The notes under the pieces are model-generated. The model was given only the letters and a program-made list of their open reading frames with translations. It was not told where the DNA came from and ran no database searches. Both the position numbers and the translations under genes were made by a program. Below are positions 1 to 64,000 of a stretch of 64,000 nucleotides of DNA, piece after piece (position 1 is the stretch's first letter; each line of letters opens with the position of its first letter). This DNA is from Candidatus Gastranaerophilales bacterium (lineage in GTDB: Bacteria > Cyanobacteriota > Vampirovibrionia > Gastranaerophilales > Gastranaerophilaceae). Location of the stretch: positions 1 to 64,000 of the forward strand of contig CALVAW010000002.1 of the NCBI GenBank assembly GCA_944325655.1. Reading direction: 5' to 3'.

Positions 1-162
1 ATTAAAATTGATAAAAGCTCTTATGTTATTGTAAACGGTAAAAAGACTAAAGAATTTTGGAACGGTACAATAAAATCTGAAAAAAAACCTCTAAGACTAA
101 AAGTTCGCAATATTTGCGGTGATGAAACAGTTGTAAGATTATATTTAAAAAGACCCTTATAG
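1..162 (+). CDS. C-terminal end of an unidentified protein (5' truncated by window)
   Basis: An open frame runs from base 1 to a TAG at 160-162, giving the last 53 residues of a protein whose start lies left of the window. The residues alternate charged and hydrophobic positions in a way that suggests beta strands (for example SYVINGKK and VVRLYLKRPL). No family is recognised. The stop codon lies inside the hairpin of the following terminator, so this is the last gene of its transcript. It could be a chromosomal gene or the last gene of an early phage region outside the window; the sequence does not decide. Confidence 0.6.
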   Translation: MKIDKSSYVIVNGKKTKEFWNGTIKSEKKPLRLKVRNICGDETVVRLYLKRPL

Positions 163-171
163 GGTCTTTTT
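147..171. terminator. Bidirectional intrinsic terminator between the partial gene and tRNA-His
   Basis: An 11-bp stem with a three-base loop is flanked by an A-run on the left and a T-run on the right. Read on the plus strand it ends the partial gene at 1-162. Read on the minus strand it ends tRNA-His, which stops four bases away. Confidence 0.85.
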
Positions 172-174
172 AAA

Positions 175-251
175 TGGGGCGGGTAGTGGGATTCGAACCC
201 ACGTATACCGGAACCACAATCCGGGGCCTTAACCACTTGGCGATACCCGCC
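175..251 (-). tRNA. tRNA-His (GTG anticodon)
   Basis: The minus strand folds as a full cloverleaf. The anticodon stem CCGGA/TCCGG holds a seven-base loop with anticodon GTG, and the T arm is GTGGG-TTCGAAT-CCCAC. The extra G at position -1 opposite C73, the hallmark of tRNA-His, is encoded at base 251, and the 3' CCA is encoded at 175-177. A strong promoter lies just upstream and an intrinsic terminator just downstream, so it is a single-gene transcript. It lies next to the phage block, but the phage genes are on its 5' side, opposite to the usual arrangement for integration into a tRNA 3' end. Confidence 0.97.
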
Positions 252-271
252 ATAATTATTTCAAAATAATT

Positions 272-285
272 GCGCCAATTGGCGC
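272..285. repeat. 14-bp perfect palindrome at the start of the tRNA-His transcript
   Basis: The sequence GCGCCAATTGGCGC is perfectly self-complementary. It starts seven bases downstream of the tRNA-His -10 box, so it covers the expected transcription start and first transcribed bases. It could be an operator or a hairpin in the 5' leader of the pre-tRNA; the function is inferred from position only. Confidence 0.6.
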
Positions 286-291
286 CTAGTC

Positions 292-320
292 ATTATACAC
301 TAAACAATCTTAAATTGCAA
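292..320 (-). promoter_or_regulatory. Sigma-70-type promoter of tRNA-His
   Basis: On the minus strand TTGCAA (315-320) is followed after exactly 17 bases by a consensus TATAAT (292-297). The predicted start is near 285, about 34 bases upstream of the mature tRNA. Confidence 0.85.
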
Positions 321-330
321 GAAAACCCCT

Positions 331-358
331 AAAAATTTGTAAGGTCTTACAAATTTTT
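331..358. repeat. 13-bp perfect inverted repeat upstream of the phage late genes
   Basis: AAAAATTTGTAAG (331-343) and its exact reverse complement (346-358) are separated by two bases. It lies between the tRNA-His promoter and the first phage gene. A two-base gap makes it look more like a protein-binding dyad than a transcript hairpin, but a weak terminator is also possible. The rest of 359-470 shows no gene and no convincing plus-strand promoter. Confidence 0.55.
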
Positions 359-485
359 ATCAAAAAACGAGCGATTTTTTAAAAAATATGCTATCTTGTA
401 AAAAGATTTTCGGACAATTCAAATTGGTATCGTCCTGATTATTGGATAGAGAAACGAGGCTGACGAAAACAAGGAGGGAATAACT

Positions 486-869
486 GTGCGTCATTGCAAC
501 AGTGTATTTAGTGCATCTGATATTTGGTTTCTTTTAGATGATGATAAACATGTAAATAAAAGATTATATCTGGCAAATTGCCCGATTTGCGGAAAGAAAA
601 TGGCTTTATATGCCTATTCGGACACTAAAAAAGAAAATTATTTTGAACAATATTTTTACTCCGGTGGAGTTGGAAGAATTAAAGATAAGTTAAAAAAAGA
701 TGTCGTATCTACAATGCTTGGTTTTAAGACAAAATATAAAATGCCTTCAGGATTTAAGTATGGTTTAAATAAAGAAATTAAAAGAAATGGTAAAATTGTA
801 GGTACCAAGCAATATGCTTGTGATTTTTACGGGAATAGGATTTTAGTTAAGAAAACTGAAGATGGATGA
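486..869 (+). CDS. Phage hypothetical protein with a Cys pair, first gene of late operon
   Basis: This 127-residue protein starts at a GTG preceded by AAGGAGGG at a good distance. Residues 32-36 read CPICG, a CxxC knuckle as found in small zinc-binding proteins, but no second complete pair is seen; a lone Cys lies near residue 112. The C-terminal half is basic. The gene overlaps the small terminase gene by eight bases and is therefore part of the late operon. I do not recognise the family. A role near DNA packaging is only suggested by position. Confidence 0.7.
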   Translation: MRHCNSVFSASDIWFLLDDDKHVNKRLYLANCPICGKKMALYAYSDTKKENYFEQYFYSGGVGRIKDKLKKDVVSTMLGFKTKYKMPSGFKYGLNKEIKRNGKIVGTKQYACDFYGNRILVKKTEDG

Positions 870-1176
870 AAAAAAATCCTTAATTTCTTATAAATCTCAA
901 AAAAATACGCTTAAAATGAAGCAAAACCAAAATACTTTCACCGTGGAAGAAGCGCTCGGAGAATTTGATGAATTAAAACAAATTGCCCTGAACTGTCTGG
1001 ATAAAAACGGAAACCCCAATATCTCCGCTGCGCTTCGAGCGGTTGAAAATAAAGCAAAAATTGCAGGTTTATACAGTCAAAACAGTCTCGAGATTGGAAC
1101 TGTCACAAAAATGGGAGAAATTAGGATTGATGGTGAACAATTAAAGTTGAATATTGGAGAAGAATTTATCGGCTAA
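862..1176 (+). CDS. Probable phage terminase small subunit
   Basis: The 104-residue protein lies directly before the large terminase, the usual place of the small subunit that recognises packaging DNA. The middle segment (about residues 45-72: ISAALRAVENKAKIAGLY) resembles the helical region ending in KxxGLY seen in small terminases of tailed phages. The N-terminal 20 residues are Lys/Gln rich. It overlaps the gene before it by eight bases, and its TAA is two bases before the ATG of the large subunit. Length is at the short end for the family. The call rests on this motif and on gene order. Confidence 0.7.
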   Translation: MDEKKSLISYKSQKNTLKMKQNQNTFTVEEALGEFDELKQIALNCLDKNGNPNISAALRAVENKAKIAGLYSQNSLEIGTVTKMGEIRIDGEQLKLNIGEEFIG

Positions 1177-1177
1177 A

Positions 1178-2503
1178 ATGGAATGTTTGGTGATACCGGA
1201 AATTTTAAATATTCCTCCAAAATTATATCCTTTTATTTTTAAATTTAATAATTACAGCTATTTTCTATTGGAAGGCGGCAGAGCTTCCGGCAAAACACAA
1301 AGTGTTGCAAGGTTTTTATTATATATTATGGAAAACAGGCATGTCAGAATTTGTTGCGGAAGAGAAATACAAAATTCAATTAATGAGTCCGTTAAAGCTG
1401 TTTTTATTGATTTAATTGAACAATATAATTTATCTTATGATATTAAACGAGACAGTTTGACTCATAAAATAACGGGTTCGAGAATTTTTTTTAAAGGGTT
1501 TAGAGAACAAGGTAAAGTAAATATTAAAGGGCTTGAAGGTATTGACATTCTCTGGATAGATGAAGCTCAATCAATTGCTAAAACCACGTTAGATGTCATT
1601 GTTCCTACTATCAGAAAGAAAAATTCGGTAATTATTTTTACCATGAATCGATATACCAGATTTGATGCTGTGTATAATTTTTGTGCAAAAAGACAAGATT
1701 GTCTCCATATTAACGTTTGTTACTTTGATAATCCTTATGTTGATGAAAAAATTAAAAAAGAAGCTCAAATATCAAAAGAAACAAACATTTCAGATTACAG
1801 ACATATTTGGCTCGGTTATCCAATGAATAACAACAATGAGTTTTTATTAAGCTCCGATTATATAGATAAATCAATAAATCTTGAATTTGAGGCAGATAGT
1901 GCTTATTTTTATAATTCCGTCATGAGTGTGGATTTGTCTGCTTCAGGTGCGGACTTATGCGTTGCCAAGCTTTTTGTTCAGCAAAATGATACGGTTTGGC
2001 TTGAAAAAATTACAAAAAGTTGGTCTGAATCCGATACGGATATTACAAAAGGAAAGATTATAAGTTTGTATTCGGAATGGTCTCCGAGATTGCTTATTTT
2101 AGATGCAGACGGTCTTGGTTATCCGATTTGGGTTAGTATTCAAAAAATCGTAAATTCTGCAGTCGGATTCAGGGGAGCTGCTAAGCCAATTTCAAAATTT
2201 GCGATAAATGCACGTGCAGACGGTTATCTGGCGCTTAAAGACTATTTGGAAAAGGGATATTTAAAATTAACCGATAAAAATGCTTTAAGACAGCTTGAAT
2301 ACATTAAAAAAATATATAAACCTAATGGTTTAATTGCTATTCAAGATAAGAAAGAAATAAGAAAACTTCATAATGAAAGCCCTGATTTTGCAGATTGCGT
2401 AATGATGGCTTTATATGCAATAAATTATTGCACAAATGTTATTATACGTGAGTCAAATACATATAATTCTCTTGTTGAAAGTGAATTTGAACCATTTGAC
2501 TAA
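1178..2503 (+). CDS. terL: Phage terminase large subunit (packaging ATPase/nuclease)
   Basis: This protein powers DNA packaging into the procapsid and cuts the concatemer. Numbered from the ATG at 1178 (441 residues), the Walker A motif is GGRASGKT at 33-40 and the Walker B is ILWIDEAQ. The C-terminal RNase H-like nuclease domain shows its acidic residues in SVDLSASG, ILDADGLG and DFADCVMMAL. The overall form is that of the PBSX/Terminase_3 type used by many temperate podoviruses. A TTG at 1154 in the same frame would add eight residues, but it lies inside the small subunit gene with no ribosome site. All key motifs are intact. Confidence 0.93.
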   Translation: MECLVIPEILNIPPKLYPFIFKFNNYSYFLLEGGRASGKTQSVARFLLYIMENRHVRICCGREIQNSINESVKAVFIDLIEQYNLSYDIKRDSLTHKITGSRIFFKGFREQGKVNIKGLEGIDILWIDEAQSIAKTTLDVIVPTIRKKNSVIIFTMNRYTRFDAVYNFCAKRQDCLHINVCYFDNPYVDEKIKKEAQISKETNISDYRHIWLGYPMNNNNEFLLSSDYIDKSINLEFEADSAYFYNSVMSVDLSASGADLCVAKLFVQQNDTVWLEKITKSWSESDTDITKGKIISLYSEWSPRLLILDADGLGYPIWVSIQKIVNSAVGFRGAAKPISKFAINARADGYLALKDYLEKGYLKLTDKNALRQLEYIKKIYKPNGLIAIQDKKEIRKLHNESPDFADCVMMALYAINYCTNVIIRESNTYNSLVESEFEPFD

Positions 2504-2519
2504 ATAGAAAGGAAAATTT

Positions 2520-2717
2520 ATGTGTTTTATTAAATCTTCTACCCCTGTTTCCGCTCAGGTAGAAACAACTCAAGTTGAGCGCAAACAGGCTGATGCAAGT
2601 GTAACAAAATCTTCTCAAAGTCAAAGACTAAGAGGCTATGAACAAAATATTAAAACCTCTCCGGTCGGCTTGACGGACAGCGCTAATACTGAAAAGAAAA
2701 CACTTTTGGGAGAGTAA
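2520..2717 (+). CDS. Small conserved podovirus protein between terminase and portal
   Basis: The 65-residue protein starts at ATG after AGAAAGGAAA. It is Ser/Thr/Gln rich, with a C-terminal pattern QRLRGYEQN...SPVGLTD...KKTLLGE. Small proteins starting MC or MCF and ending in a (T)LLG(Q/E) motif are commonly found at this place, between terminase or portal genes of T7-like and BPP-1-like phages. Their role is not established to my knowledge. The match in place and C-terminal motif supports a real gene despite the small size. Confidence 0.75.
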   Translation: MCFIKSSTPVSAQVETTQVERKQADASVTKSSQSQRLRGYEQNIKTSPVGLTDSANTEKKTLLGE

Positions 2718-2720
2718 AAA

Positions 2721-4355
2721 ATGACATTTTATAATGTTGAATATTTTCAAAAAAGAAAAAAAGAGATGGAAGATGTTTTTAATAACATCAAACCTGATTT
2801 GCAAGAGCTTGCGGACTATTATTCGCCAAGAAGCGTTCAATTTATAGCAAGAAATGTGAGAAAGCCTATTGTAAAAAACAAAAAAATTATAGATTCAACT
2901 CCTTTAATTGCGTTGAGGAATTTTTCTTCAGGCATTATGTCAGGCGCTACAAGTCCTTGTTATCGTTGGTTTAAAACTTCTTTTTCAAATGCAGATGTTA
3001 ACAATGATTATTATTTAAAAAAATGGTGTGCGCAGCAAGAGGAACTTACTCGTCAAATATTGTACAGCTCTAATTTTTATCAATGTTTGCCTGAGGTATA
3101 TAAGCAGCTCGGAATTTTTGGTTTTAGTGCAGTTTCTCTGGAATCGGATTTTGATACTATTGTTAATTTTAAAGTGCTTCCCATAGGCTCATATTATTAT
3201 GCTAAAAACTCAAAAGGAAAAATTGACACTTTTTGTCGAGTTTATATGGAGACTGCACAAAATATTGCAGAAAAATTTAAGAATAATTGTCCGTCGGAAG
3301 TGCTTGAGGCAGCTGTAAATAATCCATTAAAATTGTATGAACTTGTTCATTTTGTTGAAAAAAATAAGTTTTATAAAAAGCGTCATTTATCATCGAAATT
3401 TTCTAAGTATGTTTCTGTTGTTATACTTTCAAATAAGAATGAATTTTTATCAATTAAAGGCTTTGACAAGTTTCCTTATGTTGTATTTGAAAGCGCTTTT
3501 TCATCAGATATCGATTATCCGCAGGATTCTCCCGGAATAAATGCCTTGGCAGATGTTAAACAGTTAATGACAATGGTTAAGGAATATGCTAAAGCTGTTA
3601 AAAAAATTGTTTGCCCGACATATAAAGGGCCTGCTACCTTAAAAAACAAAAAATTAGCAGATGTTCCAGGTGCTTACATTGAAGAAGATGAAAACGGCCG
3701 AGGAATAAGCCCTGTTTATGAAGTTAATCCAAGAGTGCTTGAGTTGAAACAGGAAAAAGATGAACTTAAGCAGGCAATAAAAGAACATTTTTATAATGAT
3801 TTATTTGCAATGATTTTAACTACAGCTGAACGAGGAAGGACGGCAACTGAGGTTAATGAATTAAAAGAAGAAAAAATGGTTCTTTTATCTCCTCTTTTGG
3901 AGCAAATCCACAGTGCATTAAGACAAATTCTTAACTGGATATATGAAGAAGAAATTCGAGTCGGAATATTAAAGCCTTTAAAACCGCAATATCAAAATTG
4001 CAGATTTGAAATTGAGTTCGTTTCAAGCCTTGCACAGGCGCAAAAAGTTTCGAATATTTCAAGTATGGAACGTTTTACAACATTTGTATCTAATATTGCA
4101 AATGCTATAGATCCGATTTTAAAATCAAAATTAAACGGTGAAAAAATTATTGAAGATTATGCTAATTACGCAAATATTGATCCGACACAGATTGTTCCTA
4201 CTGAGGAGATTGAAAAAATTAAAGAACAGAATGCAAATAATCAAAATCTTCAAATGCAACTGGACGCTATGAAACAAGGCAGTCAAATTATACAAAATAT
4301 GGGAGGAGTAGACTCTCATGGTGCTGATTTGTTGTCAAGATTTGGAATTATATAG
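2721..4355 (+). CDS. Phage portal (head-tail connector) protein, podovirus type
   Basis: The 544-residue protein matches the podoviral head-to-tail connector family in length and layout. The N-terminal region contains STPLIALRNFSSGIMSGATSP, as in that family, followed by the WF and LY-rich clip and wing regions. A helical region around residues 360-420 includes FYNDLFAMI and TATEVNELKEEK. The C-terminal 60 residues are Gln/Asn rich and probably form the barrel. It forms the dodecameric ring through which DNA enters and leaves. The gene begins three bases after the stop of the small protein. A GGGAGTAAAA site precedes its ATG. Confidence 0.9.
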   Translation: MTFYNVEYFQKRKKEMEDVFNNIKPDLQELADYYSPRSVQFIARNVRKPIVKNKKIIDSTPLIALRNFSSGIMSGATSPCYRWFKTSFSNADVNNDYYLKKWCAQQEELTRQILYSSNFYQCLPEVYKQLGIFGFSAVSLESDFDTIVNFKVLPIGSYYYAKNSKGKIDTFCRVYMETAQNIAEKFKNNCPSEVLEAAVNNPLKLYELVHFVEKNKFYKKRHLSSKFSKYVSVVILSNKNEFLSIKGFDKFPYVVFESAFSSDIDYPQDSPGINALADVKQLMTMVKEYAKAVKKIVCPTYKGPATLKNKKLADVPGAYIEEDENGRGISPVYEVNPRVLELKQEKDELKQAIKEHFYNDLFAMILTTAERGRTATEVNELKEEKMVLLSPLLEQIHSALRQILNWIYEEEIRVGILKPLKPQYQNCRFEIEFVSSLAQAQKVSNISSMERFTTFVSNIANAIDPILKSKLNGEKIIEDYANYANIDPTQIVPTEEIEKIKEQNANNQNLQMQLDAMKQGSQIIQNMGGVDSHGADLLSRFGII

Positions 4356-4365
4356 GAGATTTATT

Positions 4366-5298
4366 TTGAATAATGAAAATTTATTAAAGAGCATTTCATA
4401 TCTTGAATTTATTAATAATATTGATAATTTGGTTTTTGAATTATTATATGCTCCTCAAGGCGGATTTACGGGTTTGATGTCAAAAAATGCGGTTTTGAAC
4501 GCTAAAGGGTTTCTTGATAAATTTAATTATGAAGCTGAAAAATTAAGAAAGCAATTCGATTTTGATTGTGCTGACAGAATAATTGAAGAAAAAAGATCAG
4601 ATTTAATAAAACAGATGAAAAAACATTATGATAAACAAACATTTGCCTGGGCAGATGAAGTGTATCAGAGTATGTTAAATAATTGTTTTTTATTGGCATC
4701 AGTGTTTAAAGATGATAAAGATGTTAAAGATAAAATATATGCCAGAATTTTATCTTGTGTTTCTTGGATTTCAGAAATCAGAGGCTTAAGCGAAGAACAG
4801 TCCGGTAATTTAATAGAGTTAAATTTAGAAAAATTTTATAGTGCAGTTAATTCCAAAGATTCTGATTTTATGCCAAAAGCTGACAAAAACAGAAGCGACG
4901 ATAAAGTATTTATACAATTAAGGGATTTGATACTAAAAGACAAAGATAAGTTTCTGCAAACCGATTTTGTTTCTTTGAATGACAAACTTTCTCAAGAGGA
5001 TATAAAGTATTTCAACAGAATTAAAAACGATATTCAAACATTTAGAATTAATTCTGTTAAAGATGATATATTACTTGTTAATAGCGCTATTGATGTTTTA
5101 AAAATTAAAGATGCAGAGAAAAAATATGCATTTATTAAATTGATAGACAATGATTTTAGTGATTATACGGTTCAAAATAATAAAAAACCGGATGAAACAA
5201 ATAAAATCGAACTTGTTAAAAGAAGAATGAAGTTATTTAAAAATTCATTGCAAAACGATAATATATCAGAATATTTTAAAAACAAAATTAATTCTTAG
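4366..5298 (+). CDS. Phage hypothetical protein between portal and scaffold
   Basis: The start is taken as TTG at 4366 because TAGGAGAT lies seven bases upstream. Upstream in-frame codons as far as 4318 fall within the portal gene and have no ribosome site. The product has about 310 residues, is highly charged and probably almost all helical, with no signal peptide or membrane segment. Its place between portal and capsid genes suggests a role in head assembly, perhaps an internal or scaffold-related protein. I do not recognise the family, and this is inference from position. Its end overlaps the end of the opposing gene by 11 bases. Confidence 0.75.
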   Translation: MNNENLLKSISYLEFINNIDNLVFELLYAPQGGFTGLMSKNAVLNAKGFLDKFNYEAEKLRKQFDFDCADRIIEEKRSDLIKQMKKHYDKQTFAWADEVYQSMLNNCFLLASVFKDDKDVKDKIYARILSCVSWISEIRGLSEEQSGNLIELNLEKFYSAVNSKDSDFMPKADKNRSDDKVFIQLRDLILKDKDKFLQTDFVSLNDKLSQEDIKYFNRIKNDIQTFRINSVKDDILLVNSAIDVLKIKDAEKKYAFIKLIDNDFSDYTVQNNKKPDETNKIELVKRRMKLFKNSLQNDNISEYFKNKINS

Positions 5299-5716
5299 AA
5301 TGTGTAATTGTGCAATATTTTGGATTTGCAAGATACTTTTGAAAAACTTCGCCGTTGGAGGTTAGTTTTGCTTCATATATATTGTTTTTTGCTAATTCTT
5401 TTTTAAATATCTCGCTATATTTCTCCATAGAACTCGACATGAAAGGAAGTTGTCCTTCGTCAAAATTGCAGGTTAACATTTGATATTCTTTACCTTGATA
5501 AATTTTTTCTTTATATACACATTTCCCGTTTTTTGCTTTTTCAAGGGTAATAAGAAGATTGAATACTTCGTTATTTTTTTCAATACTGCCTGTTTGAGAG
5601 AATTTTTCGCATGTTTTGAGCGCTTTTGAGAAATTTGTTTGCATTGCAAAAGCCGTGTAACAGCCGGATACTACGCAAAATACGGTTAGGATAATTAAAA
5701 AAGACATTTTTTTCAT
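5288..5716 (-). CDS. Small lipoprotein encoded against the phage late operon (moron candidate)
   Basis: The 142-residue protein begins with two lysines, a hydrophobic stretch and VVSGC at residues 15-19, a lipobox. Cleavage after AFA a few residues later is also possible. The mature part is small, charged and contains three further Cys residues, one in ENGKC-like and one in LTCNF context, which suggests a disulfide in an exported protein. The gene has GGGGAG before its ATG and its own extended -10 promoter. It is the only gene in the phage block on the minus strand. Independent transcription of an envelope protein inside a head-gene block is typical of phage morons expressed in the lysogen, for example for superinfection exclusion. 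The specific function is unknown. Confidence 0.75.
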   Translation of the reverse strand: MKKMSFLIILTVFCVVSGCYTAFAMQTNFSKALKTCEKFSQTGSIEKNNEVFNLLITLEKAKNGKCVYKEKIYQGKEYQMLTCNFDEGQLPFMSSSMEKYSEIFKKELAKNNIYEAKLTSNGEVFQKYLANPKYCTITHSKN

Positions 5717-5740
5717 AATACTTAACTCCCCTTTAGTTTA

Positions 5741-5749
5741 ATTATATCA
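5741..5749 (-). promoter_or_regulatory. Extended -10 promoter of the phage-borne lipoprotein gene
   Basis: On the minus strand the sequence TGATATAAT (TG-n-TATAAT) ends 24 bases before the lipoprotein start codon. No good -35 is seen, as is common for extended -10 promoters. It lies just ahead of the scaffold gene, so transcription starts against the late operon. Confidence 0.65.
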
Positions 5750-5766
5750 CAAAAGAAAGGATAAAA

Positions 5767-6318
5767 ATGCAACAGGAAATTAAAAATCCGTTACGATTGG
5801 ACGGAAATGACGAGAATTTATTTGGTATGCCCGAGAAATATGATTGTTCAAAATTTCAAAACCTAGAAGGGTTTAGTTTGGATGAAGAATTGTTAGCTCA
5901 ATTTTTGCCGATAGCCAAGAAATTAAATCTTTCACAGGCTTCTGTAGAGATGCTTTTAGAAATTGCACTTAATATGTCGAAAAAACAAAGTTTAATGTTT
6001 CAAAAAGACAGTGAACTTAAAATGCAGGATAAAATGACTAATTATTATAAAAAATTCTGTCAGGATAGTGAACTTCCGGACCCGAATACACCGGCTGTCA
6101 AGGAATTTATGCGAATTGCCGACGGTGCATATAATGAGTTTGCCTCTGCCGAATTAAAACAAACATTTAAAGAAACCGGTCTGAATTATGACCCGGAGTT
6201 AATAAAAATGTTTTATAAAATCGGTGAATTGGCTCAAGAAGATAATCTTTCGCATTATGGAAAGCCGGCTTTTGAGGAGTTGACCCCCGCACAGATTTTA
6301 TACGGAAAAAATGATTAA
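5767..6318 (+). CDS. Probable phage scaffolding protein
   Basis: The 183-residue acidic, helical protein sits directly before the major capsid gene, the standard place of the scaffold. The C-terminal part contains NYDPELIKMFYKIGELAQED and then TPAQILYGK. A YDPxxxKxFxxIGxxLxED segment followed by a short (T)PAxxLYG tail is familiar from podoviral scaffolds. The first 60 residues are polar. AGAAAGGA precedes the ATG, and the stop is 13 bases before the capsid ATG. A role as chaperone of capsid assembly is inferred from order and motif. Confidence 0.75.
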   Translation: MQQEIKNPLRLDGNDENLFGMPEKYDCSKFQNLEGFSLDEELLAQFLPIAKKLNLSQASVEMLLEIALNMSKKQSLMFQKDSELKMQDKMTNYYKKFCQDSELPDPNTPAVKEFMRIADGAYNEFASAELKQTFKETGLNYDPELIKMFYKIGELAQEDNLSHYGKPAFEELTPAQILYGKND

Positions 6319-6330
6319 TAAGGAGGAAAA

Positions 6331-7326
6331 ATGTCAGTAGTTGGAAATACTTATTTAACTTTAAAAGACAAATTTGCACAAAAAGAAAACGGTAGAATTG
6401 CAACTACCATTATTGATTTGCTTTCGCAATCAAATGTAATATTGGAAGATGCCGTTGTTAGAGAATGTAACGAAGGCTCTACTCATAAAACCACAGTAAG
6501 AAACGGATTGCCCGAAGTAGAATTTAGAAAATTTTATCAGGGTGTTGCTTCTTCAAAAGGTGAATATACGCAAATAACTGATACAACCGGTATGTTAGAG
6601 GTATATTCTCAAGTTGATAAATCTTTAGCTGATTTAGAGGGAGACACTCAACAATTTAGAATGAATGAAGCACAAGCTTTTTTGGAATCCATGAATAATA
6701 CGGTTCAAGAAAATATTTTTTATGGTTCTAAAGCTACTAATCCGGCAGGATTTGACGGCTTAGCGGTAAGATATAATAAATTATCCAATGACCCTGCTTC
6801 AATTGGCTATAGAGTTTTGGACGCAGGCGGTACGGGAAATACCAATACTTCTATTTGGTTTGTAACTTGGGGTGATTTACACACGCATTTGTTATATCCA
6901 AAGGGTTCTCAGATGGGACTTGTTCATACTGATAAAGGAGCTCAAACCGCTACTGATGCTAATGGAAATATGTTTGAAGTATATAGAGACCACTTTAAAT
7001 GGGATATCGGTATGACCGTTCGTGATTTTCGTTCCACTGCCAGAATAGCAAATATTGATGTTGAAGAATTGTCCGGAAATGAGCCTGCGGATTTAATTAA
7101 ATTGATGATTAGCGCTTATCATAGAATTAAACGTTTTGCAAAAACAGGACAAACCGTAATTTATTGCAATGAAACAATTGAAACTTATTTGCATTTTCAA
7201 GCAATTAATAAAAATAATGTTAAACTTTCTGTTGATGAATTTGCAGGCCGTCCTATTGTTTCATTCCTGGGAATACCGGTTAAATGCGTAGATCAAATTA
7301 GAAATAACGAAAAAGCAGTTTCATAG
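6331..7326 (+). CDS. Phage major capsid protein, BPP-1-like
   Basis: The 331-residue protein has the length of the BPP-1 Bbp17-type HK97-fold capsid protein. Features are a polar N-terminal arm, then MNEAQAFLESMNNTVQENIFYG (helix about 118-139) and the family-typical FDGLAVRYNKLS. A C-terminal part follows with RPIVSFLGIPVKCVDQI, the P-domain strand. AAGGAGGAAAA gives a very strong ribosome site, as expected for the most abundant protein. The scaffold lies before it and a cement protein after it. Confidence 0.9.
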   Translation: MSVVGNTYLTLKDKFAQKENGRIATTIIDLLSQSNVILEDAVVRECNEGSTHKTTVRNGLPEVEFRKFYQGVASSKGEYTQITDTTGMLEVYSQVDKSLADLEGDTQQFRMNEAQAFLESMNNTVQENIFYGSKATNPAGFDGLAVRYNKLSNDPASIGYRVLDAGGTGNTNTSIWFVTWGDLHTHLLYPKGSQMGLVHTDKGAQTATDANGNMFEVYRDHFKWDIGMTVRDFRSTARIANIDVEELSGNEPADLIKLMISAYHRIKRFAKTGQTVIYCNETIETYLHFQAINKNNVKLSVDEFAGRPIVSFLGIPVKCVDQIRNNEKAVS

Positions 7327-7345
7327 TGAAAAAATAGGAGGAAAA

Positions 7346-7738
7346 ATGTTATTAGATGCACAAAATTTATTTTCAGATGCTCAACAAATTACGACCGGAA
7401 CAATTTATTCAACAAATACCGTAAAATTTGGTAAAAATGATGTTTCTTTCGTTCCGATTATTATACAAGTTGTGAATGATTTTACAAACCTTACAAGTTT
7501 AAAAGTGTCTATACAAACTTCGGACAGTGAAACTTTCACTTCTTCTTCTGATTTAGCAACTTCTACTCTGTCTTTAGCTGATTTAAAAGCAGGCAAGAAA
7601 TTCCCAATTTCTTATTTGCCAAAAGGCAATAAAGGCTATATAAGACTTGCATATACAGTTACAGGCACAGAAGAGACTACAGGAGCTATTACTGCCGGTG
7701 TCGTTGCATCGGATGAACTTAGCTATCATGAGATGTAA
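7346..7738 (+). CDS. Bbp16-like capsid cement protein
   Basis: The 130-residue beta-rich protein has the family layout of Bbp16 from Bordetella phage BPP-1. It starts MLLDAQNLFSDAQ, has a central TSLKVSIQTSD, then LKAGKKFPISYLPKG and YIRLAYTVTG, and ends in TGAITAGVV. It binds the outside of the shell and stabilises the capsid. The AGGAGGAAAA site repeats the one before the capsid gene. A terminator follows, so capsid and cement are the last genes before a likely step-down in transcription. Confidence 0.87.
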   Translation: MLLDAQNLFSDAQQITTGTIYSTNTVKFGKNDVSFVPIIIQVVNDFTNLTSLKVSIQTSDSETFTSSSDLATSTLSLADLKAGKKFPISYLPKGNKGYIRLAYTVTGTEETTGAITAGVVASDELSYHEM

Positions 7739-7757
7739 TTATTTTTTAAGTTGTCAT

Positions 7758-7782
7758 GTGGGCTTTTTAGCCCACTTTTTTT
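7758..7782 (+). terminator. Intrinsic terminator after the capsid genes, inside the late operon
   Basis: A GTGGGC/GCCCAC stem with a six-base loop is followed by seven T residues. All genes on either side run in the plus direction, so it is probably a partial terminator, as T7 has after its capsid gene. Confidence 0.8.
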
Positions 7783-7805
7783 AATAATAATGAAAGGATT
7801 GTTAA

Positions 7806-8324
7806 ATGTGTACACCATCGGCTATCAGCAACAGTATTAATGTTGCTGCAAATATTTTCGGTCAGGTTAATACAATTTCTAATGTGGTAAACGAATCCAA
7901 TTACAGAACTCAGCTTGCCATAAATAATGCAGAAAGTGCCAAAAATGAAGCATTGCGTCAGAGGCAGCTCGGAATAAATGAAGCACGTCGTGAAAAATTA
8001 CTGGGCATAAGACAAGCAAGTACTCTGGCTGCTAAAAATGCAGCAAGCGGGCTGGATATCTCAAGTGAGACAAACTATTACGGTTATGAAGATATTATTG
8101 ATACCGCATATTCAAATGCTCAAACTATTCAAGATAACTATGATTTAAAAGCAGACAGTTATATGGAAAAAGCAAACAGCTACTTGGATTCTGCTCGAAT
8201 GAACAATAAAAGCACCAAGAATTATCTTTTAAATTATGCTCTAACAGGTTTGGGTGATGCTGCTGCAGCTGCATCAAATTGGTATAAAAAGCGAGAAGGG
8301 GGTGATGTATTTGACTTATTCTAA
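7806..8324 (+). CDS. T7 gp14-like internal virion protein
   Basis: The 172-residue protein starts MC, is Ala/Asn rich and helical, and carries a long amphipathic central region (ALRQRQLGINEARREKLLG). T7 gp14 has a similar start (MCWAA) and composition; it leaves the head first on ejection and helps form the channel across the outer membrane. The large partners gp15 and gp16 are not present here, so the ejection apparatus is either minimal or uses other proteins. AAAGGA precedes the ATG. The similarity is in composition and layout and needs a profile search to confirm. Confidence 0.65.
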   Translation: MCTPSAISNSINVAANIFGQVNTISNVVNESNYRTQLAINNAESAKNEALRQRQLGINEARREKLLGIRQASTLAAKNAASGLDISSETNYYGYEDIIDTAYSNAQTIQDNYDLKADSYMEKANSYLDSARMNNKSTKNYLLNYALTGLGDAAAAASNWYKKREGGDVFDLF

Positions 8325-8904
8325 AGCTCAAATTTTTAATATTGCTCTTAATATTCTGGGTGTTTCAACCCCGTTAGAAAATGCAAATTCATCTGATAAT
8401 CGTGCAATTTTGCTAAATAATTATTATTTTTTAGCTAAAGATTACGTTTTAAAGGATTTTGATTGGAATTTTGCCAGTACTTTTAAGGAATTGTCTTTGG
8501 TTGAAAATCCTAAATTGGTTTCTAAATATAACTATTGTTATGATTATCCGAATGATTGTGTCTGTGCAAGGGATATTTTTCAAAAAGGCGATTACAGGCT
8601 TCAAAAATTTTCAATTGCATCAGTTGCTACTGGCGAGAAAGTAATTTATACGAATGCAGAGCAAGCAATTTTAAGGTATACGAGAAGAATAGATAAAGAA
8701 ATTTATTTCAGTTGTGAGTTTTCAATGGCATTGGCATATTATCTTGCTTCCTTGACATCAAATGTTTTAGTTGGAAGCATACAAAAAGGTGAGGCTGCAT
8801 ATCAAAAATATTCTCAAATTATCAAACATGCAAAAGTATTGAATGCCGGAGAAGGAACTGAAGAAATTTATGATGAAAACACATATTTGGATGCAAGGAG
8901 TTAA
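8311..8904 (+). CDS. Tail tube A-like (gp11-type) adaptor protein
   Basis: The start is set at TTG 8311, giving MTYSKAQIFNIALNILGV, the usual opening of tail tubular protein A/adaptor proteins. The AAGGGGG site is eight bases upstream. An ATG at 8305 would put that site too close. About 197 residues. The region LLNNYYFLAKDYVLKDFDW is also typical of the family (LRxxYxxARDxVLxxxxW). The protein sits under the portal and joins the head to the nozzle. It overlaps the end of the gp14-like gene by 14 bases. Confidence 0.85.
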   Translation: MTYSKAQIFNIALNILGVSTPLENANSSDNRAILLNNYYFLAKDYVLKDFDWNFASTFKELSLVENPKLVSKYNYCYDYPNDCVCARDIFQKGDYRLQKFSIASVATGEKVIYTNAEQAILRYTRRIDKEIYFSCEFSMALAYYLASLTSNVLVGSIQKGEAAYQKYSQIIKHAKVLNAGEGTEEIYDENTYLDARS

Positions 8905-8906
8905 AT

Positions 8907-10967
8907 ATGAGTGTTAGAGTTAGTCAAAATTCTTTTGCAAGAGGTATTATTTCTCCTTCGTTATGGGGTAGGGTTGATCTTGAACAGTATTCTCTCGGTT
9001 TAAAAGAACTTAAAAACGGAATTGTTTTGCAGGAAGGTTGCGTAGTAAACCGACCCGGGCTTGAATTTCTTGAAAAAACTAAATATCAAAATAAAAAATG
9101 CAGATTAATTCCTTTTGTATTTAATTTGGAGCAGAGTTACATAATTGAGGCGGGAGATAATTATTTTAGGTTTATTAAAGACGGCGGTTATATTTTAACA
9201 AGTGAAAATGAAATTTATGAAATTGAAACTCCCTATAGTGAAGATATATTGTTTGAAATAGATTATGTGCAACAGGCAGATGTTTTAACCATTGTTCATA
9301 AAAATCATGCGCCGATGGAATTGTCTAGAATTGATCATGATAATTGGGAATTAAACAGTATCAATTTTAAACCTTCGGTTAACCCTCCGACGAATGTCGC
9401 TGCTGTTTTTACCGGCAGTACAAGTTCAAATACGACAACTTATTGGTATTTGGTTTGTTCGGTTGATCCTAACACAAATGAAGAAAGCGTTCAAAGTACT
9501 GTAGTTGGAGTAAAAGCCCATCTTGAAGCCTATTGGACAACTTCTGAATACGTTACTATATCTTGGACTGCAGCACAAAATGTTTCAGAATATAATATAT
9601 ACAAAGCTGTAAATGGAATTTTTGCTTACGTTGGTACTTCAAGCTCAACATCCTTTGTTGATAATAATATAGAACCGGATTTAACAAGCTGTTCACCAAA
9701 ATATAAAAATCCTTTTGTAACCGAATTTCCGTCTTGTGTTTGTTATTTTCAGCAAAGAAAAGTATATGCATGTTCTACAAATTCACCTCAGACATTCTGG
9801 GCAAGTCAAAGCGGTACCAATAATAATTTTAATGTTTCGCGCCCTCTAAATGCAACTGATGCTATTTCCATGTCTGTTTATGATAATGTAGCAAATCAAA
9901 TTCAACATTTAATTCCTCTTAACGATTTATTGGTTATCACTACAAATGCAGAATGGGCAATAAACGGTTCGGATGGTGTGTTTAGTGCTTCACCTGCTCC
10001 GGTTGCAAACCTGCAATCATATTATGGCGCATCTAAAATAAAACCGGTTGTTTCTGGTTCTATGGTTTTATTTGTTCAATCGGGCGGAAATATTTTGCGT
10101 GATTTAGGATATAATTATTTGTCCGATTCTTATGACGGAGAAGAGCTGACCCTTCTTGCAAGTCATTTGTTTGAAGGCAAACAAATTGTAGATATGGCTT
10201 ATTCAAAAGAACCATATAGGATTGTTTGGTGCATTATGAATGACGGTACGATTAATGCGCTTACTTATAATCCGAAACAGAAAATTATGGCTTGGCATAA
10301 TCATATTACAAACGGCTATTTTGAAAGTGTTGCGACTATCAGAGAAAATAATGAGGATATAGCTTATTTTGTTGTAAAAAGAGTTATAGATGGCAGCGAA
10401 GTTCGTTATATTGAACGCTTTAAATCCAGAGTTATAGATTCTATGGAGAATGCTTTTTTCTTGGATTGTGCTTTAGAAAAAAAATTCGATTCAAAAGTCA
10501 GCACCGTTTCAGGTTTGGAACATTTAAAGAATACGGAAGTGATGGGTTTATTGGATTATGGAGTAGTTGAAAATCTTGTTGTTGATGAATTTGGAAGTGT
10601 TGAACTTCCTTATGAAGCACAAAATGTTTTAATCGGTATACCTTATACTTTTGAGTTAGAGACATTAAATATTGAAAGCGAGAATACTCTTGGTATAAAT
10701 AAGATTATTAACAAAGTAGATGTTAAAATTTTAAATTCCAGAGAGGACTTTTTTATTGCAAATTCCGATAATACTCTTTCGCAGAACGCAAGAAGCTATG
10801 AAAGTGTTAATTATCCAAATCTTTTGTTCGATAAGGATGTTGAATTTTGTCCTTTTTCAAATCCTACATTGCATGCAAACGTAAAAATTGTTCAGAAATA
10901 TCCGCTGCCTTTAAATATTTTATCTGTTTCCGCCACAATTTCTTTAGAAGAGGTTGAGCAGATATGA
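8907..10967 (+). CDS. Tail nozzle (tail tube B-like) protein with fibronectin-III-like insert
   Basis: The 686-residue protein begins with the family pattern FARGIISPSLWGRVDL and LKNGIVLQEGCVVNRPGL, found in nozzle/stabilisation proteins of many podoviruses. A beta-sandwich segment at about residues 155-255 (NPPTNVAAV ... YNIYKA ... TSFVDN) looks like a fibronectin-III-type domain. The rest is beta-propeller-like, with repeated FWASQSG, YGASKIKPV and LLASHLFEG elements. It forms the tip of the short tail. The stop overlaps the next ATG (ATGA), so translation of the two is coupled. Confidence 0.85.
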   Translation: MSVRVSQNSFARGIISPSLWGRVDLEQYSLGLKELKNGIVLQEGCVVNRPGLEFLEKTKYQNKKCRLIPFVFNLEQSYIIEAGDNYFRFIKDGGYILTSENEIYEIETPYSEDILFEIDYVQQADVLTIVHKNHAPMELSRIDHDNWELNSINFKPSVNPPTNVAAVFTGSTSSNTTTYWYLVCSVDPNTNEESVQSTVVGVKAHLEAYWTTSEYVTISWTAAQNVSEYNIYKAVNGIFAYVGTSSSTSFVDNNIEPDLTSCSPKYKNPFVTEFPSCVCYFQQRKVYACSTNSPQTFWASQSGTNNNFNVSRPLNATDAISMSVYDNVANQIQHLIPLNDLLVITTNAEWAINGSDGVFSASPAPVANLQSYYGASKIKPVVSGSMVLFVQSGGNILRDLGYNYLSDSYDGEELTLLASHLFEGKQIVDMAYSKEPYRIVWCIMNDGTINALTYNPKQKIMAWHNHITNGYFESVATIRENNEDIAYFVVKRVIDGSEVRYIERFKSRVIDSMENAFFLDCALEKKFDSKVSTVSGLEHLKNTEVMGLLDYGVVENLVVDEFGSVELPYEAQNVLIGIPYTFELETLNIESENTLGINKIINKVDVKILNSREDFFIANSDNTLSQNARSYESVNYPNLLFDKDVEFCPFSNPTLHANVKIVQKYPLPLNILSVSATISLEEVEQI

Positions 10968-11440
10968 TGAGAATTAAAATAACCAAAAAAAATCTGAATA
11001 TTTTTTTTGATGATTTAAGAAAAGAAGATTTGGATGAACTATATTTTACATTTAAAAAAAATTTAAGAGATAAATTTATAAAAATTTGTTTAAAAACGCC
11101 GGATACATATTTTCTTGCAGACGATTACGGTTATCCGCTTGCAATAGGCGGAATTAAGAAAAAATTAATAGATAACATAAAAGTCGGGCAGGTTTGGTTT
11201 TTAAGCAGTAATAAGTTTAAAAAGAATAAAAAAGCCGTTCTTAAATATATTAAAAATAAAATTTTTACTTTTAAAAATGAATGTGATATTTTATTTAATT
11301 TCATTTATAAATCTAATTTTGGTTTTTTAAAATGGCTATATGTCCTTGATTTTAAAACAATTGATATAAATGAAAATTTGAAATTATTTTACTATAGCAA
11401 AGGAGACGTGAAGATTGATTTACGATATATTACCGGTTAA
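10964..11440 (+). CDS. T7 gp13-like protein with GNAT-like fold
   Basis: The 158-residue, very Lys-rich protein shows the pattern of the gp13/DUF2833 family. A helix in DLRKEDLDELYF is followed by PLAIGGI and GQVWFLSS, a beta-strand order like that of acetyltransferases. The T7 protein is needed for virion assembly. Position between nozzle and tail fibre agrees with T7 order. Start is ATG 10964, with a second ATG immediately after it. The end overlaps the tail fibre gene by 26 bases. No evidence of enzymatic activity can be read from the sequence. Confidence 0.65.
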   Translation: MMRIKITKKNLNIFFDDLRKEDLDELYFTFKKNLRDKFIKICLKTPDTYFLADDYGYPLAIGGIKKKLIDNIKVGQVWFLSSNKFKKNKKAVLKYIKNKIFTFKNECDILFNFIYKSNFGFLKWLYVLDFKTIDINENLKLFYYSKGDVKIDLRYITG

Positions 11441-12437
11441 TAATTACATAGGTAACAACAGTAATACAACATTTGACTTTGATTTTTATATTGAAAACGG
11501 AAATCAATTAAAAGTTTATCATTTTAATCAAAACGGAATAAAAACCCTTTTGACTGAAGGAATCGACTATTCGGTGAATGAGTTTAAAAATGCTAACGGC
11601 AGTTATATTAATTTTCCTATTGAGGGTTCTGAATATTCTATTTTGCAATCGAATGAAAAAATTTCATTAGAGCTTTCTTTGACTGCATCTCAAGAAACTC
11701 AATATAATAACAGCTCGCTTTTGAATTTAGAGTCTTTAGAATATTCGCTTGATTATTTAACAAGATTAATACAAATTTTAGCCAGAAAAATTCAATTATG
11801 CGTAAAGGTAGAAGAATGTTCGGATAACACTCCTGAAGAGTTGATGAATACTTTGAATACTCAGGCAGCCAGTGCAACGAGCGCAGCAGAGTCTGTTCAG
11901 AGTGCATTGCAGTCCATTAATCAAATGAATACAGCTATTACAAGTGCTTATAATTATATACAATCAAAAGAATATAAATATGACAAAATAGATGAAATAG
12001 AATCTGATCTTCAAGAAGTAGTATCAGATGTTGAAACAAAAGCATCGACGGATTTATCCAATCTGACTGACACAGGAAAAAGTTATGCTACCGAATTAAG
12101 TTTTCCGCTTTATAAATACGGAAAAATCGGTGCTACTCAATATTCTGTTTGGACTACGGTTTCACAAGACACCATGCTTGTAGTTGCAACTAAAAATGCA
12201 GGTACTTCGCAAAATTTTGCCGTTGCTATAATTGACGATCAGGGACAACATTTTCCAACAATTGGTGATAACGGTGTTTTTGTTCAATACCAGTCGTATA
12301 CAAATAGCAGCAGTTCTGGGTATATATGTACTTTATTAACTTTTGTTCCCAAAAATTACAGTTATTTTGTTAGAAATTTGGGTTCAACCAGTTTTGTTAA
12401 ATGTATTGAATATCCAATGAGAGGAAGTGCAGTATGA
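11415..12437 (+). CDS. Tail fibre protein with T7 gp17-like N-terminal domain
   Basis: The start is TTG 11415 with GGAG nine bases upstream. Residues 1-100 contain NNYIGNNSNTTFDFDFYIEN and VYHFNQNGIKTLLTEGIDY, the N-terminal virion-attachment domain of T7-type fibres. Then comes a helical, Ala/Ser/Gln-rich shaft (about 145-215: AASATSAAESVQSALQS). The C-terminal 125 residues (IGATQYSVW ... SYFVRNLGST) should carry host binding. At 340 residues it is short for a fibre. No C-type lectin-like end and no reverse transcriptase cassette are seen, so this is not a BPP-1-like diversifying fibre. Confidence 0.82.
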   Translation: MIYDILPVNNYIGNNSNTTFDFDFYIENGNQLKVYHFNQNGIKTLLTEGIDYSVNEFKNANGSYINFPIEGSEYSILQSNEKISLELSLTASQETQYNNSSLLNLESLEYSLDYLTRLIQILARKIQLCVKVEECSDNTPEELMNTLNTQAASATSAAESVQSALQSINQMNTAITSAYNYIQSKEYKYDKIDEIESDLQEVVSDVETKASTDLSNLTDTGKSYATELSFPLYKYGKIGATQYSVWTTVSQDTMLVVATKNAGTSQNFAVAIIDDQGQHFPTIGDNGVFVQYQSYTNSSSSGYICTLLTFVPKNYSYFVRNLGSTSFVKCIEYPMRGSAV

Positions 12438-12904
12438 TATATTTTGATGAAAATAAAGAAGCTTATGCTCAATTAGAAACTTTGCAGAAATGGGGTAAAA
12501 CTCTTTTAACCACATGTAGTGATGAAGAATATAGCGAGTTTATGATGGGAAAAAGAATTTGGCAAGGCAACAGTTTAGTTATTAATCCTAATTATGAAGC
12601 GGAGCAAGCTCAAAAGGAAGCTGAACGAATTGCCATGTTAAAATTAACCAGAGGTGACGTATTTAGAGGTATTCTTCAGGCAAAAGGCGTTACAAGAAGT
12701 GATATAAGAGCACAGCTAGAAGCTATGTCATCTTCAACAGACGAAGAAAAAATTGCAAAAGAACTTGCGTTGATTGATTTTGATGAAGCGCTTGATTTTT
12801 ATAGAGGCAATCCTTTAATTGATACGGTTGGAGCAGCTTTGGGAATTTCAAGCGAGAAACTTGATAATTTTTTTGAAACCGGAGACTATACAAAACTTAT
12901 TTAG
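12434..12904 (+). CDS. Phage hypothetical protein after the tail fibre
   Basis: The 156-residue protein overlaps the end of the fibre gene by four bases (ATGA), so the two are translated together. The N-terminal third is helical and ends in a charged EAEQAQKEAERIAM segment. The C-terminal part contains TRGDVFRGILQAKG and IDFDEALDFYRGNPLID, ending in a small helical domain. Proteins at this place are often fibre chaperones or are carried with the fibre, and that is the best guess. I do not recognise a named family. Confidence 0.7.
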   Translation: MIYFDENKEAYAQLETLQKWGKTLLTTCSDEEYSEFMMGKRIWQGNSLVINPNYEAEQAQKEAERIAMLKLTRGDVFRGILQAKGVTRSDIRAQLEAMSSSTDEEKIAKELALIDFDEALDFYRGNPLIDTVGAALGISSEKLDNFFETGDYTKLI

Positions 12905-12926
12905 TTTAATTTATTAGGAGATATTA

Positions 12927-13385
12927 TTGCTTAATTGGTATTCTGATTCTTCACTTGAAATCATATTTAGCGATTATCCTGATATTTCTGTTTTATATGC
13001 CACGCCTGATATATCCAAAAAAGCTTTAAAAAAAATTAATAAAAAGCCTTTTTGTCTGGAGCTTGAATTGGATGTTATTTTGAAAGATTTTGAAAATGAA
13101 AAAGTGTATGAATTTTCAATCCCTGCTAAATACTGTTGGGATGGGGCGAGTATTCCAAGATTTTTTTGGAGATTAATAGGTTCAAAAAGCGATCCTCGAT
13201 TTTTGGTTCCAAGTTTGATACATGATATATTGTGCGAAAATCATTGTTATGTTAATAATGACAGATATTTTTCAACTCGTGTATTTGAGCGTCTTTTATA
13301 TGTTTCAGGTGTGTGTCCATTTAACAGGTGGCTAATGTTTCATTCTGTAGATAATTTTCAAAAATTTTGCAAGTGGGGGGTGTAG
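12927..13385 (+). CDS. DUF1353 family phage protein
   Basis: The start is TTG 12927 with AGGAG six bases upstream. The centre reads KYCWDGASIPRFFWRLIG and then PSLIHDILCENH, the signature of DUF1353, common in tailed phages near lysis genes. The function of the family is not established. The protein has 152 residues and no signal peptide. Its TAG overlaps the GTG of the holin-like gene. Confidence 0.8.
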   Translation: MLNWYSDSSLEIIFSDYPDISVLYATPDISKKALKKINKKPFCLELELDVILKDFENEKVYEFSIPAKYCWDGASIPRFFWRLIGSKSDPRFLVPSLIHDILCENHCYVNNDRYFSTRVFERLLYVSGVCPFNRWLMFHSVDNFQKFCKWGV

Positions 13386-13642
13386 TGGAACATTTATTTG
13401 AATATGCACCTTTTGCACTATTTGTTATAAATCTTTTATTGTGTTTGAGGATTTTTGCCAGAACGGAAGATATGAATAATTTGAAAGCAGAGTTGATGAC
13501 ATACGGTATGGAACATTTTGTTACGAAAGACACTTATTCTGACAATCATAAGGCTTTGCAAGATCAAATGTTACAAATTCATTCCGATATTTCGGATGTT
13601 AAAAATTTGCTTATTAGCTCAATAAATAGGAACAGAGAATAA
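13385..13642 (+). CDS. Holin-like small membrane protein
   Basis: The GTG at 13385 shares two bases with the stop before it and follows a run of six G residues. The product has 85 residues. Residues about 8-24 (APFALFVINLLLCLRIF) form one membrane segment. The rest is a charged coiled coil (LQDQMLQIHSDISDVKNLL). One N-terminal membrane helix plus a coiled coil directly before an endolysin fits a class II/III-type holin or spanin-like lysis protein. Which of these it is cannot be told from sequence alone. Confidence 0.65.
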   Translation: MEHLFEYAPFALFVINLLLCLRIFARTEDMNNLKAELMTYGMEHFVTKDTYSDNHKALQDQMLQIHSDISDVKNLLISSINRNRE

Positions 13643-14044
13643 ATGGGTAAATTAAATTTTAAAATTTCAGAATTTATTGAATCTGACGTTGCTAAGAAAA
13701 ATTCAATTAATAATTTTCCGGATATTCAATCTTTGGACAATATATTAAATTTAATTGTTTTTTGTATGCAGCCAATCAGAGATTTGATTAATGCACCTGT
13801 TATTATTACTTCAGGTTATAGATCTGCTTCGGTTAATAAACTGGTCTTGGGGGCAAATAATTCTCAACATTTAACCGGTCAAGCCGCCGATTTTATTGTT
13901 AAAGGAATGTCGCCGAGTGAAATAATTGCTGTTATTAAAAATTCAAAAATTGAATTTGATCAATTGATAAATGAATATAACAGATGGGTGCATGTATCCT
14001 ATAATAGTGTTAAAAACAGAAATCAGATTTTAAAAATTTTATAA
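13643..14044 (+). CDS. M15-family peptidase endolysin
   Basis: This 133-residue enzyme cleaves peptide bonds in peptidoglycan at the end of the lytic cycle. The M15_3 motifs are intact: SGYRSASVN, then SQHLTGQAADF with the zinc ligands His and Asp, and WVHVSY with the third His. The N-terminal KISEFIESDVAKKN is the usual small helix. There is no signal peptide, so export depends on the holin-like protein encoded just before. The start codon follows the previous stop directly. A strong terminator after it ends the late operon. Confidence 0.9.
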   Translation: MGKLNFKISEFIESDVAKKNSINNFPDIQSLDNILNLIVFCMQPIRDLINAPVIITSGYRSASVNKLVLGANNSQHLTGQAADFIVKGMSPSEIIAVIKNSKIEFDQLINEYNRWVHVSYNSVKNRNQILKIL

Positions 14045-14052
14045 TTATTTAG

Positions 14053-14081
14053 ATGCAGTCAAAATTTTGACTGCATTTTTT
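14053..14081 (+). terminator. Terminator of the phage late operon
   Basis: A 24-bp perfect palindrome (two 12-bp arms reading ATGCAGTCAAAA and its complement) is followed by a T-run. Confidence 0.85.
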
Positions 14082-14092
14082 GTGTATAAAAA

Positions 14093-14118
14093 AAATGTTT
14101 GAACAAAGTCAAACATTT
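14093..14118 (-). terminator. Minus-strand terminator hairpin with no visible gene
   Basis: AAATGTTTGA and its complement pair over a six-base loop. On the minus strand the hairpin runs into a T-run, so it would stop transcripts coming from 14119-14310, where no reading frame of note is seen. Confidence 0.6.
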
Positions 14119-14298
14119 ATAAACACGAGGATATCAAGAGAGAGAGTAAAAATACTTTTTTTATTATCCCCACCTATATTAATTTCTATACAATTTAATT
14201 CCTGTATATTAATAAAGTATTTTTGTTTTGGAAAATTGATATTAAAAAATTTAATTTTTAATATTACTTAATAATTTTAAATTTGTTCGAATTTATTT

Positions 14299-14304
14299 TA
14301 TTAT
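14299..14304 (+). promoter_or_regulatory. -10 box predicting a leaderless mRNA for the GT-C-like gene
   Basis: TATTAT lies six bases before the ATG at 14311. There is no Shine-Dalgarno sequence in the 20 bases before the start. No clear -35 box is seen. Confidence 0.4.
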
Positions 14305-14310
14305 GGATTA

Positions 14311-15909
14311 ATGGGCATTTGGAAGATAAGTTTCAATAATTTAAAAGTGATTTTATTTTATGCGTCTATGTTTTTATTGATTATGGCGCTTTCGATAAAG
14401 TATAACGGTTTGGATGTTGATCTTTGGGCAAGGCTGATTATGGGTAATCATGTTTTTCATAAAGGTTTGCCTATGTATTCGGATGTTGTATCATATACTC
14501 AAACTCATGTTTGGTATGATCCGGAGTGGCTATCCAGTGCTTTTATTTATTTTATCAGACTAAAATTTGGTGTTGTCGGTCTGACTTTAACAAAAGGATT
14601 TTTATTCTTTTTAACTCTTTTTGTAGTTTCTAAAGCCGTTAAAGTACGTGCAAATGGTTCTATTTGTCCATATAATATAGGTTTTTATATTTTATTAATT
14701 TTAATTTCTCTTCAATCTTCAATAATCGTGTATTCTCTAAGATGTCAGCTTCTTACTTTTCTATTGATGGCAATTTGGCTATATTTGCTTGAAAAAGTGA
14801 GAAGTGGAAATGATAAATTACTGTATTTTCTGCCTTTTATTATGCTTTTATGGCTAAATGTTCACGGAGGATGTATAGCGGGTGTCGGAATATTGTTTTT
14901 GTATGGGATTGGCGAGTTTTTAAATAAGAAGCCTTGTAAGAAGTATTTTATAACTTTATTGTTTGTATGTTTGGTTTTTTTAATTAATCCTTGGGGGTTT
15001 GATTATATAAAATTTATGATTGAAAGCTCTTATTTAGACAGAAGTTGGATTTCAGAATGGCAATCTCCTTTTGTTGCTTCTTTGAAATCGCATATTTTTT
15101 ATAAAATACTTTTGTTCGGCGCATTTGCATGTTTGGGTTATGAAGTTTATATTAAAAAATTAACCTATAGGATGCTTGATAAAACAAAAATTATTATTTT
15201 GGTTGTTTTGGCAATTTTGTCTGCAAAATATATTAAGCATAGCGGTTTATTTATTGTTGTATATGCGATATTTATGTATGAAGATTTTTATTTTGTATAT
15301 AACAATTTGATGGAGCGTTTAAGAAAATATTTACAAATTGATTTTACGGCTTGCAAATATTTGTCGTATTTAAAATTTATTTTTATTTATTTTATTATTT
15401 ATACATACTCGTTTTTTGTGTTTATGACTGTTCCGGTTAAATATTCTCATTATGCAAGATTTTTTGAGCATTTTCCCGTGCAACCGTTAAGGTTTTTGGA
15501 GATAAATAATATAGAAGGCAAAATTTTTAGCGGATTTTATAACGGTTCTTTTATTGCGTATAAATACTATCCGAAGTTAAAAATATATATGGATGGAAGG
15601 CAAGAACAGGTATATTCTTCTCGTTTGTTTGATGAAAGTATGTTTTTTTTGAATTGGCTGGGGGATTACCCTGAAGCTGCAATTAAAAAAATTAAACCGG
15701 ATATACTCTTAATAGAAAATTTCTGGAGATGTAATAAACATTTAAAAAATAATCCTGAATTTACAAAAGTATATAGTGATAATAAATACAGTGTTTATTT
15801 AAGAAATAATATCCAAAAATTCGGATATAAATATCCGGATAAAGAGTTTGAAAACTATTTGGATAATTTGTTTGATACTGTTTTTGACTATTCAAAGGCA
15901 AAAAATTAA
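14311..15909 (+). CDS. Multi-spanning membrane protein, GT-C glycosyltransferase-like
   Basis: The 532-residue protein has about ten hydrophobic segments. Near the N-terminus it reads NGLDVDLWARLIMG ... YSDVVSYTQTHVWYDPEWL, a pattern of a family of large membrane proteins related to GT-C glycosyltransferases, where an acidic residue after the first helix is catalytic. The C-terminal 120 residues form a soluble domain with GKIFSGFYNGSFIAYKYYP and MDGRQEQVY. It is followed after two bases by a polyprenyl-phosphate glycosyltransferase-like gene, which would supply a lipid-linked sugar. Transfer to an envelope glycan or protein is inferred. The start probably belongs to a leaderless mRNA. Confidence 0.75.
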   Translation: MGIWKISFNNLKVILFYASMFLLIMALSIKYNGLDVDLWARLIMGNHVFHKGLPMYSDVVSYTQTHVWYDPEWLSSAFIYFIRLKFGVVGLTLTKGFLFFLTLFVVSKAVKVRANGSICPYNIGFYILLILISLQSSIIVYSLRCQLLTFLLMAIWLYLLEKVRSGNDKLLYFLPFIMLLWLNVHGGCIAGVGILFLYGIGEFLNKKPCKKYFITLLFVCLVFLINPWGFDYIKFMIESSYLDRSWISEWQSPFVASLKSHIFYKILLFGAFACLGYEVYIKKLTYRMLDKTKIIILVVLAILSAKYIKHSGLFIVVYAIFMYEDFYFVYNNLMERLRKYLQIDFTACKYLSYLKFIFIYFIIYTYSFFVFMTVPVKYSHYARFFEHFPVQPLRFLEINNIEGKIFSGFYNGSFIAYKYYPKLKIYMDGRQEQVYSSRLFDESMFFLNWLGDYPEAAIKKIKPDILLIENFWRCNKHLKNNPEFTKVYSDNKYSVYLRNNIQKFGYKYPDKEFENYLDNLFDTVFDYSKAKN

Positions 15910-15911
15910 TC

Positions 15912-16616
15912 ATGAAAGTTTTAATTGTTATTCCTACATATAACGAAGTTCAAAACATCGAAAAATTGATTTTTTCGATTGATAATGCACTTAAAGGATA
16001 TGTTTTTTCGATCCTTTTTGTTGATGATGCTTCAACAGACGGGACAATAGCTTTTATTGAAGAAATGCAAAAAAAGCATAAAAATATACATATTTTAAAA
16101 AGAAACGCTAAATATGGGCTTGCAAGCGCTTATATTGAAGGTTTTATTTATGGAATGAATCTGGGATATGAATTTTTTATTCAAATGGATGCAGACTTGT
16201 CACATGATTCTTCTTGTTTGCCTGTTATGGTTGAAAAACTCAAGAATTACGACGTTGTAATCGGTTCCAGATATGTTTCTGGCGGTAAAGTTTGCGATTG
16301 GGGTTTTTTAAGAAAGTTGATTTCCAAGGGCGGTTCTTTTTATTCAAGATTTGTTTTGAATTGCCCTGTTTATGATTTAACCGGCGGATTTAACGGCTGG
16401 TCAAAAAATATACTAAAAAAAATTGACTTGCATAAAATCATCTCTAAAGGATACGGTTTTCAGGTTGAAATGAAATACAGGGCTTATAAATCCGGAGCAA
16501 AAATTATCGAAATTCCGATTGTTTTTAAAGATAGAAAATATGGAAAATCCAAAATGTCTGCTTCTATTTTCTTTGAGGCTTTTTTCAATACTATAAAATT
16601 AAGATTTAGAGTATAA
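15912..16616 (+). CDS. GT2 glycosyltransferase, dolichyl/polyprenyl-phosphate mannose synthase type
   Basis: The 234-residue enzyme has the Dpm1-type GT-A fold. It starts VLIVIPTYNEVQNIEKLI, has LFVDDASTDGT for the nucleotide sugar and MDADLSHDSS (DxD region) for the metal, and contains GSRYVSGG and the acceptor segment GYGFQVEMKYRAYK. There is no C-terminal membrane anchor, as in the short Dpm1 type. It would load a sugar onto a polyprenyl phosphate at the inner face of the membrane. The neighbour upstream is the likely user of the product. The donor sugar cannot be read from the sequence. Confidence 0.88.
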   Translation: MKVLIVIPTYNEVQNIEKLIFSIDNALKGYVFSILFVDDASTDGTIAFIEEMQKKHKNIHILKRNAKYGLASAYIEGFIYGMNLGYEFFIQMDADLSHDSSCLPVMVEKLKNYDVVIGSRYVSGGKVCDWGFLRKLISKGGSFYSRFVLNCPVYDLTGGFNGWSKNILKKIDLHKIISKGYGFQVEMKYRAYKSGAKIIEIPIVFKDRKYGKSKMSASIFFEAFFNTIKLRFRV

Positions 16617-16617
16617 A

Positions 16618-19224
16618 TCAGCTTAATTTTTTTATTGTATCTTTTATAATTGTAATTTCGCTTTCAAGTTCCTCTTTTCTTGTTTTTGTTTTTTCAACAA
16701 CTTCTTTTGGAGCCGAGGAGACAAATTTTTGGTTATTCAATCTTGCTTCAATTGACTTTAGCTCAATTTCAAGTTTTTCAATTTTATTTTGCTGTCTTTT
16801 TATTTCTTGGTTTATGTCAATTAAATCTTCGAGCGGAATTGTTATTTTAGTATCATCAACTACGCAATAAGCGCTTTTTGAGCGGTTATTATTTTTTTCA
16901 AATTTAACGGAATTAACCTTAGCTAATCTGTTTAAGTACGGAATTATTTGACTGTATAATTGTTCATTTTTATCAATAATTATGTCAATTTTTGAAGCTA
17001 ACGGTATATTGAATTCTGCTCTTATGTTCCTTAATGCTTTAATTGCTTCAAAAACGGTCTCCATTTTTTTTGCATCTTCTTCAAATGATAAATTATTGTC
17101 GTATTGTGGGTAGGAAGCAAATATAATTGATGTTGTTTCTTTTTCTATGGGCATTTTCTGCCATATAGCTTCCGTTATATGGGGCATAATCGGGTGTAAA
17201 AGTTTTAGGAATTTATCTAATACATAAGCTAAAACGGCTTCGTTTTTTTCAATTTTTGATAATTCAACATACCAATCGCAGTATTTGTTCCAGAAAAACT
17301 CATATAAAATTGATGCAACTTCGCCTATTCTATAGTTTTTAATATTTTCGTTAACTTCTTTTGCTGTTTTATTTAATTCGTTCAAAATCCATTTATCAGC
17401 AATAGACAGATTATTAAAATCAGGATTTAGCTCATCTTTTGTTTTTGTAATATTCATTAAGGTGAATCTTGATGCGTTCCATACTTTGTTAGCAAAATTT
17501 CGTCCGAATTCAAATTTTTCATCGCTGATTTTGATATCTTGACCGCCGTATGTGCATAAAGATGTCAAAGTAAATCTAAGCGCATCGCATCCGTATTTTT
17601 CAATTAAATCGACGGGATCTATCGTGTTGCCTTTTGATTTTGACATTTTTTGCCCGTGTTCATCTCTTATTAGTCCATGGATGTATACAGTTGAAAATGG
17701 GGGTTTTTTTGTAAATTCCAATCCCATGGTTATCATTCTTGCTACCCAGAAGAATATAATGTCAAAACCGGTTACCAGAGTTGTTGTGGGGTAGAATTTT
17801 TTATAGTCATCACAATTAACATCCGGCCATCCCATAGTTTCAAACGGCCATAGCCCTGATGAAAACCAAGTGTCCAATACATCTGTATCTTGAGTATAGT
17901 TGTTTGGATCCGGATTTTCCGTTGCGACAATCATTTCACCGGTTTTATTGTGATAATAGGCGGGAATTTGGTGTCCCCACCAGAGTTGTCTTGAAATACA
18001 CCAATCACGAATGTTTTCCATCCACATCAGATAATTCTTTTCCCATCTTTCGGGGATGAATTTAATTTTGCCGCTTTTAACCGCTTCTATTGCGGGTTTA
18101 GCAAGAGGCTCCATTTTTACAAACCATTGTTTTGATAAAAGCGGTTCGATTGTTGTGTTGCATCTTTGGCACTTTCCGACATTATGAATGTGTTTGGTGA
18201 CTCTAACCAATACTTGATTTTCTTCAAGCATTTTAACTGTTTTTTCTCTTGCTTCTTCTCTTGTAAGACCTTGTATTTGAGGTGGAACGTATTCGTTTCG
18301 CATCATAAGACCTTGTTCATCAATAACTTTTATCTGCGGCAGATTGTGACGAAGTCCGACTTCAAAATCATTTGGATCATGCGCAGGAGTAATTTTAAGT
18401 GCTCCTGTTCCGAAGGATTTGTCAACGTATTCATCGGCAATAATAGGAATTTGACGACCGGTTAGAGGCATAACGCAGGTTTTACCTATCAGGTCTTTAT
18501 ATTTAAAATCATTAGGATTTACAGCGATTGCAACATCTCCAAACATTGTTTCGGGACGAGTTGTAGCAATAACAATTGCTCCCATTTCGTCTTTTAGTGC
18601 GTATGAAATCTCCCATAAATGTCCCTCTTCGGTTTCATAATTTGTTTCAATGTCGGATATTGCACTTTGACATCTGGGACACCAGTTTACTATGTAGCTT
18701 CCTTTATATATCAGACCTTTGTTGTATAAATCAACAAAGACTTTTTTTACAGCATTTGAACAGCCTTCATCTAAAGTAAATCTTTTTCTTGATAAATCAA
18801 AGCTTGCTCCTAAAAGTTTAAATTGTTCAAGTATTCTGTTTTTATGTTCATCTGCCCATTGCCAAGTTTTAGCAAGGAATTTTTCTCTTCCCAGATCGTG
18901 CCTTGTAAGCCCTTCTTTTGCAAGATTTTTCTCTATGACATTTTGCGTTGCAATTCCCGCATGATCGCAGCCGGGCATCCATAATACTTCTTTATTTGTC
19001 ATTCTGTTGTATCTAATCAGTATGTCTTGTAAAGTGCCGTCAAGTGCGTGACCCATATGCAATACTCCTGTAACATTGGGCGGTGGTATAACGATTGAAT
19101 AGGCTTCTTTTTGTGATTTTGCATTTGCTTTAAAAAGATTATTTTCTTCCCAAAATTTATATGTTTCTTTTTCGGTTTCTCTTGCATTATAGGTTGTTGA
19201 TAGCTCATCGGCACAATTTGTCAT
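16618..19224 (-). CDS. valS: Valyl-tRNA synthetase
   Basis: This 868-residue class I enzyme charges tRNA-Val. It shows the signature PPPNVTGVLHMGHAL (HIGH region, about residues 47-61), the editing domain with ATTRPETMFGD and TPAHDPNDF, and the loop QKMSKSKGNTIDP. The C-terminal 70 residues form the usual coiled-coil arm (QEIKRQQNKIEKLEIELKS). AAAAAGGAATT precedes the ATG. It ends two bases from the end of the glycosyltransferase gene, running convergently. Full length for the family. Confidence 0.97.
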   Translation of the reverse strand: MTNCADELSTTYNARETEKETYKFWEENNLFKANAKSQKEAYSIVIPPPNVTGVLHMGHALDGTLQDILIRYNRMTNKEVLWMPGCDHAGIATQNVIEKNLAKEGLTRHDLGREKFLAKTWQWADEHKNRILEQFKLLGASFDLSRKRFTLDEGCSNAVKKVFVDLYNKGLIYKGSYIVNWCPRCQSAISDIETNYETEEGHLWEISYALKDEMGAIVIATTRPETMFGDVAIAVNPNDFKYKDLIGKTCVMPLTGRQIPIIADEYVDKSFGTGALKITPAHDPNDFEVGLRHNLPQIKVIDEQGLMMRNEYVPPQIQGLTREEAREKTVKMLEENQVLVRVTKHIHNVGKCQRCNTTIEPLLSKQWFVKMEPLAKPAIEAVKSGKIKFIPERWEKNYLMWMENIRDWCISRQLWWGHQIPAYYHNKTGEMIVATENPDPNNYTQDTDVLDTWFSSGLWPFETMGWPDVNCDDYKKFYPTTTLVTGFDIIFFWVARMITMGLEFTKKPPFSTVYIHGLIRDEHGQKMSKSKGNTIDPVDLIEKYGCDALRFTLTSLCTYGGQDIKISDEKFEFGRNFANKVWNASRFTLMNITKTKDELNPDFNNLSIADKWILNELNKTAKEVNENIKNYRIGEVASILYEFFWNKYCDWYVELSKIEKNEAVLAYVLDKFLKLLHPIMPHITEAIWQKMPIEKETTSIIFASYPQYDNNLSFEEDAKKMETVFEAIKALRNIRAEFNIPLASKIDIIIDKNEQLYSQIIPYLNRLAKVNSVKFEKNNNRSKSAYCVVDDTKITIPLEDLIDINQEIKRQQNKIEKLEIELKSIEARLNNQKFVSSAPKEVVEKTKTRKEELESEITIIKDTIKKLS

Positions 19225-19322
19225 GGTAATTCCTTTTTAAATCTTCATAATCTAAATTTATCACAAAAGTATTAGCCGATAAAGATATTATTATTCTTTT
19301 TATCATTTTATACAATATATCA

Positions 19323-20771
19323 ATGCGGATGCTGTGTATATTATTGATTTTATCTATTTTGTGGACAAATATTGTATTTGGTGCGGAAAAATTATTTGAA
19401 ACACCTATAGATTTATCTTTTAAAAAAGATTGCAATTTGAATGAATTTTGTGACAGATTTATAGATGATATAGATATTGAGAAATTTATCCGTCAGGAAT
19501 TAAAAAATAATTATGTGGTTTTAAGCTTGGATGAGTGTATATCTGTAGCTTTGCAAAATAATTTTAATATTGCAATTAAGTATCATACTTTTAAAAGCTC
19601 AAAATATGAATACCAAAATGCATTATCTAAATTTTTGCCTGTATTATCTACTACCTCATATATTGCTGATTACAGCGGACAAATTCTTGTTGGCGGAGTT
19701 TTAAGAGACAGTTTTCATGAAACTGCAATTTCAGTTAACATCACTGCAGAGCATAAGTTGACCGAAGGCGGTAAACAAATTTTTCAGGCTAAAGCTGCAA
19801 AGTGTCTTGAAAAAGCAAGAAAACACGATTTTAATTTTACAAGAAGTGAAACGATTTATTTGGTTTCAAGATATTATTATGAGATGCTTTTAGCTAAGTT
19901 AAACATTGAAATATATCTGAGAAATTTAATTGAAAGAAATGTGCAGTTGACTCTTGCTAAAAAATTGGAAAAATCGGGTTTCGGAACTAAGTTTGATGTA
20001 ATTCGTTCGGAAAATGAGTCTGCGCAAGCAAAAGTTAATTTATTGGAAGCTTTAAATAAATTCAAACTTTCTCAATCCAGACTGGCTAACATTATGGGTA
20101 TAGACGTTGATAGCGCTCTTATGCCATTTGAAGATGATATTAAACCGCTTCATTTAGCAGATGACAAACTGTCTATTGAGGATTTTTTTTCATTGGCGCT
20201 TGAAAATCGTGAAGATTTGAAAAGTTATAATGATTTAATTGCTTATGAAAAGCAAATTAAAAAAGTTTATATGACGGATTTTGTGCCTAAGCCTCTTTTA
20301 AATTTTCAAGAACAATTTCAAGGTACAATCAGCTCCTCTGTTCGTCCAAACTATATTGCCGCTGCGTTTGTTACATGGCAGCCCGGTGAAAATACTATTT
20401 GGGGAACAGTAACTAAATTGAAAGCTCAAAAAGAAAAAATTCAAGTAAGAACACTTGAATTTCAAAATAAATTACGTGAAATCGAGCAAATATTGCTTGA
20501 TGCGATTTCTGTCTCTGATTTTAGTAAAAAAGAAATGTTTGTTACAAAGCAAAGAGTTGATTATTCCAAAGAAAGTATTAAGCTTGCCATGCTCAGATTT
20601 AATAGCGGCAAAGGTATTCTTTTGGATGTTATACAAGCTCAAAGCGAAGCAACTCAAGCAAGAATTGAATATGTTGCGACGATTGCAAAGTATAATATCG
20701 CACAGTTGCAAATTTTGTATAATTGCGGAACAATAACCGAAGATGGAGTAATAAATAACTATAAACCGTAA
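19323..20771 (+). CDS. TolC-like outer-membrane efflux channel protein
   Basis: The 482-residue protein has a signal peptide (cleavage about residue 20, IVFGA). It shows the two-fold repeat of outer-membrane efflux proteins. The first half contains LSLDECISVALQNNFNI and SKFLPVLSTTSYIAD; the second half contains FFSLALENREDLKSYND and ESIKLAMLRFNSGKGILLDVI. It would form a trimeric channel through the outer membrane and periplasm, which supports a two-membrane cell. No pump or adaptor gene is next to it. TATACA lies eight bases before the ATG and no ribosome site is seen, so the mRNA may be leaderless. Confidence 0.9.
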   Translation: MRMLCILLILSILWTNIVFGAEKLFETPIDLSFKKDCNLNEFCDRFIDDIDIEKFIRQELKNNYVVLSLDECISVALQNNFNIAIKYHTFKSSKYEYQNALSKFLPVLSTTSYIADYSGQILVGGVLRDSFHETAISVNITAEHKLTEGGKQIFQAKAAKCLEKARKHDFNFTRSETIYLVSRYYYEMLLAKLNIEIYLRNLIERNVQLTLAKKLEKSGFGTKFDVIRSENESAQAKVNLLEALNKFKLSQSRLANIMGIDVDSALMPFEDDIKPLHLADDKLSIEDFFSLALENREDLKSYNDLIAYEKQIKKVYMTDFVPKPLLNFQEQFQGTISSSVRPNYIAAAFVTWQPGENTIWGTVTKLKAQKEKIQVRTLEFQNKLREIEQILLDAISVSDFSKKEMFVTKQRVDYSKESIKLAMLRFNSGKGILLDVIQAQSEATQARIEYVATIAKYNIAQLQILYNCGTITEDGVINNYKP

Positions 20772-20844
20772 TTAAACTGGCGTATTGTAAAATTTTATAT
20801 TTTTCTATATACTTTTATAAGTAATTTAATTAAGGAGATTTTAC

Positions 20845-21024
20845 ATGAAAGTTACTATTGAAGATGGTTGCATAGCTTGCGGCGCATGTGAATCATTCTG
20901 CCCTGATGTTTTTAAAGTAGAAGACGTTTGCGTTGCCGACAATTCTAAAGTTGCAGGCAATGAAGATTGCGTTAAAGATGCGGCTGATGCATGTCCTGTT
21001 AGCGTTATAAGCGTTGCAGAATAG
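20845..21024 (+). CDS. Small single-cluster [4Fe-4S] ferredoxin
   Basis: This short protein of 59 residues starts at ATG after TAAGGAGATT. Residues 9-20 carry the cluster motif CIACGACESFCP; the fourth cysteine is in DACPVSVI near the C-terminus. The second cluster of the two-cluster type is missing, as in Thermotoga-like small ferredoxins. A further Cys at about residues 28 and 44 could form a disulfide. It would carry electrons to a redox enzyme not encoded nearby. It is a single-gene transcript ending at a strong terminator. Confidence 0.92.
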   Translation: MKVTIEDGCIACGACESFCPDVFKVEDVCVADNSKVAGNEDCVKDAADACPVSVISVAE

Positions 21025-21034
21025 GTTTATATTT

Positions 21035-21060
21035 AAAAAGCACCCTTATGGGTGCTTTTT
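21035..21060. terminator. Terminator between ferredoxin and the opposing membrane protein gene
   Basis: An 11-bp stem with a TTAT loop is flanked by A5 and T5, so it can work on both strands. It touches the stop codon of the minus-strand gene. Confidence 0.87.
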
Positions 21061-22142
21061 TATGCTTTGATTTTGTTTTCCTTTTCTTTTATTTTTTTAT
21101 CTATGAGTTTTACGGATTGAGTTACTAATTGTCCGGCTGCAAAACCTGCAAGCATACCTTTCATTCCGTTTAATATGGGCAATTTTGTTCCCAGTATCGG
21201 CATAATTACTGTCGGAATAAGCGGTACTCCGATGTTAAGCAGAAGTGATTTTTTTTCTTCTTTATCTTCTGATTTTGCAACTGCCACACCAAATGCTCCA
21301 ATCGGCGCTCCGACGGTAATAATATCGGTTGGCGCGCAACCGTAGTTAATATCCCTTAATTTTGGTATTAGGGATTCCTGCTGTAATTTGTTGTAATGTT
21401 CAATTGCTTTTTTTAAATTTTCGCTTGCATTTTCCGGAATTTTAATTATATTTGCTTCGTTTTGTGCAACATCAATTATTTTTGTGTCTGCAATAGGCGA
21501 AATTAAATTGTTGATGAAATTTTTTATTTTGCCGTTTTTGCCTTTTGTCAGATTATCTAAGCTCGAAATTCTGTCTTCTGTTGCTTTTTTTCTTATTGCT
21601 TCGTCAAGTTTTTTAAACATTGTTTTATAGTCTTTTAATCCTTCTGCAACAGCTTTACCGCCTTCTGCTTTTTCAATTTGTTCTTTTGCTTTTTTGAATT
21701 GTTTTTCTAATGATTTATATACATTGCTTCTGTACCAGTCACTGAATTTATCTCCAATGGTTTTTATAAATTTAAAAGGTGTTTTTTCATGGAGAAATTC
21801 TGCAAATCTGTCCCAAGCATCATCTTTTAGGTTTGTAAAATTAATTGAGAAATTAGTTATTTTATCCCAGATGCTTTTTGTTGCATTTTTCATTTTTGCC
21901 ATATTAAAGCTTTTGCTGCTAAAAGCCAAGATTGCTGCTGATGTGAATACAAATGCTACCGAGCCTGTAATTAATCCTTTTTTTATTTTTTGATTTTTGA
22001 GTTTTTTTTCGTCGTTATAATATTGAATTTTATTTTTAGTATAGCTTTCAGTTAAATAATTTTTTGCAGACAAATAATTTTGCTTTGAAAATTTAGCATA
22101 AAGATTATCGTATGATGTATTATTTGTATCTGCAGATATCAT
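21060..22142 (-). CDS. Membrane protein of unknown family with coiled-coil middle
   Basis: The 360-residue protein has a soluble N-terminal 50 residues rich in Asn and Tyr, then one membrane helix (GLITGSVAFVFTSAAILAF). A basic, coiled-coil-like middle follows (EKQFKKAKEQIEKAEGGKAV). Two or three hydrophobic segments lie near the C-terminus (IITVGAPIGAFGVAVA, IGVPLIPTVIMPILG, MKGMLAGFAAGQLV). It ends in a Lys/Glu-rich tail. I do not recognise the family. It lies 27 bases after the secreted protein gene before it, so the pair probably forms one transcript and works at the envelope. No ribosome site precedes its ATG. Confidence 0.75.
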   Translation of the reverse strand: MISADTNNTSYDNLYAKFSKQNYLSAKNYLTESYTKNKIQYYNDEKKLKNQKIKKGLITGSVAFVFTSAAILAFSSKSFNMAKMKNATKSIWDKITNFSINFTNLKDDAWDRFAEFLHEKTPFKFIKTIGDKFSDWYRSNVYKSLEKQFKKAKEQIEKAEGGKAVAEGLKDYKTMFKKLDEAIRKKATEDRISSLDNLTKGKNGKIKNFINNLISPIADTKIIDVAQNEANIIKIPENASENLKKAIEHYNKLQQESLIPKLRDINYGCAPTDIITVGAPIGAFGVAVAKSEDKEEKKSLLLNIGVPLIPTVIMPILGTKLPILNGMKGMLAGFAAGQLVTQSVKLIDKKIKEKENKIKA

Positions 22143-22169
22143 ACATTAATAAAAACAAAAATACTTTGT

Positions 22170-23312
22170 TTATTGCTTTTTGTTTTTATTTTTTTTATTT
22201 TGTTCTTTTAATTTTGCAAGTTCTTTTAAGTTACTTTTAGCATTATCTATTGAATATTTCGCAACTGGTCGTTTTGTTTTTCTATCGTAAAAAACAAGCC
22301 AATGACGTGCTTTTTTGTCATTTACACAGAATGATAATTTGCCTACAACTCTTTCGCCCGGAGAAATTGATTTAAACCAAAGAGAAGTATCTCCAAACGG
22401 GCTTGGAAAATATATTTGTTCCGTATTTGACGCTAACGCAATATCAAACGTTGAAAATGTGTAATCGGTGTAATTATCTATTCCCAAAGATAATACTATG
22501 GTGTTTTCAACTCCAAAAGGATCTTTTTCAAGACTTACACTGTTTATTCTGACTTTGAGCCCATCTAAAAATAATTCTTCCTGCTTAAAAGCGTCTTTTG
22601 AAAATACAGGCATGTCAAATCCTGTTTCAATTTTAATTTTGAGTTCGTCTCCCGGTTTTATCATAAAGCCGTTACCCTTGCGTATTATTGCGGCAGTTAA
22701 GCCGACAACTCCGCCAATAGCCGCTCCTCCTGCTACTGTGTATCCGTTTGAAGCTATAGCAGCTCCGAGACCGAGAGCATTGAGTGCAAAAAAGCCGCCC
22801 GCTACCCCTCCAAGCAGAGTATATCCGGCATGTACCGCAAGTGTTTTTGCGGCGCCTTTAACAAGATTGTCTTTTGTTGAAAGCGAAGCTTGAATAGGTA
22901 TTTCTCTGCCGTCAGGCGTTACCATATAATCGAAATCAATATTTACATATCCGTCTCTGCCCATATTTTTCGGATTTTCAATGAATTTGACAATACCATG
23001 GACTATTGTTCCTGTCGGTATTAAAATTCCTTTATCCGATTCAACGTCAGAAGTTACTTCTGCAAAAAATTCATCTCCTTCAAGGGTGTAGCCTGAACTT
23101 AAAACTTGAGATACTGTAAGATTTATTGTATCTTTTTCGTCAATATGTTCAATTTCTCCGGTAAAAAGTTTTTTATCAAGTTCACCGTTTAATGTTTCAT
23201 CTTTTTGTACGTGTCCTGACATGGATGCACAAAATGCAGTCTGAATATTAGCCAGACCCAACATTAAAGAAGCAAGAAATATTGCTGTTATTTTTTTTAT
23301 TTTATTCCCCAT
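22170..23312 (-). CDS. Exported protein with glycine-zipper region and Ig-like C-terminal domain
   Basis: The 380-residue protein has a signal peptide ending TAFCA at about residue 29. Residues about 75-145 (ILIPTGTIVHGIVKFIEN ... DFDYMVTPDGREI) resemble the beta-barrel repeats of TrbI/VirB10-type periplasmic proteins. A long Gly/Ala-rich hydrophobic stretch (about 160-210) has glycine-zipper spacing and may insert in a membrane. The C-terminal domain (DNYTDYTFSTFDIAL ... ISPGERVVGKLSF) looks like the DUF4352-type Ig-like fold. It ends in a Lys/Asn tail. The function is unknown. It is followed by another membrane protein gene of unknown family. Confidence 0.75.
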   Translation of the reverse strand: MGNKIKKITAIFLASLMLGLANIQTAFCASMSGHVQKDETLNGELDKKLFTGEIEHIDEKDTINLTVSQVLSSGYTLEGDEFFAEVTSDVESDKGILIPTGTIVHGIVKFIENPKNMGRDGYVNIDFDYMVTPDGREIPIQASLSTKDNLVKGAAKTLAVHAGYTLLGGVAGGFFALNALGLGAAIASNGYTVAGGAAIGGVVGLTAAIIRKGNGFMIKPGDELKIKIETGFDMPVFSKDAFKQEELFLDGLKVRINSVSLEKDPFGVENTIVLSLGIDNYTDYTFSTFDIALASNTEQIYFPSPFGDTSLWFKSISPGERVVGKLSFCVNDKKARHWLVFYDRKTKRPVAKYSIDNAKSNLKELAKLKEQNKKNKNKKQ

Positions 23313-23418
23313 AATTTAGTAAACATTATAATACGCATTTTATTTAAATAAAATAAAATTATAATAATTTCATATTTTTACTTTATAATTTTATTGTGAA
23401 ATAAATTAAGGAGAAAAT

Positions 23419-23727
23419 ATGAGCAATTGTATTTTTTGTAAAATCTTGAATAAAGAAATTCCATCAGAATTTATATATGAGGATGAAACCTGTTTTGCAA
23501 TTAATGATATAAATCCAAAAGCAAAAAAACATATTTTAGTTATTCCGAAAGAACACATAGAATCTTTAAATGAAGTAGAAAATTTTGACTTGATTAAAAA
23601 ATTATTCGAAGCAATTAAAAAGATAAATAAAAAAGAAAATATTACACATTTTAAAACATTAATAAATACAGGCTCCAAGGCAGGGCAGGAGGTTATGCAT
23701 CTGCATATTCATATTTTGTCTGATTAG
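23419..23727 (+). CDS. HIT-family protein (HINT-like nucleotide hydrolase)
   Basis: The 102-residue protein has the family opening CIFCKILNKEIPSEFIYED and the catalytic histidine triad HLHIHILSD at the end. Typical HINT proteins hydrolyse AMP linked to a phosphoramidate or adenylated lysine. The C-terminal tail after the triad is very short compared with the 110-120 residues usual for the family. AAGGAG precedes the ATG. A TATAAT-like box lies about 30 bases upstream. The next gene starts nine bases after its stop. Confidence 0.93.
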   Translation: MSNCIFCKILNKEIPSEFIYEDETCFAINDINPKAKKHILVIPKEHIESLNEVENFDLIKKLFEAIKKINKKENITHFKTLINTGSKAGQEVMHLHIHILSD

Positions 23728-23735
23728 GAGATTAT

Positions 23736-24290
23736 ATGATTATTTCCGATAAAATACATTCAAATAAACAGGAATTGAGAAAAATTGCTCTTGTAAAGCG
23801 TGAGTTGTTTTTTCGGTTTGGTTATTTGAATAAGAATTCAAATATTATAGTTTCTAAAATTTTAAGTTCGGATATTTTTAAAAATGCTAAGAATATTGCT
23901 CTTTATTTGCCAATCAAGAATGAAGTCGATATTTCTAAAATTTTGAATGTTAAAGAAAAAAATTTTTATTTGCCGACTTGCACACAAGATGGTTTGCAAT
24001 TTAGATTGTTTGAAGGATTTGATAAATTAAAAAACGGTGTTTTTGATATTCCTGTTGCAGACGGAGATGTAATTTCTCCTGATGATTTAGATATTGTTTT
24101 TGTTCCTGCTCTTTTAGCAAACAAGAAATGCTACAGATTGGGTTATGGACGAGGATTTTACGATAAATTTTTTAGAAAATTTCCTTTGCATAATAAAAAA
24201 ATAATAGTCATTCAAAGCGCATTTATTTCCGACACTTTTGTTGAGGATAATTATGATGTTCAATGTGATTATATTTTGTCTGAACTTTAA
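23736..24290 (+). CDS. 5-formyltetrahydrofolate cyclo-ligase
   Basis: The 184-residue enzyme turns 5-formyl-THF into 5,10-methenyl-THF with ATP. It shows the N-terminal basic helix KQELRKIALVKRE, the substrate region IALYLPIKNEVD and the family signature RLGYGRGFYDKFF. Aspartate in DIVFVPALL is also conserved. It is co-transcribed with the HIT protein gene. Length is normal for the family. Confidence 0.93.
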   Translation: MIISDKIHSNKQELRKIALVKRELFFRFGYLNKNSNIIVSKILSSDIFKNAKNIALYLPIKNEVDISKILNVKEKNFYLPTCTQDGLQFRLFEGFDKLKNGVFDIPVADGDVISPDDLDIVFVPALLANKKCYRLGYGRGFYDKFFRKFPLHNKKIIVIQSAFISDTFVEDNYDVQCDYILSEL

Positions 24291-24294
24291 TTAT

Positions 24295-24323
24295 TTGCTA
24301 AAAAGGTGAAAATATTTTAAAAT
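24295..24323 (+). promoter_or_regulatory. Promoter of the PilZ gene, predicting a leaderless mRNA
   Basis: TTGCTA (24295-24300) and TAAAAT (24318-24323) are 17 bases apart, and the ATG follows six bases after the -10. The only purine-rich element, AAAAGG, lies about 25 bases upstream of the ATG and would not be transcribed. Confidence 0.6.
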
Positions 24324-24329
24324 CATTTT

Positions 24330-24914
24330 ATGGATGAAATCAGAAAAAAGCATATTGTTAAAATTCCTTTGAGCACAGATGTAACAATTGACGGAGTCGT
24401 ATTAGATTATACTGCTGACAGGGTCATGGTTTTGATTTCAAATAACGGATTGCAAGCTGCCAGAAATTTAAAAGAACTTGATGAGATTCCGGTTTATGTT
24501 CATACTTTTCTCGGCATTAAAAAGATGATAAGCACTGTTATTTCAGAACTTAATGATAAAAATTGTATTGTTATTGAAAATGCTCCTTCTTCTCCTGTTG
24601 TTCAAAAAAGGCGTTTTGTCAGAGTTTTGAGCTCTATTAAATTTGATATACTAAAAGGTAATAAAATAATAAATTGTGTTTGTGTTAATATTTCAGCAGG
24701 GGGCATTGCTTTTTATACCAAAGATGAAGGTATAAAACTGGGAGAAATTGTAAAGATTAAATTTTTTGAAAGAGATTTTGAAAAAGATATAGTTTGCAGA
24801 GCTGAAATAATTAAGTATGATGACGGTGTATATGTTGCGAAGTTTTTTGATTTGAATAAATATGATGAAGATAAAATAGTTAAACATGTTTTTAAATTGT
24901 TGACAGCGAAATAG
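24330..24914 (+). CDS. PilZ-domain protein, putative c-di-GMP receptor
   Basis: The 194-residue protein has a YcgR-N-like first half and a C-terminal PilZ domain. The c-di-GMP-binding motifs are QKRRFVRV (RxxxR region, about residues 91-98) and VNISAGGIAF ((D/N)xSxxG, about 119-128). Both are intact, so ligand binding is likely. Such proteins link c-di-GMP to motility or surface polysaccharide. No cyclase or phosphodiesterase gene is nearby. The next gene, a TPR protein, starts 18 bases later and is probably co-transcribed. Confidence 0.85.
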   Translation: MDEIRKKHIVKIPLSTDVTIDGVVLDYTADRVMVLISNNGLQAARNLKELDEIPVYVHTFLGIKKMISTVISELNDKNCIVIENAPSSPVVQKRRFVRVLSSIKFDILKGNKIINCVCVNISAGGIAFYTKDEGIKLGEIVKIKFFERDFEKDIVCRAEIIKYDDGVYVAKFFDLNKYDEDKIVKHVFKLLTAK

Positions 24915-24931
24915 TTATACTTGGAGTAATT

Positions 24932-26524
24932 TTGGAAGATATTAAAAAAATAGAAAAAGAAATCAATAAATTAACTAAAAGAGGTGAAATACAACAGGCG
25001 ATTGAATATTGTCAAAACCTTCTGCTAAAAGAGCCTGCCGATACAAATCTGCATATAAGACTCGGTGATTTGTATCTTGATTGGCATTTGGATGTTTATC
25101 AGGCTAAACAGTATATTGATGAAGCAATTACGGAATACCAAAAAGCTGCTGAAGTTTTAATCGATAATGGCGAGATATATTATAAAATCGGAATGGCTCT
25201 TTATTATAAAGGCGAGTTGGATAAAGCAATTAACTATTTTAATATCGGTATAGAAAAAGGAGCAAACAAAGCAAAAAGTTATTACATGATAGCTAACTGT
25301 TTAAAAAAGAAGGACAGATTTCAAGATGCGCTTCAAAATATTGACTTGGCACTTAAACATGCTTTTTTCACTACTTCATGTATGCACTATTCAAAATCGA
25401 GGCTTTTAAATGCTCTTTATTTTACGGATAAGAAGAAACGTTTTTTGAGCTGGGTAGAATTATTATTGTCCTATATTACTTTGCCTTTTGATGATGAGGC
25501 TAAAAAAAATCTTAAATCAAAATTGAAATGGTTTAAAATTTTACCTGTGTTATTTAAAGCTGATAGCTATTTCGCTGCAGGACAAATAGAACTGGCTTTT
25601 GATTGTTATTCTAAGGCTATTGACAAAATGCCCGGATTTTCTGCTCTATATGTTGCTCTTGGTGATACATACAGAAGAGCAGGTAAGCTAGAAGAAGCTA
25701 TAATTGAATATAAAATGGCGCTTTGGATAGATTCGCTCAATCATAGTGCATATTCGGGACTTGTTCAGGCGTATGAAGAGCTTGGTGATTATGATAATGC
25801 AATTTCTTATTATCAGAAATATTTAAAAATTCATCCGAATAATGCGGTTTTGCATTCCAATCTTGCTAATTTGTATTTTATGAAAGGAGAGGCTGAAAAG
25901 GCGATTTCACATTATCAGTCTGCGATTGCTATAAACCCGAAACCGGATTGGACAAGTATAGTTGCACAAACTCTGGGATATATTCAACAGAATGTTATTA
26001 AAAATACGGATTGTGCTATAGCTAATTATCAATTGGCTAATATGCTTACCCCTAAGGAGATTGATGTATATATTTCTCTTGGAAGTGCATTTTATGATAA
26101 TGAAGATTATAAAAATGCTCTTATAGTTTATCGAAGAGCTCTTGAATTAGAGCCTAAAAATTCTAAAATTCATTGCAATTTAGGATATTTATACTGGGGA
26201 ATGGGTGATTTGGATGAAGCAATAAAAGAGTATTCGCTTTCAATTAAGTATGATCCTACTTATGATATTGCTCATAATAATCTTGGTGTTATATATCTTG
26301 ATGATTTGGTGCAGTTACAAAAAGCAATTGATTGTTTTAATTTAGCAATTGAATGCAATCCAAATTATGCTCTTGCATATTATAATCTTGGCCGTTCTTA
26401 TGCTCTTAAAGGCGAAAATGTTGAAGCTGCGAAATATTTTCAACAGGCGATGGATGTAAATAATATTACTAATGAAATTGACCCTGCGGATATTCAGGAG
26501 AGATTAAATAATTTATTTAATTAA
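24932..26524 (+). CDS. Large tetratricopeptide-repeat protein
   Basis: The start is TTG with TTGGAG just upstream. The 530-residue protein consists almost wholly of 34-residue TPR units. Clear ones include ALYVALGDTYRRAGKLEEAI, VLHSNLANLYFMKGEAEKAI, KIHCNLGYLYWGMGDLDEAI and ALAYYNLGRSYALKGENVEAA. There is no signal peptide, so it is probably cytoplasmic, and a scaffold role is likely. One helix-rich spacer (about 160-205) interrupts the repeats. The PilZ gene just before suggests a role in the same process. Confidence 0.88.
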   Translation: MEDIKKIEKEINKLTKRGEIQQAIEYCQNLLLKEPADTNLHIRLGDLYLDWHLDVYQAKQYIDEAITEYQKAAEVLIDNGEIYYKIGMALYYKGELDKAINYFNIGIEKGANKAKSYYMIANCLKKKDRFQDALQNIDLALKHAFFTTSCMHYSKSRLLNALYFTDKKKRFLSWVELLLSYITLPFDDEAKKNLKSKLKWFKILPVLFKADSYFAAGQIELAFDCYSKAIDKMPGFSALYVALGDTYRRAGKLEEAIIEYKMALWIDSLNHSAYSGLVQAYEELGDYDNAISYYQKYLKIHPNNAVLHSNLANLYFMKGEAEKAISHYQSAIAINPKPDWTSIVAQTLGYIQQNVIKNTDCAIANYQLANMLTPKEIDVYISLGSAFYDNEDYKNALIVYRRALELEPKNSKIHCNLGYLYWGMGDLDEAIKEYSLSIKYDPTYDIAHNNLGVIYLDDLVQLQKAIDCFNLAIECNPNYALAYYNLGRSYALKGENVEAAKYFQQAMDVNNITNEIDPADIQERLNNLFN

Positions 26525-26574
26525 CTTAACAGGCTGATTTATTTAAGTGGTTTTTGATGTAGGATTATTTTGAA

Positions 26575-27540
26575 ATGAGCACTTGGGTATATATTTTAAA
26601 AAGAATATTAGGGGCTATTCCAATACTTTTTTTGGTATCTTTAGTGAGTTTCTTTTTAATACGCCTTTCTCCTGTTGACCCTCTGGCGCAGATGAAATTA
26701 AATCCCGCAATAAGTCAGGAGACTATTGAAAAAGAAAAGGTTAGACTGGGCTTAGATAAACCGGTTATTGTGCAATATTTTTTATGGGCTAAAAATTTTA
26801 TGTCGGGCAATATGGGATATTGTACGGATAATACCAAAGTATCGACAAAAATAAAAGGCAGAATTTTAAACACTCTTTTGTTGTCGTTTTTTGTTATATT
26901 TTGCAGCTGGATTCTTGCAATTCCTTTGGGTATATTGGCTGCAGTTTATTATAATTCTTTTTTCGACAGATTTTTAACTTTAATTTCCAGCGTCGGCATG
27001 GCTATTCCTTCTTTTTTCTTTGCAATATTGATGCTTTTGTTTGCTCAGCATACAGGTTGGTTTCCTGTCGGAGGATTAACAAGTATTAATTTTGATGAAA
27101 TGACAGTATTTCAAAAGATATTTGATGTATTGTGGCATTTGTGTCTGCCGGTTATTGTTTTAACTACAATTTCTATTTCTTCCTTAATGAGGCAAATGAG
27201 AGCTAATTTGCTTGATATTTTAAATGCTGAATATATTAAATTTGCTTATGCTAAGGGTTTATCTAAGGCTAAAGTAATTTTAAAACATGCTTTCAGAAAT
27301 GCTGTTAATCCTATAATAACTCTTTTAGGTTTTGAATTTGCGGGATTATTGTCAGGAGCAGCTCTTACTGAGTACGTTTTTCAATATCCGGGGCTTGGCA
27401 AGCTTATACTTGAAGCAGTTATGCAGTCAGATATTAATTTAGTAATGGCAAGCTTAATGATTGGTGCTTTTATGTTAATTGCAGGCAATTTAATTGCCGA
27501 TATATTGTTAAAGATAACTGATCCGAGAGTGAGGATTTAA
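26575..27540 (+). CDS. Peptide-type ABC transporter permease (DppB/OppB family)
   Basis: The 321-residue protein has six hydrophobic segments and the family N-terminus WVYILKRILGAIPILFLVSLVSF. The EAA loop for the ATPase is AKGLSKAKVILKHAFRNAVNPI. The end ITDPRVRI is typical. It forms a heterodimer with the next gene product in the inner membrane. It overlaps that gene by one base. No binding protein or ATPase gene is next to the pair. Confidence 0.92.
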   Translation: MSTWVYILKRILGAIPILFLVSLVSFFLIRLSPVDPLAQMKLNPAISQETIEKEKVRLGLDKPVIVQYFLWAKNFMSGNMGYCTDNTKVSTKIKGRILNTLLLSFFVIFCSWILAIPLGILAAVYYNSFFDRFLTLISSVGMAIPSFFFAILMLLFAQHTGWFPVGGLTSINFDEMTVFQKIFDVLWHLCLPVIVLTTISISSLMRQMRANLLDILNAEYIKFAYAKGLSKAKVILKHAFRNAVNPIITLLGFEFAGLLSGAALTEYVFQYPGLGKLILEAVMQSDINLVMASLMIGAFMLIAGNLIADILLKITDPRVRI

Positions 27541-28601
27541 TGCTGAAATTTTTTGACAAAATCAGGCATGATAAAATTCCTTTTATTGCGTTTATCATTT
27601 TAATACTTATGTATTTTATGATTTTGTTTGCGGATTTTTTTGCAATTTATCCTTCTACTTATGCAAACAGAAAACTGGCATATCAACCGCCGAGCAATTT
27701 ATATGTGATTAGTCCAGAAAATAAATTGGTTTTTCCTTATACTTATAATTTTGAAAAATATTTCGACGAAAATACTCTTTCGATTGAATATAAACAAATA
27801 AGAGACAAGAAATATAAGATTAAGTTTTTTTCCGAAGGATATGAATATAAGCTCTTTGGTATTTTTAAAACAAATTTACATTTAATTTCAAAACCGGATG
27901 ATTGTAATTTATTTTTGTTAGGTACAGATATAAATGGGCATGATATATATTCCAGATTGTTTTTTGGCGGCAGAATTTCTTTAACAATCGGTTTTTTGGC
28001 TCTTTTGATATCATTTCCGATTGGAGCTTTGTATGGTGGCATTTCAGGCTATTTTGGCGGAGCAGTAGATAAAATATTGATGAGAATTGCAGAAGCAATT
28101 ATGTCTATACCAAGTTTTTATTTGTTAATAATTCTTGCTTCCATATTGCCTTCAAATATGACCTCTGCTCAAAGATTTGCTTTAATTACCGCAATTTTGG
28201 CTTTAATCGGATGGGCAGGTTTCTCCAGAGTAATCAGGGGCATGGTATTGTCATTAAAAAATCAGGATTATGTTAAGGCTATTGAAACAATAGGTGCTTC
28301 GAGACGAAGAATTATTTTAAAACACATTTTACCTCAGACTTCAAGCTACATAGTTATAGCAATAACTCTTTCCGTACCTTCTTATATTCTTGCAGAGTCG
28401 GGATTGAGTTTTTTGGGTTTAGGAATTCAGTTGCCCGATGCAAGCTGGGGTAATATGTTGAGAGAGGCTCAGGAGTTTGCAAATATTATTTACAGACCCT
28501 GGTTATTGATACCCGGATTTTTAATTTTTATTGCAGTTTTGTCTTTTAATGTATTGGGGGATAAAATTAGAGATATATTAGATCCTAAAACTTTGAAATA
28601 A
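27540..28601 (+). CDS. Peptide-type ABC transporter permease (DppC/OppC family)
   Basis: The 353-residue partner permease has an N-terminal helix, then a long periplasmic segment (about residues 45-125), longer than in Escherichia coli DppC and more like YejE-type permeases. After this come LLGTDINGHDIYSRLFFGGRISL and the EAA loop IGASRRRIILKHILPQTSS. The signature LAESGLSFLGLGIQ and the end GDKIRDILDPK are typical. It overlaps the previous gene by one base. The substrate is not shown by sequence and may be peptides, opines or metal chelates. Confidence 0.92.
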   Translation: MLKFFDKIRHDKIPFIAFIILILMYFMILFADFFAIYPSTYANRKLAYQPPSNLYVISPENKLVFPYTYNFEKYFDENTLSIEYKQIRDKKYKIKFFSEGYEYKLFGIFKTNLHLISKPDDCNLFLLGTDINGHDIYSRLFFGGRISLTIGFLALLISFPIGALYGGISGYFGGAVDKILMRIAEAIMSIPSFYLLIILASILPSNMTSAQRFALITAILALIGWAGFSRVIRGMVLSLKNQDYVKAIETIGASRRRIILKHILPQTSSYIVIAITLSVPSYILAESGLSFLGLGIQLPDASWGNMLREAQEFANIIYRPWLLIPGFLIFIAVLSFNVLGDKIRDILDPKTLK

Positions 28602-28623
28602 ATTAAATGAGGAATAGAATAAG

Positions 28624-29316
28624 TTGGAAAATATCGGAATTAATTTAGTCATACTTTTTAGAGTTTTGCTTGCAGTTGCCTTGTCTTTCATACCGGGTAT
28701 TGAAAGGGAGCTTACGGGAAAATTTGCAGGCTTAAGAACGCATATTTTGGTTTGTCTCGGCGCTTGTGTTTTTACTATATTATCAATATATGGTTTTGAA
28801 ATGCATATTACTCCGGATACAATCGGAACAAATGATCCGGCCAGAATTGCAGCTCAAATAATTACCGGTATCGGTTTTATTGGCGCAGGTACGGTCATGA
28901 GACATGGAAGCAGTGTTTTTGGAATTACAACTGCAGCTACTTTATGGGTCTGTGCGGCTATAGGTATGTGCTGTGGTTGCGGACAATATGTTACTGCTAT
29001 AATTACATCTCTTGCTACTCTTTTTGTTTTAATTTTAATCAGGAGATTAGAAAAGAACATTTTATCTAAAAAAAGAATATTTTATACTTTATACGAGATT
29101 TCAATTTCCGCTTCATTAAAGGATTGTGATAATATTCAATCAATATTTGAAAATAATTTTCATAAAGTTTTTAAGTTTAATAAAAAATTGGTAAATCATG
29201 ATGAGCTTCGTTTTTCTGCTGTTATTTCAACAAAGAAACCTTTGACTGAAATAAATGATATATTCAGAAAAATAATTGGTATAGAATCTATTGAAATAAG
29301 AGAATATTATGATTAA
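28624..29316 (+). CDS. MgtC/SapB family membrane protein
   Basis: The start is TTG 28624 after a GAGGAATAG site. The N-terminal 140 residues carry the family motifs PGIERELTGKFAGLRTHILV and IITGIGFIGAGTVM, plus four or five membrane helices ending with CAAIGMCCGCGQYV. The last 80 residues form a soluble domain with an ACT-like pattern. MgtC-type proteins help survival at low magnesium and modulate the F-type ATPase in pathogens; SapB-type members have other roles, and this gene could be either. It overlaps the next gene by eight bases. Confidence 0.9.
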   Translation: MENIGINLVILFRVLLAVALSFIPGIERELTGKFAGLRTHILVCLGACVFTILSIYGFEMHITPDTIGTNDPARIAAQIITGIGFIGAGTVMRHGSSVFGITTAATLWVCAAIGMCCGCGQYVTAIITSLATLFVLILIRRLEKNILSKKRIFYTLYEISISASLKDCDNIQSIFENNFHKVFKFNKKLVNHDELRFSAVISTKKPLTEINDIFRKIIGIESIEIREYYD

Positions 29317-30577
29317 TAATTCAAAACATGACAATATAAGTGAATATATAGTAACCGTTATTGTTACATGTATTGTAGTTGTTTCGTTGTGCTTATGCGT
29401 TGAACTTGAATTGCTTTTTAGAACCGAACAAAGAGTCAATCAGGAAGAACTTAACATGGAAAATCTTGTTGAGTTTTGTACAATAGAACAATTGGAGAAA
29501 TATTTAAAAAACAATCCTGAAAATTATTTTGCAAAAATTAAACTTGCAGGAATATATGAGATTTTAAAAGAATATAAACATGCGGACAAGCTGTATCAAG
29601 AAGCTTTAAAAACTTCCATGCGATCAAATTTTTCTTTATATTCTTATGCTATGTTTTGTGCCAGACGAGGCTATTACGGATTATCGGCAACTCTTGCAGA
29701 GCAGCTGTTGGACTTAGATTCAAAGGCAAACGAATACAAAGCAAGAATATATGAGCAAATGGCTCTAAATTTTGAATATAATAAGAATTATGCGGCAGCT
29801 GTTAACGCATATCAAATAGCGTATAAATATGCGAAAAACACAAATGACAGTTCTTTTAAAAGAAAAATAAGAGATAAATTTGCTCAAAGTTATATAAATT
29901 TAGCTGATGAAAATATAGAAAACGGAAGAATCGAAGAAGCGATTTCGAATTTAAATAATTCTCTAAAAATCAAAGAAACAAACGAGGCAAGATATAAGCT
30001 GGGGCTTGTCTATGTGAATATTGATAAGTTTATTGCAGAGAAAAATATATCAAAAGTCTTTAAGGAAGATGTTTTTATGGTAAATCCGTATATATATAAT
30101 TCTTTGTTAACTGATTTATCTGATGCCTCTAAAACGAACAGGGGTTTGCATAGTGCTGATTTTTATCTTTTAAAATTAAATTCTTTTAAGAAGAAATTGC
30201 TTGAAAGTTATATCTATAAAGATGATATTTCTATTGAAAATGCTTTTATAGTCGAAAAAAAGGCTTTTTTATCAAAAAATAAATCATACTATTTGATATT
30301 TGATGTTGAAAATAACACTAAGCAAAAAATTCCTGAGTTGTATATGGAAGTGGAGATGTTTGTTGAAAATAAACAATATAAGGTTTACAAGAAAATGTTT
30401 TCCATTTCAAGACCTTTGGACTTTTTTGATAAAGTTGAACATAATAAAATTGAGCTTCCAAAGAACTTTAAGTTAAATAATTTAAAAAATAAAAATGAAG
30501 TTATAGTTAAATATTTTGCCAAGAAAAAAGAAAAAGCTCCTTGGACTTTGATTAAAATTGAGTCTTTGAATATTTAA
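29309..30577 (+). CDS. Membrane-anchored TPR protein
   Basis: The 422-residue protein has one membrane helix at about residues 13-31 (YIVTVIVTCIVVVSLCLCV). Then come TPR-like helical pairs (LAGIYEILKEYKHADKLYQEAL, YAMFCARRGYYGLSATLAEQLL). The C-terminal 110 residues are a beta-rich domain (YLIFDVENNTKQKIPELYMEVEM starts it) that may be Ig-like. The topology places the TPRs outside the cytoplasm. It lies just before infB but is separated from it by a promoter-like region. Function unknown. Confidence 0.8.
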   Translation: MINNSKHDNISEYIVTVIVTCIVVVSLCLCVELELLFRTEQRVNQEELNMENLVEFCTIEQLEKYLKNNPENYFAKIKLAGIYEILKEYKHADKLYQEALKTSMRSNFSLYSYAMFCARRGYYGLSATLAEQLLDLDSKANEYKARIYEQMALNFEYNKNYAAAVNAYQIAYKYAKNTNDSSFKRKIRDKFAQSYINLADENIENGRIEEAISNLNNSLKIKETNEARYKLGLVYVNIDKFIAEKNISKVFKEDVFMVNPYIYNSLLTDLSDASKTNRGLHSADFYLLKLNSFKKKLLESYIYKDDISIENAFIVEKKAFLSKNKSYYLIFDVENNTKQKIPELYMEVEMFVENKQYKVYKKMFSISRPLDFFDKVEHNKIELPKNFKLNNLKNKNEVIVKYFAKKKEKAPWTLIKIESLNI

Positions 30578-30586
30578 TACTGTACT

Positions 30587-30630
30587 TATAAGTATTATTG
30601 TGTTATTTTAAAATTAACTTAATACTTATA
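30587..30630. repeat. 11-bp inverted repeat in the infB promoter region
   Basis: TATAAGTATTA (30587-30597) and TAATACTTATA (30620-30630) are exact reverse complements 22 bases apart. They lie in the 69-base gap before infB, where its promoter must be. A transcription-factor dyad or a leader stem is possible. Confidence 0.5.
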
Positions 30631-30646
30631 TATAAACTGGAGAGAC

Positions 30647-33139
30647 ATGAGAGTACACGAACTAGCAAAAGAACTTAATATTACTTCTAAGGAACTTATT
30701 GAAAAAGCAAACGAGACTCTGGGCTTATCTTTAAAATCGCATAGCTCTACAGTGGGAGATGCGTATATCGATAAAATAAAATCTTTGTATGTAAAAGATA
30801 AAAAGCCTTCAGTTAAACCTAAAGCATTTGTTGTTAAAAAACAAAAACAACCTGAAGTTAGCGATGAGAATAAAAATGTTCCGCCTAAGGAAGAAAATGT
30901 TATAAAGACAGTGTCAAAGCTTGAAGTTGTTCGTCCTGCAATAAAACCACAGCCTCAAAAGGTGAAAAAAGAAGTTCGTATTGAAAAACCTACGTCTGTA
31001 AAACCTCAAGTTAAATCATTTGATGCAAACAGAAAAGTTGCGCTAGAAAATTCAACGGATAAGTTAGCTTCCTTGCCTTCTATGACAAGAAAAAACTTTG
31101 AAAAAAGTCAGAAAGAATCGGATGTGCTTGAAAAAAAACAAAAAGAGCAAAAAAAATCAAATGCTCCTCAACAGCCGATTAAACGTCATATTATTCCTCA
31201 AGACATGTACTTAAATCAATCAAGAGGGGCTAAAAGGAAGAAAAAAGACCATGAATACAGCAATAAAAGAGAAGAACAAGAGAGAATAAGTCTTGAAAAA
31301 GCTGTACAAAATAAGCATAAAAAGCATACTCAAGAAGTTGCTGCGGTTGAGGAAGTGAAATCAGTTGTTATAGACAGGCCCATGACCGTCGGAGAATTGA
31401 GCGACAAGATTAAAAAGACTCCTGCAGAAATTATTAAGTTTTTAATGCTTGAAGGCGTTATGGTTACTGTAAATGCTCCCATTGATACGGAAACTTCAAA
31501 AAAGGTTGCTCTTCACTTTGATTTAGAAGTTTTAGATGAAGATATCGAAGCTTTTATAGAACAAGAAGAGGAAAAAGAAGGTGTAAATAAGTATTTAAAA
31601 AATGCTAAAGAAGAAGATATAGTTAAGCGCGCTCCTGTTGTTACGGTAATGGGGCATGTTGACCATGGTAAAACAACTTTGTTAGATTCTATCCGTGCTT
31701 CAAAACATAAGATTGTACATACAGAAGTTGGCGGCATTACTCAAAGTATCGGTGCTTATACTGTTTGGTTGGATAAAAGAAAAATTGTATTTATTGATAC
31801 TCCGGGTCATGAAGCATTTACTCAAATGCGCTTGCGCGGTGCTCAATCAACCGATATAGCAGTTTTAGTTGTTGCAGCAGATGACGGTGTAATGCCTCAA
31901 ACAATAGAAAGTATTTCACATGCTAAATCTGCCGGAGTGCCTATAATTGTTGCTATTAATAAGATGGATAAGCCTGATGCAAACCCCGATAAGGTTATGC
32001 AAGAGCTCACAGAACACAGTCTTATTCCTGAAAAATGGGGTGGCGATACAATTTGTGTACCTGTCTCCGCATTGCAAAAAACAGGGATCGATGAGCTTTT
32101 GGAATATATTTTGCTTGTTGCTGATATGCAAGAATTAAAAGCTGTTGAAAAATGTCCTGCAACCGGAGTTATAATTGAAGCAAATCTTGATAAGGGCAAA
32201 GGTCCGGTTGCTACCATGCTTGTTCAAAACGGCACCTTGAAAGTGGGTGATTCAATAGTTGCCGGTACTGTTGGCGGCAAAGTTCGTGCTTTATTGGATG
32301 ATTCCGGAAGAAGGGTTCGCATGGCAGGTCCTTCCACTCCTGTTGAAATATTAGGTCTTAATGAAGTCCCTCAGGCGGGAGATGTTTTTGAAGTCGTTGC
32401 TAATGAGAAATTAATGAAGGCTATAGTTCAAGAAAGAAAGCAAAAAGAACGCTCTACTCGACTAGAGGCTATGACGGCTGCACATGTTCAAAAAGAGGCA
32501 ATGTCCGGAGCAGATGAAATTACAAATCTTAATTTGATTATAAAAGCCAATACAAATGGTTCTGCTGAAGCTGTATCCGCTGCAATTCAAAATGTTAAAT
32601 CATTAAAAGTTGTTCCAAAAATTGTCCATGTGGGAGTTGGCGATATTTCTGAAGCAGATGTTATGCTTGCTTCTGCATCAAACGCTATAATACTTGGTTT
32701 TACGGTCAAAGAAGATGCTAATGCGGTTTTATCTGCCCAAAGAGAAGGGGTTAAAATTAAAAAATATGATATTATCTATCAGGTGTTAGAAGATATCGAA
32801 AAAACAATGTTGTCCTTGCTTTCTCCTGAAATTGAGGATGTGGAACTTGGAAAGGCTGAGGTAAGGGCTGTATTTACAATCGGTAAGACAACAAAAATTG
32901 CCGGTTGTTATGTTACGGAAGGTAAAATAGTTCGTTCTAAGACAGCTCGTTTGATAAGAAACGGAGAAGAAATATTTAAAGGTGAAATAAATCAATTGAA
33001 ACGTTTTAAGGATGATGTTAAAGAGGTAAAAGAAGGATTTGAATGCGGTATATCTTTTGCTAAATTTAACGACATTCAAGAAGGTGATATTATTGAAGTT
33101 TCAACCACTAAGGAAGTTGAGCCCCAGACACTTGTATAG
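30647..33139 (+). CDS. infB: Translation initiation factor IF-2
   Basis: The 830-residue GTPase brings initiator tRNA to the 30S subunit. It opens with an IF2-N domain (MRVHELAKELNITSKELIEKA) and a long, basic, disordered linker (about 55-235). A second IF2-N-like domain follows (MTVGELSDKIKKTPAEIIKFL). The G domain has GHVDHGKT (about 337-344), DTPGHEAF and NKMD, and the C1-C2 region ends in fMet-tRNA binding. AACTGGAGAG precedes the ATG. It is followed by rbfA and truB, the classical order, but the genes nusA and rimP are not upstream. Confidence 0.97.
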   Translation: MRVHELAKELNITSKELIEKANETLGLSLKSHSSTVGDAYIDKIKSLYVKDKKPSVKPKAFVVKKQKQPEVSDENKNVPPKEENVIKTVSKLEVVRPAIKPQPQKVKKEVRIEKPTSVKPQVKSFDANRKVALENSTDKLASLPSMTRKNFEKSQKESDVLEKKQKEQKKSNAPQQPIKRHIIPQDMYLNQSRGAKRKKKDHEYSNKREEQERISLEKAVQNKHKKHTQEVAAVEEVKSVVIDRPMTVGELSDKIKKTPAEIIKFLMLEGVMVTVNAPIDTETSKKVALHFDLEVLDEDIEAFIEQEEEKEGVNKYLKNAKEEDIVKRAPVVTVMGHVDHGKTTLLDSIRASKHKIVHTEVGGITQSIGAYTVWLDKRKIVFIDTPGHEAFTQMRLRGAQSTDIAVLVVAADDGVMPQTIESISHAKSAGVPIIVAINKMDKPDANPDKVMQELTEHSLIPEKWGGDTICVPVSALQKTGIDELLEYILLVADMQELKAVEKCPATGVIIEANLDKGKGPVATMLVQNGTLKVGDSIVAGTVGGKVRALLDDSGRRVRMAGPSTPVEILGLNEVPQAGDVFEVVANEKLMKAIVQERKQKERSTRLEAMTAAHVQKEAMSGADEITNLNLIIKANTNGSAEAVSAAIQNVKSLKVVPKIVHVGVGDISEADVMLASASNAIILGFTVKEDANAVLSAQREGVKIKKYDIIYQVLEDIEKTMLSLLSPEIEDVELGKAEVRAVFTIGKTTKIAGCYVTEGKIVRSKTARLIRNGEEIFKGEINQLKRFKDDVKEVKEGFECGISFAKFNDIQEGDIIEVSTTKEVEPQTLV

Positions 33140-33153
33140 ATAAAGAGAAATTT

Positions 33154-33504
33154 ATGTCATTAAGAAATGAAAGAGTCAGAAAAGCTTTAATGCGGGAAAT
33201 ATCCGACATTATTTTTAGAGAAATTAAAGACAGAGATATTTGCGCAATGGTATCGATTACGGATGTTGATGTTTCTTCGGATAATTCTGCCGCTCGTGTT
33301 TTTTATAGCGTATATGGGGATGATAATATTAAAGAAAAGACTTCTAAAGCTCTTGAGCGTCATGTTGGGCAAATCAGACATGAAGTAGGTAAAAGAATTC
33401 GCTTGAGAAAAACCCCGACTTTACTTTTTATTTTGGATGAATCGCTGGAAAAAGGGGCGAAGATGACCGAGCTTATTAATAAAATCGAACGTGGTGAATT
33501 ATAA
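33154..33504 (+). CDS. rbfA: Ribosome-binding factor A
   Basis: The 116-residue KH-like protein matures the 16S rRNA 5' end. It begins RNERVRKALMREISDIIFREIKD and has the strand ISITDVDVSSDNSAARVFYS, then RHVGQIRHEVGKRIRLRKTP and FILDESLEKGAK, all family-typical. It lies 14 bases after infB and three bases before truB, so the three are one operon. Confidence 0.95.
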   Translation: MSLRNERVRKALMREISDIIFREIKDRDICAMVSITDVDVSSDNSAARVFYSVYGDDNIKEKTSKALERHVGQIRHEVGKRIRLRKTPTLLFILDESLEKGAKMTELINKIERGEL

Positions 33505-33507
33505 GAT

Positions 33508-34350
33508 ATGTATTTTTTAAACATCAATAAACCTAAAGGACTCAGTTCGTTTGATGTTATCAGGAAGCTACGAAAAAAGCTTTTAATAAAAAAAATCGGT
33601 CATTCGGGAACGCTTGATCCGTTAGCTTCGGGTGTGTTGCAAATAGGAGTTGGTGAATGTACAAAATTGTTAGAGTATTTGCCTTCCGATAAAACTTATG
33701 TTGCAAAGATTAAATTCGGTTATACAACGGATACTTATGATGATGAAGGTGAAAAAAAATTTGTTAAAGTCCCCGATTTTGAATTACGGCAACTTAATGC
33801 TGTTTTAAATTCTTTTTTGGGAAAAACAATGCAAATTCCTCCCAAGTATAGTGCAATTAAATTTTCGGGCAAAAAATCTTGTGATATAGTCAGAAAAAAC
33901 AGATTTGTTGATTTTGAACTTAACGCAAGAGAGGTTGAAATTTTTTTCATTAATTTAATTAGTTTTAATTCGGATTATACTGCTGAAATATTTGTTCATT
34001 GCGCAAAGGGAACCTATATACGTTCTTTGGTTTTTGATATTGGCGAAAAATTGGGTTGCGGCGCTTATGTAGTCGATTTAAAAAGAATTGCCGCAGGAAG
34101 TTTTAAAATAGAAGACTCTGATTTAGCGGAGTCATTAAATTTTAAATGCATTAATCCGTTGGATGTACTTCCTTTCTGCAAATATGAGTTAAATGATTTT
34201 GAATATAATAAAATCATAAACGGAAATTTTATTAAAATTGCTCATATCATAAATTCTGATAAAGTTTTATTAACAAAAAATAATAAACTTGTATCATTGG
34301 CAAATTTATCGGATAATTTGATTAAACCGATAAAAGTATTTAGGGGTTAA
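33508..34350 (+). CDS. truB: tRNA pseudouridine-55 synthase
   Basis: The 280-residue enzyme makes pseudouridine 55 in the T loop of tRNAs. It begins LNINKPKGLSSFDVIRKLR, has the catalytic motif HSGTLDPLASGVL with the nucleophile Asp at about residue 38, and continues YVAKIKFGYTTDTYDDEG and PPKYSAIKFSGKK. A second motif, GTYIRSLVFDIGEKLG, follows. The C-terminal PUA-like part is present but divergent. It is co-transcribed with rbfA. Confidence 0.95.
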   Translation: MYFLNINKPKGLSSFDVIRKLRKKLLIKKIGHSGTLDPLASGVLQIGVGECTKLLEYLPSDKTYVAKIKFGYTTDTYDDEGEKKFVKVPDFELRQLNAVLNSFLGKTMQIPPKYSAIKFSGKKSCDIVRKNRFVDFELNAREVEIFFINLISFNSDYTAEIFVHCAKGTYIRSLVFDIGEKLGCGAYVVDLKRIAAGSFKIEDSDLAESLNFKCINPLDVLPFCKYELNDFEYNKIINGNFIKIAHIINSDKVLLTKNNKLVSLANLSDNLIKPIKVFRG

Positions 34351-34354
34351 ATAA

Positions 34355-34969
34355 ATGGGTACATTTTTTAAAACGTTTTTTGTTTGTTTGTTATTGACAT
34401 TTGGTTTTTTAGGATATAAGTATTTTTCTACGGAAAGTTATAATACAAATTTGTCCGTATCAAAGGAAAGTCCTGTTTTTGGTTTGCATGAAGATTATCC
34501 TGAAAGCACCCCGAGTACTCAAGCGCCTCAGGTTACCAATAATGACTCTCCTAAGGTAAACAAAAAAAATGAGCTAAAAAAATATACCCACACATGTTTT
34601 TTCTATTCTGCAGACGGAAAACTGACCCCCATTAAAAGAGAACTTAGCTCCAGACCTTCTTTGGAAACTACGATTAATCTCCTTTTAAAAGGGCCTACTA
34701 TTCCTGAAACAAAAAAAGGAATTTATTCTGAAATTCCTGCTAATGTAGATTTGATTTCAGTCAGAAATGAATCGAAAGGTCTAATTGTTAATTTGTCTTC
34801 AAATTTTGGTAATGGCGGCGGTTCGCAAAGTATTGAAAACAGAGTTAAACAACTTTCAAAAACTATCAAAACATATTCTCCTTCAAAGCCCATTTATCTT
34901 TATATCAATGGCAAAGAAGTTGAATATCTCGGAGGAGACGGTGTTTTTATTAAACAGCCTTTAGAATAG
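34355..34969 (+). CDS. GerMN-domain exported or membrane-anchored protein
   Basis: The 204-residue protein has an N-terminal hydrophobic helix (FFVCLLLTFGFLGY) without a clear cleavage or lipobox site. Then comes a Pro/Ser/Thr-rich linker. The C-terminal 120 residues form a GerMN domain: CFFYSADGKLTPIKREL, ETTINLLLKGP, VDLISVRNESKGLIVNLSSNFG, and IYLYINGKEV. The domain occurs in spore germination and in cell-wall proteins of many non-sporulating bacteria. It lies four bases after truB. Role probably at the envelope. Confidence 0.85.
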   Translation: MGTFFKTFFVCLLLTFGFLGYKYFSTESYNTNLSVSKESPVFGLHEDYPESTPSTQAPQVTNNDSPKVNKKNELKKYTHTCFFYSADGKLTPIKRELSSRPSLETTINLLLKGPTIPETKKGIYSEIPANVDLISVRNESKGLIVNLSSNFGNGGGSQSIENRVKQLSKTIKTYSPSKPIYLYINGKEVEYLGGDGVFIKQPLE

Positions 34970-35752
34970 TTAGATAGCAATCCAATTTTTTCTTGCTTTT
35001 TTGTCTTGAAGTTTTTTGTCGTATATATTTATAGTATAGTCTTTTTGATTTAAAATTGCTGACCAAAAACCTTCAGAGTATGAATTTTTTGTGTTTAATA
35101 TGATTTTGTGCTTGCAGCAGGTTAAAAAGTAAAATTCTTCTCTCCAGTCATTCAGGTTGATAATTTCGTAATCGACATAAAATTTTATTTCGTTTGATAT
35201 ATCTTTTTTTGAAAATATATAAAGTTTTGGTTTTTTTATATATTTATTTAATCTTTTTGTTGCTTGATATATAAAATCTTTTTCTTTTTTATTTAATATG
35301 TCGTTTTCGTTTATATACAATCCTATTGATTGAGTATTTAAAATGTTTTCTAATATATCATGATTTATCAAAAAGTCATACCTGTTGAATTTTAGCATAT
35401 CCTTAATTTTATCTGATATATAGTCAATATCTTTAATTTTAAAATGTTTTAAATTTAAAATTTTGTTTGTTATTTTTTTTTCTGATATTTTTTTATCAAT
35501 TATTAAGTTGTCGATATATGATTTATTTTTCTTTAGTGCATTATTTGATATTTTTTTTACTCGTGCGCTTGAAATATAATTATATTCCATGTTGAAATTG
35601 GACATATAATTTTCAAATTTTGTTCTTTTTTTTGTATCATTCTCAAGGTAGCAATGCAGGTTTGTATTTTTCTCTATGATTTTTCCGTATGCAATAGAGC
35701 TGAGATTGTCCGCAAAATTCTCTTGATATTCCAAAAGGATTACGTTGTCCAA
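34970..35752 (-). CDS. Divergent GT11 (alpha-1,2-fucosyltransferase)-like protein
   Basis: The start is TTG, with GGGAG seven bases upstream. The 260-residue protein is very rich in Lys, Ile and Asn. Its C-terminal third follows the GT11 layout: KLYIFSKKDISNEI matches the strand-plus-DD region, and LTCCKHKIILNTKNSYSEGF matches the family CKHNIIANSSFSWWGA region. The N-terminal ENFADNLSSIAYGKIIEK matches the first GGLGNQ-type helix. The donor motif HIRRGDY is replaced by SIGLYINENDIL, so the key Arg residues are missing. Activity as a fucosyltransferase is therefore doubtful. No envelope-glycan genes are next to it. Confidence 0.55.
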   Translation of the reverse strand: MDNVILLEYQENFADNLSSIAYGKIIEKNTNLHCYLENDTKKRTKFENYMSNFNMEYNYISSARVKKISNNALKKNKSYIDNLIIDKKISEKKITNKILNLKHFKIKDIDYISDKIKDMLKFNRYDFLINHDILENILNTQSIGLYINENDILNKKEKDFIYQATKRLNKYIKKPKLYIFSKKDISNEIKFYVDYEIINLNDWREEFYFLTCCKHKIILNTKNSYSEGFWSAILNQKDYTINIYDKKLQDKKARKNWIAI

Positions 35753-35871
35753 AATAATACTCCCAATAAAAAATTAATCAAATGTATGATTTACAATTAA
35801 ATGTATCACAAATATGCTTAGATATGTTTAAATAATTAAATCTTAATAAATACTTTATAAGGAACTTTAAT

Positions 35872-36432
35872 ATGAGAAAATTATTTTCTTTTGCAGCTAT
35901 ATTATTTTTAGCGGTTATTTGCGGAGCATGTGTTAATACTTTTGCTGTTCATGAGCTCAATCAAATTGCTGCAAAATATATTGAGGAAGGTAATTACAAT
36001 GCGGCTATATCTCGTCTTGAATCTTCAATTGATTTGGATGGTGCCGTGTATGAATCTCGATATAATTTAGCTGTTGCTTATTTAAAGGTTGATGAGTGTG
36101 AAAAAGCTTTAAAACAAATCGAAGAAGCATCTAAATTAAATGATAAAGAACCTGTGGTCTTTTACACTATGGGCGTTGCAAATAATTGTATAGCAGACGG
36201 AATATATCATAAAAAAGGTGCAGATGGCGTGGTTGAAGAAATTAAATATGACGAGATAAATTCATATACCATGGCAAAAAAATATATTGATTACTTAGCT
36301 GCTTCAAATTCAGGATTTGATAAATATCTCTCCCTTGTCCCGACTGCTTCTGATGCTGAAGATGTTAAGGGAATTGTAATGCAAAATGAACAAAAAATTG
36401 CAGAGACTAAGCAAAAATATAATTTGGAATAA
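35872..36432 (+). CDS. TPR-containing lipoprotein
   Basis: The 186-residue protein has a signal peptide with lipobox ICGAC (Cys about residue 20). The next 110 residues hold TPR units: LNQIAAKYIEEGNYNAAISRLESS and YNLAVAYLKVDECEKALKQIEEA. The C-terminal part is helical. AAGGAAC precedes the ATG. It is followed by lgt, whose product adds the diacylglyceryl to such lipoproteins. The two genes are adjacent and probably co-transcribed. Confidence 0.82.
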   Translation: MRKLFSFAAILFLAVICGACVNTFAVHELNQIAAKYIEEGNYNAAISRLESSIDLDGAVYESRYNLAVAYLKVDECEKALKQIEEASKLNDKEPVVFYTMGVANNCIADGIYHKKGADGVVEEIKYDEINSYTMAKKYIDYLAASNSGFDKYLSLVPTASDAEDVKGIVMQNEQKIAETKQKYNLE

Positions 36433-36438
36433 TTGTTT

Positions 36439-37239
36439 ATGAATTTAGTTTTCTATCCGCCTCATTCTTCGGTTGCTTTTTCGCTTTTCGGATATGATAT
36501 TCGATGGTATGGAATAATATTATCAGTAAGTTTGTTTGTAGGTACTATAATCTCATTTGTAATAGCGAAGAAAAAACATGATAATAGTTTTTCGGATATT
36601 TTTTTAGATTCCGTATTTCCTGTTGTTATATCTGCTATTATTGGTGCGAGATTATTTTATGTTATTGGTGAATATAATTTTTATAAAAATCATTTGATTG
36701 AAATTTTTATGATAAATCATGGCGGACTTTCGATTTATGGTGCGATTATATTTGGGATTGCAGCTTTATATCTATATTTAAAAATTAAAAAACAAGATTT
36801 TCTTGCATATTTTGATATCTATGCTCTTGTAATGCCATTATGCCAATCAATAGGCAGGTGGGGCAATTATTTTAATCAAGAAGCCTTTGGTAAACCGGCT
36901 TATGGTTTATTTAAGCTATATGTTGACGATTTTCGAAGACCTGATGCCTATATCGGTGTAGATTTTTTTCATCCTGCTTTTTTTTATGAAAGTGTTTTGG
37001 ATTTATGTTTATTTTTTGTTTTATTTTATCTTTTTTTTAAATGTAAGAATCTTAAGAACGGTACAATTTTTTCGATATATTTAATTTTTTATGCAGTTAT
37101 AAGAATTTTTGTTGAATCTGTCAGAATTGACAGTATTTTAAATCTTAGCAACATTCCTATTGCTGTTTTAATAAGCATTTTTTCTTTAATTTTTGGGACT
37201 ATAATTTTATTTTACTTATATAAAAAACCCCCGATTTAG
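36439..37239 (+). CDS. lgt: Prolipoprotein diacylglyceryl transferase
   Basis: The ATG at 36439 is preferred to an in-frame TTG two codons upstream. The 266-residue membrane enzyme moves diacylglycerol from phosphatidylglycerol to the lipobox Cys. It contains IRWYGIILSVSLFVG, MINHGGLSIYGAI (essential His-Gly-Gly) and the Lgt signature GRWGNYFNQEAFG, followed by FFYESVLDL and IRIFVESVR. About seven membrane helices. Its presence agrees with the lipoproteins in this window. It ends in a strong terminator. Confidence 0.95.
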   Translation: MNLVFYPPHSSVAFSLFGYDIRWYGIILSVSLFVGTIISFVIAKKKHDNSFSDIFLDSVFPVVISAIIGARLFYVIGEYNFYKNHLIEIFMINHGGLSIYGAIIFGIAALYLYLKIKKQDFLAYFDIYALVMPLCQSIGRWGNYFNQEAFGKPAYGLFKLYVDDFRRPDAYIGVDFFHPAFFYESVLDLCLFFVLFYLFFKCKNLKNGTIFSIYLIFYAVIRIFVESVRIDSILNLSNIPIAVLISIFSLIFGTIILFYLYKKPPI

Positions 37240-37254
37240 CGGGGATTTTTTTTA
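37222..37254. terminator. Shared terminator of lgt and gpmI
   Basis: A CCCCG/CGGGG stem with a six-base loop (37229-37244) is flanked by A6 and T8. lgt and gpmI converge here, so it works for both. Confidence 0.85.
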
Positions 37255-38790
37255 TTTTGCAGCCATTACTTTTATTATTGATTTGCCTGTCATTTCTTTG
37301 GGTTTTTGTATTCCCATTATTTCAAGTATTGTAGGTGCAATATCGCACAATGCTCCTGTGTCATTTAATTCAAATTTATCCTTTGAAACTATAATAAAAG
37401 GTACAACGTTTGTGGTATGTGCAGTTTGCGGAGCATGAGTTTGTTCATTATACATCCATTCTGCATTTCCATGGTCAGCTGTTATTACCATGGTTACGTT
37501 ATTTTCTAATGCTTTATTAGCAATTTTTCCTATGCATTCATCAACCGTTTCACAGGCTTTTATTGCCGCTTCCATGACTCCTGTATGTCCAACCATATCA
37601 GGATTTGCAAAATTTACAAGAATAAAACCGTATTCTTCATCATCCAAGGCTTTTAAAACATTATCGCATACTTCTCTTGCACTCATTTCCGGTTTTAAAT
37701 CATAAGTAGCGACCTTTGGAGAATTTACCAGCGCTCTTGTTTCAAGTTTTCCTGACTTTTCAACTCCACCGTTGAAAAAGAATGTAATATGAGCGTATTT
37801 TTCTGTTTCTGCCGTTCTGAATTGTTTTATATTGTTGTCATCCAGTACGTCTCCAAGAATATTTGTTAATGATTGCGGTTTGAACGCAACGGGTGTTTTA
37901 AAAGTTTCATCATACTGTGTCATGCATACATAGTATAAGTTTTTGATAATTTTTTTTCTTTTAAATTCGTTGAAATTTTCATCGTTAAATGCTCTTGTAA
38001 TTTCTCTTGCCCTGTCGGGTCTGTAGTTGAAGAAAATAATTGCATCGTTGTCCTCTACTCGTCTTTTTGATATTACCGCAGGTTTTACGAATTCATCCGT
38101 TACATCGTTTTTGTATGAATTTTCAATTGCTTCTTCGGAGTTGTTTTCTTTTATTCCTTCGCCGAGAGTTAAGCAGTCATAAGCTTTTTCAATTCTATCC
38201 CAACGTTTATCTCTGTCCATCGCCCAGTATCTGCCGATAATTGATGCAATGGGGGGAAGATTGTATTTTTTTAGCTCCTGTTCTATCTCTTGCAAATATA
38301 AATATGCTGATTTTGGAGGTGTATCTCGTCCGTCAAGAAAAGCATGAACATAAACATTTTTTATTTTGTTATCTGCAGCCATTTTGATTAGTGCTTTTAA
38401 ATGCTTCATAGAGCTGTGTACACCGCCGGGCGAGACCAATCCCCATATATGAAGTGCTGAATTATATTTTTTTACATGGTTAATTGCAGCCATAAATTCT
38501 TCGTTTTCAAAGAAATCACCGTCGTCAATTGATTTATTTATTCTGGTTAATTCTTGATATACTATCCTTCCTGCTCCGATATTTAAGTGTCCGACTTCGG
38601 AATTGCCCATTTGTCCTTCAGGAAGTCCTACGTATAGTCCGTCTGCATGAATTTGTGTTGACGGCATTTGTGACATAAATTTATCGAAATTTGGAGTTTT
38701 AGCACTATATACCGCATTATATTTGGTATCTTTAGAAATTCCCCATCCGTCTAATATGCAAAGCAAAGTTCTTTTTTTAGTATTTGACAT
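37252..38790 (-). CDS. gpmI: 2,3-bisphosphoglycerate-independent phosphoglycerate mutase
   Basis: The 512-residue enzyme interconverts 3- and 2-phosphoglycerate using two Mn ions. It starts LLCILDGWGIS (metal-binding Asp), then GNSEVGHLNIGAGRIVYQ with the catalytic Ser, and HAFLDGRDTPPKSA. The metal residues continue in NFANPDMVGHTG and TADHGNAEWM. Normal length. A GAGAGG site precedes the ATG and an extended -10 promoter lies further upstream. It is a single-gene transcript. Confidence 0.97.
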   Translation of the reverse strand: MSNTKKRTLLCILDGWGISKDTKYNAVYSAKTPNFDKFMSQMPSTQIHADGLYVGLPEGQMGNSEVGHLNIGAGRIVYQELTRINKSIDDGDFFENEEFMAAINHVKKYNSALHIWGLVSPGGVHSSMKHLKALIKMAADNKIKNVYVHAFLDGRDTPPKSAYLYLQEIEQELKKYNLPPIASIIGRYWAMDRDKRWDRIEKAYDCLTLGEGIKENNSEEAIENSYKNDVTDEFVKPAVISKRRVEDNDAIIFFNYRPDRAREITRAFNDENFNEFKRKKIIKNLYYVCMTQYDETFKTPVAFKPQSLTNILGDVLDDNNIKQFRTAETEKYAHITFFFNGGVEKSGKLETRALVNSPKVATYDLKPEMSAREVCDNVLKALDDEEYGFILVNFANPDMVGHTGVMEAAIKACETVDECIGKIANKALENNVTMVITADHGNAEWMYNEQTHAPQTAHTTNVVPFIIVSKDKFELNDTGALCDIAPTILEIMGIQKPKEMTGKSIIKVMAAK

Positions 38791-38816
38791 ATATTACCTC
38801 TCTTTTTTTGTGATTT

Positions 38817-38825
38817 ATTTTATCA
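38817..38825 (-). promoter_or_regulatory. Extended -10 promoter of gpmI
   Basis: On the minus strand TGATAAAAT (TG-n-TAAAAT) lies 26 bases before the gpmI ATG. The surrounding TGTGATA is shared with promoters of the phage lipoprotein, valS and the GT11-like gene. Confidence 0.5.
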
Positions 38826-38899
38826 CAGAAAAAATACATTATACAGAGAGATTTTATTTAATTTGTTTTTATATTATTATATTAATTAGGGAAATTATC

Positions 38900-40534
38900 A
38901 TGAGATACTCAAAATACAGTATAGTTATTGTCGGAAGCGGAATTAGCGGTTTATATCTGGCAAATAAGTTGTCTGAAAATAAAAGTTTTACGGATGGAAT
39001 ATTAGTAGTCACCAAAGAGGGACTGTTTTCAGGTTCTTCAAGTTTAGCGCAGGGCGGTATTGTATCTGTTATTCCTGAGATAAATCCGGCGGATTCTGTT
39101 GAACTGCATGTTAAAGATACCATCATGGCAGGTTGCGGTTTAAATAACCTTGATACTGTTAAGTTTGTATCTCAAAAATCATCACAAATTGCAGAAGAAT
39201 TAATGCGTTTTGGTGTAAAATTTGATTTAGATAAGAATAACTCTCTTGATTTTACATTAGAGGGGGCGCATAGTTGCCCCAGAATACTTCATGCTAGCGG
39301 AGATTCAACAGGCAGAGTTATTGAGAAAGCATTGTGTGAAAAATTAAATTTAGCGCCTAATGTTGAATTGTATGATAATACAATGGCTCTTGAGTTGCTT
39401 GTTGATTCTGACAATACTTGCAAGGGGTTGATTGTTTATAATTGGATGAATCAGTATTATGAAGCAATTTATAGCGGAAATATAATAATTGCAACCGGCG
39501 GTATAGGTCAGATATATAAAAATACAACAAATCCGACTTCTTCAACAGGAGACGGTATAGCACTTGCATATAACGCAGGAGCTGAGGTTTTCGATATGGA
39601 ATTTGTACAGTTTCATCCTACTGCTTTATTCTGCAAAGAAAAGGCATCCATGCCTCTTGTCTCAGAATCGGTAAGGGGTGAAGGTGCTAAATTGGTCGAT
39701 TTAAATGGTGAATATTTTGCAAAAAATTATCATCATCTTGCAGATTTAGCTCCAAGAGATGTTGTTGCAAGGGCTATAAATGAGCAAATGCTTCAAAATG
39801 GTTTTGAATATGTTAATTTAGACATATCACAAATCGGAATAGAAAAATTTAAACAACGTTTTCCCACTATTTCTAAATTATGTTTAGAAAACGGTATTGA
39901 TATTGACAATGGTTTAATACCGGTGGTTCCTGCCGAACATTATTTTATGGGTGGTATTAAAACCGATTTATATTCAAAGACGTGTATTAAAAATCTATAC
40001 GCAATCGGTGAGTGTGCTTGTACGGGATTACATGGCGCCAATCGATTGGCTTCAAATTCACTTTTGGAATGTGCTGTGTTTGCGGATAATTTAGCTGATT
40101 ATTTATCTAAAAATGCTTCTAATCCGCCGAAACGTCATGGTGAAAAAATAAAAAATATTATTGAAAGATACTCTAATCTTGATATTGTGTCTGAAAACCA
40201 AGAAGATTTTATTTCTAATTTATTTTCAGAGTTGAAAAATATTATGACGGATAACGTCGGAATAGTTCGCTCTCAAAAAAGCATAGATAACGCCCTAGAG
40301 GCTATTCAAACAATTAAATTGCGTCTTGATGGTGTAATGGCAGAATCAAGATTAAAATATGAATTAAAAAACGCTCTTTGTGTTGCTCGTCTTGTTACGA
40401 TGGCAGCCCTAAAACGTAAGAATTCAATTGGCTCTCATTTTAGGTCTGATTTTCCTCATAGAGCTTATTCATTCAGTGATTGCAGCATAACAAATAAGGA
40501 TGTTTTGAATGATGACAAAATATTGGTTAAATGA
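38900..40534 (+). CDS. nadB: L-aspartate oxidase
   Basis: The start is set at ATG 38900 because the protein then opens MRYSKYSIVIVGSGISGLYL, the FAD dinucleotide-binding fold; upstream in-frame codons give a non-family hydrophobic extension. The 544-residue enzyme oxidises aspartate to iminoaspartate, the first step of NAD synthesis. SSLAQGG, QFHPTAL, the active-site Arg region ESVRGEGAKL and GECACTGLHGANRLASNSL are all present. It overlaps nadC by 26 bases. nadA is not in the window. Confidence 0.95.
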   Translation: MRYSKYSIVIVGSGISGLYLANKLSENKSFTDGILVVTKEGLFSGSSSLAQGGIVSVIPEINPADSVELHVKDTIMAGCGLNNLDTVKFVSQKSSQIAEELMRFGVKFDLDKNNSLDFTLEGAHSCPRILHASGDSTGRVIEKALCEKLNLAPNVELYDNTMALELLVDSDNTCKGLIVYNWMNQYYEAIYSGNIIIATGGIGQIYKNTTNPTSSTGDGIALAYNAGAEVFDMEFVQFHPTALFCKEKASMPLVSESVRGEGAKLVDLNGEYFAKNYHHLADLAPRDVVARAINEQMLQNGFEYVNLDISQIGIEKFKQRFPTISKLCLENGIDIDNGLIPVVPAEHYFMGGIKTDLYSKTCIKNLYAIGECACTGLHGANRLASNSLLECAVFADNLADYLSKNASNPPKRHGEKIKNIIERYSNLDIVSENQEDFISNLFSELKNIMTDNVGIVRSQKSIDNALEAIQTIKLRLDGVMAESRLKYELKNALCVARLVTMAALKRKNSIGSHFRSDFPHRAYSFSDCSITNKDVLNDDKILVK

Positions 40535-41369
40535 TTTTGCAATAGAAGATTTTATTAAGTCTGCTTTAAAAGAAGATTTTTATTATGGTGATATTACAAC
40601 GGATGCTGTGTGCCAGAATATTGAAAATCCGCAATTTGTAGTGTATTTAACTACTCGTGCCGATGGCGTATTGTGCGGCAGACCAATTTTTGAAAAGATA
40701 TTTGAAATCCTCGCAAAAGATGATGTTAAGGCGGATTTTTATTTTTCTGACGGAGATTTTATTAAAAAAGGCGATAAAATTGCTAAAATTTCCGGAGATG
40801 CAAGATACATTTTAACCGGCGAAAGACTTGCTTTGAATTTTGTTCAAAAATTGTCAGGCATTGCAACCTATACCAGAAAATTTCAATCTTTAGTCGATAA
40901 ATACGGAGTGAGAGTTGTCGATACAAGAAAAAATACTCCGAATTTCAGATTATTTGAAAAGTACGCTGTAAAAGTAGGCGGCAATTATTTACATCGATTT
41001 AATTTATCGGATTGTGTTATGTTAAAAGATAACCATATTGCTCTTTTGGGTGGTTCTATTACAAATGCGGTAGAATGTATCAGAAAAAATCTTTCTCATG
41101 CACATAAAATTGAGGTTGAATGCGATACTCTTGAACAGGTCAAAGAAGCTTTAGACTGCAATGTCGATATTATTATGCTGGACAATATGAATTGTGAACA
41201 AATGAAAAAATCTTGCGAAATTATTAATAAAAAGGCTATAGTTGAGGCATCTGGTTGTGTGACGCTTGATAATATTGAAGAAATTGCTTCAACAGGAGTT
41301 GATGTGATTTCTACAAGTGCAATAGTAATGAAAGCTCCCACCTTGGATTTAGCTTTTGATTATAATTAA
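40509..41369 (+). CDS. nadC: Nicotinate-nucleotide pyrophosphorylase (carboxylating)
   Basis: The 286-residue enzyme turns quinolinate and PRPP into nicotinate mononucleotide. It opens IKSALKEDFYYGDITTDAV, has LNFVQKLSGIATYT, the substrate-binding VDTRKNTPNFR, and the lysine-rich LKDNHIALLGGS. The metal-binding VECDTLEQV and IMLDNMN follow, then ASGCVTLDNI. The ATG at 40509 has AGGA eight bases upstream, inside the nadB end. Co-transcribed with nadB. A terminator follows. Confidence 0.96.
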   Translation: MMTKYWLNDFAIEDFIKSALKEDFYYGDITTDAVCQNIENPQFVVYLTTRADGVLCGRPIFEKIFEILAKDDVKADFYFSDGDFIKKGDKIAKISGDARYILTGERLALNFVQKLSGIATYTRKFQSLVDKYGVRVVDTRKNTPNFRLFEKYAVKVGGNYLHRFNLSDCVMLKDNHIALLGGSITNAVECIRKNLSHAHKIEVECDTLEQVKEALDCNVDIIMLDNMNCEQMKKSCEIINKKAIVEASGCVTLDNIEEIASTGVDVISTSAIVMKAPTLDLAFDYN

Positions 41370-41373
41370 TATT

Positions 41374-41399
41374 AAAAAAGAGGCTTTTGCCTCTTTTTT
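41374..41399. terminator. Shared terminator of nadC and gltX
   Basis: An 11-bp stem (A6-GAGGC with GCCTC-T6) over a TTTT loop sits between two convergent genes, and its last bases touch the gltX stop codon. Confidence 0.87.
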
Positions 41400-42840
41400 A
41401 TATGCTGTTCAATCTTTTAATGACTTCATCTTTGCCGAGTATTTGTATGGTTGCAACCATGTCTGCTCCTCTTGTTCTTCCTGTTAGAGCAGCTCTTATT
41501 GCCCACATTGTTTCTTTTGGTTTATAGCCTTTATTTTCTTTGAAATATGTTCTAAAGTAGGCTAATTTATCATGAATTTCTTCAGTATTTTCAAAATTGT
41601 AGTCAATTATTTCTTCTTTAAATTTTGACAATACATCTTTTGCTAATTCCGTCGACAAGAGTTCTTTAACTTCGCTGTAATCAGGTTCTTCAAAGAAATA
41701 TTGTGTGTCAAATTCTAAATCTTTTAATAATGTTATCGGTTCACGAGTAACCTCGATTATGTGTTCAAGTTGTTTTCTTGTGTATTTGGATGTATTGTAT
41801 TTATTCAAAAACGGCAATGCTAAATCCGTTAATTTTGATATATCCATTTTTTTGATATATTGACCGTTCATCCAGTTTAATTTTTCGTATTCAAAAATTG
41901 AATTAGAACTTGAAACTTCGTTAATTCTGAAGTCTGCTGCAATTTCATCGACATTTTTGATTTCTACTCCGTCAGAAGGAGACCATCCTAATAATGCTAC
42001 AAAGTTTAACAGTGCTTCGGTTAAATATCCTTCCTTAATAAAATCCGAAACAGCTGTTGCACCGTGACGTTTTGAAAGTTTACTTCTATCCGGAGCCAGT
42101 ATCATTCCAAGATGTCCAAATTCCGGAACTTTTGCTCCAAGTGCTTCGTAGATTAAAATTTGTTTGGGCGTATTTGAAATATGGTCTTCGCCTCTGATTA
42201 CATGTGTTATTTTCATTAACATGTCATCAATAACAACTGCAAAATTATATGTGGGTGTTCCGTTTGATTTCATTATTGCAAAGTCGCCGATTAATCCGGT
42301 ATCAAATTTTAGTTCACCTTTAACTAAATCATTAAATATAAGTTCTTTAGCATCGACCTTAAATCTGATTGACGGCACTATTCCTTTTGCTTTTAGTGCA
42401 TCTTTTTCTTCTTTTGTTAAATTCAGACATTTTCTTGAATATTTGTATGGAATCTTTTTTTCTGCAGCTATTCTGTGTTCTTCATCCAATTCCTCATTTG
42501 AGCAAAAACATTCATAGGCATAGCCTTTATCTATAAGCATTTGTGCGTATTTTGGGTATATATCAAACCTTTCGGATTGTTTATATGGTCCGTATTCTCC
42601 TCCGACATCGGGACCTTCATCCCAATTCAGACCAAGAGCTTTAAGACTGTCAAAAATATTTTGTTTAAATGCTTCCGAACTTCTGTCAAGGTCTGTATCT
42701 TCAATTCTTAAAACATATTTTCCGCCGGTTTTCTTTGCAAAAAGATAGTTGAAAAGAGCGGTTCTTGCTGTGCCGATATGTAAATTGCCTGATGGAGACG
42801 GAGCTATTCTTACTCTCACTTTTTCTTCTGTATTATTCAT
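41398..42840 (-). CDS. gltX: Glutamyl-tRNA synthetase
   Basis: The 480-residue class I enzyme charges tRNA-Glu. It has PSPSGNLHIGTARTALFNYL (HIGH), RIEDTDLDRS, RGEDHISNTPKQI and the loop SKLSKRHGATAV in place of KMSKS. The zinc-binding region is reduced to CFCS. Whether it is discriminating or also charges tRNA-Gln cannot be told here. AAGAGGA precedes the ATG. It diverges from hom with 69 bases between the starts. Confidence 0.96.
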   Translation of the reverse strand: MNNTEEKVRVRIAPSPSGNLHIGTARTALFNYLFAKKTGGKYVLRIEDTDLDRSSEAFKQNIFDSLKALGLNWDEGPDVGGEYGPYKQSERFDIYPKYAQMLIDKGYAYECFCSNEELDEEHRIAAEKKIPYKYSRKCLNLTKEEKDALKAKGIVPSIRFKVDAKELIFNDLVKGELKFDTGLIGDFAIMKSNGTPTYNFAVVIDDMLMKITHVIRGEDHISNTPKQILIYEALGAKVPEFGHLGMILAPDRSKLSKRHGATAVSDFIKEGYLTEALLNFVALLGWSPSDGVEIKNVDEIAADFRINEVSSSNSIFEYEKLNWMNGQYIKKMDISKLTDLALPFLNKYNTSKYTRKQLEHIIEVTREPITLLKDLEFDTQYFFEEPDYSEVKELLSTELAKDVLSKFKEEIIDYNFENTEEIHDKLAYFRTYFKENKGYKPKETMWAIRAALTGRTRGADMVATIQILGKDEVIKRLNSI

Positions 42841-42894
42841 TTGAAAATCCTCTTAAATAACTTTTTAGTTAATAGTACAACAAAAATAAATTTA

Positions 42895-42903
42895 TGTTAT
42901 TAT
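42895..42903 (+). promoter_or_regulatory. Extended -10 box of hom, predicting a leaderless mRNA
   Basis: TGTTATTAT (TG-n-TATTAT) ends six bases before the hom ATG. No ribosome site is present before the start codon. Confidence 0.5.
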
Positions 42904-42909
42904 TTTTCT

Positions 42910-44178
42910 ATGGATAAAAAATTAAAAATAGGACTAATAGGTCTTGGTACAGTAGGTCAGGGTGTTTTGAAGGTATTGTCAAAACATGATGATATCGAGG
43001 TAGTTGCAGCTGCTGTTAAGAATATTAATAAAAAACGTGATGTTTCAGTAAAAAATCTTACATCAGATGCTTTTGAGCTTGCAAATGACCCGGATATTGA
43101 CGTTATTGTTGAAGTTGCCGGAGGTACGTCGGTTTTTGACGTTTTAAAAACAGCTATATTAAATAAAAAACATGTTGTAACGGCCAATAAGGAACTTTTA
43201 GCAAAATGCGGAAGTGAGCTTTTTGATTTAGCTCGAAAAAACAAAGTTGTTATCTTGTATGAAGCAGCAGTTGCAGGCGGTATTCCTATTATTTTTCCGA
43301 TTAAATCCAGTCTTAAAGCCAATGAATTTACCGCTGTGGCAGGTATATTGAACGGTACTACAAATTATATTCTGACTAAAATGGATGAAGATAATATTAG
43401 TTATGAAGAGTGTCTTTTAAAAGCTCAGCAACTTGGTTATGCCGAAACTGATCCCACGGGTGATGTTGAAGGTTTTGACGCTATGTATAAAATTGCAGTG
43501 TTGTCAAATATAGTTTTCAATAAAAGAATAGATGTGAATAAGATATATCGAGAAGGTATTACAAATATTACTTCTCTTGATATGAAATTAGCAGATGAAT
43601 TCGGATATAAAATTAAACTAATTGCGCTTGCTAAATTAATGCAAGATTTTCAAGGCAAATCTGCATTAGATATTAGAGTTCATCCTATGTTGGTCTCAAA
43701 AAAACGTGCTTTGTCAGATGTAAAAAATGCCACTAATGCGGTCATGTTGAAGGGATTCCCGGTTGATGAAGTCATGTTTGTCGGTCCCGGAGCGGGCGAA
43801 TTTCCTACTGCAAGTTCTGTTGTCGGGGATATTTTAGCAATAAAAGCTGAAATCCATCGCGGAGATGATATTTTACCAATGTCTGTTTGTCATCATAATG
43901 AATTTGCAAACCAAATTGATGTGGAGCATACCGTAAATTGCTATTATTTAAGGATTATAGCTTCAAATACTCCCGGTACAATCGGAAAAATCGGCTTGGC
44001 CTGCGGCAAATATAACATTAATTTGTCTTGCATTTTGCAAAAAGGGGTTAATGATGACGGAAGTGCAACTATTATTGTAATTACGGAAGAATGTTTGGAA
44101 AAAGATATTAATTTGATGATTAAATCTATCGAAGAAGATTCAAAAATAAAAGTTTTAAACAGAATAAGGGTTATGTAG
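42910..44178 (+). CDS. hom: Homoserine dehydrogenase
   Basis: The start at ATG 42910 gives KIGLIGLGTVGQGVLKVL at the N-terminus, the NAD(P)-binding fold; the longer upstream frame adds a non-family segment. The 422-residue enzyme reduces aspartate semialdehyde to homoserine. VTANKELLA, AAVAGGIPII, GILNGTTNYIL and the catalytic region GYAETDPTGDVEGFDA are intact. A C-terminal ACT domain (YYLRIIASNTPGTIGKIG) is likely to sense threonine. The stop is followed directly by the thrC ATG. Confidence 0.97.
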   Translation: MDKKLKIGLIGLGTVGQGVLKVLSKHDDIEVVAAAVKNINKKRDVSVKNLTSDAFELANDPDIDVIVEVAGGTSVFDVLKTAILNKKHVVTANKELLAKCGSELFDLARKNKVVILYEAAVAGGIPIIFPIKSSLKANEFTAVAGILNGTTNYILTKMDEDNISYEECLLKAQQLGYAETDPTGDVEGFDAMYKIAVLSNIVFNKRIDVNKIYREGITNITSLDMKLADEFGYKIKLIALAKLMQDFQGKSALDIRVHPMLVSKKRALSDVKNATNAVMLKGFPVDEVMFVGPGAGEFPTASSVVGDILAIKAEIHRGDDILPMSVCHHNEFANQIDVEHTVNCYYLRIIASNTPGTIGKIGLACGKYNINLSCILQKGVNDDGSATIIVITEECLEKDINLMIKSIEEDSKIKVLNRIRVM

Positions 44179-45231
44179 ATGAAATATTCGGGATTAATAG
44201 AAAAATATAGGAAGTATTTACCTGTAAGCGAATTAACAAAAGTTGTTTCTTTGTGCGAAGGTGCTACGCCTCTAATAAAAGCCGATAATCTGGCAAGAGA
44301 GATAGGTCTAAATATTAACCTATATTTAAAATACGAAGGATTAAATCCCACCGGCAGCTTTAAGGATAGAGGTATGACCATGGCTGTTACAAAGGCTAAA
44401 GAGGAAGGTTCGAAAGCGGTAATATGCGCATCGACAGGTAATACGTCAGCATCTGCTGCTGCTTATGCCACAAGAGCCGGAATGAGTTGTTGTGTTTTAA
44501 TACCGGACGGACATATAGCAATGGGTAAATTATCTCAGGCTATGATGTACGGTGCGAATATTATTGCAATAAACGGCAATTTTGATGAAGCACTTGATGC
44601 TGTTCGGGAGATATCATCTAATTACCCTATTACTCTTGTAAATTCGGTTAATCCGTATAGAATAGAGGGACAAAAAACAGGCGCATTCGAAATTGTAGAC
44701 GATTTACTTGATGCTCCTGATTATCATTTTATTCCTGTGGGAAACGCCGGAAATATTACCGCATATTGGAAGGGTTATAAGGAATATTATGCAGAAAATA
44801 AGTGTTCTAAACTTCCGAAAATGATGGGAGTACAAGCACAAGGTGCGGCTCCTATAGTTTTGGGACATAAAATTGACGATCCTGAAACAATTGCAACTGC
44901 CATCAGAATTGGCAATCCTGCCAGTTGGAAATATGCACAAACTGCGCTTGATGAATCTAACGGCAAAATTGATATGGTCTCCGATGACGAAATATTAAAT
45001 GCTTACAGGCTTCTTACCAGAACAGAAGGAGTTTTTGCCGAACCTGCTTCTGCTTCCAGTGTTGCAGGTTTGATTAAACTTAAAAATGAAATAAAAGAAA
45101 ATACTACCGTTGTCTGTGTTTTAACAGGAAACGGTCTGAAAGATCCGAGTAATGCTATTGAATATTCATGTAATGAAATTCATAAGTGTTCTTCAAATGT
45201 AGATGATATTGTTAAAATTATTAAATTGTAG
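44179..45231 (+). CDS. thrC: Threonine synthase
   Basis: The 350-residue PLP enzyme turns phosphohomoserine into threonine. The PLP lysine is in [11 protein letters not shown] (about residues 55-65), the phosphate-binding loop is [15 protein letters not shown], and [11 protein letters not shown] follows. It belongs to the short, one-domain class. It starts on the base after the hom stop. leuS follows after nine bases. Threonine synthesis also needs thrB, which is not in the window. Confidence 0.97.
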
Positions 45232-45240
45232 GAATAAGTT

Positions 45241-47709
45241 ATGTTAGAAAAAGAATATTACCCTCAACAAATTGAAAAAAAATGGTTTGATATTTGGGAG
45301 AAAAATTCTCCTTATAAGGCGGATAACAATTCTTCCAAACCAAAGTATTATGCGCTTTCGATGTTCCCGTATCCTTCCGGAAAATTACATATGGGACATG
45401 TTAGAAATTATACAATAACTGATGTTGTTGCTCGCTTTAAAAAAGCGCAAGGGTATAATGTTCTTCATCCTATGGGTTGGGATAGTTTTGGTTTGCCTGC
45501 TGAAAATGCTGCAATTCAACATGGTGCCGACCCTGAAACCTGGACATTGGACAATATTGCCTATATGAAAAAGCAACTGAAAATGTTGGGATTGTCTGTT
45601 GATTGGGACAGGGAAGTTACAACTTGTCTTCCGGATTATTATAAATGGACTCAATGGTTGTTTTTGCAATTATATAAAAAAGGTTTAGCTTATAAAAAAA
45701 CTGCACCGGTTAATTGGTGTGAAAATTGTCATACTGTATTAGCAAATGAACAGGTAATTGAAGGAAAATGCTGGAGATGTGATTGTGAAGTTACCAAAAA
45801 AAATCTTTCTCAATGGTTTTTGAAAATTACTGATTATTCTGAAGAGCTTTTAAAAGATTTGGATTTGCTAACGGGTTGGGGTGACAATGTTAAAACCATG
45901 CAAGCAAATTGGATAGGCAAATCTGAAGGTGCAATTTTAAAATTTAAAGTTAAAGAGATAGATGGCTTGGAAATTCCTGTATATACTACTCGTGCGGATA
46001 CAGCATTCGGAATAACATATTTGGTTGTTGCACCTGAATATAAGGATATTGAAAAGTTAACAACTCCTGAAAATAAAGAAAGGGTTGAAGAATACAGAAA
46101 CAATGCAAAAAAATTATCTGAAATAGAACGTTTGTCTACGGAACGCATTAAGACAGGCGTTCCTTTGGGTACGCATATAATTAACCCTTTTAACGGTCGT
46201 GTTTGTCCTGTTTGGGTGGCTGATTATGCTCTTGTTGATTACGGAACAGGCGCAGTTATGGCTGTTCCTTATCATGATGAAAGAGATTTTGATTTTGCAA
46301 AAAAATATAATCTGCCTATGGTACAAGTAATAGACGGAGAAGATTTTAAAGAAAATGAGTGTTATCCTCAAAAACAAGGTATTTTAGTAAACAGCAATCA
46401 ATTTAACGGTTTGTCTGCCGAGGTTGCACGTAGCAAAATAACTCAATATGCCCTTGAAAGTGGATTTGGTGAGTTTAAAACGCAGTATCGTTTGCGTGAT
46501 TGGTTGATTTCACGTCAAAGATATTGGGGTGCTCCTATACCTGTTGTTTATTGTCCTCATTGCGGAACGGTACCTGTAGATGAAAAAGATTTACCGGTTT
46601 TACTTCCTAAAGATGTTGATTTTAGTGTTAAAGGTATGTCTCCTATTGAAACCAGTCCGACATTTAAAGAAACAATTTGTCCTGTTTGCGGAGCAAAAGC
46701 GCAACGTGAAACAGATACTATGGATACTTTTGTATGTTCCAGTTGGTATTATATGCGCTATGCGGACGCAAGAAATAGCGAAAAATGTTTTGATAAAGAT
46801 TTGGTTGACAAATGGCTTCCCGTTGATCAATATATAGGCGGCATTGAACATGCTATATTGCATTTATTGTATTCCAGATTTATTACGAAAGCTCTTAGGG
46901 ATTGCGGTCTTTTAAATTTTGATGAGCCTTTTAAAAATCTTTTAACTCAAGGTATGGTTTTGAAAGATGGCTCTAAAATGTCTAAATCAAAGGGCAATAC
47001 CGTTGATCCTGATGACATATATAAAAATTACGGAGCTGATACTGCTCGTTTGTTTATATTATCTGATTCGCCTCCGGCCAGAGATTTTGATTGGACTGAT
47101 GCAGGCGTTGAGGGCTGCTATAAATTTATTTGTCGTGTCTACAGGTTATTTTCCAAATATCAAAATTTAATTAAATTGGACTATAATTTTGATTTTTCAA
47201 CTTTGTTAAAGGCAGATAGTGATTTGGTACGCAAAACACATATTACGGTTAAAAAAATAACAAATGATATTGAAAATGAATTTCAGTTCAATACGGTTAT
47301 TTCTTCATATCGAGAATTTACAAACGCTATATATGAATACGTCAGCGATGAAAAATCGATAAATCAGGATGTGTTGAGTTTTTCACTTTTGACTTTGTTA
47401 AAGTTAATTTCTCCTGTCTGTGTTTTTATGTCTGAACAGATTTATTCTTCACTAGGAGGAACTTGTTCTATTCACAATTTACCTTGGTGTAAATATGATG
47501 ATAATTTAGCAAAAACTGCAACAATCACACTTATTGTACAAGTAAACGGCAAAATAAAAGATAAGCTCGAAGTTGAATCTGATTTAAGTTCAGAGGAGCT
47601 TGAGAAATTAGCAAAATCTGCTCCGAAGGCTTCAGAATTTATTAAAGATAAGACCGTATTAAAAACAATTGTTGTACCGAATAAGTTGGTTAATATTGTT
47701 GTTAAATAA
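45241..47709 (+). CDS. leuS: Leucyl-tRNA synthetase
   Basis: The 822-residue class I enzyme has FPYPSGKLHMGHVRNYT (HIGH), the zinc-knuckle region NWCENCHTVLANEQV, a CP1 editing domain with TTRADTAFGI and HDERDFDFA, and KMSKSKGNTVDPDDI. The C-terminal region ends VVPNKLVNIVV, as in bacterial enzymes. It is the last gene of the hom-thrC-leuS run, with a GGAATAAGTT site before its ATG. A terminator follows the stop by three bases. Confidence 0.97.
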   Translation: MLEKEYYPQQIEKKWFDIWEKNSPYKADNNSSKPKYYALSMFPYPSGKLHMGHVRNYTITDVVARFKKAQGYNVLHPMGWDSFGLPAENAAIQHGADPETWTLDNIAYMKKQLKMLGLSVDWDREVTTCLPDYYKWTQWLFLQLYKKGLAYKKTAPVNWCENCHTVLANEQVIEGKCWRCDCEVTKKNLSQWFLKITDYSEELLKDLDLLTGWGDNVKTMQANWIGKSEGAILKFKVKEIDGLEIPVYTTRADTAFGITYLVVAPEYKDIEKLTTPENKERVEEYRNNAKKLSEIERLSTERIKTGVPLGTHIINPFNGRVCPVWVADYALVDYGTGAVMAVPYHDERDFDFAKKYNLPMVQVIDGEDFKENECYPQKQGILVNSNQFNGLSAEVARSKITQYALESGFGEFKTQYRLRDWLISRQRYWGAPIPVVYCPHCGTVPVDEKDLPVLLPKDVDFSVKGMSPIETSPTFKETICPVCGAKAQRETDTMDTFVCSSWYYMRYADARNSEKCFDKDLVDKWLPVDQYIGGIEHAILHLLYSRFITKALRDCGLLNFDEPFKNLLTQGMVLKDGSKMSKSKGNTVDPDDIYKNYGADTARLFILSDSPPARDFDWTDAGVEGCYKFICRVYRLFSKYQNLIKLDYNFDFSTLLKADSDLVRKTHITVKKITNDIENEFQFNTVISSYREFTNAIYEYVSDEKSINQDVLSFSLLTLLKLISPVCVFMSEQIYSSLGGTCSIHNLPWCKYDDNLAKTATITLIVQVNGKIKDKLEVESDLSSEELEKLAKSAPKASEFIKDKTVLKTIVVPNKLVNIVVK

Positions 47710-47712
47710 GTT

Positions 47713-47736
47713 AAAACCGCTTTAATTAGCGGTTTT
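47713..47736. terminator. Shared terminator of leuS and deoB
   Basis: AAAACCGC pairs with GCGGTTTT over an eight-base loop. The hairpin overlaps the last codons of deoB on the other strand. Confidence 0.75.
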
Positions 47737-48864
47737 ACTTAATAAATATTCTTTTATTACATCACTTACGTACGATAGGCTGTCTTTTGTACCGATGTTT
47801 TTGCCTATGTAATTTTTTTTGTACATTAAATAAGGAACACGTTCTCTGGTATGGTCAGAGCCTCTGAATGTCGGGTCACATCCGTGATCGGCTGTTATTA
47901 TCAATATATCATCATTGCTCATTGCTTCAATAAATTTCGGAATGTATGAATCTATCTCCTCGATTGCTTTTTTATAGCCTAAAGAATCCCTTCTGTGACC
48001 GTAGAGCATATCTGTGTCGACAAGATTTGTAAAAATTAAGTCGAAATTCCTGTCTGTTATTGAATTCAGAGTAACTTTCAGTCCTTCAGCATTTCCTTTT
48101 GTTGGAATTTTGTCAGTAATTCCGCTGCCGGAGAATATATCATATATTTTTCCTATTCCTAAGACCTTTTTATTATTTTTGACAAGAATATTTAAAAGAG
48201 TATCTTTTGGAGGTTTAACGGAATAATCATGCCTCAAACCGCCTATTCTTGTCGGTTTAGAATTTATTATTTTGTAAGGTCTTGCTATAACTCTTGATAT
48301 AGCTGCGTTATTTTTATCCAATATTTCTCTTGCAATTTTGCACCATTCATATAATTTTTCCAAAGGAATAATATCTATATCCGCTGCAATTTGAAAAACG
48401 CTGTCTGCAGAAGTGTATATTATCGGGAATTTTGTTTTTTGATGTTCGTCATTTAATTCTTCTATTATCTTGGTTCCCGAGGCGGGATAATTTCCTAATA
48501 TGCCTTTGCAGCCACTCAATAATATAAATTCGCTTATGATTTTTGTGTCAAATTTCTCATACGTTTTAAAAGGGCTGTCTAAAACAAGACCCATTAGCTC
48601 CCAGTGTCCGGTTGTTGTATCTTTGCCTTTGGATTTCATGTTTAAAATTCCATAGTCAGCAGTCGGCGTTTGTGTTTTGTTTACGCCTTTAATGTTTGTT
48701 ATATTGCCTATGCCCATTTTTTCCAGATTTGGAATATTTAGTCCGTTTTCTTTATTTGCAAGATTTACTAAAGTATTTACGCTTAATTCGTCTCCAAATT
48801 CTTTAGCATCAGGCAATGCGCCGATACCCATAGAGTCGATTACTATTACTATAGCTCTTTTCAT
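47722..48864 (-). CDS. deoB: Phosphopentomutase
   Basis: The 380-residue metalloenzyme interconverts ribose 1- and 5-phosphate (and deoxyribose forms) in nucleoside salvage. It opens IVIVIDSMGIGALPDA (metal Asp), has KDTTTGHWELMGL with the phosphorylated Thr, and continues LVDTDMLYGHRRD and ITADHGCDPTFRGSDHTRE. All metal residues are present. A TTGAGG site precedes the ATG inside the end of the decarboxylase gene upstream, so the two genes form an operon. Confidence 0.96.
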   Translation of the reverse strand: MKRAIVIVIDSMGIGALPDAKEFGDELSVNTLVNLANKENGLNIPNLEKMGIGNITNIKGVNKTQTPTADYGILNMKSKGKDTTTGHWELMGLVLDSPFKTYEKFDTKIISEFILLSGCKGILGNYPASGTKIIEELNDEHQKTKFPIIYTSADSVFQIAADIDIIPLEKLYEWCKIAREILDKNNAAISRVIARPYKIINSKPTRIGGLRHDYSVKPPKDTLLNILVKNNKKVLGIGKIYDIFSGSGITDKIPTKGNAEGLKVTLNSITDRNFDLIFTNLVDTDMLYGHRRDSLGYKKAIEEIDSYIPKFIEAMSNDDILIITADHGCDPTFRGSDHTRERVPYLMYKKNYIGKNIGTKDSLSYVSDVIKEYLLSKTAN

Positions 48865-52229
<3,365 letters not shown>

Positions 52230-52230
52230 T

Positions 52231-52950
52231 ATGAGAAAAAAATTATTGATTTCGTTTACAATTATGAGTTTGGCTTTTTTGCCAGTTTTTGCAAGCGACG
52301 TTATTGAATCTGTTATGAATATTGAGGCGCAAAAGGTAAAAGAAGTTGCACCGGATACTGCTACTATAAGATTTTATGTTGAAAATACCGGAATAAATTT
52401 AAATGATTTAAAAGAAAAAAATGATAAAATCGTCAATGCTGCAATAAATGCAATAAAATCAAAATTAAATTCAGATGAATCGGTAAAAACAGTCGCTTTT
52501 AGTGTCAATAATGTTTATTCATACAAAGATAAAGTAAGAATTTTTCAAAAATATGAAGTAAAAAACGGATTTGAAGTTAAATTAAAAGACTTATCAAAAA
52601 TTTCAGAAATTATTAAAATTGCGATGGATAATGATATAAAAAATATCGGACAACTCAATTTTTCAATTTCAGACGGAGAAGCAATCTGTAATCAAGCTAT
52701 GTCTGATGCAATTAAAATAGCGCAAAATCGTGCTAATTATCTTGCGCAAGCATCAGGAACTCAAATTTCTAAAATTAAATCAATAAATCCATATTGTTCT
52801 TTGAATTCAAATACGGTAGTTCCCAGAATGTATGTTAATTCAATGTCTGCAAAAGCTTCAGACGGTGCAATGGAAAATGTAGTCGACACTATTGAGCCGG
52901 GGGTTATCAGTGTTAGAGCAAGTGTTAATATTGCATACTATTTAAAATAA
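52231..52950 (+). CDS. SIMPL-domain (DUF541) exported protein
   Basis: The ATG at 52231 follows GGAGG by five bases and gives a proper signal peptide (LISFTIMSLAFLPVFA, cleaved near residue 21). The 239-residue protein shows the SIMPL pattern: ATIRFYVENTG, NAAINAIKSKL, YSYKDKVRIFQKYEVKNGFEVKLKDLS, then ADAIKIAQNRA-like DAIKIAQNRANYLAQASG. The family is periplasmic or outer membrane, with no settled activity. It is translated from the ligA transcript. Confidence 0.87.
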   Translation: MRKKLLISFTIMSLAFLPVFASDVIESVMNIEAQKVKEVAPDTATIRFYVENTGINLNDLKEKNDKIVNAAINAIKSKLNSDESVKTVAFSVNNVYSYKDKVRIFQKYEVKNGFEVKLKDLSKISEIIKIAMDNDIKNIGQLNFSISDGEAICNQAMSDAIKIAQNRANYLAQASGTQISKIKSINPYCSLNSNTVVPRMYVNSMSAKASDGAMENVVDTIEPGVISVRASVNIAYYLK

Positions 52951-53063
52951 CTCTTGCATTTTTTTCGTGCTAATGTTATCTTAATATTGTTGGCACCGTA
53001 TGGAATTTTTGTTCTATTTTAATTCGGGTGCATGTTATGTGAGTAGTTTGTCACGGATAATTT

Positions 53064-56000
53064 GTGAAGTATACATTTAACAATAAATTCTTAAAAGATA
53101 ATTCTAAACCGGGCTCTTTTAGAAGAGGTTATGAAACCTATCAAAAAGGCTTGGTTGAAGATGTTAAATTCAACGAAAATATTGTAAGAGCCAAGGTTAA
53201 AGGCAATTATAAGTCTCATTATGATGTAGGTATAAAATTTACTAAATCAGATGTTCGCCCGACTTGTAATTGTCCTTTGGAAGAGCCTTGGTGCAAACAT
53301 GCAATAGCTCTTGGTTTTTATTCATTAAAAAATCATTTTTGGGAAGAATTTTTATATGAAAAATTAAACATTGAACCGAATTTAATTGATGAAGAATTGC
53401 CTATGTGCGAAAACCCACAGGGTGATTTCATATTTCATTTTAACCCCAAGAGAAGACAGAATTTCTTTTCAATATTGGTTATGAACAGACATACCAAAAA
53501 AGTAATCAGGGATTTAGAGGCAGTTTTTAAGCAGATTATTTTAAAACAAAAAGAAGATGAAAATTTTGAATTAACAAATTCACAAAAGTTAGAAGTAGTA
53601 ATGTTTAAAATGCTTTTAAGCCAATCCAGATTAGATAAAAAATCCGGTTGGTATGATGTTCAAATTAATAAATTTGATGAGTTTTTTAAGATGCTATCAA
53701 AAATGGATGATGTTATTGATGCTAAAACTCATAAAAAAATAAGATTTGCTAAAGATATTTGGAATTTGTGTTTGGATGTAAATGTTTCTTATGTCGGAAA
53801 CGTTCTTTTGAGTTTGTATTGGAAGCGTCCAGATATCGATGAAATATATCCTTTTGAAGAAGTGAGATATTTTTCAAGACAGCTTAAATGGGGAAGATAT
53901 AAAGATGTTATATTTCAAGCTGATACGCAAGTTAGTGTTGTTCCCCAGTATTTAACAAAAGCGAGTTTTTCCGATATTAAAGATGCTGACGGCGGAAAGT
54001 TTGTCTATGAAGAACTTCCGAAATTAAAGGAAGTTATGACGGTTAATATGTCGGAAGAAATGGAGAAGCTTTCTTTTGAGAAACGTCCTCCGAAATGTAT
54101 TGTTGAGCTTGGAGTTGACTATGATCAATCTTTAAAAGCTTCTTTGGATTTTGAATATGACGGTGTCAGAGTTCCTTATCAAAAACAATATAAAAGTCCT
54201 TATGTTACAATAAAGGACCCTGCAAAAGATTTGTTGTACTGGATAAAACGTGATATGCAGTTTGAGCAATCTGCTTATCAAATGCTTCTTGCATGCAGAT
54301 TTGCACCGGTTCAATCAAATAATCTTGCTCTTGATAAAGAGTATGCTATAGATTTTTATAATTATTATATTTCTAAAGCCGGTAAAAACTGGGTATTTAT
54401 CGAAAAAGATGACTTATCTTTTTATAAATTAAATAAAAAAGGTCTAAAATTGGTAGCAGAAATAGACTTTTTACCTGACAGTATTGATAAATTTTATATT
54501 GAATTAAAAGGTTTAGCTGAAGATAAGGAGCTTGATTTTGAAAAAATTATAGATATGACTTATGAAGGCTCAAAATATTTTAATATTCCTTCCGGCGGTC
54601 AAGTGTCAATTCCTGTTGATGATATTCTATCTTTATTAAAATCTTTTAATACTTATGATGTTTATAAAAACGATGAAGAGAAATATATCGTAAAAACATA
54701 TAGAGCCGGAGTAGTTTCCGAAATGGAGAAAATGGGAATAACTCTTAAAATGAGCAGAGGATTTTCTAAATTTTGGAAGGAGATTTCAACATTTTCAACT
54801 ATGGACACAACCCCGCTTCCTAAGGCTGTCAAGGCTGAGCTGCGTGAATATCAACTTAAAGGTTATACTTGGCTCTGGTTTTTATACAAGTACGGTTTAA
54901 ATGGCGTACTTGCCGATGATATGGGTTTGGGTAAGACTCTACAGACACTCACATTATTACAAAAAGCAAAAGAAAAGGACGGAAAAGAACCTACATTGGT
55001 TGTTTGTCCTACATCAGTTGTTTTTAATTGGGAAAAAGAAATTGAAAAATTTGCTTCAAATTTAAAATATTTGACTTTAACAGGTGCGGACAGAAAATCT
55101 AAATTTAAAGAAATTGATAAATATGATGTCGTTATAACGAGTTATGCACTTGTAAGACGTGATATTGAGTGTCTTAAAAAGTATAAATTCCGTTATGTAA
55201 TTTTGGACGAGTCTCAAAATATAAAAAATTCGACAAGTCAAACTTCAAAAGCATGTAAAATGTTGAATGCTTCTCATAGATTGGCTCTTTCCGGTACACC
55301 TATAGAAAATAAACTTGAAGAACTTTGGAGCGTGTTTGACTTTTTGATGCCCGGATTTTTGTTTGATGCTAATGAATTTAATCACAGATTTGTTAATCCT
55401 ATTGTTGAAAATGAAGATACCGAAGTTCAAAAACGTTTAAAATCTCAAATTTATCCTTTTATTTTAAGAAGAATGAAACGAGATGTCGCAAAAGATTTGC
55501 CTGATAAAATTGAATCGGTTGCATATTGTGAACTTACTCCCGATCAGAAGGATTTATATTTACAGGTGCTTGATTCAACAAAAGAAGAATTGTTTAAATC
55601 TATTGAAACGGTTGGTCTTGAAAAATCCAGAATGTCAATTTTCTCTGCATTATTGCGCTTGAGGCAAATATGTTGTCATCCAAGATTGTATGATAAAGAG
55701 GGACAATTGGGTATTAATGAATCCGGAAAATTTGAACATTTGCAAGATATGCTTGAAGAAATAATATCTGAAAAGCATAGAATTTTATTGTTCTCACAGT
55801 TTGTCGGAATGTTGGACATTATTAAAGCATGGTTGGATGAAAAAGGTATAAAACATGAATATTTGTCCGGAAAAACTAAAGACAGAGAAGCTGTAGTTGA
55901 AAGATTTAATAATGATCCTACTATTCCGATATTTCTTGTTTCGCTCAAAGCCGGTGGAACAGGTTTAAATCTTACGGGAGCTGATTATGTAATCCACTAT

Positions 56001-56231
56001 GACCCATGGTGGAATCCTGCAGTTGAGGATCAAGCAACAGACAGAGCTTATCGTATCGGTCAAACAAAAAAAGTATTTGTTTATAGATTGATTACCAAAA
56101 ATACTGTTGAAGAAAAAATTCAAGCTCTTAAATCTAAAAAACGGTCTTTGGTTGATAGTGTAATTTCGATTGACAGAAATATTGTTAAATCCTTGACTTA
56201 TCAAGATATCAAAGATATTTTCTCGATTTAA
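53064..56231 (+). CDS. SNF2-family helicase with SWIM zinc finger
   Basis: The 1055-residue ATPase starts at GTG without a clear ribosome site. The SWIM finger is CNC...CKH at residues 68-79. The central 480 residues are unassigned and helical. The SNF2 core has DDMGLGKT (Walker A), LDESQNIKN in place of DEAH, LSGTPIENKLEELWS, RLRQICCHPRLY, LVSLKAGGTGLNLTGADYV and TDRAYRIGQTKKVFVYRL. Such proteins move along DNA and are thought to remodel protein-DNA complexes; the bacterial role is unclear. The stop overlaps the end of the next gene on the other strand by four bases. Confidence 0.93.
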   Translation: MKYTFNNKFLKDNSKPGSFRRGYETYQKGLVEDVKFNENIVRAKVKGNYKSHYDVGIKFTKSDVRPTCNCPLEEPWCKHAIALGFYSLKNHFWEEFLYEKLNIEPNLIDEELPMCENPQGDFIFHFNPKRRQNFFSILVMNRHTKKVIRDLEAVFKQIILKQKEDENFELTNSQKLEVVMFKMLLSQSRLDKKSGWYDVQINKFDEFFKMLSKMDDVIDAKTHKKIRFAKDIWNLCLDVNVSYVGNVLLSLYWKRPDIDEIYPFEEVRYFSRQLKWGRYKDVIFQADTQVSVVPQYLTKASFSDIKDADGGKFVYEELPKLKEVMTVNMSEEMEKLSFEKRPPKCIVELGVDYDQSLKASLDFEYDGVRVPYQKQYKSPYVTIKDPAKDLLYWIKRDMQFEQSAYQMLLACRFAPVQSNNLALDKEYAIDFYNYYISKAGKNWVFIEKDDLSFYKLNKKGLKLVAEIDFLPDSIDKFYIELKGLAEDKELDFEKIIDMTYEGSKYFNIPSGGQVSIPVDDILSLLKSFNTYDVYKNDEEKYIVKTYRAGVVSEMEKMGITLKMSRGFSKFWKEISTFSTMDTTPLPKAVKAELREYQLKGYTWLWFLYKYGLNGVLADDMGLGKTLQTLTLLQKAKEKDGKEPTLVVCPTSVVFNWEKEIEKFASNLKYLTLTGADRKSKFKEIDKYDVVITSYALVRRDIECLKKYKFRYVILDESQNIKNSTSQTSKACKMLNASHRLALSGTPIENKLEELWSVFDFLMPGFLFDANEFNHRFVNPIVENEDTEVQKRLKSQIYPFILRRMKRDVAKDLPDKIESVAYCELTPDQKDLYLQVLDSTKEELFKSIETVGLEKSRMSIFSALLRLRQICCHPRLYDKEGQLGINESGKFEHLQDMLEEIISEKHRILLFSQFVGMLDIIKAWLDEKGIKHEYLSGKTKDREAVVERFNNDPTIPIFLVSLKAGGTGLNLTGADYVIHYDPWWNPAVEDQATDRAYRIGQTKKVFVYRLITKNTVEEKIQALKSKKRSLVDSVISIDRNIVKSLTYQDIKDIFSI

Positions 56232-57985
56232 AATTTTAATTCAGGGTGTTCTTTTATGTAATCTTTGTAGCATTCAATAGTGTGATCGGATATATTTTTA
56301 AAGTCTTGAGAGTTATTATTGTCTGTTGCAAAAGCCATTACAAAAAATTCTATCAGTGAATTACAACCATTTTCTTCGCATATTTCAAATGCTTTAACGA
56401 TGATGTCATGCAGTTGAATTACTGATTTGATATTGTCCTTGGTTAGTTGACTTTGTGTATAATTGTGTATTTTTTCTAATGTGTATGCATATTTATTATA
56501 ATCCATACTAAGCATAGAAGTTTTGGATTGTCTGCTCGGATTATTCCCAATTAACATGTAATATAATGTGGAATATATTATTAAAAATTTTGCAAGATGC
56601 ATATATATAGATGCAAAATCGTCCGGATTGTTATCTACATAGTTTTGAATCATTCTTCTTGTTGTTGTATCATAATATTCAATTCCGTCACTACCTTTTT
56701 TTCTTATATTATCTCTATCTTCTTTTGCCGGTACCGTAATGATAAATTCAGGCGCCCCTATGCAATCTATGTCAAAATATTTTGGATTTAATTCTATACC
56801 AACGCTTTTACATGCGCTTAAATAGGCATTGAGTTTATTAAATGCAGGATTTGGTGAAATTGCGACAATTCTCGCTTTGACAGCTGGACTGTGCATCAAA
56901 CCGTCAAACATAATTGTTTTTTGTGTATCCCATGATTTCTGCATTGCTTTTGACCATTTTTCTTTTAGGTATGAATTTCTTTTCCAGAATTTTTCTAATA
57001 TACTTCTGTATTTTGGTGATTGTGTCATTTCGGTTGCTTCCGAGGCAGTTATTTTATTTTTATTTGCAAATTTAGACAATTTTTTTCTTATTAGTTTTCC
57101 TTCATCAGAGTTCCATGCTCTTTTAACTACAATAGAAAATATTTCTTCCTGAATGGGATGTTTGCTGAAGTATTCTTGCATACTTTCGCTTCTTTTGAAT
57201 ATTGCTTCAGGGTTTTCTTTGTAATATTTAATCAATCCTTCCGATATTTTTTGTCTGTGCTCTTTTGAAAGAGGTTTTCTTTTTATCAAATAACTTCTTT
57301 CGTTAATCGTTCTGTTTCTTTTTTGAGCATTTGTTATAGCGGCATTTTTTTCTTCGTCTGATAATTTTAGATATTTTCCGTATGTTTGAGAAAATATTGG
57401 AATATTTAATTTTCTCATGGTTGAATACGGGTTCATTCCGAGGATTTCAGTTAAATCACTGATTGATAATGTATCCAGATAATATGCTTGAATAAGTTGA
57501 ACCGCTAAATCTTTATCGGGGTTTAACAAAAGCTCGCCGTTTGCGTCCCTGAATTCTCCTTTATTAAATTTATCAATAAAGGAATTTTTGCTGCAGCGTA
57601 TATTTTTGGAATCTAAAACATTTGCAAATTCATCAAAAAATACTTGAAGTTCTTCAAGAGTGTTAATTTGATCTAAATCTTGATAATGTTCCTGATGCAC
57701 ATCTTTTAATTTTTTATTTTCAGGATTACCTTCATCAAGTACTTGTTGTATATGCTCCCTTATCCCGCTTGGATAAATATCTTCATTAGAACTTTGATTT
57801 GCTAAATCCAGATTATAAGTTGTTTTAGCTAAGTTTAAACTATCGCCGCCCAAAAATGAAATCGAGGAATTATATCCCGGTAGTATGTGAGAATTAGCAA
57901 TATTTTCATTTAACTTCTTTGAAGTCGGAATGTTTTTGACGTTATGATTAAAAAATTTGACATTATTTATTGCGGCAATTTTCAT
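56228..57985 (-). CDS. Large protein of unknown function with NUMOD3-like motif
   Basis: The 585-residue protein has TAGGAG before its ATG. The N-terminal 45 residues are disordered, ending SSISFLGG. Residues about 175-205 look like a helix-turn-helix (LSISDLTEILGMNPYSTMRK). At about 240 there is KPLSKEHRQKISEGLIKYY, a NUMOD3-type DNA-binding motif otherwise known from homing endonucleases, and similar helices follow (WNSDEGKLIRKKLSKF, LKEKWSKAMQKSWD). No GIY-YIG or HNH nuclease motif is seen. The C-terminal half is helical with one Tyr-rich hydrophobic segment. Function unknown; nucleic-acid binding is likely. Confidence 0.75.
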   Translation of the reverse strand: MKIAAINNVKFFNHNVKNIPTSKKLNENIANSHILPGYNSSISFLGGDSLNLAKTTYNLDLANQSSNEDIYPSGIREHIQQVLDEGNPENKKLKDVHQEHYQDLDQINTLEELQVFFDEFANVLDSKNIRCSKNSFIDKFNKGEFRDANGELLLNPDKDLAVQLIQAYYLDTLSISDLTEILGMNPYSTMRKLNIPIFSQTYGKYLKLSDEEKNAAITNAQKRNRTINERSYLIKRKPLSKEHRQKISEGLIKYYKENPEAIFKRSESMQEYFSKHPIQEEIFSIVVKRAWNSDEGKLIRKKLSKFANKNKITASEATEMTQSPKYRSILEKFWKRNSYLKEKWSKAMQKSWDTQKTIMFDGLMHSPAVKARIVAISPNPAFNKLNAYLSACKSVGIELNPKYFDIDCIGAPEFIITVPAKEDRDNIRKKGSDGIEYYDTTTRRMIQNYVDNNPDDFASIYMHLAKFLIIYSTLYYMLIGNNPSRQSKTSMLSMDYNKYAYTLEKIHNYTQSQLTKDNIKSVIQLHDIIVKAFEICEENGCNSLIEFFVMAFATDNNNSQDFKNISDHTIECYKDYIKEHPELKF

Positions 57986-58041
57986 TTTAATTCTCCTATG
58001 CTTTCATACAAAACACAGGAAGAAAAAAAATTGCCTAATTA

Positions 58042-59133
58042 TTATTCGGTGATTTCCGCTAATTTTTCTAATTTAATTTTTTGGTCATATTCAATCAGCA
58101 TGTTTATAAGCTTATCAAGATTGCCTTCTATGACTTCCCAAACATCAAGATTTTGACCTATTCTATGATCGGTAAGACGTCCTTGAGGAAAGTTGTATGT
58201 TCTGATTCGTTCAGATCTGTCACCTGTTCCTACTTGAGAACGACGAAGGTCAGTAACTTCTTGCATTTGTTTTTGAACTTCCATATCGTACAGTTTTGCT
58301 TTCAATATTTGCAATGCTCGTTCTTTGTTTTGCAGTTGCGAACGCTCTTCTGTGCAGAATATCATGATGCCTGTCGGTTTATGAAAAACTCTTGCTGCGG
58401 TTTCAACTTTATTTACATTTTGCCCTCCGGCTCCGCCGGATCTTGCCGTTGTAATTTCAATATCATTCATGTTGAGTTCTATTTCAACATCGTCAACCTC
58501 AGGCATAACGGCAACTGTAGCGGTAGATGTATGAACCCTGCCTTGTGATTCCGTTTGAGGAACTCTTTGAACTCTGTGAACGCCTGATTCATATTTTAAT
58601 TGCGAATAAATATTGTCTCCGCCTTTAATTGAAATAACTACTTCTGAAACGCCGCCTGCTTCGCATTCATTAATCGAGAGTATTTTTGTTTGCCAGCCTT
58701 TACTTTGAGCATATCTTAAATACATTCTCATTAAATCACCGGCAAAAATGTTTGCTTCATCGCCACCTGCTGACCCTCTGATTTCGAGCATAATATCTTT
58801 ATCGTCCATAGGGTCTCTTGGCAGAAGTAATACTTTTAATCTGTGTTCATAATCTTCAATTTTAGCTTCATTGGATGAAATTTCATTATTTAAAAATTCT
58901 CTCATGGAAGAATCTTTTTCGCTGTGCAGCATTTCTTTAGCTTCATTTATAGCATTTAATGCATCTTTGTATTGATAGTATATGTTAACGGTTTCTTCCA
59001 TCGTTTTTCTTTGTTTTGATAAATCGCGGAATTTTTCATAATCTTGTATAACCTCGGGTTTGGACAAAGTTACGCCAAGTTCTTGATATTTTTGTTCGAT
59101 TTTTTCAACTTTCTCAAACATTGAACTATCCAT
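58042..59133 (-). CDS. prfA: Peptide chain release factor 1
   Basis: The 363-residue factor ends translation at UAA and UAG. The anticodon-like tripeptide region is [17 protein letters not shown] (P-x-T, class RF1, with Gln in the middle instead of the Ala or Val common elsewhere). The GGQ motif that triggers hydrolysis is in [14 protein letters not shown]. The N-terminal coiled coil and RLTDHRIG near the end are typical. It overlaps the end of thyX by eight bases, so the two are co-transcribed. Confidence 0.96.
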
Positions 59134-59821
59134 TTTTTGTTTTCATCCTTCCGCATGAATTGTCTTCGTCACAATAACCTAATCTTTCGCACTTTGGAAC
59201 AAGGTGTTCCGCTAACCAAGGCTCTTTTTCTTCTACTAATGCACACATTTTTTTAACAACCATCCTGATTTCAAGTTGTGCTCTGGTGCATAGTCTTAAA
59301 TTTGCAAGATGTATTAATTCTCTTAAATTTAAACTGGTTACAATTGAGCTTACTGCTGCATTTGGAAGTATTGAGCGCGCGTCTTCGCTTTTTATACCGT
59401 TATTTATAAATTCTTGATAAAGATCCGATGTAATTTTAATGAAATTTTCAAATTTTCGACATAATTCCCTGTTAGCTTCTATTGCAGGCGGAATTACATA
59501 ATCAATTTCACCTTTTTCACGAACATATCTTTGTGATTTTTGTGAAAAACTCATGTGTCTGTGTCTTACTAATTGATGTGTAGCAGCTCTTGAGATATTA
59601 TTGATGGCAAAACTTAATTGAATGTGTTCTATGGTTGAATAATGCCCTGAGGAGATAACTTTTTTAATCAAAGAAAGCATTTTTTCTTTGTCACCTGTGT
59701 GATTTTCATATATTTCAACAGCTCCATCGGGACTATAACAAGTTCTGCATGCTGTATAAACAACATCCAATAAATTATCCGGAATTGATATAAGTCGGAC
59801 TTCCAGTTCTTTTTTTGCCAT
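59126..59821 (-). CDS. thyX: Flavin-dependent thymidylate synthase
   Basis: The 231-residue enzyme makes dTMP using FAD and NADPH, in place of ThyA. The ThyX motif [14 protein letters not shown] (RHRx7S) lies at about residues 80-93. [24 protein letters not shown] comes before it and [20 protein letters not shown] after it; both are family-typical. The C-terminus has four Cys residues ([14 protein letters not shown]). GGAG precedes the ATG. The gene lies between rpmE and prfA. Confidence 0.95.
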
Positions 59822-59851
59822 TTAATATAACTCCATATTTTAATAAATTTA

Positions 59852-59872
59852 TGGCTGGTCTTTAGCCAGCCA
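59852..59872. terminator. Hairpin between rpmE and thyX
   Basis: TGGCTGG and CCAGCCA pair over a seven-base loop. On the minus strand the stem is followed by an AT-rich but not pure T stretch, so it may act as a weak terminator that lowers thyX-prfA expression from the rpmE promoter. Confidence 0.5.
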
Positions 59873-59884
59873 AAATCTTTGCAA

Positions 59885-60085
59885 CTATTTCTTTTCGTAA
59901 CGTTTTTTAAATCTTTCAACTCTACCTTCAGAGTCAAGAATTTTTTGATTGCCTGTGTAAAAAGGATGGCAAGCGTTACAAATTTCAACCGTAATGTTTT
60001 CTTCAACTGAACCTGTTTCGATTTCGTTTCCGCAAACACATTTTATAGTTGTTTTTTTGTAATCGGGATGGATATCTTTTTTCAT
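59885..60085 (-). CDS. rpmE: 50S ribosomal protein L31 (zinc form)
   Basis: The 66-residue protein starts [19 protein letters not shown]. The zinc ligands are the Cys pair CVC and the later [10 protein letters not shown], so this is the Zn-containing form. AAAGGAAT precedes the ATG. It is the first gene of the rpmE-thyX-prfA group. Confidence 0.96.
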
Positions 60086-60164
60086 TACGTATTCCTTTAA
60101 GTATAATTAACTATAATATTATTCTATATACTCAAAAAAATATTTCAAGGCGTAATTTTATTAT

Positions 60165-61880
60165 TTATTCTTTATTTTTCTTTTCTTCTTCCTCTAAAAG
60201 CTTTTGTTCGGAGGTATCAATTTCATTTGGTTCAGTTTTTGATTTTGAATTATTTATTGCATTTTTAGTTATATTTTCATTAATGCTTTTTGATATTGAT
60301 TCGATTTTTCTTTGTGCTGAATTTAACTTATCATCAAGTCGATTATTTCTGTTTAAAAATATGTTGTATTGATTTGTAAAATCGGTTGCTTCTGCTATTA
60401 TAGAAGAATTTTTTTCGCTTTTATTGTCTGAGAAATTATAATTTTTGTCTAACCATTCTATTTTATCGAGGGTTTGATAACCTTTATCATCAAGCATTTC
60501 ATCGTCAAATTTTACATCAAATACTCCGAGCAATTTATTTCCGTTCTCCAGTGTTGTGTCTTTTTTCGTGTAGCTTGAAAGATCAATAAAATCACCCTCA
60601 TCAAATATATCTGAAGCGTTTTTAACGGTTTGTGAGCCGTTATTTTTTGTTACTACAACTTTTATATCGTTTTGAATGAGTTCTTTTGCATCAACTTTAT
60701 TGTCTTTATTTTTATCTAAGTTAATAAGTTCTAAAAATCCGTTTTTTGCTCCCAAAAATTCATTTTCATTCGATAAATCATCATTATTGTCTTTGTCTAC
60801 AAAGAAATCATATCTTGTATTTTTATGCAAAAAGCCAATCGGATCTGTTTCTTTTGCATCGTCATCTGCACTGATACCTTCTTCTTTTTGTTTATCCAAA
60901 AGATTATCAAGATTTTCTTTTGCATCTTGTGCTTTATTTGTTAATGTTTCATTGTCTTTCATTAGTGAGTTTATGTCTTTTAGATATATTTTTACGGTAG
61001 ACATTTTGTTTTGTGCGTCAAGCATATCAAGCACAATATTGGAAAGTTTTGAATTTGATATTCCTTCTAGCGAATCTAAATCATTTGCTAAATTATTTTG
61101 AAATTCCTCATAACTCATTGTGCCGTTTGATTGTATATATTCGTTAAGTCTTTTATTTACAGCATTTTTAGCACTTTCTTTTTGATTTTCCGCAATTTCT
61201 TCGCTTTCTTCTATGGCATTATTCATCAATTCTTCAATTTCTTTTTGCAATTGTTGAATTTCCTTTTGTTTAGTTTTTAATTCGTCGTTATTGGTTTCAA
61301 TTTGTAGGTTTAAATTGTTTAATTCTTGTCTTGCTGAGCTTATTTCAGAGGATTCTCCGCCTGTTGCTTCCAATAGAGCATTTACAAAGTCGACATATAT
61401 TTCGCTTGATTCGCTATCATGTCCTTTTGGACATTCATATTGTCCGTCGTCTCCGTTTTTAATTCCTATACTTGGAAATGATTGTGATATAATTTCAATA
61501 ATTTGTGTTTTATTGAATCCTTCTTTTGATAATTCATTTAATAAATTATCGTTTAAAGCTTGTTTAAAGGCTTTGAGTTCGGGGTTTGATATTGAATAAA
61601 CATCCCCGTTATAACTTTCTAAATCGGAGCAATATTTTTCTTTTATTGATTTAGCTTTTTCATTTACATCTGATGTTGTTTTATTTTCTTTCGAATCAAA
61701 ATTTTCTCTCAAAAGAGAGATGTCAATACCGTCGCTTTCCAATCTTTGAAGCTCGTCTTCACTAAAACCGTCTTTTGAAGCGCTTTTTATTTGTTCAATT
61801 TTTTCTTCCGATAGATCGCTGTATAAGCTCTGTATTGAAATGCCGCTTTTTAAGAATTGAACAGTTGTTTCGCCACCCAT
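60165..61880 (-). CDS. Acidic coiled-coil protein with EF-hand loops
   Basis: The 571-residue protein is acidic and has no signal peptide or membrane helix. Residues about 175-225 are a strong coiled coil (LNNLNLQIETNNDELKTKQK and onward). At about 345-400 there are two calcium-type loops: DKDNNDDLSNEN, close to an EF-hand, and DKNKDNKVDAKE, a complete 12-residue EF-hand loop. The end is Lys/Glu rich. The start ATG follows AAGGGG. I do not recognise the family. A role as a secreted or structural calcium-binding protein is possible, but no secretion signal is seen. Confidence 0.75.
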   Translation of the reverse strand: MGGETTVQFLKSGISIQSLYSDLSEEKIEQIKSASKDGFSEDELQRLESDGIDISLLRENFDSKENKTTSDVNEKAKSIKEKYCSDLESYNGDVYSISNPELKAFKQALNDNLLNELSKEGFNKTQIIEIISQSFPSIGIKNGDDGQYECPKGHDSESSEIYVDFVNALLEATGGESSEISSARQELNNLNLQIETNNDELKTKQKEIQQLQKEIEELMNNAIEESEEIAENQKESAKNAVNKRLNEYIQSNGTMSYEEFQNNLANDLDSLEGISNSKLSNIVLDMLDAQNKMSTVKIYLKDINSLMKDNETLTNKAQDAKENLDNLLDKQKEEGISADDDAKETDPIGFLHKNTRYDFFVDKDNNDDLSNENEFLGAKNGFLELINLDKNKDNKVDAKELIQNDIKVVVTKNNGSQTVKNASDIFDEGDFIDLSSYTKKDTTLENGNKLLGVFDVKFDDEMLDDKGYQTLDKIEWLDKNYNFSDNKSEKNSSIIAEATDFTNQYNIFLNRNNRLDDKLNSAQRKIESISKSINENITKNAINNSKSKTEPNEIDTSEQKLLEEEEKKNKE

Positions 61881-61982
61881 AATTGCCCCTTATGAAAAAT
61901 ACATTTAATATATCGGCTGAATTTATTAAATTATATATATTTAGAACAAAAAAATTTACATTTCTTAATTATTTATTTATTG

Positions 61983-61988
61983 TATAAT
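61983..61988 (+). promoter_or_regulatory. -10 box of lepA, predicting a leaderless mRNA
   Basis: A consensus TATAAT lies seven bases before the lepA ATG. The bases between are AT only, with no ribosome site. The -35 is weak. Confidence 0.6.
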
Positions 61989-61995
61989 TCAAAAT

Positions 61996-63798
61996 ATGAA
62001 AAAACTAGAAAATATTAGAAATTTCAGTATAATTGCGCATATTGACCATGGAAAGTCCACTTTAGCTGACAGATTGCTCGAAAAAACCGGTACGGTTTCT
62101 AAAAGAGATATGCAAAATCAACTTTTAGATACTATGGATATAGAGCGAGAAAGAGGCATTACCATAAAGTTAAATGCTGCAAAAATGCAATATAAAGCAA
62201 AAAATGGAAATGATTATATATTAAATTTGATTGATACTCCGGGACATGTGGATTTTTCTTATGAAGTATCCCGTTCGCTTGCCGCTTGCGAAGGTGCTTT
62301 GCTTATTGTTGATGCAACACAAGGAGTTGAGGCGCAAACGCTTGCCAATGTTTATCTTGCTTTGGAGCAGAATTTAGAAATTATTCCCGTTATTAATAAA
62401 ATCGATTTGCCTTCTGCCGATGTTGAAAGAGTAAAAAAAGAAATTGAAGATGTATTGGGGATTGATGCAAGTATTGCAATTCCTGTCAGTGCTAAAACGG
62501 GCGAAGGGATAGAAGATGTATTGGAAGCTGTTGTGAATTATATCCCCGCTCCTGATGACACGTCTGATAAGCCCTTAAGAGCACTTGTTTTTGACAGTGC
62601 TTATGATGCTTATTTAGGAACTATTTGCTTTTTTAAGGTTGTTGACGGTTCTATTAAGCTCGGAGACAAAATTAAATTTATGGCAACCAATAAAGAGTTT
62701 GAAGTTATTGAGCTTGGTTTTTTAAATCCTAACAGAAATCAGGTTCAAGAGCTAAAAACAGGTGAGGTTGGATATTTTGCCGGCTCTATAAAAGAAATTA
62801 CAAGATTTGTCGGAGATACTATTACTCATGTTGATAAGCCGGCTTCTGAACCTTTGGAAGGGTATAAAGAAGCAAAACCCATGGTTTTTTCTGGCTTATA
62901 TCCTGTTAACAATGAGGATTATCATGAATTAAAAGATGCACTTGAGAAATTGAAATTATCGGACAGTTCAATTACTTACGAACCTGAAACTTCAAATGCT
63001 TTAGGATTTGGTTTTAGATGCGGTTTTCTTGGTATGTTACATATGGAAATTGCGCAGGAGCGCCTCGAGCGAGAATATGACCTTTCTCTTATTACAACAG
63101 CTCCTTCGGTTATATATAAGGTACACAAAACTGACGGTTCCATTGTTGAAATAGATAATCCGGCGGAGTTACCTGCAGCTCAGTATAGAGAATATATTGA
63201 AGAACCTTATGTCAGAGTCAATATTTTTACTCCCAATGATTATGTAGGCACATTAATGGAATTATGTCAGGATAAACGCGGTATATTTATCAATATGCAC
63301 TATATTGATGATATTAGAGTAAATATTGAATACCAGCTTCCATTATCCGAGGTTATTACGGATTTTTATGATCAATTAAAATCACGTTCAAAAGGCTATG
63401 CTTCTTTGGATTATGAGTTTTGCGATTATAAAAAATCTGATTTGGTAAAAATGGATATTCTTCTGGCAAACGAAGTGGTTGACGCGCTTTCAGTCATTTG
63501 TCATAAAGATAGTGCGTATAATTTGGGTCAAAAATTAACAAATAAATTAAAGGAAATTATACCAAGACAATTATTTGAAGTTGCAATTCAAGCTGCTATA
63601 GGCGGCAGAGTTATAGCAAGAACAAATATAAAAGCACTTAGAAAATCAGTTTTGGATAAATGTTACGGCGGAGATATTTCGAGAAAAAGAAAGCTTCTTG
63701 AAAAACAAAAACGTGGAAAAAAACGCATGAAATCAGTCGGAAGAGTAGAAATTCCGCAGGAAGCATTTATGGCAGTTTTGTCTTTAAATGATGAATAA
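61996..63798 (+). CDS. lepA: Elongation factor 4 (LepA GTPase)
   Basis: The 600-residue GTPase binds ribosomes and can back-translocate tRNAs. The G motifs are [40 protein letters not shown] and NKIDLPSAD. Domains II and III follow, then the LepA-only C-terminal domain ([19 protein letters not shown] and [21 protein letters not shown]). Full length. It ends directly against the end of the next gene on the other strand. Confidence 0.97.
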
Positions 63799-64000
63799 TT
63801 ATTTAATTCTGTCGAGAGCAAAAAATATTCCGCAAACCGTTGCTGTTGCTACAGAGAGATTTTTGGATGTTTCAAGAAGGAATTGCTTAACTTTTGTTGC
63901 AGGCACATAAGTTCTTGCTTCTATAATACCGCCATCTGATATCGGGTCTTTTAGTATTCTGTCTTCATCAATTACCGCTGTAACGTAGCTTATTGTTTCG
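63799..64000 (-). CDS. C-terminal part of an unidentified protein (5' truncated by window)
   Basis: On the minus strand an open frame enters from the right edge and ends at a TAA at 63799-63801, giving 66 residues. The segment includes DGGIIEARTYVPATKVKQF and ends CGIFFALDRIK. I do not recognise the family. It converges with lepA with no bases between the two stop codons, and no terminator hairpin is seen there. Confidence 0.65.
   Translation of the reverse strand, partial: ETISYVTAVIDEDRILKDPISDGGIIEARTYVPATKVKQFLLETSKNLSVATATVCGIFFALDRIK

Follow-up and report, generated by a model that had tools for sequence, protein, structure and literature searches.

A 64,000-nucleotide stretch of a Candidatus Gastranaerophilales bacterium (the window hereafter: positions 1-64,000 of contig CALVAW010000002.1, assembly GCA_944325655.1, window base 1 being the first base of the contig) carries a podoviral late operon, and raises the question what such an operon is doing in a bacterial chromosome when integration and replication genes do not accompany it. 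The original prediction offered two answers, namely a prophage whose early half lies left of position 1 with a tRNA-His inside it, or a late module retained as a satellite helper, killer particle or gene-transfer-like element. We examined the locus in the window's own Gastranaerophilales genus (g1; 28 species sampled), in a second genus and in related prophages.

At 486-14044 the window carries a podoviral module of full length, intact in its packaging, head, tail and lysis genes. The predicted complete late operon, from terminase to endolysin, is borne out by family matches for the packaging, head, tail and lysis genes, including the anticipated BPP-1-like capsid (PF20911 GP7, 2e-127) and Bbp16-like cement (PF21190) genes. 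While the module is thus real, its predicted span of 175-14118 has to be corrected: the tRNA-His at 175-250 is a host gene, which leaves 486-14044 as the operon proper, and one gene, at 5288-5716, is the single minus-strand gene inside the module. The features, in window coordinates, are the following.

175-250, minus strand: tRNA-His (GTG; ARAGORN), host gene marking the fixed site
337-352, no strand: perfect inverted repeat TTGTAAGGTCTTACAA, candidate operator (alignment of upstream regions)
407-469, plus strand: leader RNA hairpin directly before the Shine-Dalgarno sequence (two near-invariant blocks, 24 species)
486-869, plus strand: zinc-ribbon-like small protein, first gene, GTG start
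862-1176, plus strand: TerS, small terminase, 104 aa, without N-terminal helix-turn-helix (HTH); aligns with the C-terminal part of prophage TerS (Terminase_2)
1154-2503, plus strand: TerL, large terminase (PF04466, 3e-26; Sf6 and HK620 are the best-covered known phage matches)
2520-2717, plus strand: small conserved protein (phrog_831)
2721-4355, plus strand: portal/head-tail connector (PF12236, 6e-90; phrog_332, 3e-95), present in 28/28 species
4318-5298, plus strand: protein clustering with a larger prophage and second-genus protein
5288-5716, minus strand: protein with an apparent signal peptide, in all 28 g1 species and not in the prophages
5767-6318, plus strand: head protease/scaffold-type protein (phrog_458, 7e-27)
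6331-7326, plus strand: major capsid protein, GP7 (epsilon15/BPP-1) family (PF20911, 2e-127; 46% identity with epsilon15)
7346-7738, plus strand: Bbp16-like cement protein (PF21190, 1e-11)
7806-8324, plus strand: T7 gp14-like internal virion protein (phrog_418, 4e-13)
8302-8904, plus strand: tail protein (phrog_394, 8e-34)
8907-10967, plus strand: large tail protein (phrog_376, 6e-193)
10964-11440, plus strand: gp13-like internal virion protein (phrog_308, 4e-17)
11415-12437, plus strand: tail fibre with conserved N-terminal attachment domain (phrog_1640, 2e-10)
12434-12904, plus strand: conserved phage protein (phrog_6034)
12927-13385, plus strand: DUF1353 protein (PF07087, 3e-12)
13367-13642, plus strand: small holin-like membrane protein, by position and length, strong family match absent
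13643-14044, plus strand: M15 peptidase endolysin (PF08291, 6e-21)

A homologue of the first gene (486-869) also stands first in the prophages and in the second genus. The gene at 4318-5298 is shortened and relocated in g1 compared to its prophage and second-genus counterpart, which encodes 436-740 aa and lies downstream of the tail genes. In the place of the endolysin gene, other species carry a different lysin.

Since base 1 is the contig end, an absence on the left side cannot be read from the window itself, and the orthologous loci of G001, G005, G008 and G010, on contigs of 152-415 kb, were used instead. In these, the same tRNA-His has host genes to its left, and neither early genes nor matching repeats were found beyond it, which refutes the proposal of an early half left of base 1. 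The integrase or recombinase, repressor and early genes that mark a complete temperate prophage do not stand beside the late operon, and the absence of integrase, repressor, polymerase and primase held both among the module genes and in the orthologous flanks. The tRNA-His is indeed wrongly oriented for an attachment site, its 3' end pointing away from the module, and the ends share no repeat, the longest direct match between them being 10-12 bases in the four species searched. The predicted right-hand border at glycosyltransferase genes applies to the four closest species showing that end and not elsewhere; of the 19 g1 contigs reaching that far, 14 have an HD-domain gene next to the module on the right. 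A DNA match between the window and C55 was rejected as an attachment site, as it reflects tRNA sequence similarity (a tRNA-Ser beside PlsC and Skp genes). On the other side of the tRNA-His, unrelated serine-recombinase elements occur in G018 and G020.

Throughout g1 the module appears as a fixed component of the chromosome. A full-length, single-copy portal gene with zero internal stops is present in 28/28 g1 species, compared to a portal in 7/165 genomes of other genera of the same family (Fisher p about 2e-27). Of the 24 g1 contigs that extend far enough upstream, 22 have the tRNA-His, in unchanged orientation, 219-577 bases before the first module gene. Gene order is identical except for insertions, such as the extra genes between terminase and portal in G010 and G013. 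Median dN/dS is 0.026 for the portal and 0.023 for the capsid (0.02-0.04 for these two genes overall) compared to 0.021 for rpoB; terminase, portal and head genes rank with the most constrained, and rates are higher for the fibre, gp13-like and gp14-like genes, with a dN/dS of about 0.3 in clade 1. Module and host distances are correlated (Mantel r 0.69, 0/5000 permutations), and module and host trees have 7-8 of 20 splits in common, compared to 10 between host DNA and host protein trees. Well-supported conflicts for G016 and G005 imply that the module is occasionally exchanged between species. At the level of sequence, these comparisons demonstrate vertical inheritance of the module at a fixed g1 locus under purifying selection.

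The small terminase sets the fixed modules apart from their prophage relatives. The N-terminal HTH region is present in 13/13 prophage-type TerS copies (155-177 aa) and absent from 36/36 fixed-module TerS (93-124 aa; 23 from g1 and 13 from the second clade), and Pfam Terminase_2 matches the 4/4 prophage-type TerS tested and neither that of the window nor that of G075. The modelled prophage N-terminus (pLDDT about 90) matches the DNA-binding domain of SF6 TerS (2cmp/4zc3, prob 1.00); the window TerS model, of low confidence (pLDDT 59), has the two downstream helices only. Misannotation of the TerS start codon was rejected, as the frame is closed 5 codons upstream in the window and 1-5 codons upstream in g1 species, and there is no room for an HTH upstream. 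All known gene transfer agents (GTAs) are reported to have a TerS without N-terminal DNA-binding domain (PMC6854486, PMC11841831). TerL retains intact Walker A/B motifs and nuclease aspartates, its catalytic residues being almost invariant across 51 sequences, and with headful phage Sf6 among its best-covered matches (28% identity) it is predicted to be of the headful type.

Upstream of the operon, both helices of the leader RNA show compensatory changes (covariation), and an Rfam search of the leader returned nothing but tRNA and chance-level matches. Variants of the TTGTAAGGTCTTACAA palindrome occur at the same position in most species, and the exact copy is unique in the genome; the inverted repeat at 337-352 is an unproven candidate operator. 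A regulon search with TTGTAAGNNCTTACAA, allowing two mismatches, gave matches not above the reversed control, and the nearer ones, on inspection, lay in or beside ordinary genes, for which reason we claim no regulon.

A related module is fixed at another site in a second genus, typically between rlmH and aspartokinase (40/41 genomes and 26/26 near-complete ones). In the tree, all g1 modules form one clade (100% support), and the two fixed clades are separately nested among prophages (SH-aLRT 99-100); as they group with different prophages of one phage family, they have separate origins. The related true prophages occur in other genera, and those examined (G058, G033, G268, G283:C5 and G283:C7) carry a recombinase and/or repressor, early genes, a giant polyvalent protein (2714 aa in G058) and an HTH-bearing TerS, none of which the fixed modules possess. 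G283 and G451 each harbour both a prophage and a fixed module. The g1 leader is not shared by the regions upstream of the prophage and second-genus modules.

Several explanations can be weighed against these data. That the locus is an ordinary prophage, intact or decaying, with its early half outside the window, is suggested by the contig end at base 1, by the true prophages of other genera, which do have recombinase, repressor and early genes, and by BPP-1, a distant relative likewise using a tRNA-His attachment site. The orthologous loci refute this for g1, as the module is flanked left and right by host genes on the 152-415 kb contigs of sister species, early genes, attachment repeats and size decay are absent, and all reading frames are kept in 28 species; we regard it as very unlikely. 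Repeated, independent integration of closely related phages, with every species hit at one and the same position, is hardly credible, even though tRNA genes are favoured targets of integration and the tRNA-His of G018 and G020 adjoins serine-recombinase elements: the g1 modules are one clade that follows the host tree, lack recombinase and attachment sites, are situated 5' of the tRNA, and have the leader and the relocated 4318/5288 genes in common. A self-propagating phage with a split genome, whose early genes reside elsewhere in the chromosome and which packages the late module along, could draw on other phage-like genes that may exist in the genome, in which four tyrosine-recombinase-family matches occur, all on other contigs. 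Losing the TerS recognition domain, however, removes the means of selecting its own DNA, and a fixed site with no sign of mobility across the genus is unlike a phage, making this extremely improbable.

A domesticated particle with another job, either a DNA-free or poorly filled killer particle or a satellite capsid donor kept for competition, would fit the fixation and selection evidence equally well. The faster evolution of the fibre, gp13-like and gp14-like genes (dN/dS about 0.3, clade 1) is what a killer targeting changing neighbours would be expected to display, and the conserved secreted protein of the counter strand (5288-5716) might act in immunity or exclusion. Yet terminase, portal and head genes belong to the most constrained and TerL keeps its motor and nuclease residues, although a killer has no need of a packaging motor; TerS was kept but stripped of its DNA-recognition domain, twice; and the loci read revealed no satellite. 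We therefore consider such a particle unlikely.

Instead, the module is probably a domesticated, vertically inherited, podovirus-derived GTA-like element; with the part that recognises viral DNA gone, its particles most likely ship host DNA between cells. Of the originally proposed retained late module, the gene-transfer-like variant is thus favoured by genus-wide fixation, purifying selection and loss of the TerS domain, and the satellite-helper and killer variants fit less well. As in a GTA, phage-derived head, packaging, tail and lysis genes reside in the host chromosome; genes for integration, replication or self-propagation are absent from the locus and present in the cognate prophages; inheritance is vertical at a fixed locus (with some exchange in G016 and G005) under purifying selection; and a TerS without sequence-specific N-terminal domain accompanies a headful-type TerL with intact ATPase and nuclease. 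Neither receptor-binding specificity nor a regulator was identified. From sequence we infer particle production and random packaging. The operon would be switched on via the conserved leader RNA, and probably the operator, leading to procapsid assembly; TerL would start packaging without a pac site and fill the heads with host chromosomal DNA; endolysin and holin would lyse the producer cell, and short-tailed particles would carry it into related cells. An independent domestication along the same path would have taken place in the second genus, each lineage losing its early and giant polyvalent protein genes, excising just the TerS DNA-recognition domain and gaining a conserved leader RNA of its own. 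It is likely that one temperate podophage family in this way gave rise to GTAs twice, independently and by the same steps, in two genera belonging to a single bacterial family.

The GP7 capsid, Bbp16, Head-tail_con portal and phrog_376/394 families are shared with Bordetella phage BPP-1, Salmonella phage epsilon15 and Gastranaerophilales prophages, which, unlike the fixed modules, are complete phages or prophages. FpGTA of Faecalibacterium (PMC12946183, Nat Commun 2026), a podovirus-like, GTA-like element published earlier and likened here by description only, also belongs to a gut bacterium and has short-tailed-phage-type genes, no replication genes in the operon and a TerS without obvious DNA-binding domain. 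Its 10.5 kb core operon is present in 12/12 genomes of the genus examined, and its particles and roughly 9 kb DNA were shown experimentally (PMC12946183). FpGTA comes from another phylum, and its lysis and tail genes form an operon of their own at a distance of about 125 kb; the present module keeps head, tail and lysis genes in one block. RcGTA and its alphaproteobacterial relatives (PMC6854486, PMC7947584, PMC11841831) are likewise vertically inherited phage-derived clusters without replication genes, with a headful-type TerL and a TerS without N-terminal HTH. Unlike these, the module has short-tailed, GP7/epsilon15/BPP-1-type structural genes and a Gastranaerophilales host (a non-photosynthetic cyanobacterial lineage). 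Alphaproteobacterial GTAs are described as having a bias towards energetically cheap amino acids compared to phage homologues; this low-cost signature was not found here, g1 proteins being slightly costlier than their prophage homologues.

On our best reading, two parallel domestications gave rise to a new podovirus-type GTA, which would widen the range of GTA-like elements to include the epsilon15/BPP-1 capsid lineage and a non-photosynthetic cyanobacterial lineage that is common in animal guts; the literature searched contained no paper joining GTAs with Gastranaerophilales. GTAs and defective prophages are hard to distinguish, and here prophage and domesticated versions of one family stand side by side, and what separates them is precisely the TerS domain thought up in the proposed rule as the switch between 'own genome' and 'any DNA', so that the GTA-identification rule (PMC6854486) becomes testable by phylogenetic replication. 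A short TerS within a genus-wide fixed late operon may serve as a cheap genome-mining criterion. If this reading is true, the prophage cousins in the same hosts (G283, G451) would make this family a natural replicated experiment in the conversion of a virus into a host gene-exchange organ.

The window opens a 92.7 kb contig of a 1.69 Mb Candidatus Gastranaerophilales genome, and its podoviral packaging, head, tail and lysis genes form a compact late module with no difference in base composition from the adjoining chromosome (GC 0.318 vs 0.314). The original prediction of a late operon at 175-14118 that lacks integration and replication genes described the operon accurately overall, apart from its start, which lies at 486, and one reversed gene; the claimed absence of genes on the left was not decidable from the window alone. 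The features concerned are the following.

337-352: 16-base inverted repeat without mismatches, 5' of the leader
407-469: leader hairpin, outer helix UUUUCG/CGAAAA
486-14044: late module, encoding in series a small zinc-ribbon-like protein, small terminase (TerS), large terminase (TerL), portal, head protease/scaffold, GP7-family capsid, Bbp16 cement, gp14-like protein, two tail proteins, gp13-like protein, fibre, DUF1353 protein, holin-like protein and M15 endolysin
5288-5716: gene for a signal-peptide protein, on the minus strand and so opposed to the rest of the operon

Each of the 28 species sampled from the window's genus (g1) has one portal gene that is full length and free of internal stops, versus presence in 7 of 165 genomes from the family's other genera (Fisher p about 2e-27). 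The sole exception to single copy is one MAG, G017, where a second, partial module (G017:C30, L097), with a TerS identical to that of G003, is likely contamination. Module gene order is constant except that G010 and G013 have insertions, and an antisense tRNA-His directly precedes the first gene, at 219-577 bases, in 22 of the 24 contigs reaching upstream, the other two ending 198 and 482 bases before that gene. The right neighbour is an HD-domain gene in 14 of 19 contigs and a glycosyltransferase pair in the four closest relatives (G000, G001, G014, G021); since G001 and G004 have the HD/PlsC/Skp block at the left end of the module, not on the right, an inversion separates the two flank states. 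Ordinary chromosome flanks the module on both sides on contigs of 152-415 kb (G001, G005, G008, G010), and neither a recombinase belonging to the module nor an attachment repeat was found in the window and the orthologous flanks.

Several further observations concern this locus. L003 (G000:C55, 4.1 kb) bears the PlsC/Skp/tRNA-Ser block found left of tRNA-His in G001 and G004, and is probably the chromosome piece immediately left of base 1. At the 3' side of tRNA-His, G018 (L063, contig C17) and G020 (C2:649-2286) carry integrative elements unrelated to the module, each encoding a large serine recombinase (510 and 545 aa, respectively), the one in G018 also with dUTPase- and methylase-like genes, so that elements repeatedly integrate at this tRNA, a hot spot on its module-distal side. 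IMG/VR lists two g1-type modules as viruses (L175, IMGVR_UViG_3300011008_002753; L176, 3300029305_012104; capsid 84-86% identical), which are probably pieces of host chromosome. The reversed signal-peptide gene is present in 28/28 g1 species and not in prophages or g41, and its product could serve in exclusion or immunity or act as a surface factor.

Searching 383 genomes of the order placed the portal mainly in g1 and one other genus, g41, where it occurs in 40 of 41 genomes and in all 26 near-complete ones. In the loci read, the g41 module usually has rlmH on one side and an aspartokinase gene on the other, without early genes, and two g41 genomes (G283, G451) carry separate prophage-type copies at other sites. 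Copies in genera g7, g8, g14, g32 and g35 are sporadic; those whose surroundings were read to sufficient length prove to be real prophages, which have a recombinase of the serine or tyrosine type, an HTH repressor, early genes in reverse orientation and one giant gene. That of G058 encodes a 2714-aa polyvalent phage protein (L087:697-8838, minus strand) with ADP-ribosyltransferase-like (ART-PolyVal) and nucleotidyltransferase domains, a gene absent from the fixed modules. In a five-protein tree, g1 forms one clade (support 100) adjoining nine prophages, and g41 with a single g13 genome another (100) adjoining other prophages; independent domestication in g1 and g41 is the simplest reading.

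TerS of the prophage type is 155-177 aa long and starts with a helix-turn-helix (HTH) region in all 13 cases, whereas those of fixed modules (23 g1, 13 g41/g13) measure 93-124 aa and align solely to the part after it. Pfam Terminase_2 matches four TerS of the prophage type, starting near residue 8, and neither of the two fixed-module TerS tested. The modelled prophage TerS of G268 has a confident N-terminal domain that matches the DNA-binding domain of SF6 TerS in its crystal structures (2cmp, 4zc3; probability 1.00, target TM-score 0.80-0.83); the low-confidence model of the window TerS holds just the two later helices. A hidden longer start in g1 was ruled out by in-frame stops 1-5 codons upstream. 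TerL retains its ATPase and nuclease residues, and its best-covered matches include two headful phages, Sf6 and HK620. RcGTA likewise derives from headful packagers (PMC7947584).

Within the window's six-species clade, the capsid gene has a median dN/dS of 0.023, portal 0.026 and TerL 0.041, compared to 0.021 for rpoB, and values are near 0.3 for fibre, gp13 and gp14, which are host-facing or target-facing. Module and host distances correlate (Mantel r 0.69, 0/5000 permutations), and the module tree has 7-8 of 20 splits in common with the host tree (rpoB, uvrB, valS), two versions of which have 10 in common. Module evolution thus resembles that of a host gene set; the placements of G016 and G005 conflict between the trees, and therefore species have probably exchanged the module on some occasions.

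In the stretch that separates tRNA-His from the first gene, the blocks TTCGGACAATTCAAATTNGTAT and GAGAAACGAGGCTGACGA are essentially invariant in the 24 g1 contigs containing them; the first has no further copy in its own genome, and among 2.9 million viral contigs the blocks are present in one, a g1-type module. They are the two arms of the leader hairpin, which ends a few bases 5' of the Shine-Dalgarno sequence. Both its outer and its inner helix show compensatory changes: two of T-A to A-T, five of C-G to T-A (affecting two pairs) and four of T-A to C-G. Five leaders (G005, G006, G012, G013, G018) carry palindrome-rich inserts of about 75-260 bases, solely in the apical loop between the arms. 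The inverted repeat reads TTGTACNNNNGTACAA in several species, a variant that bears a loose resemblance to a cyanobacterial LexA box; searching the genome with the window's repeat revealed no regulon. The g41 modules (e.g. in G075) have a conserved leader of their own, AAGATTTGAATTAAGACT...CGAAAAGGTGACTGGATTCGTTAAGTC, which is possibly an analogous RNA structure. The g1 hairpin may act on translation, on termination or on another step; because CcGTA uses anti-termination (PMC11150451), this mechanism is one lead.

The analysis demonstrates that the module is fixed and under selection, lacks the early functions of a phage, shows TerS truncation in parallel and has its packaging machinery intact. 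As a candidate gene transfer agent (GTA), it resembles such agents on all sequence-testable features but one, as it differs from the alphaproteobacterial GTA family in lacking its bias towards low-cost amino acids. A literature search found no paper combining GTAs with Gastranaerophilales; four aspects appear to be new, namely the host lineage, the capsid lineage, the replication of the domestication and the presence of prophage relatives side by side with it. In these bacteria, particles would be made from the module and would package host DNA by the headful mode, with no start site, before being released via lysis and taken up by kin.
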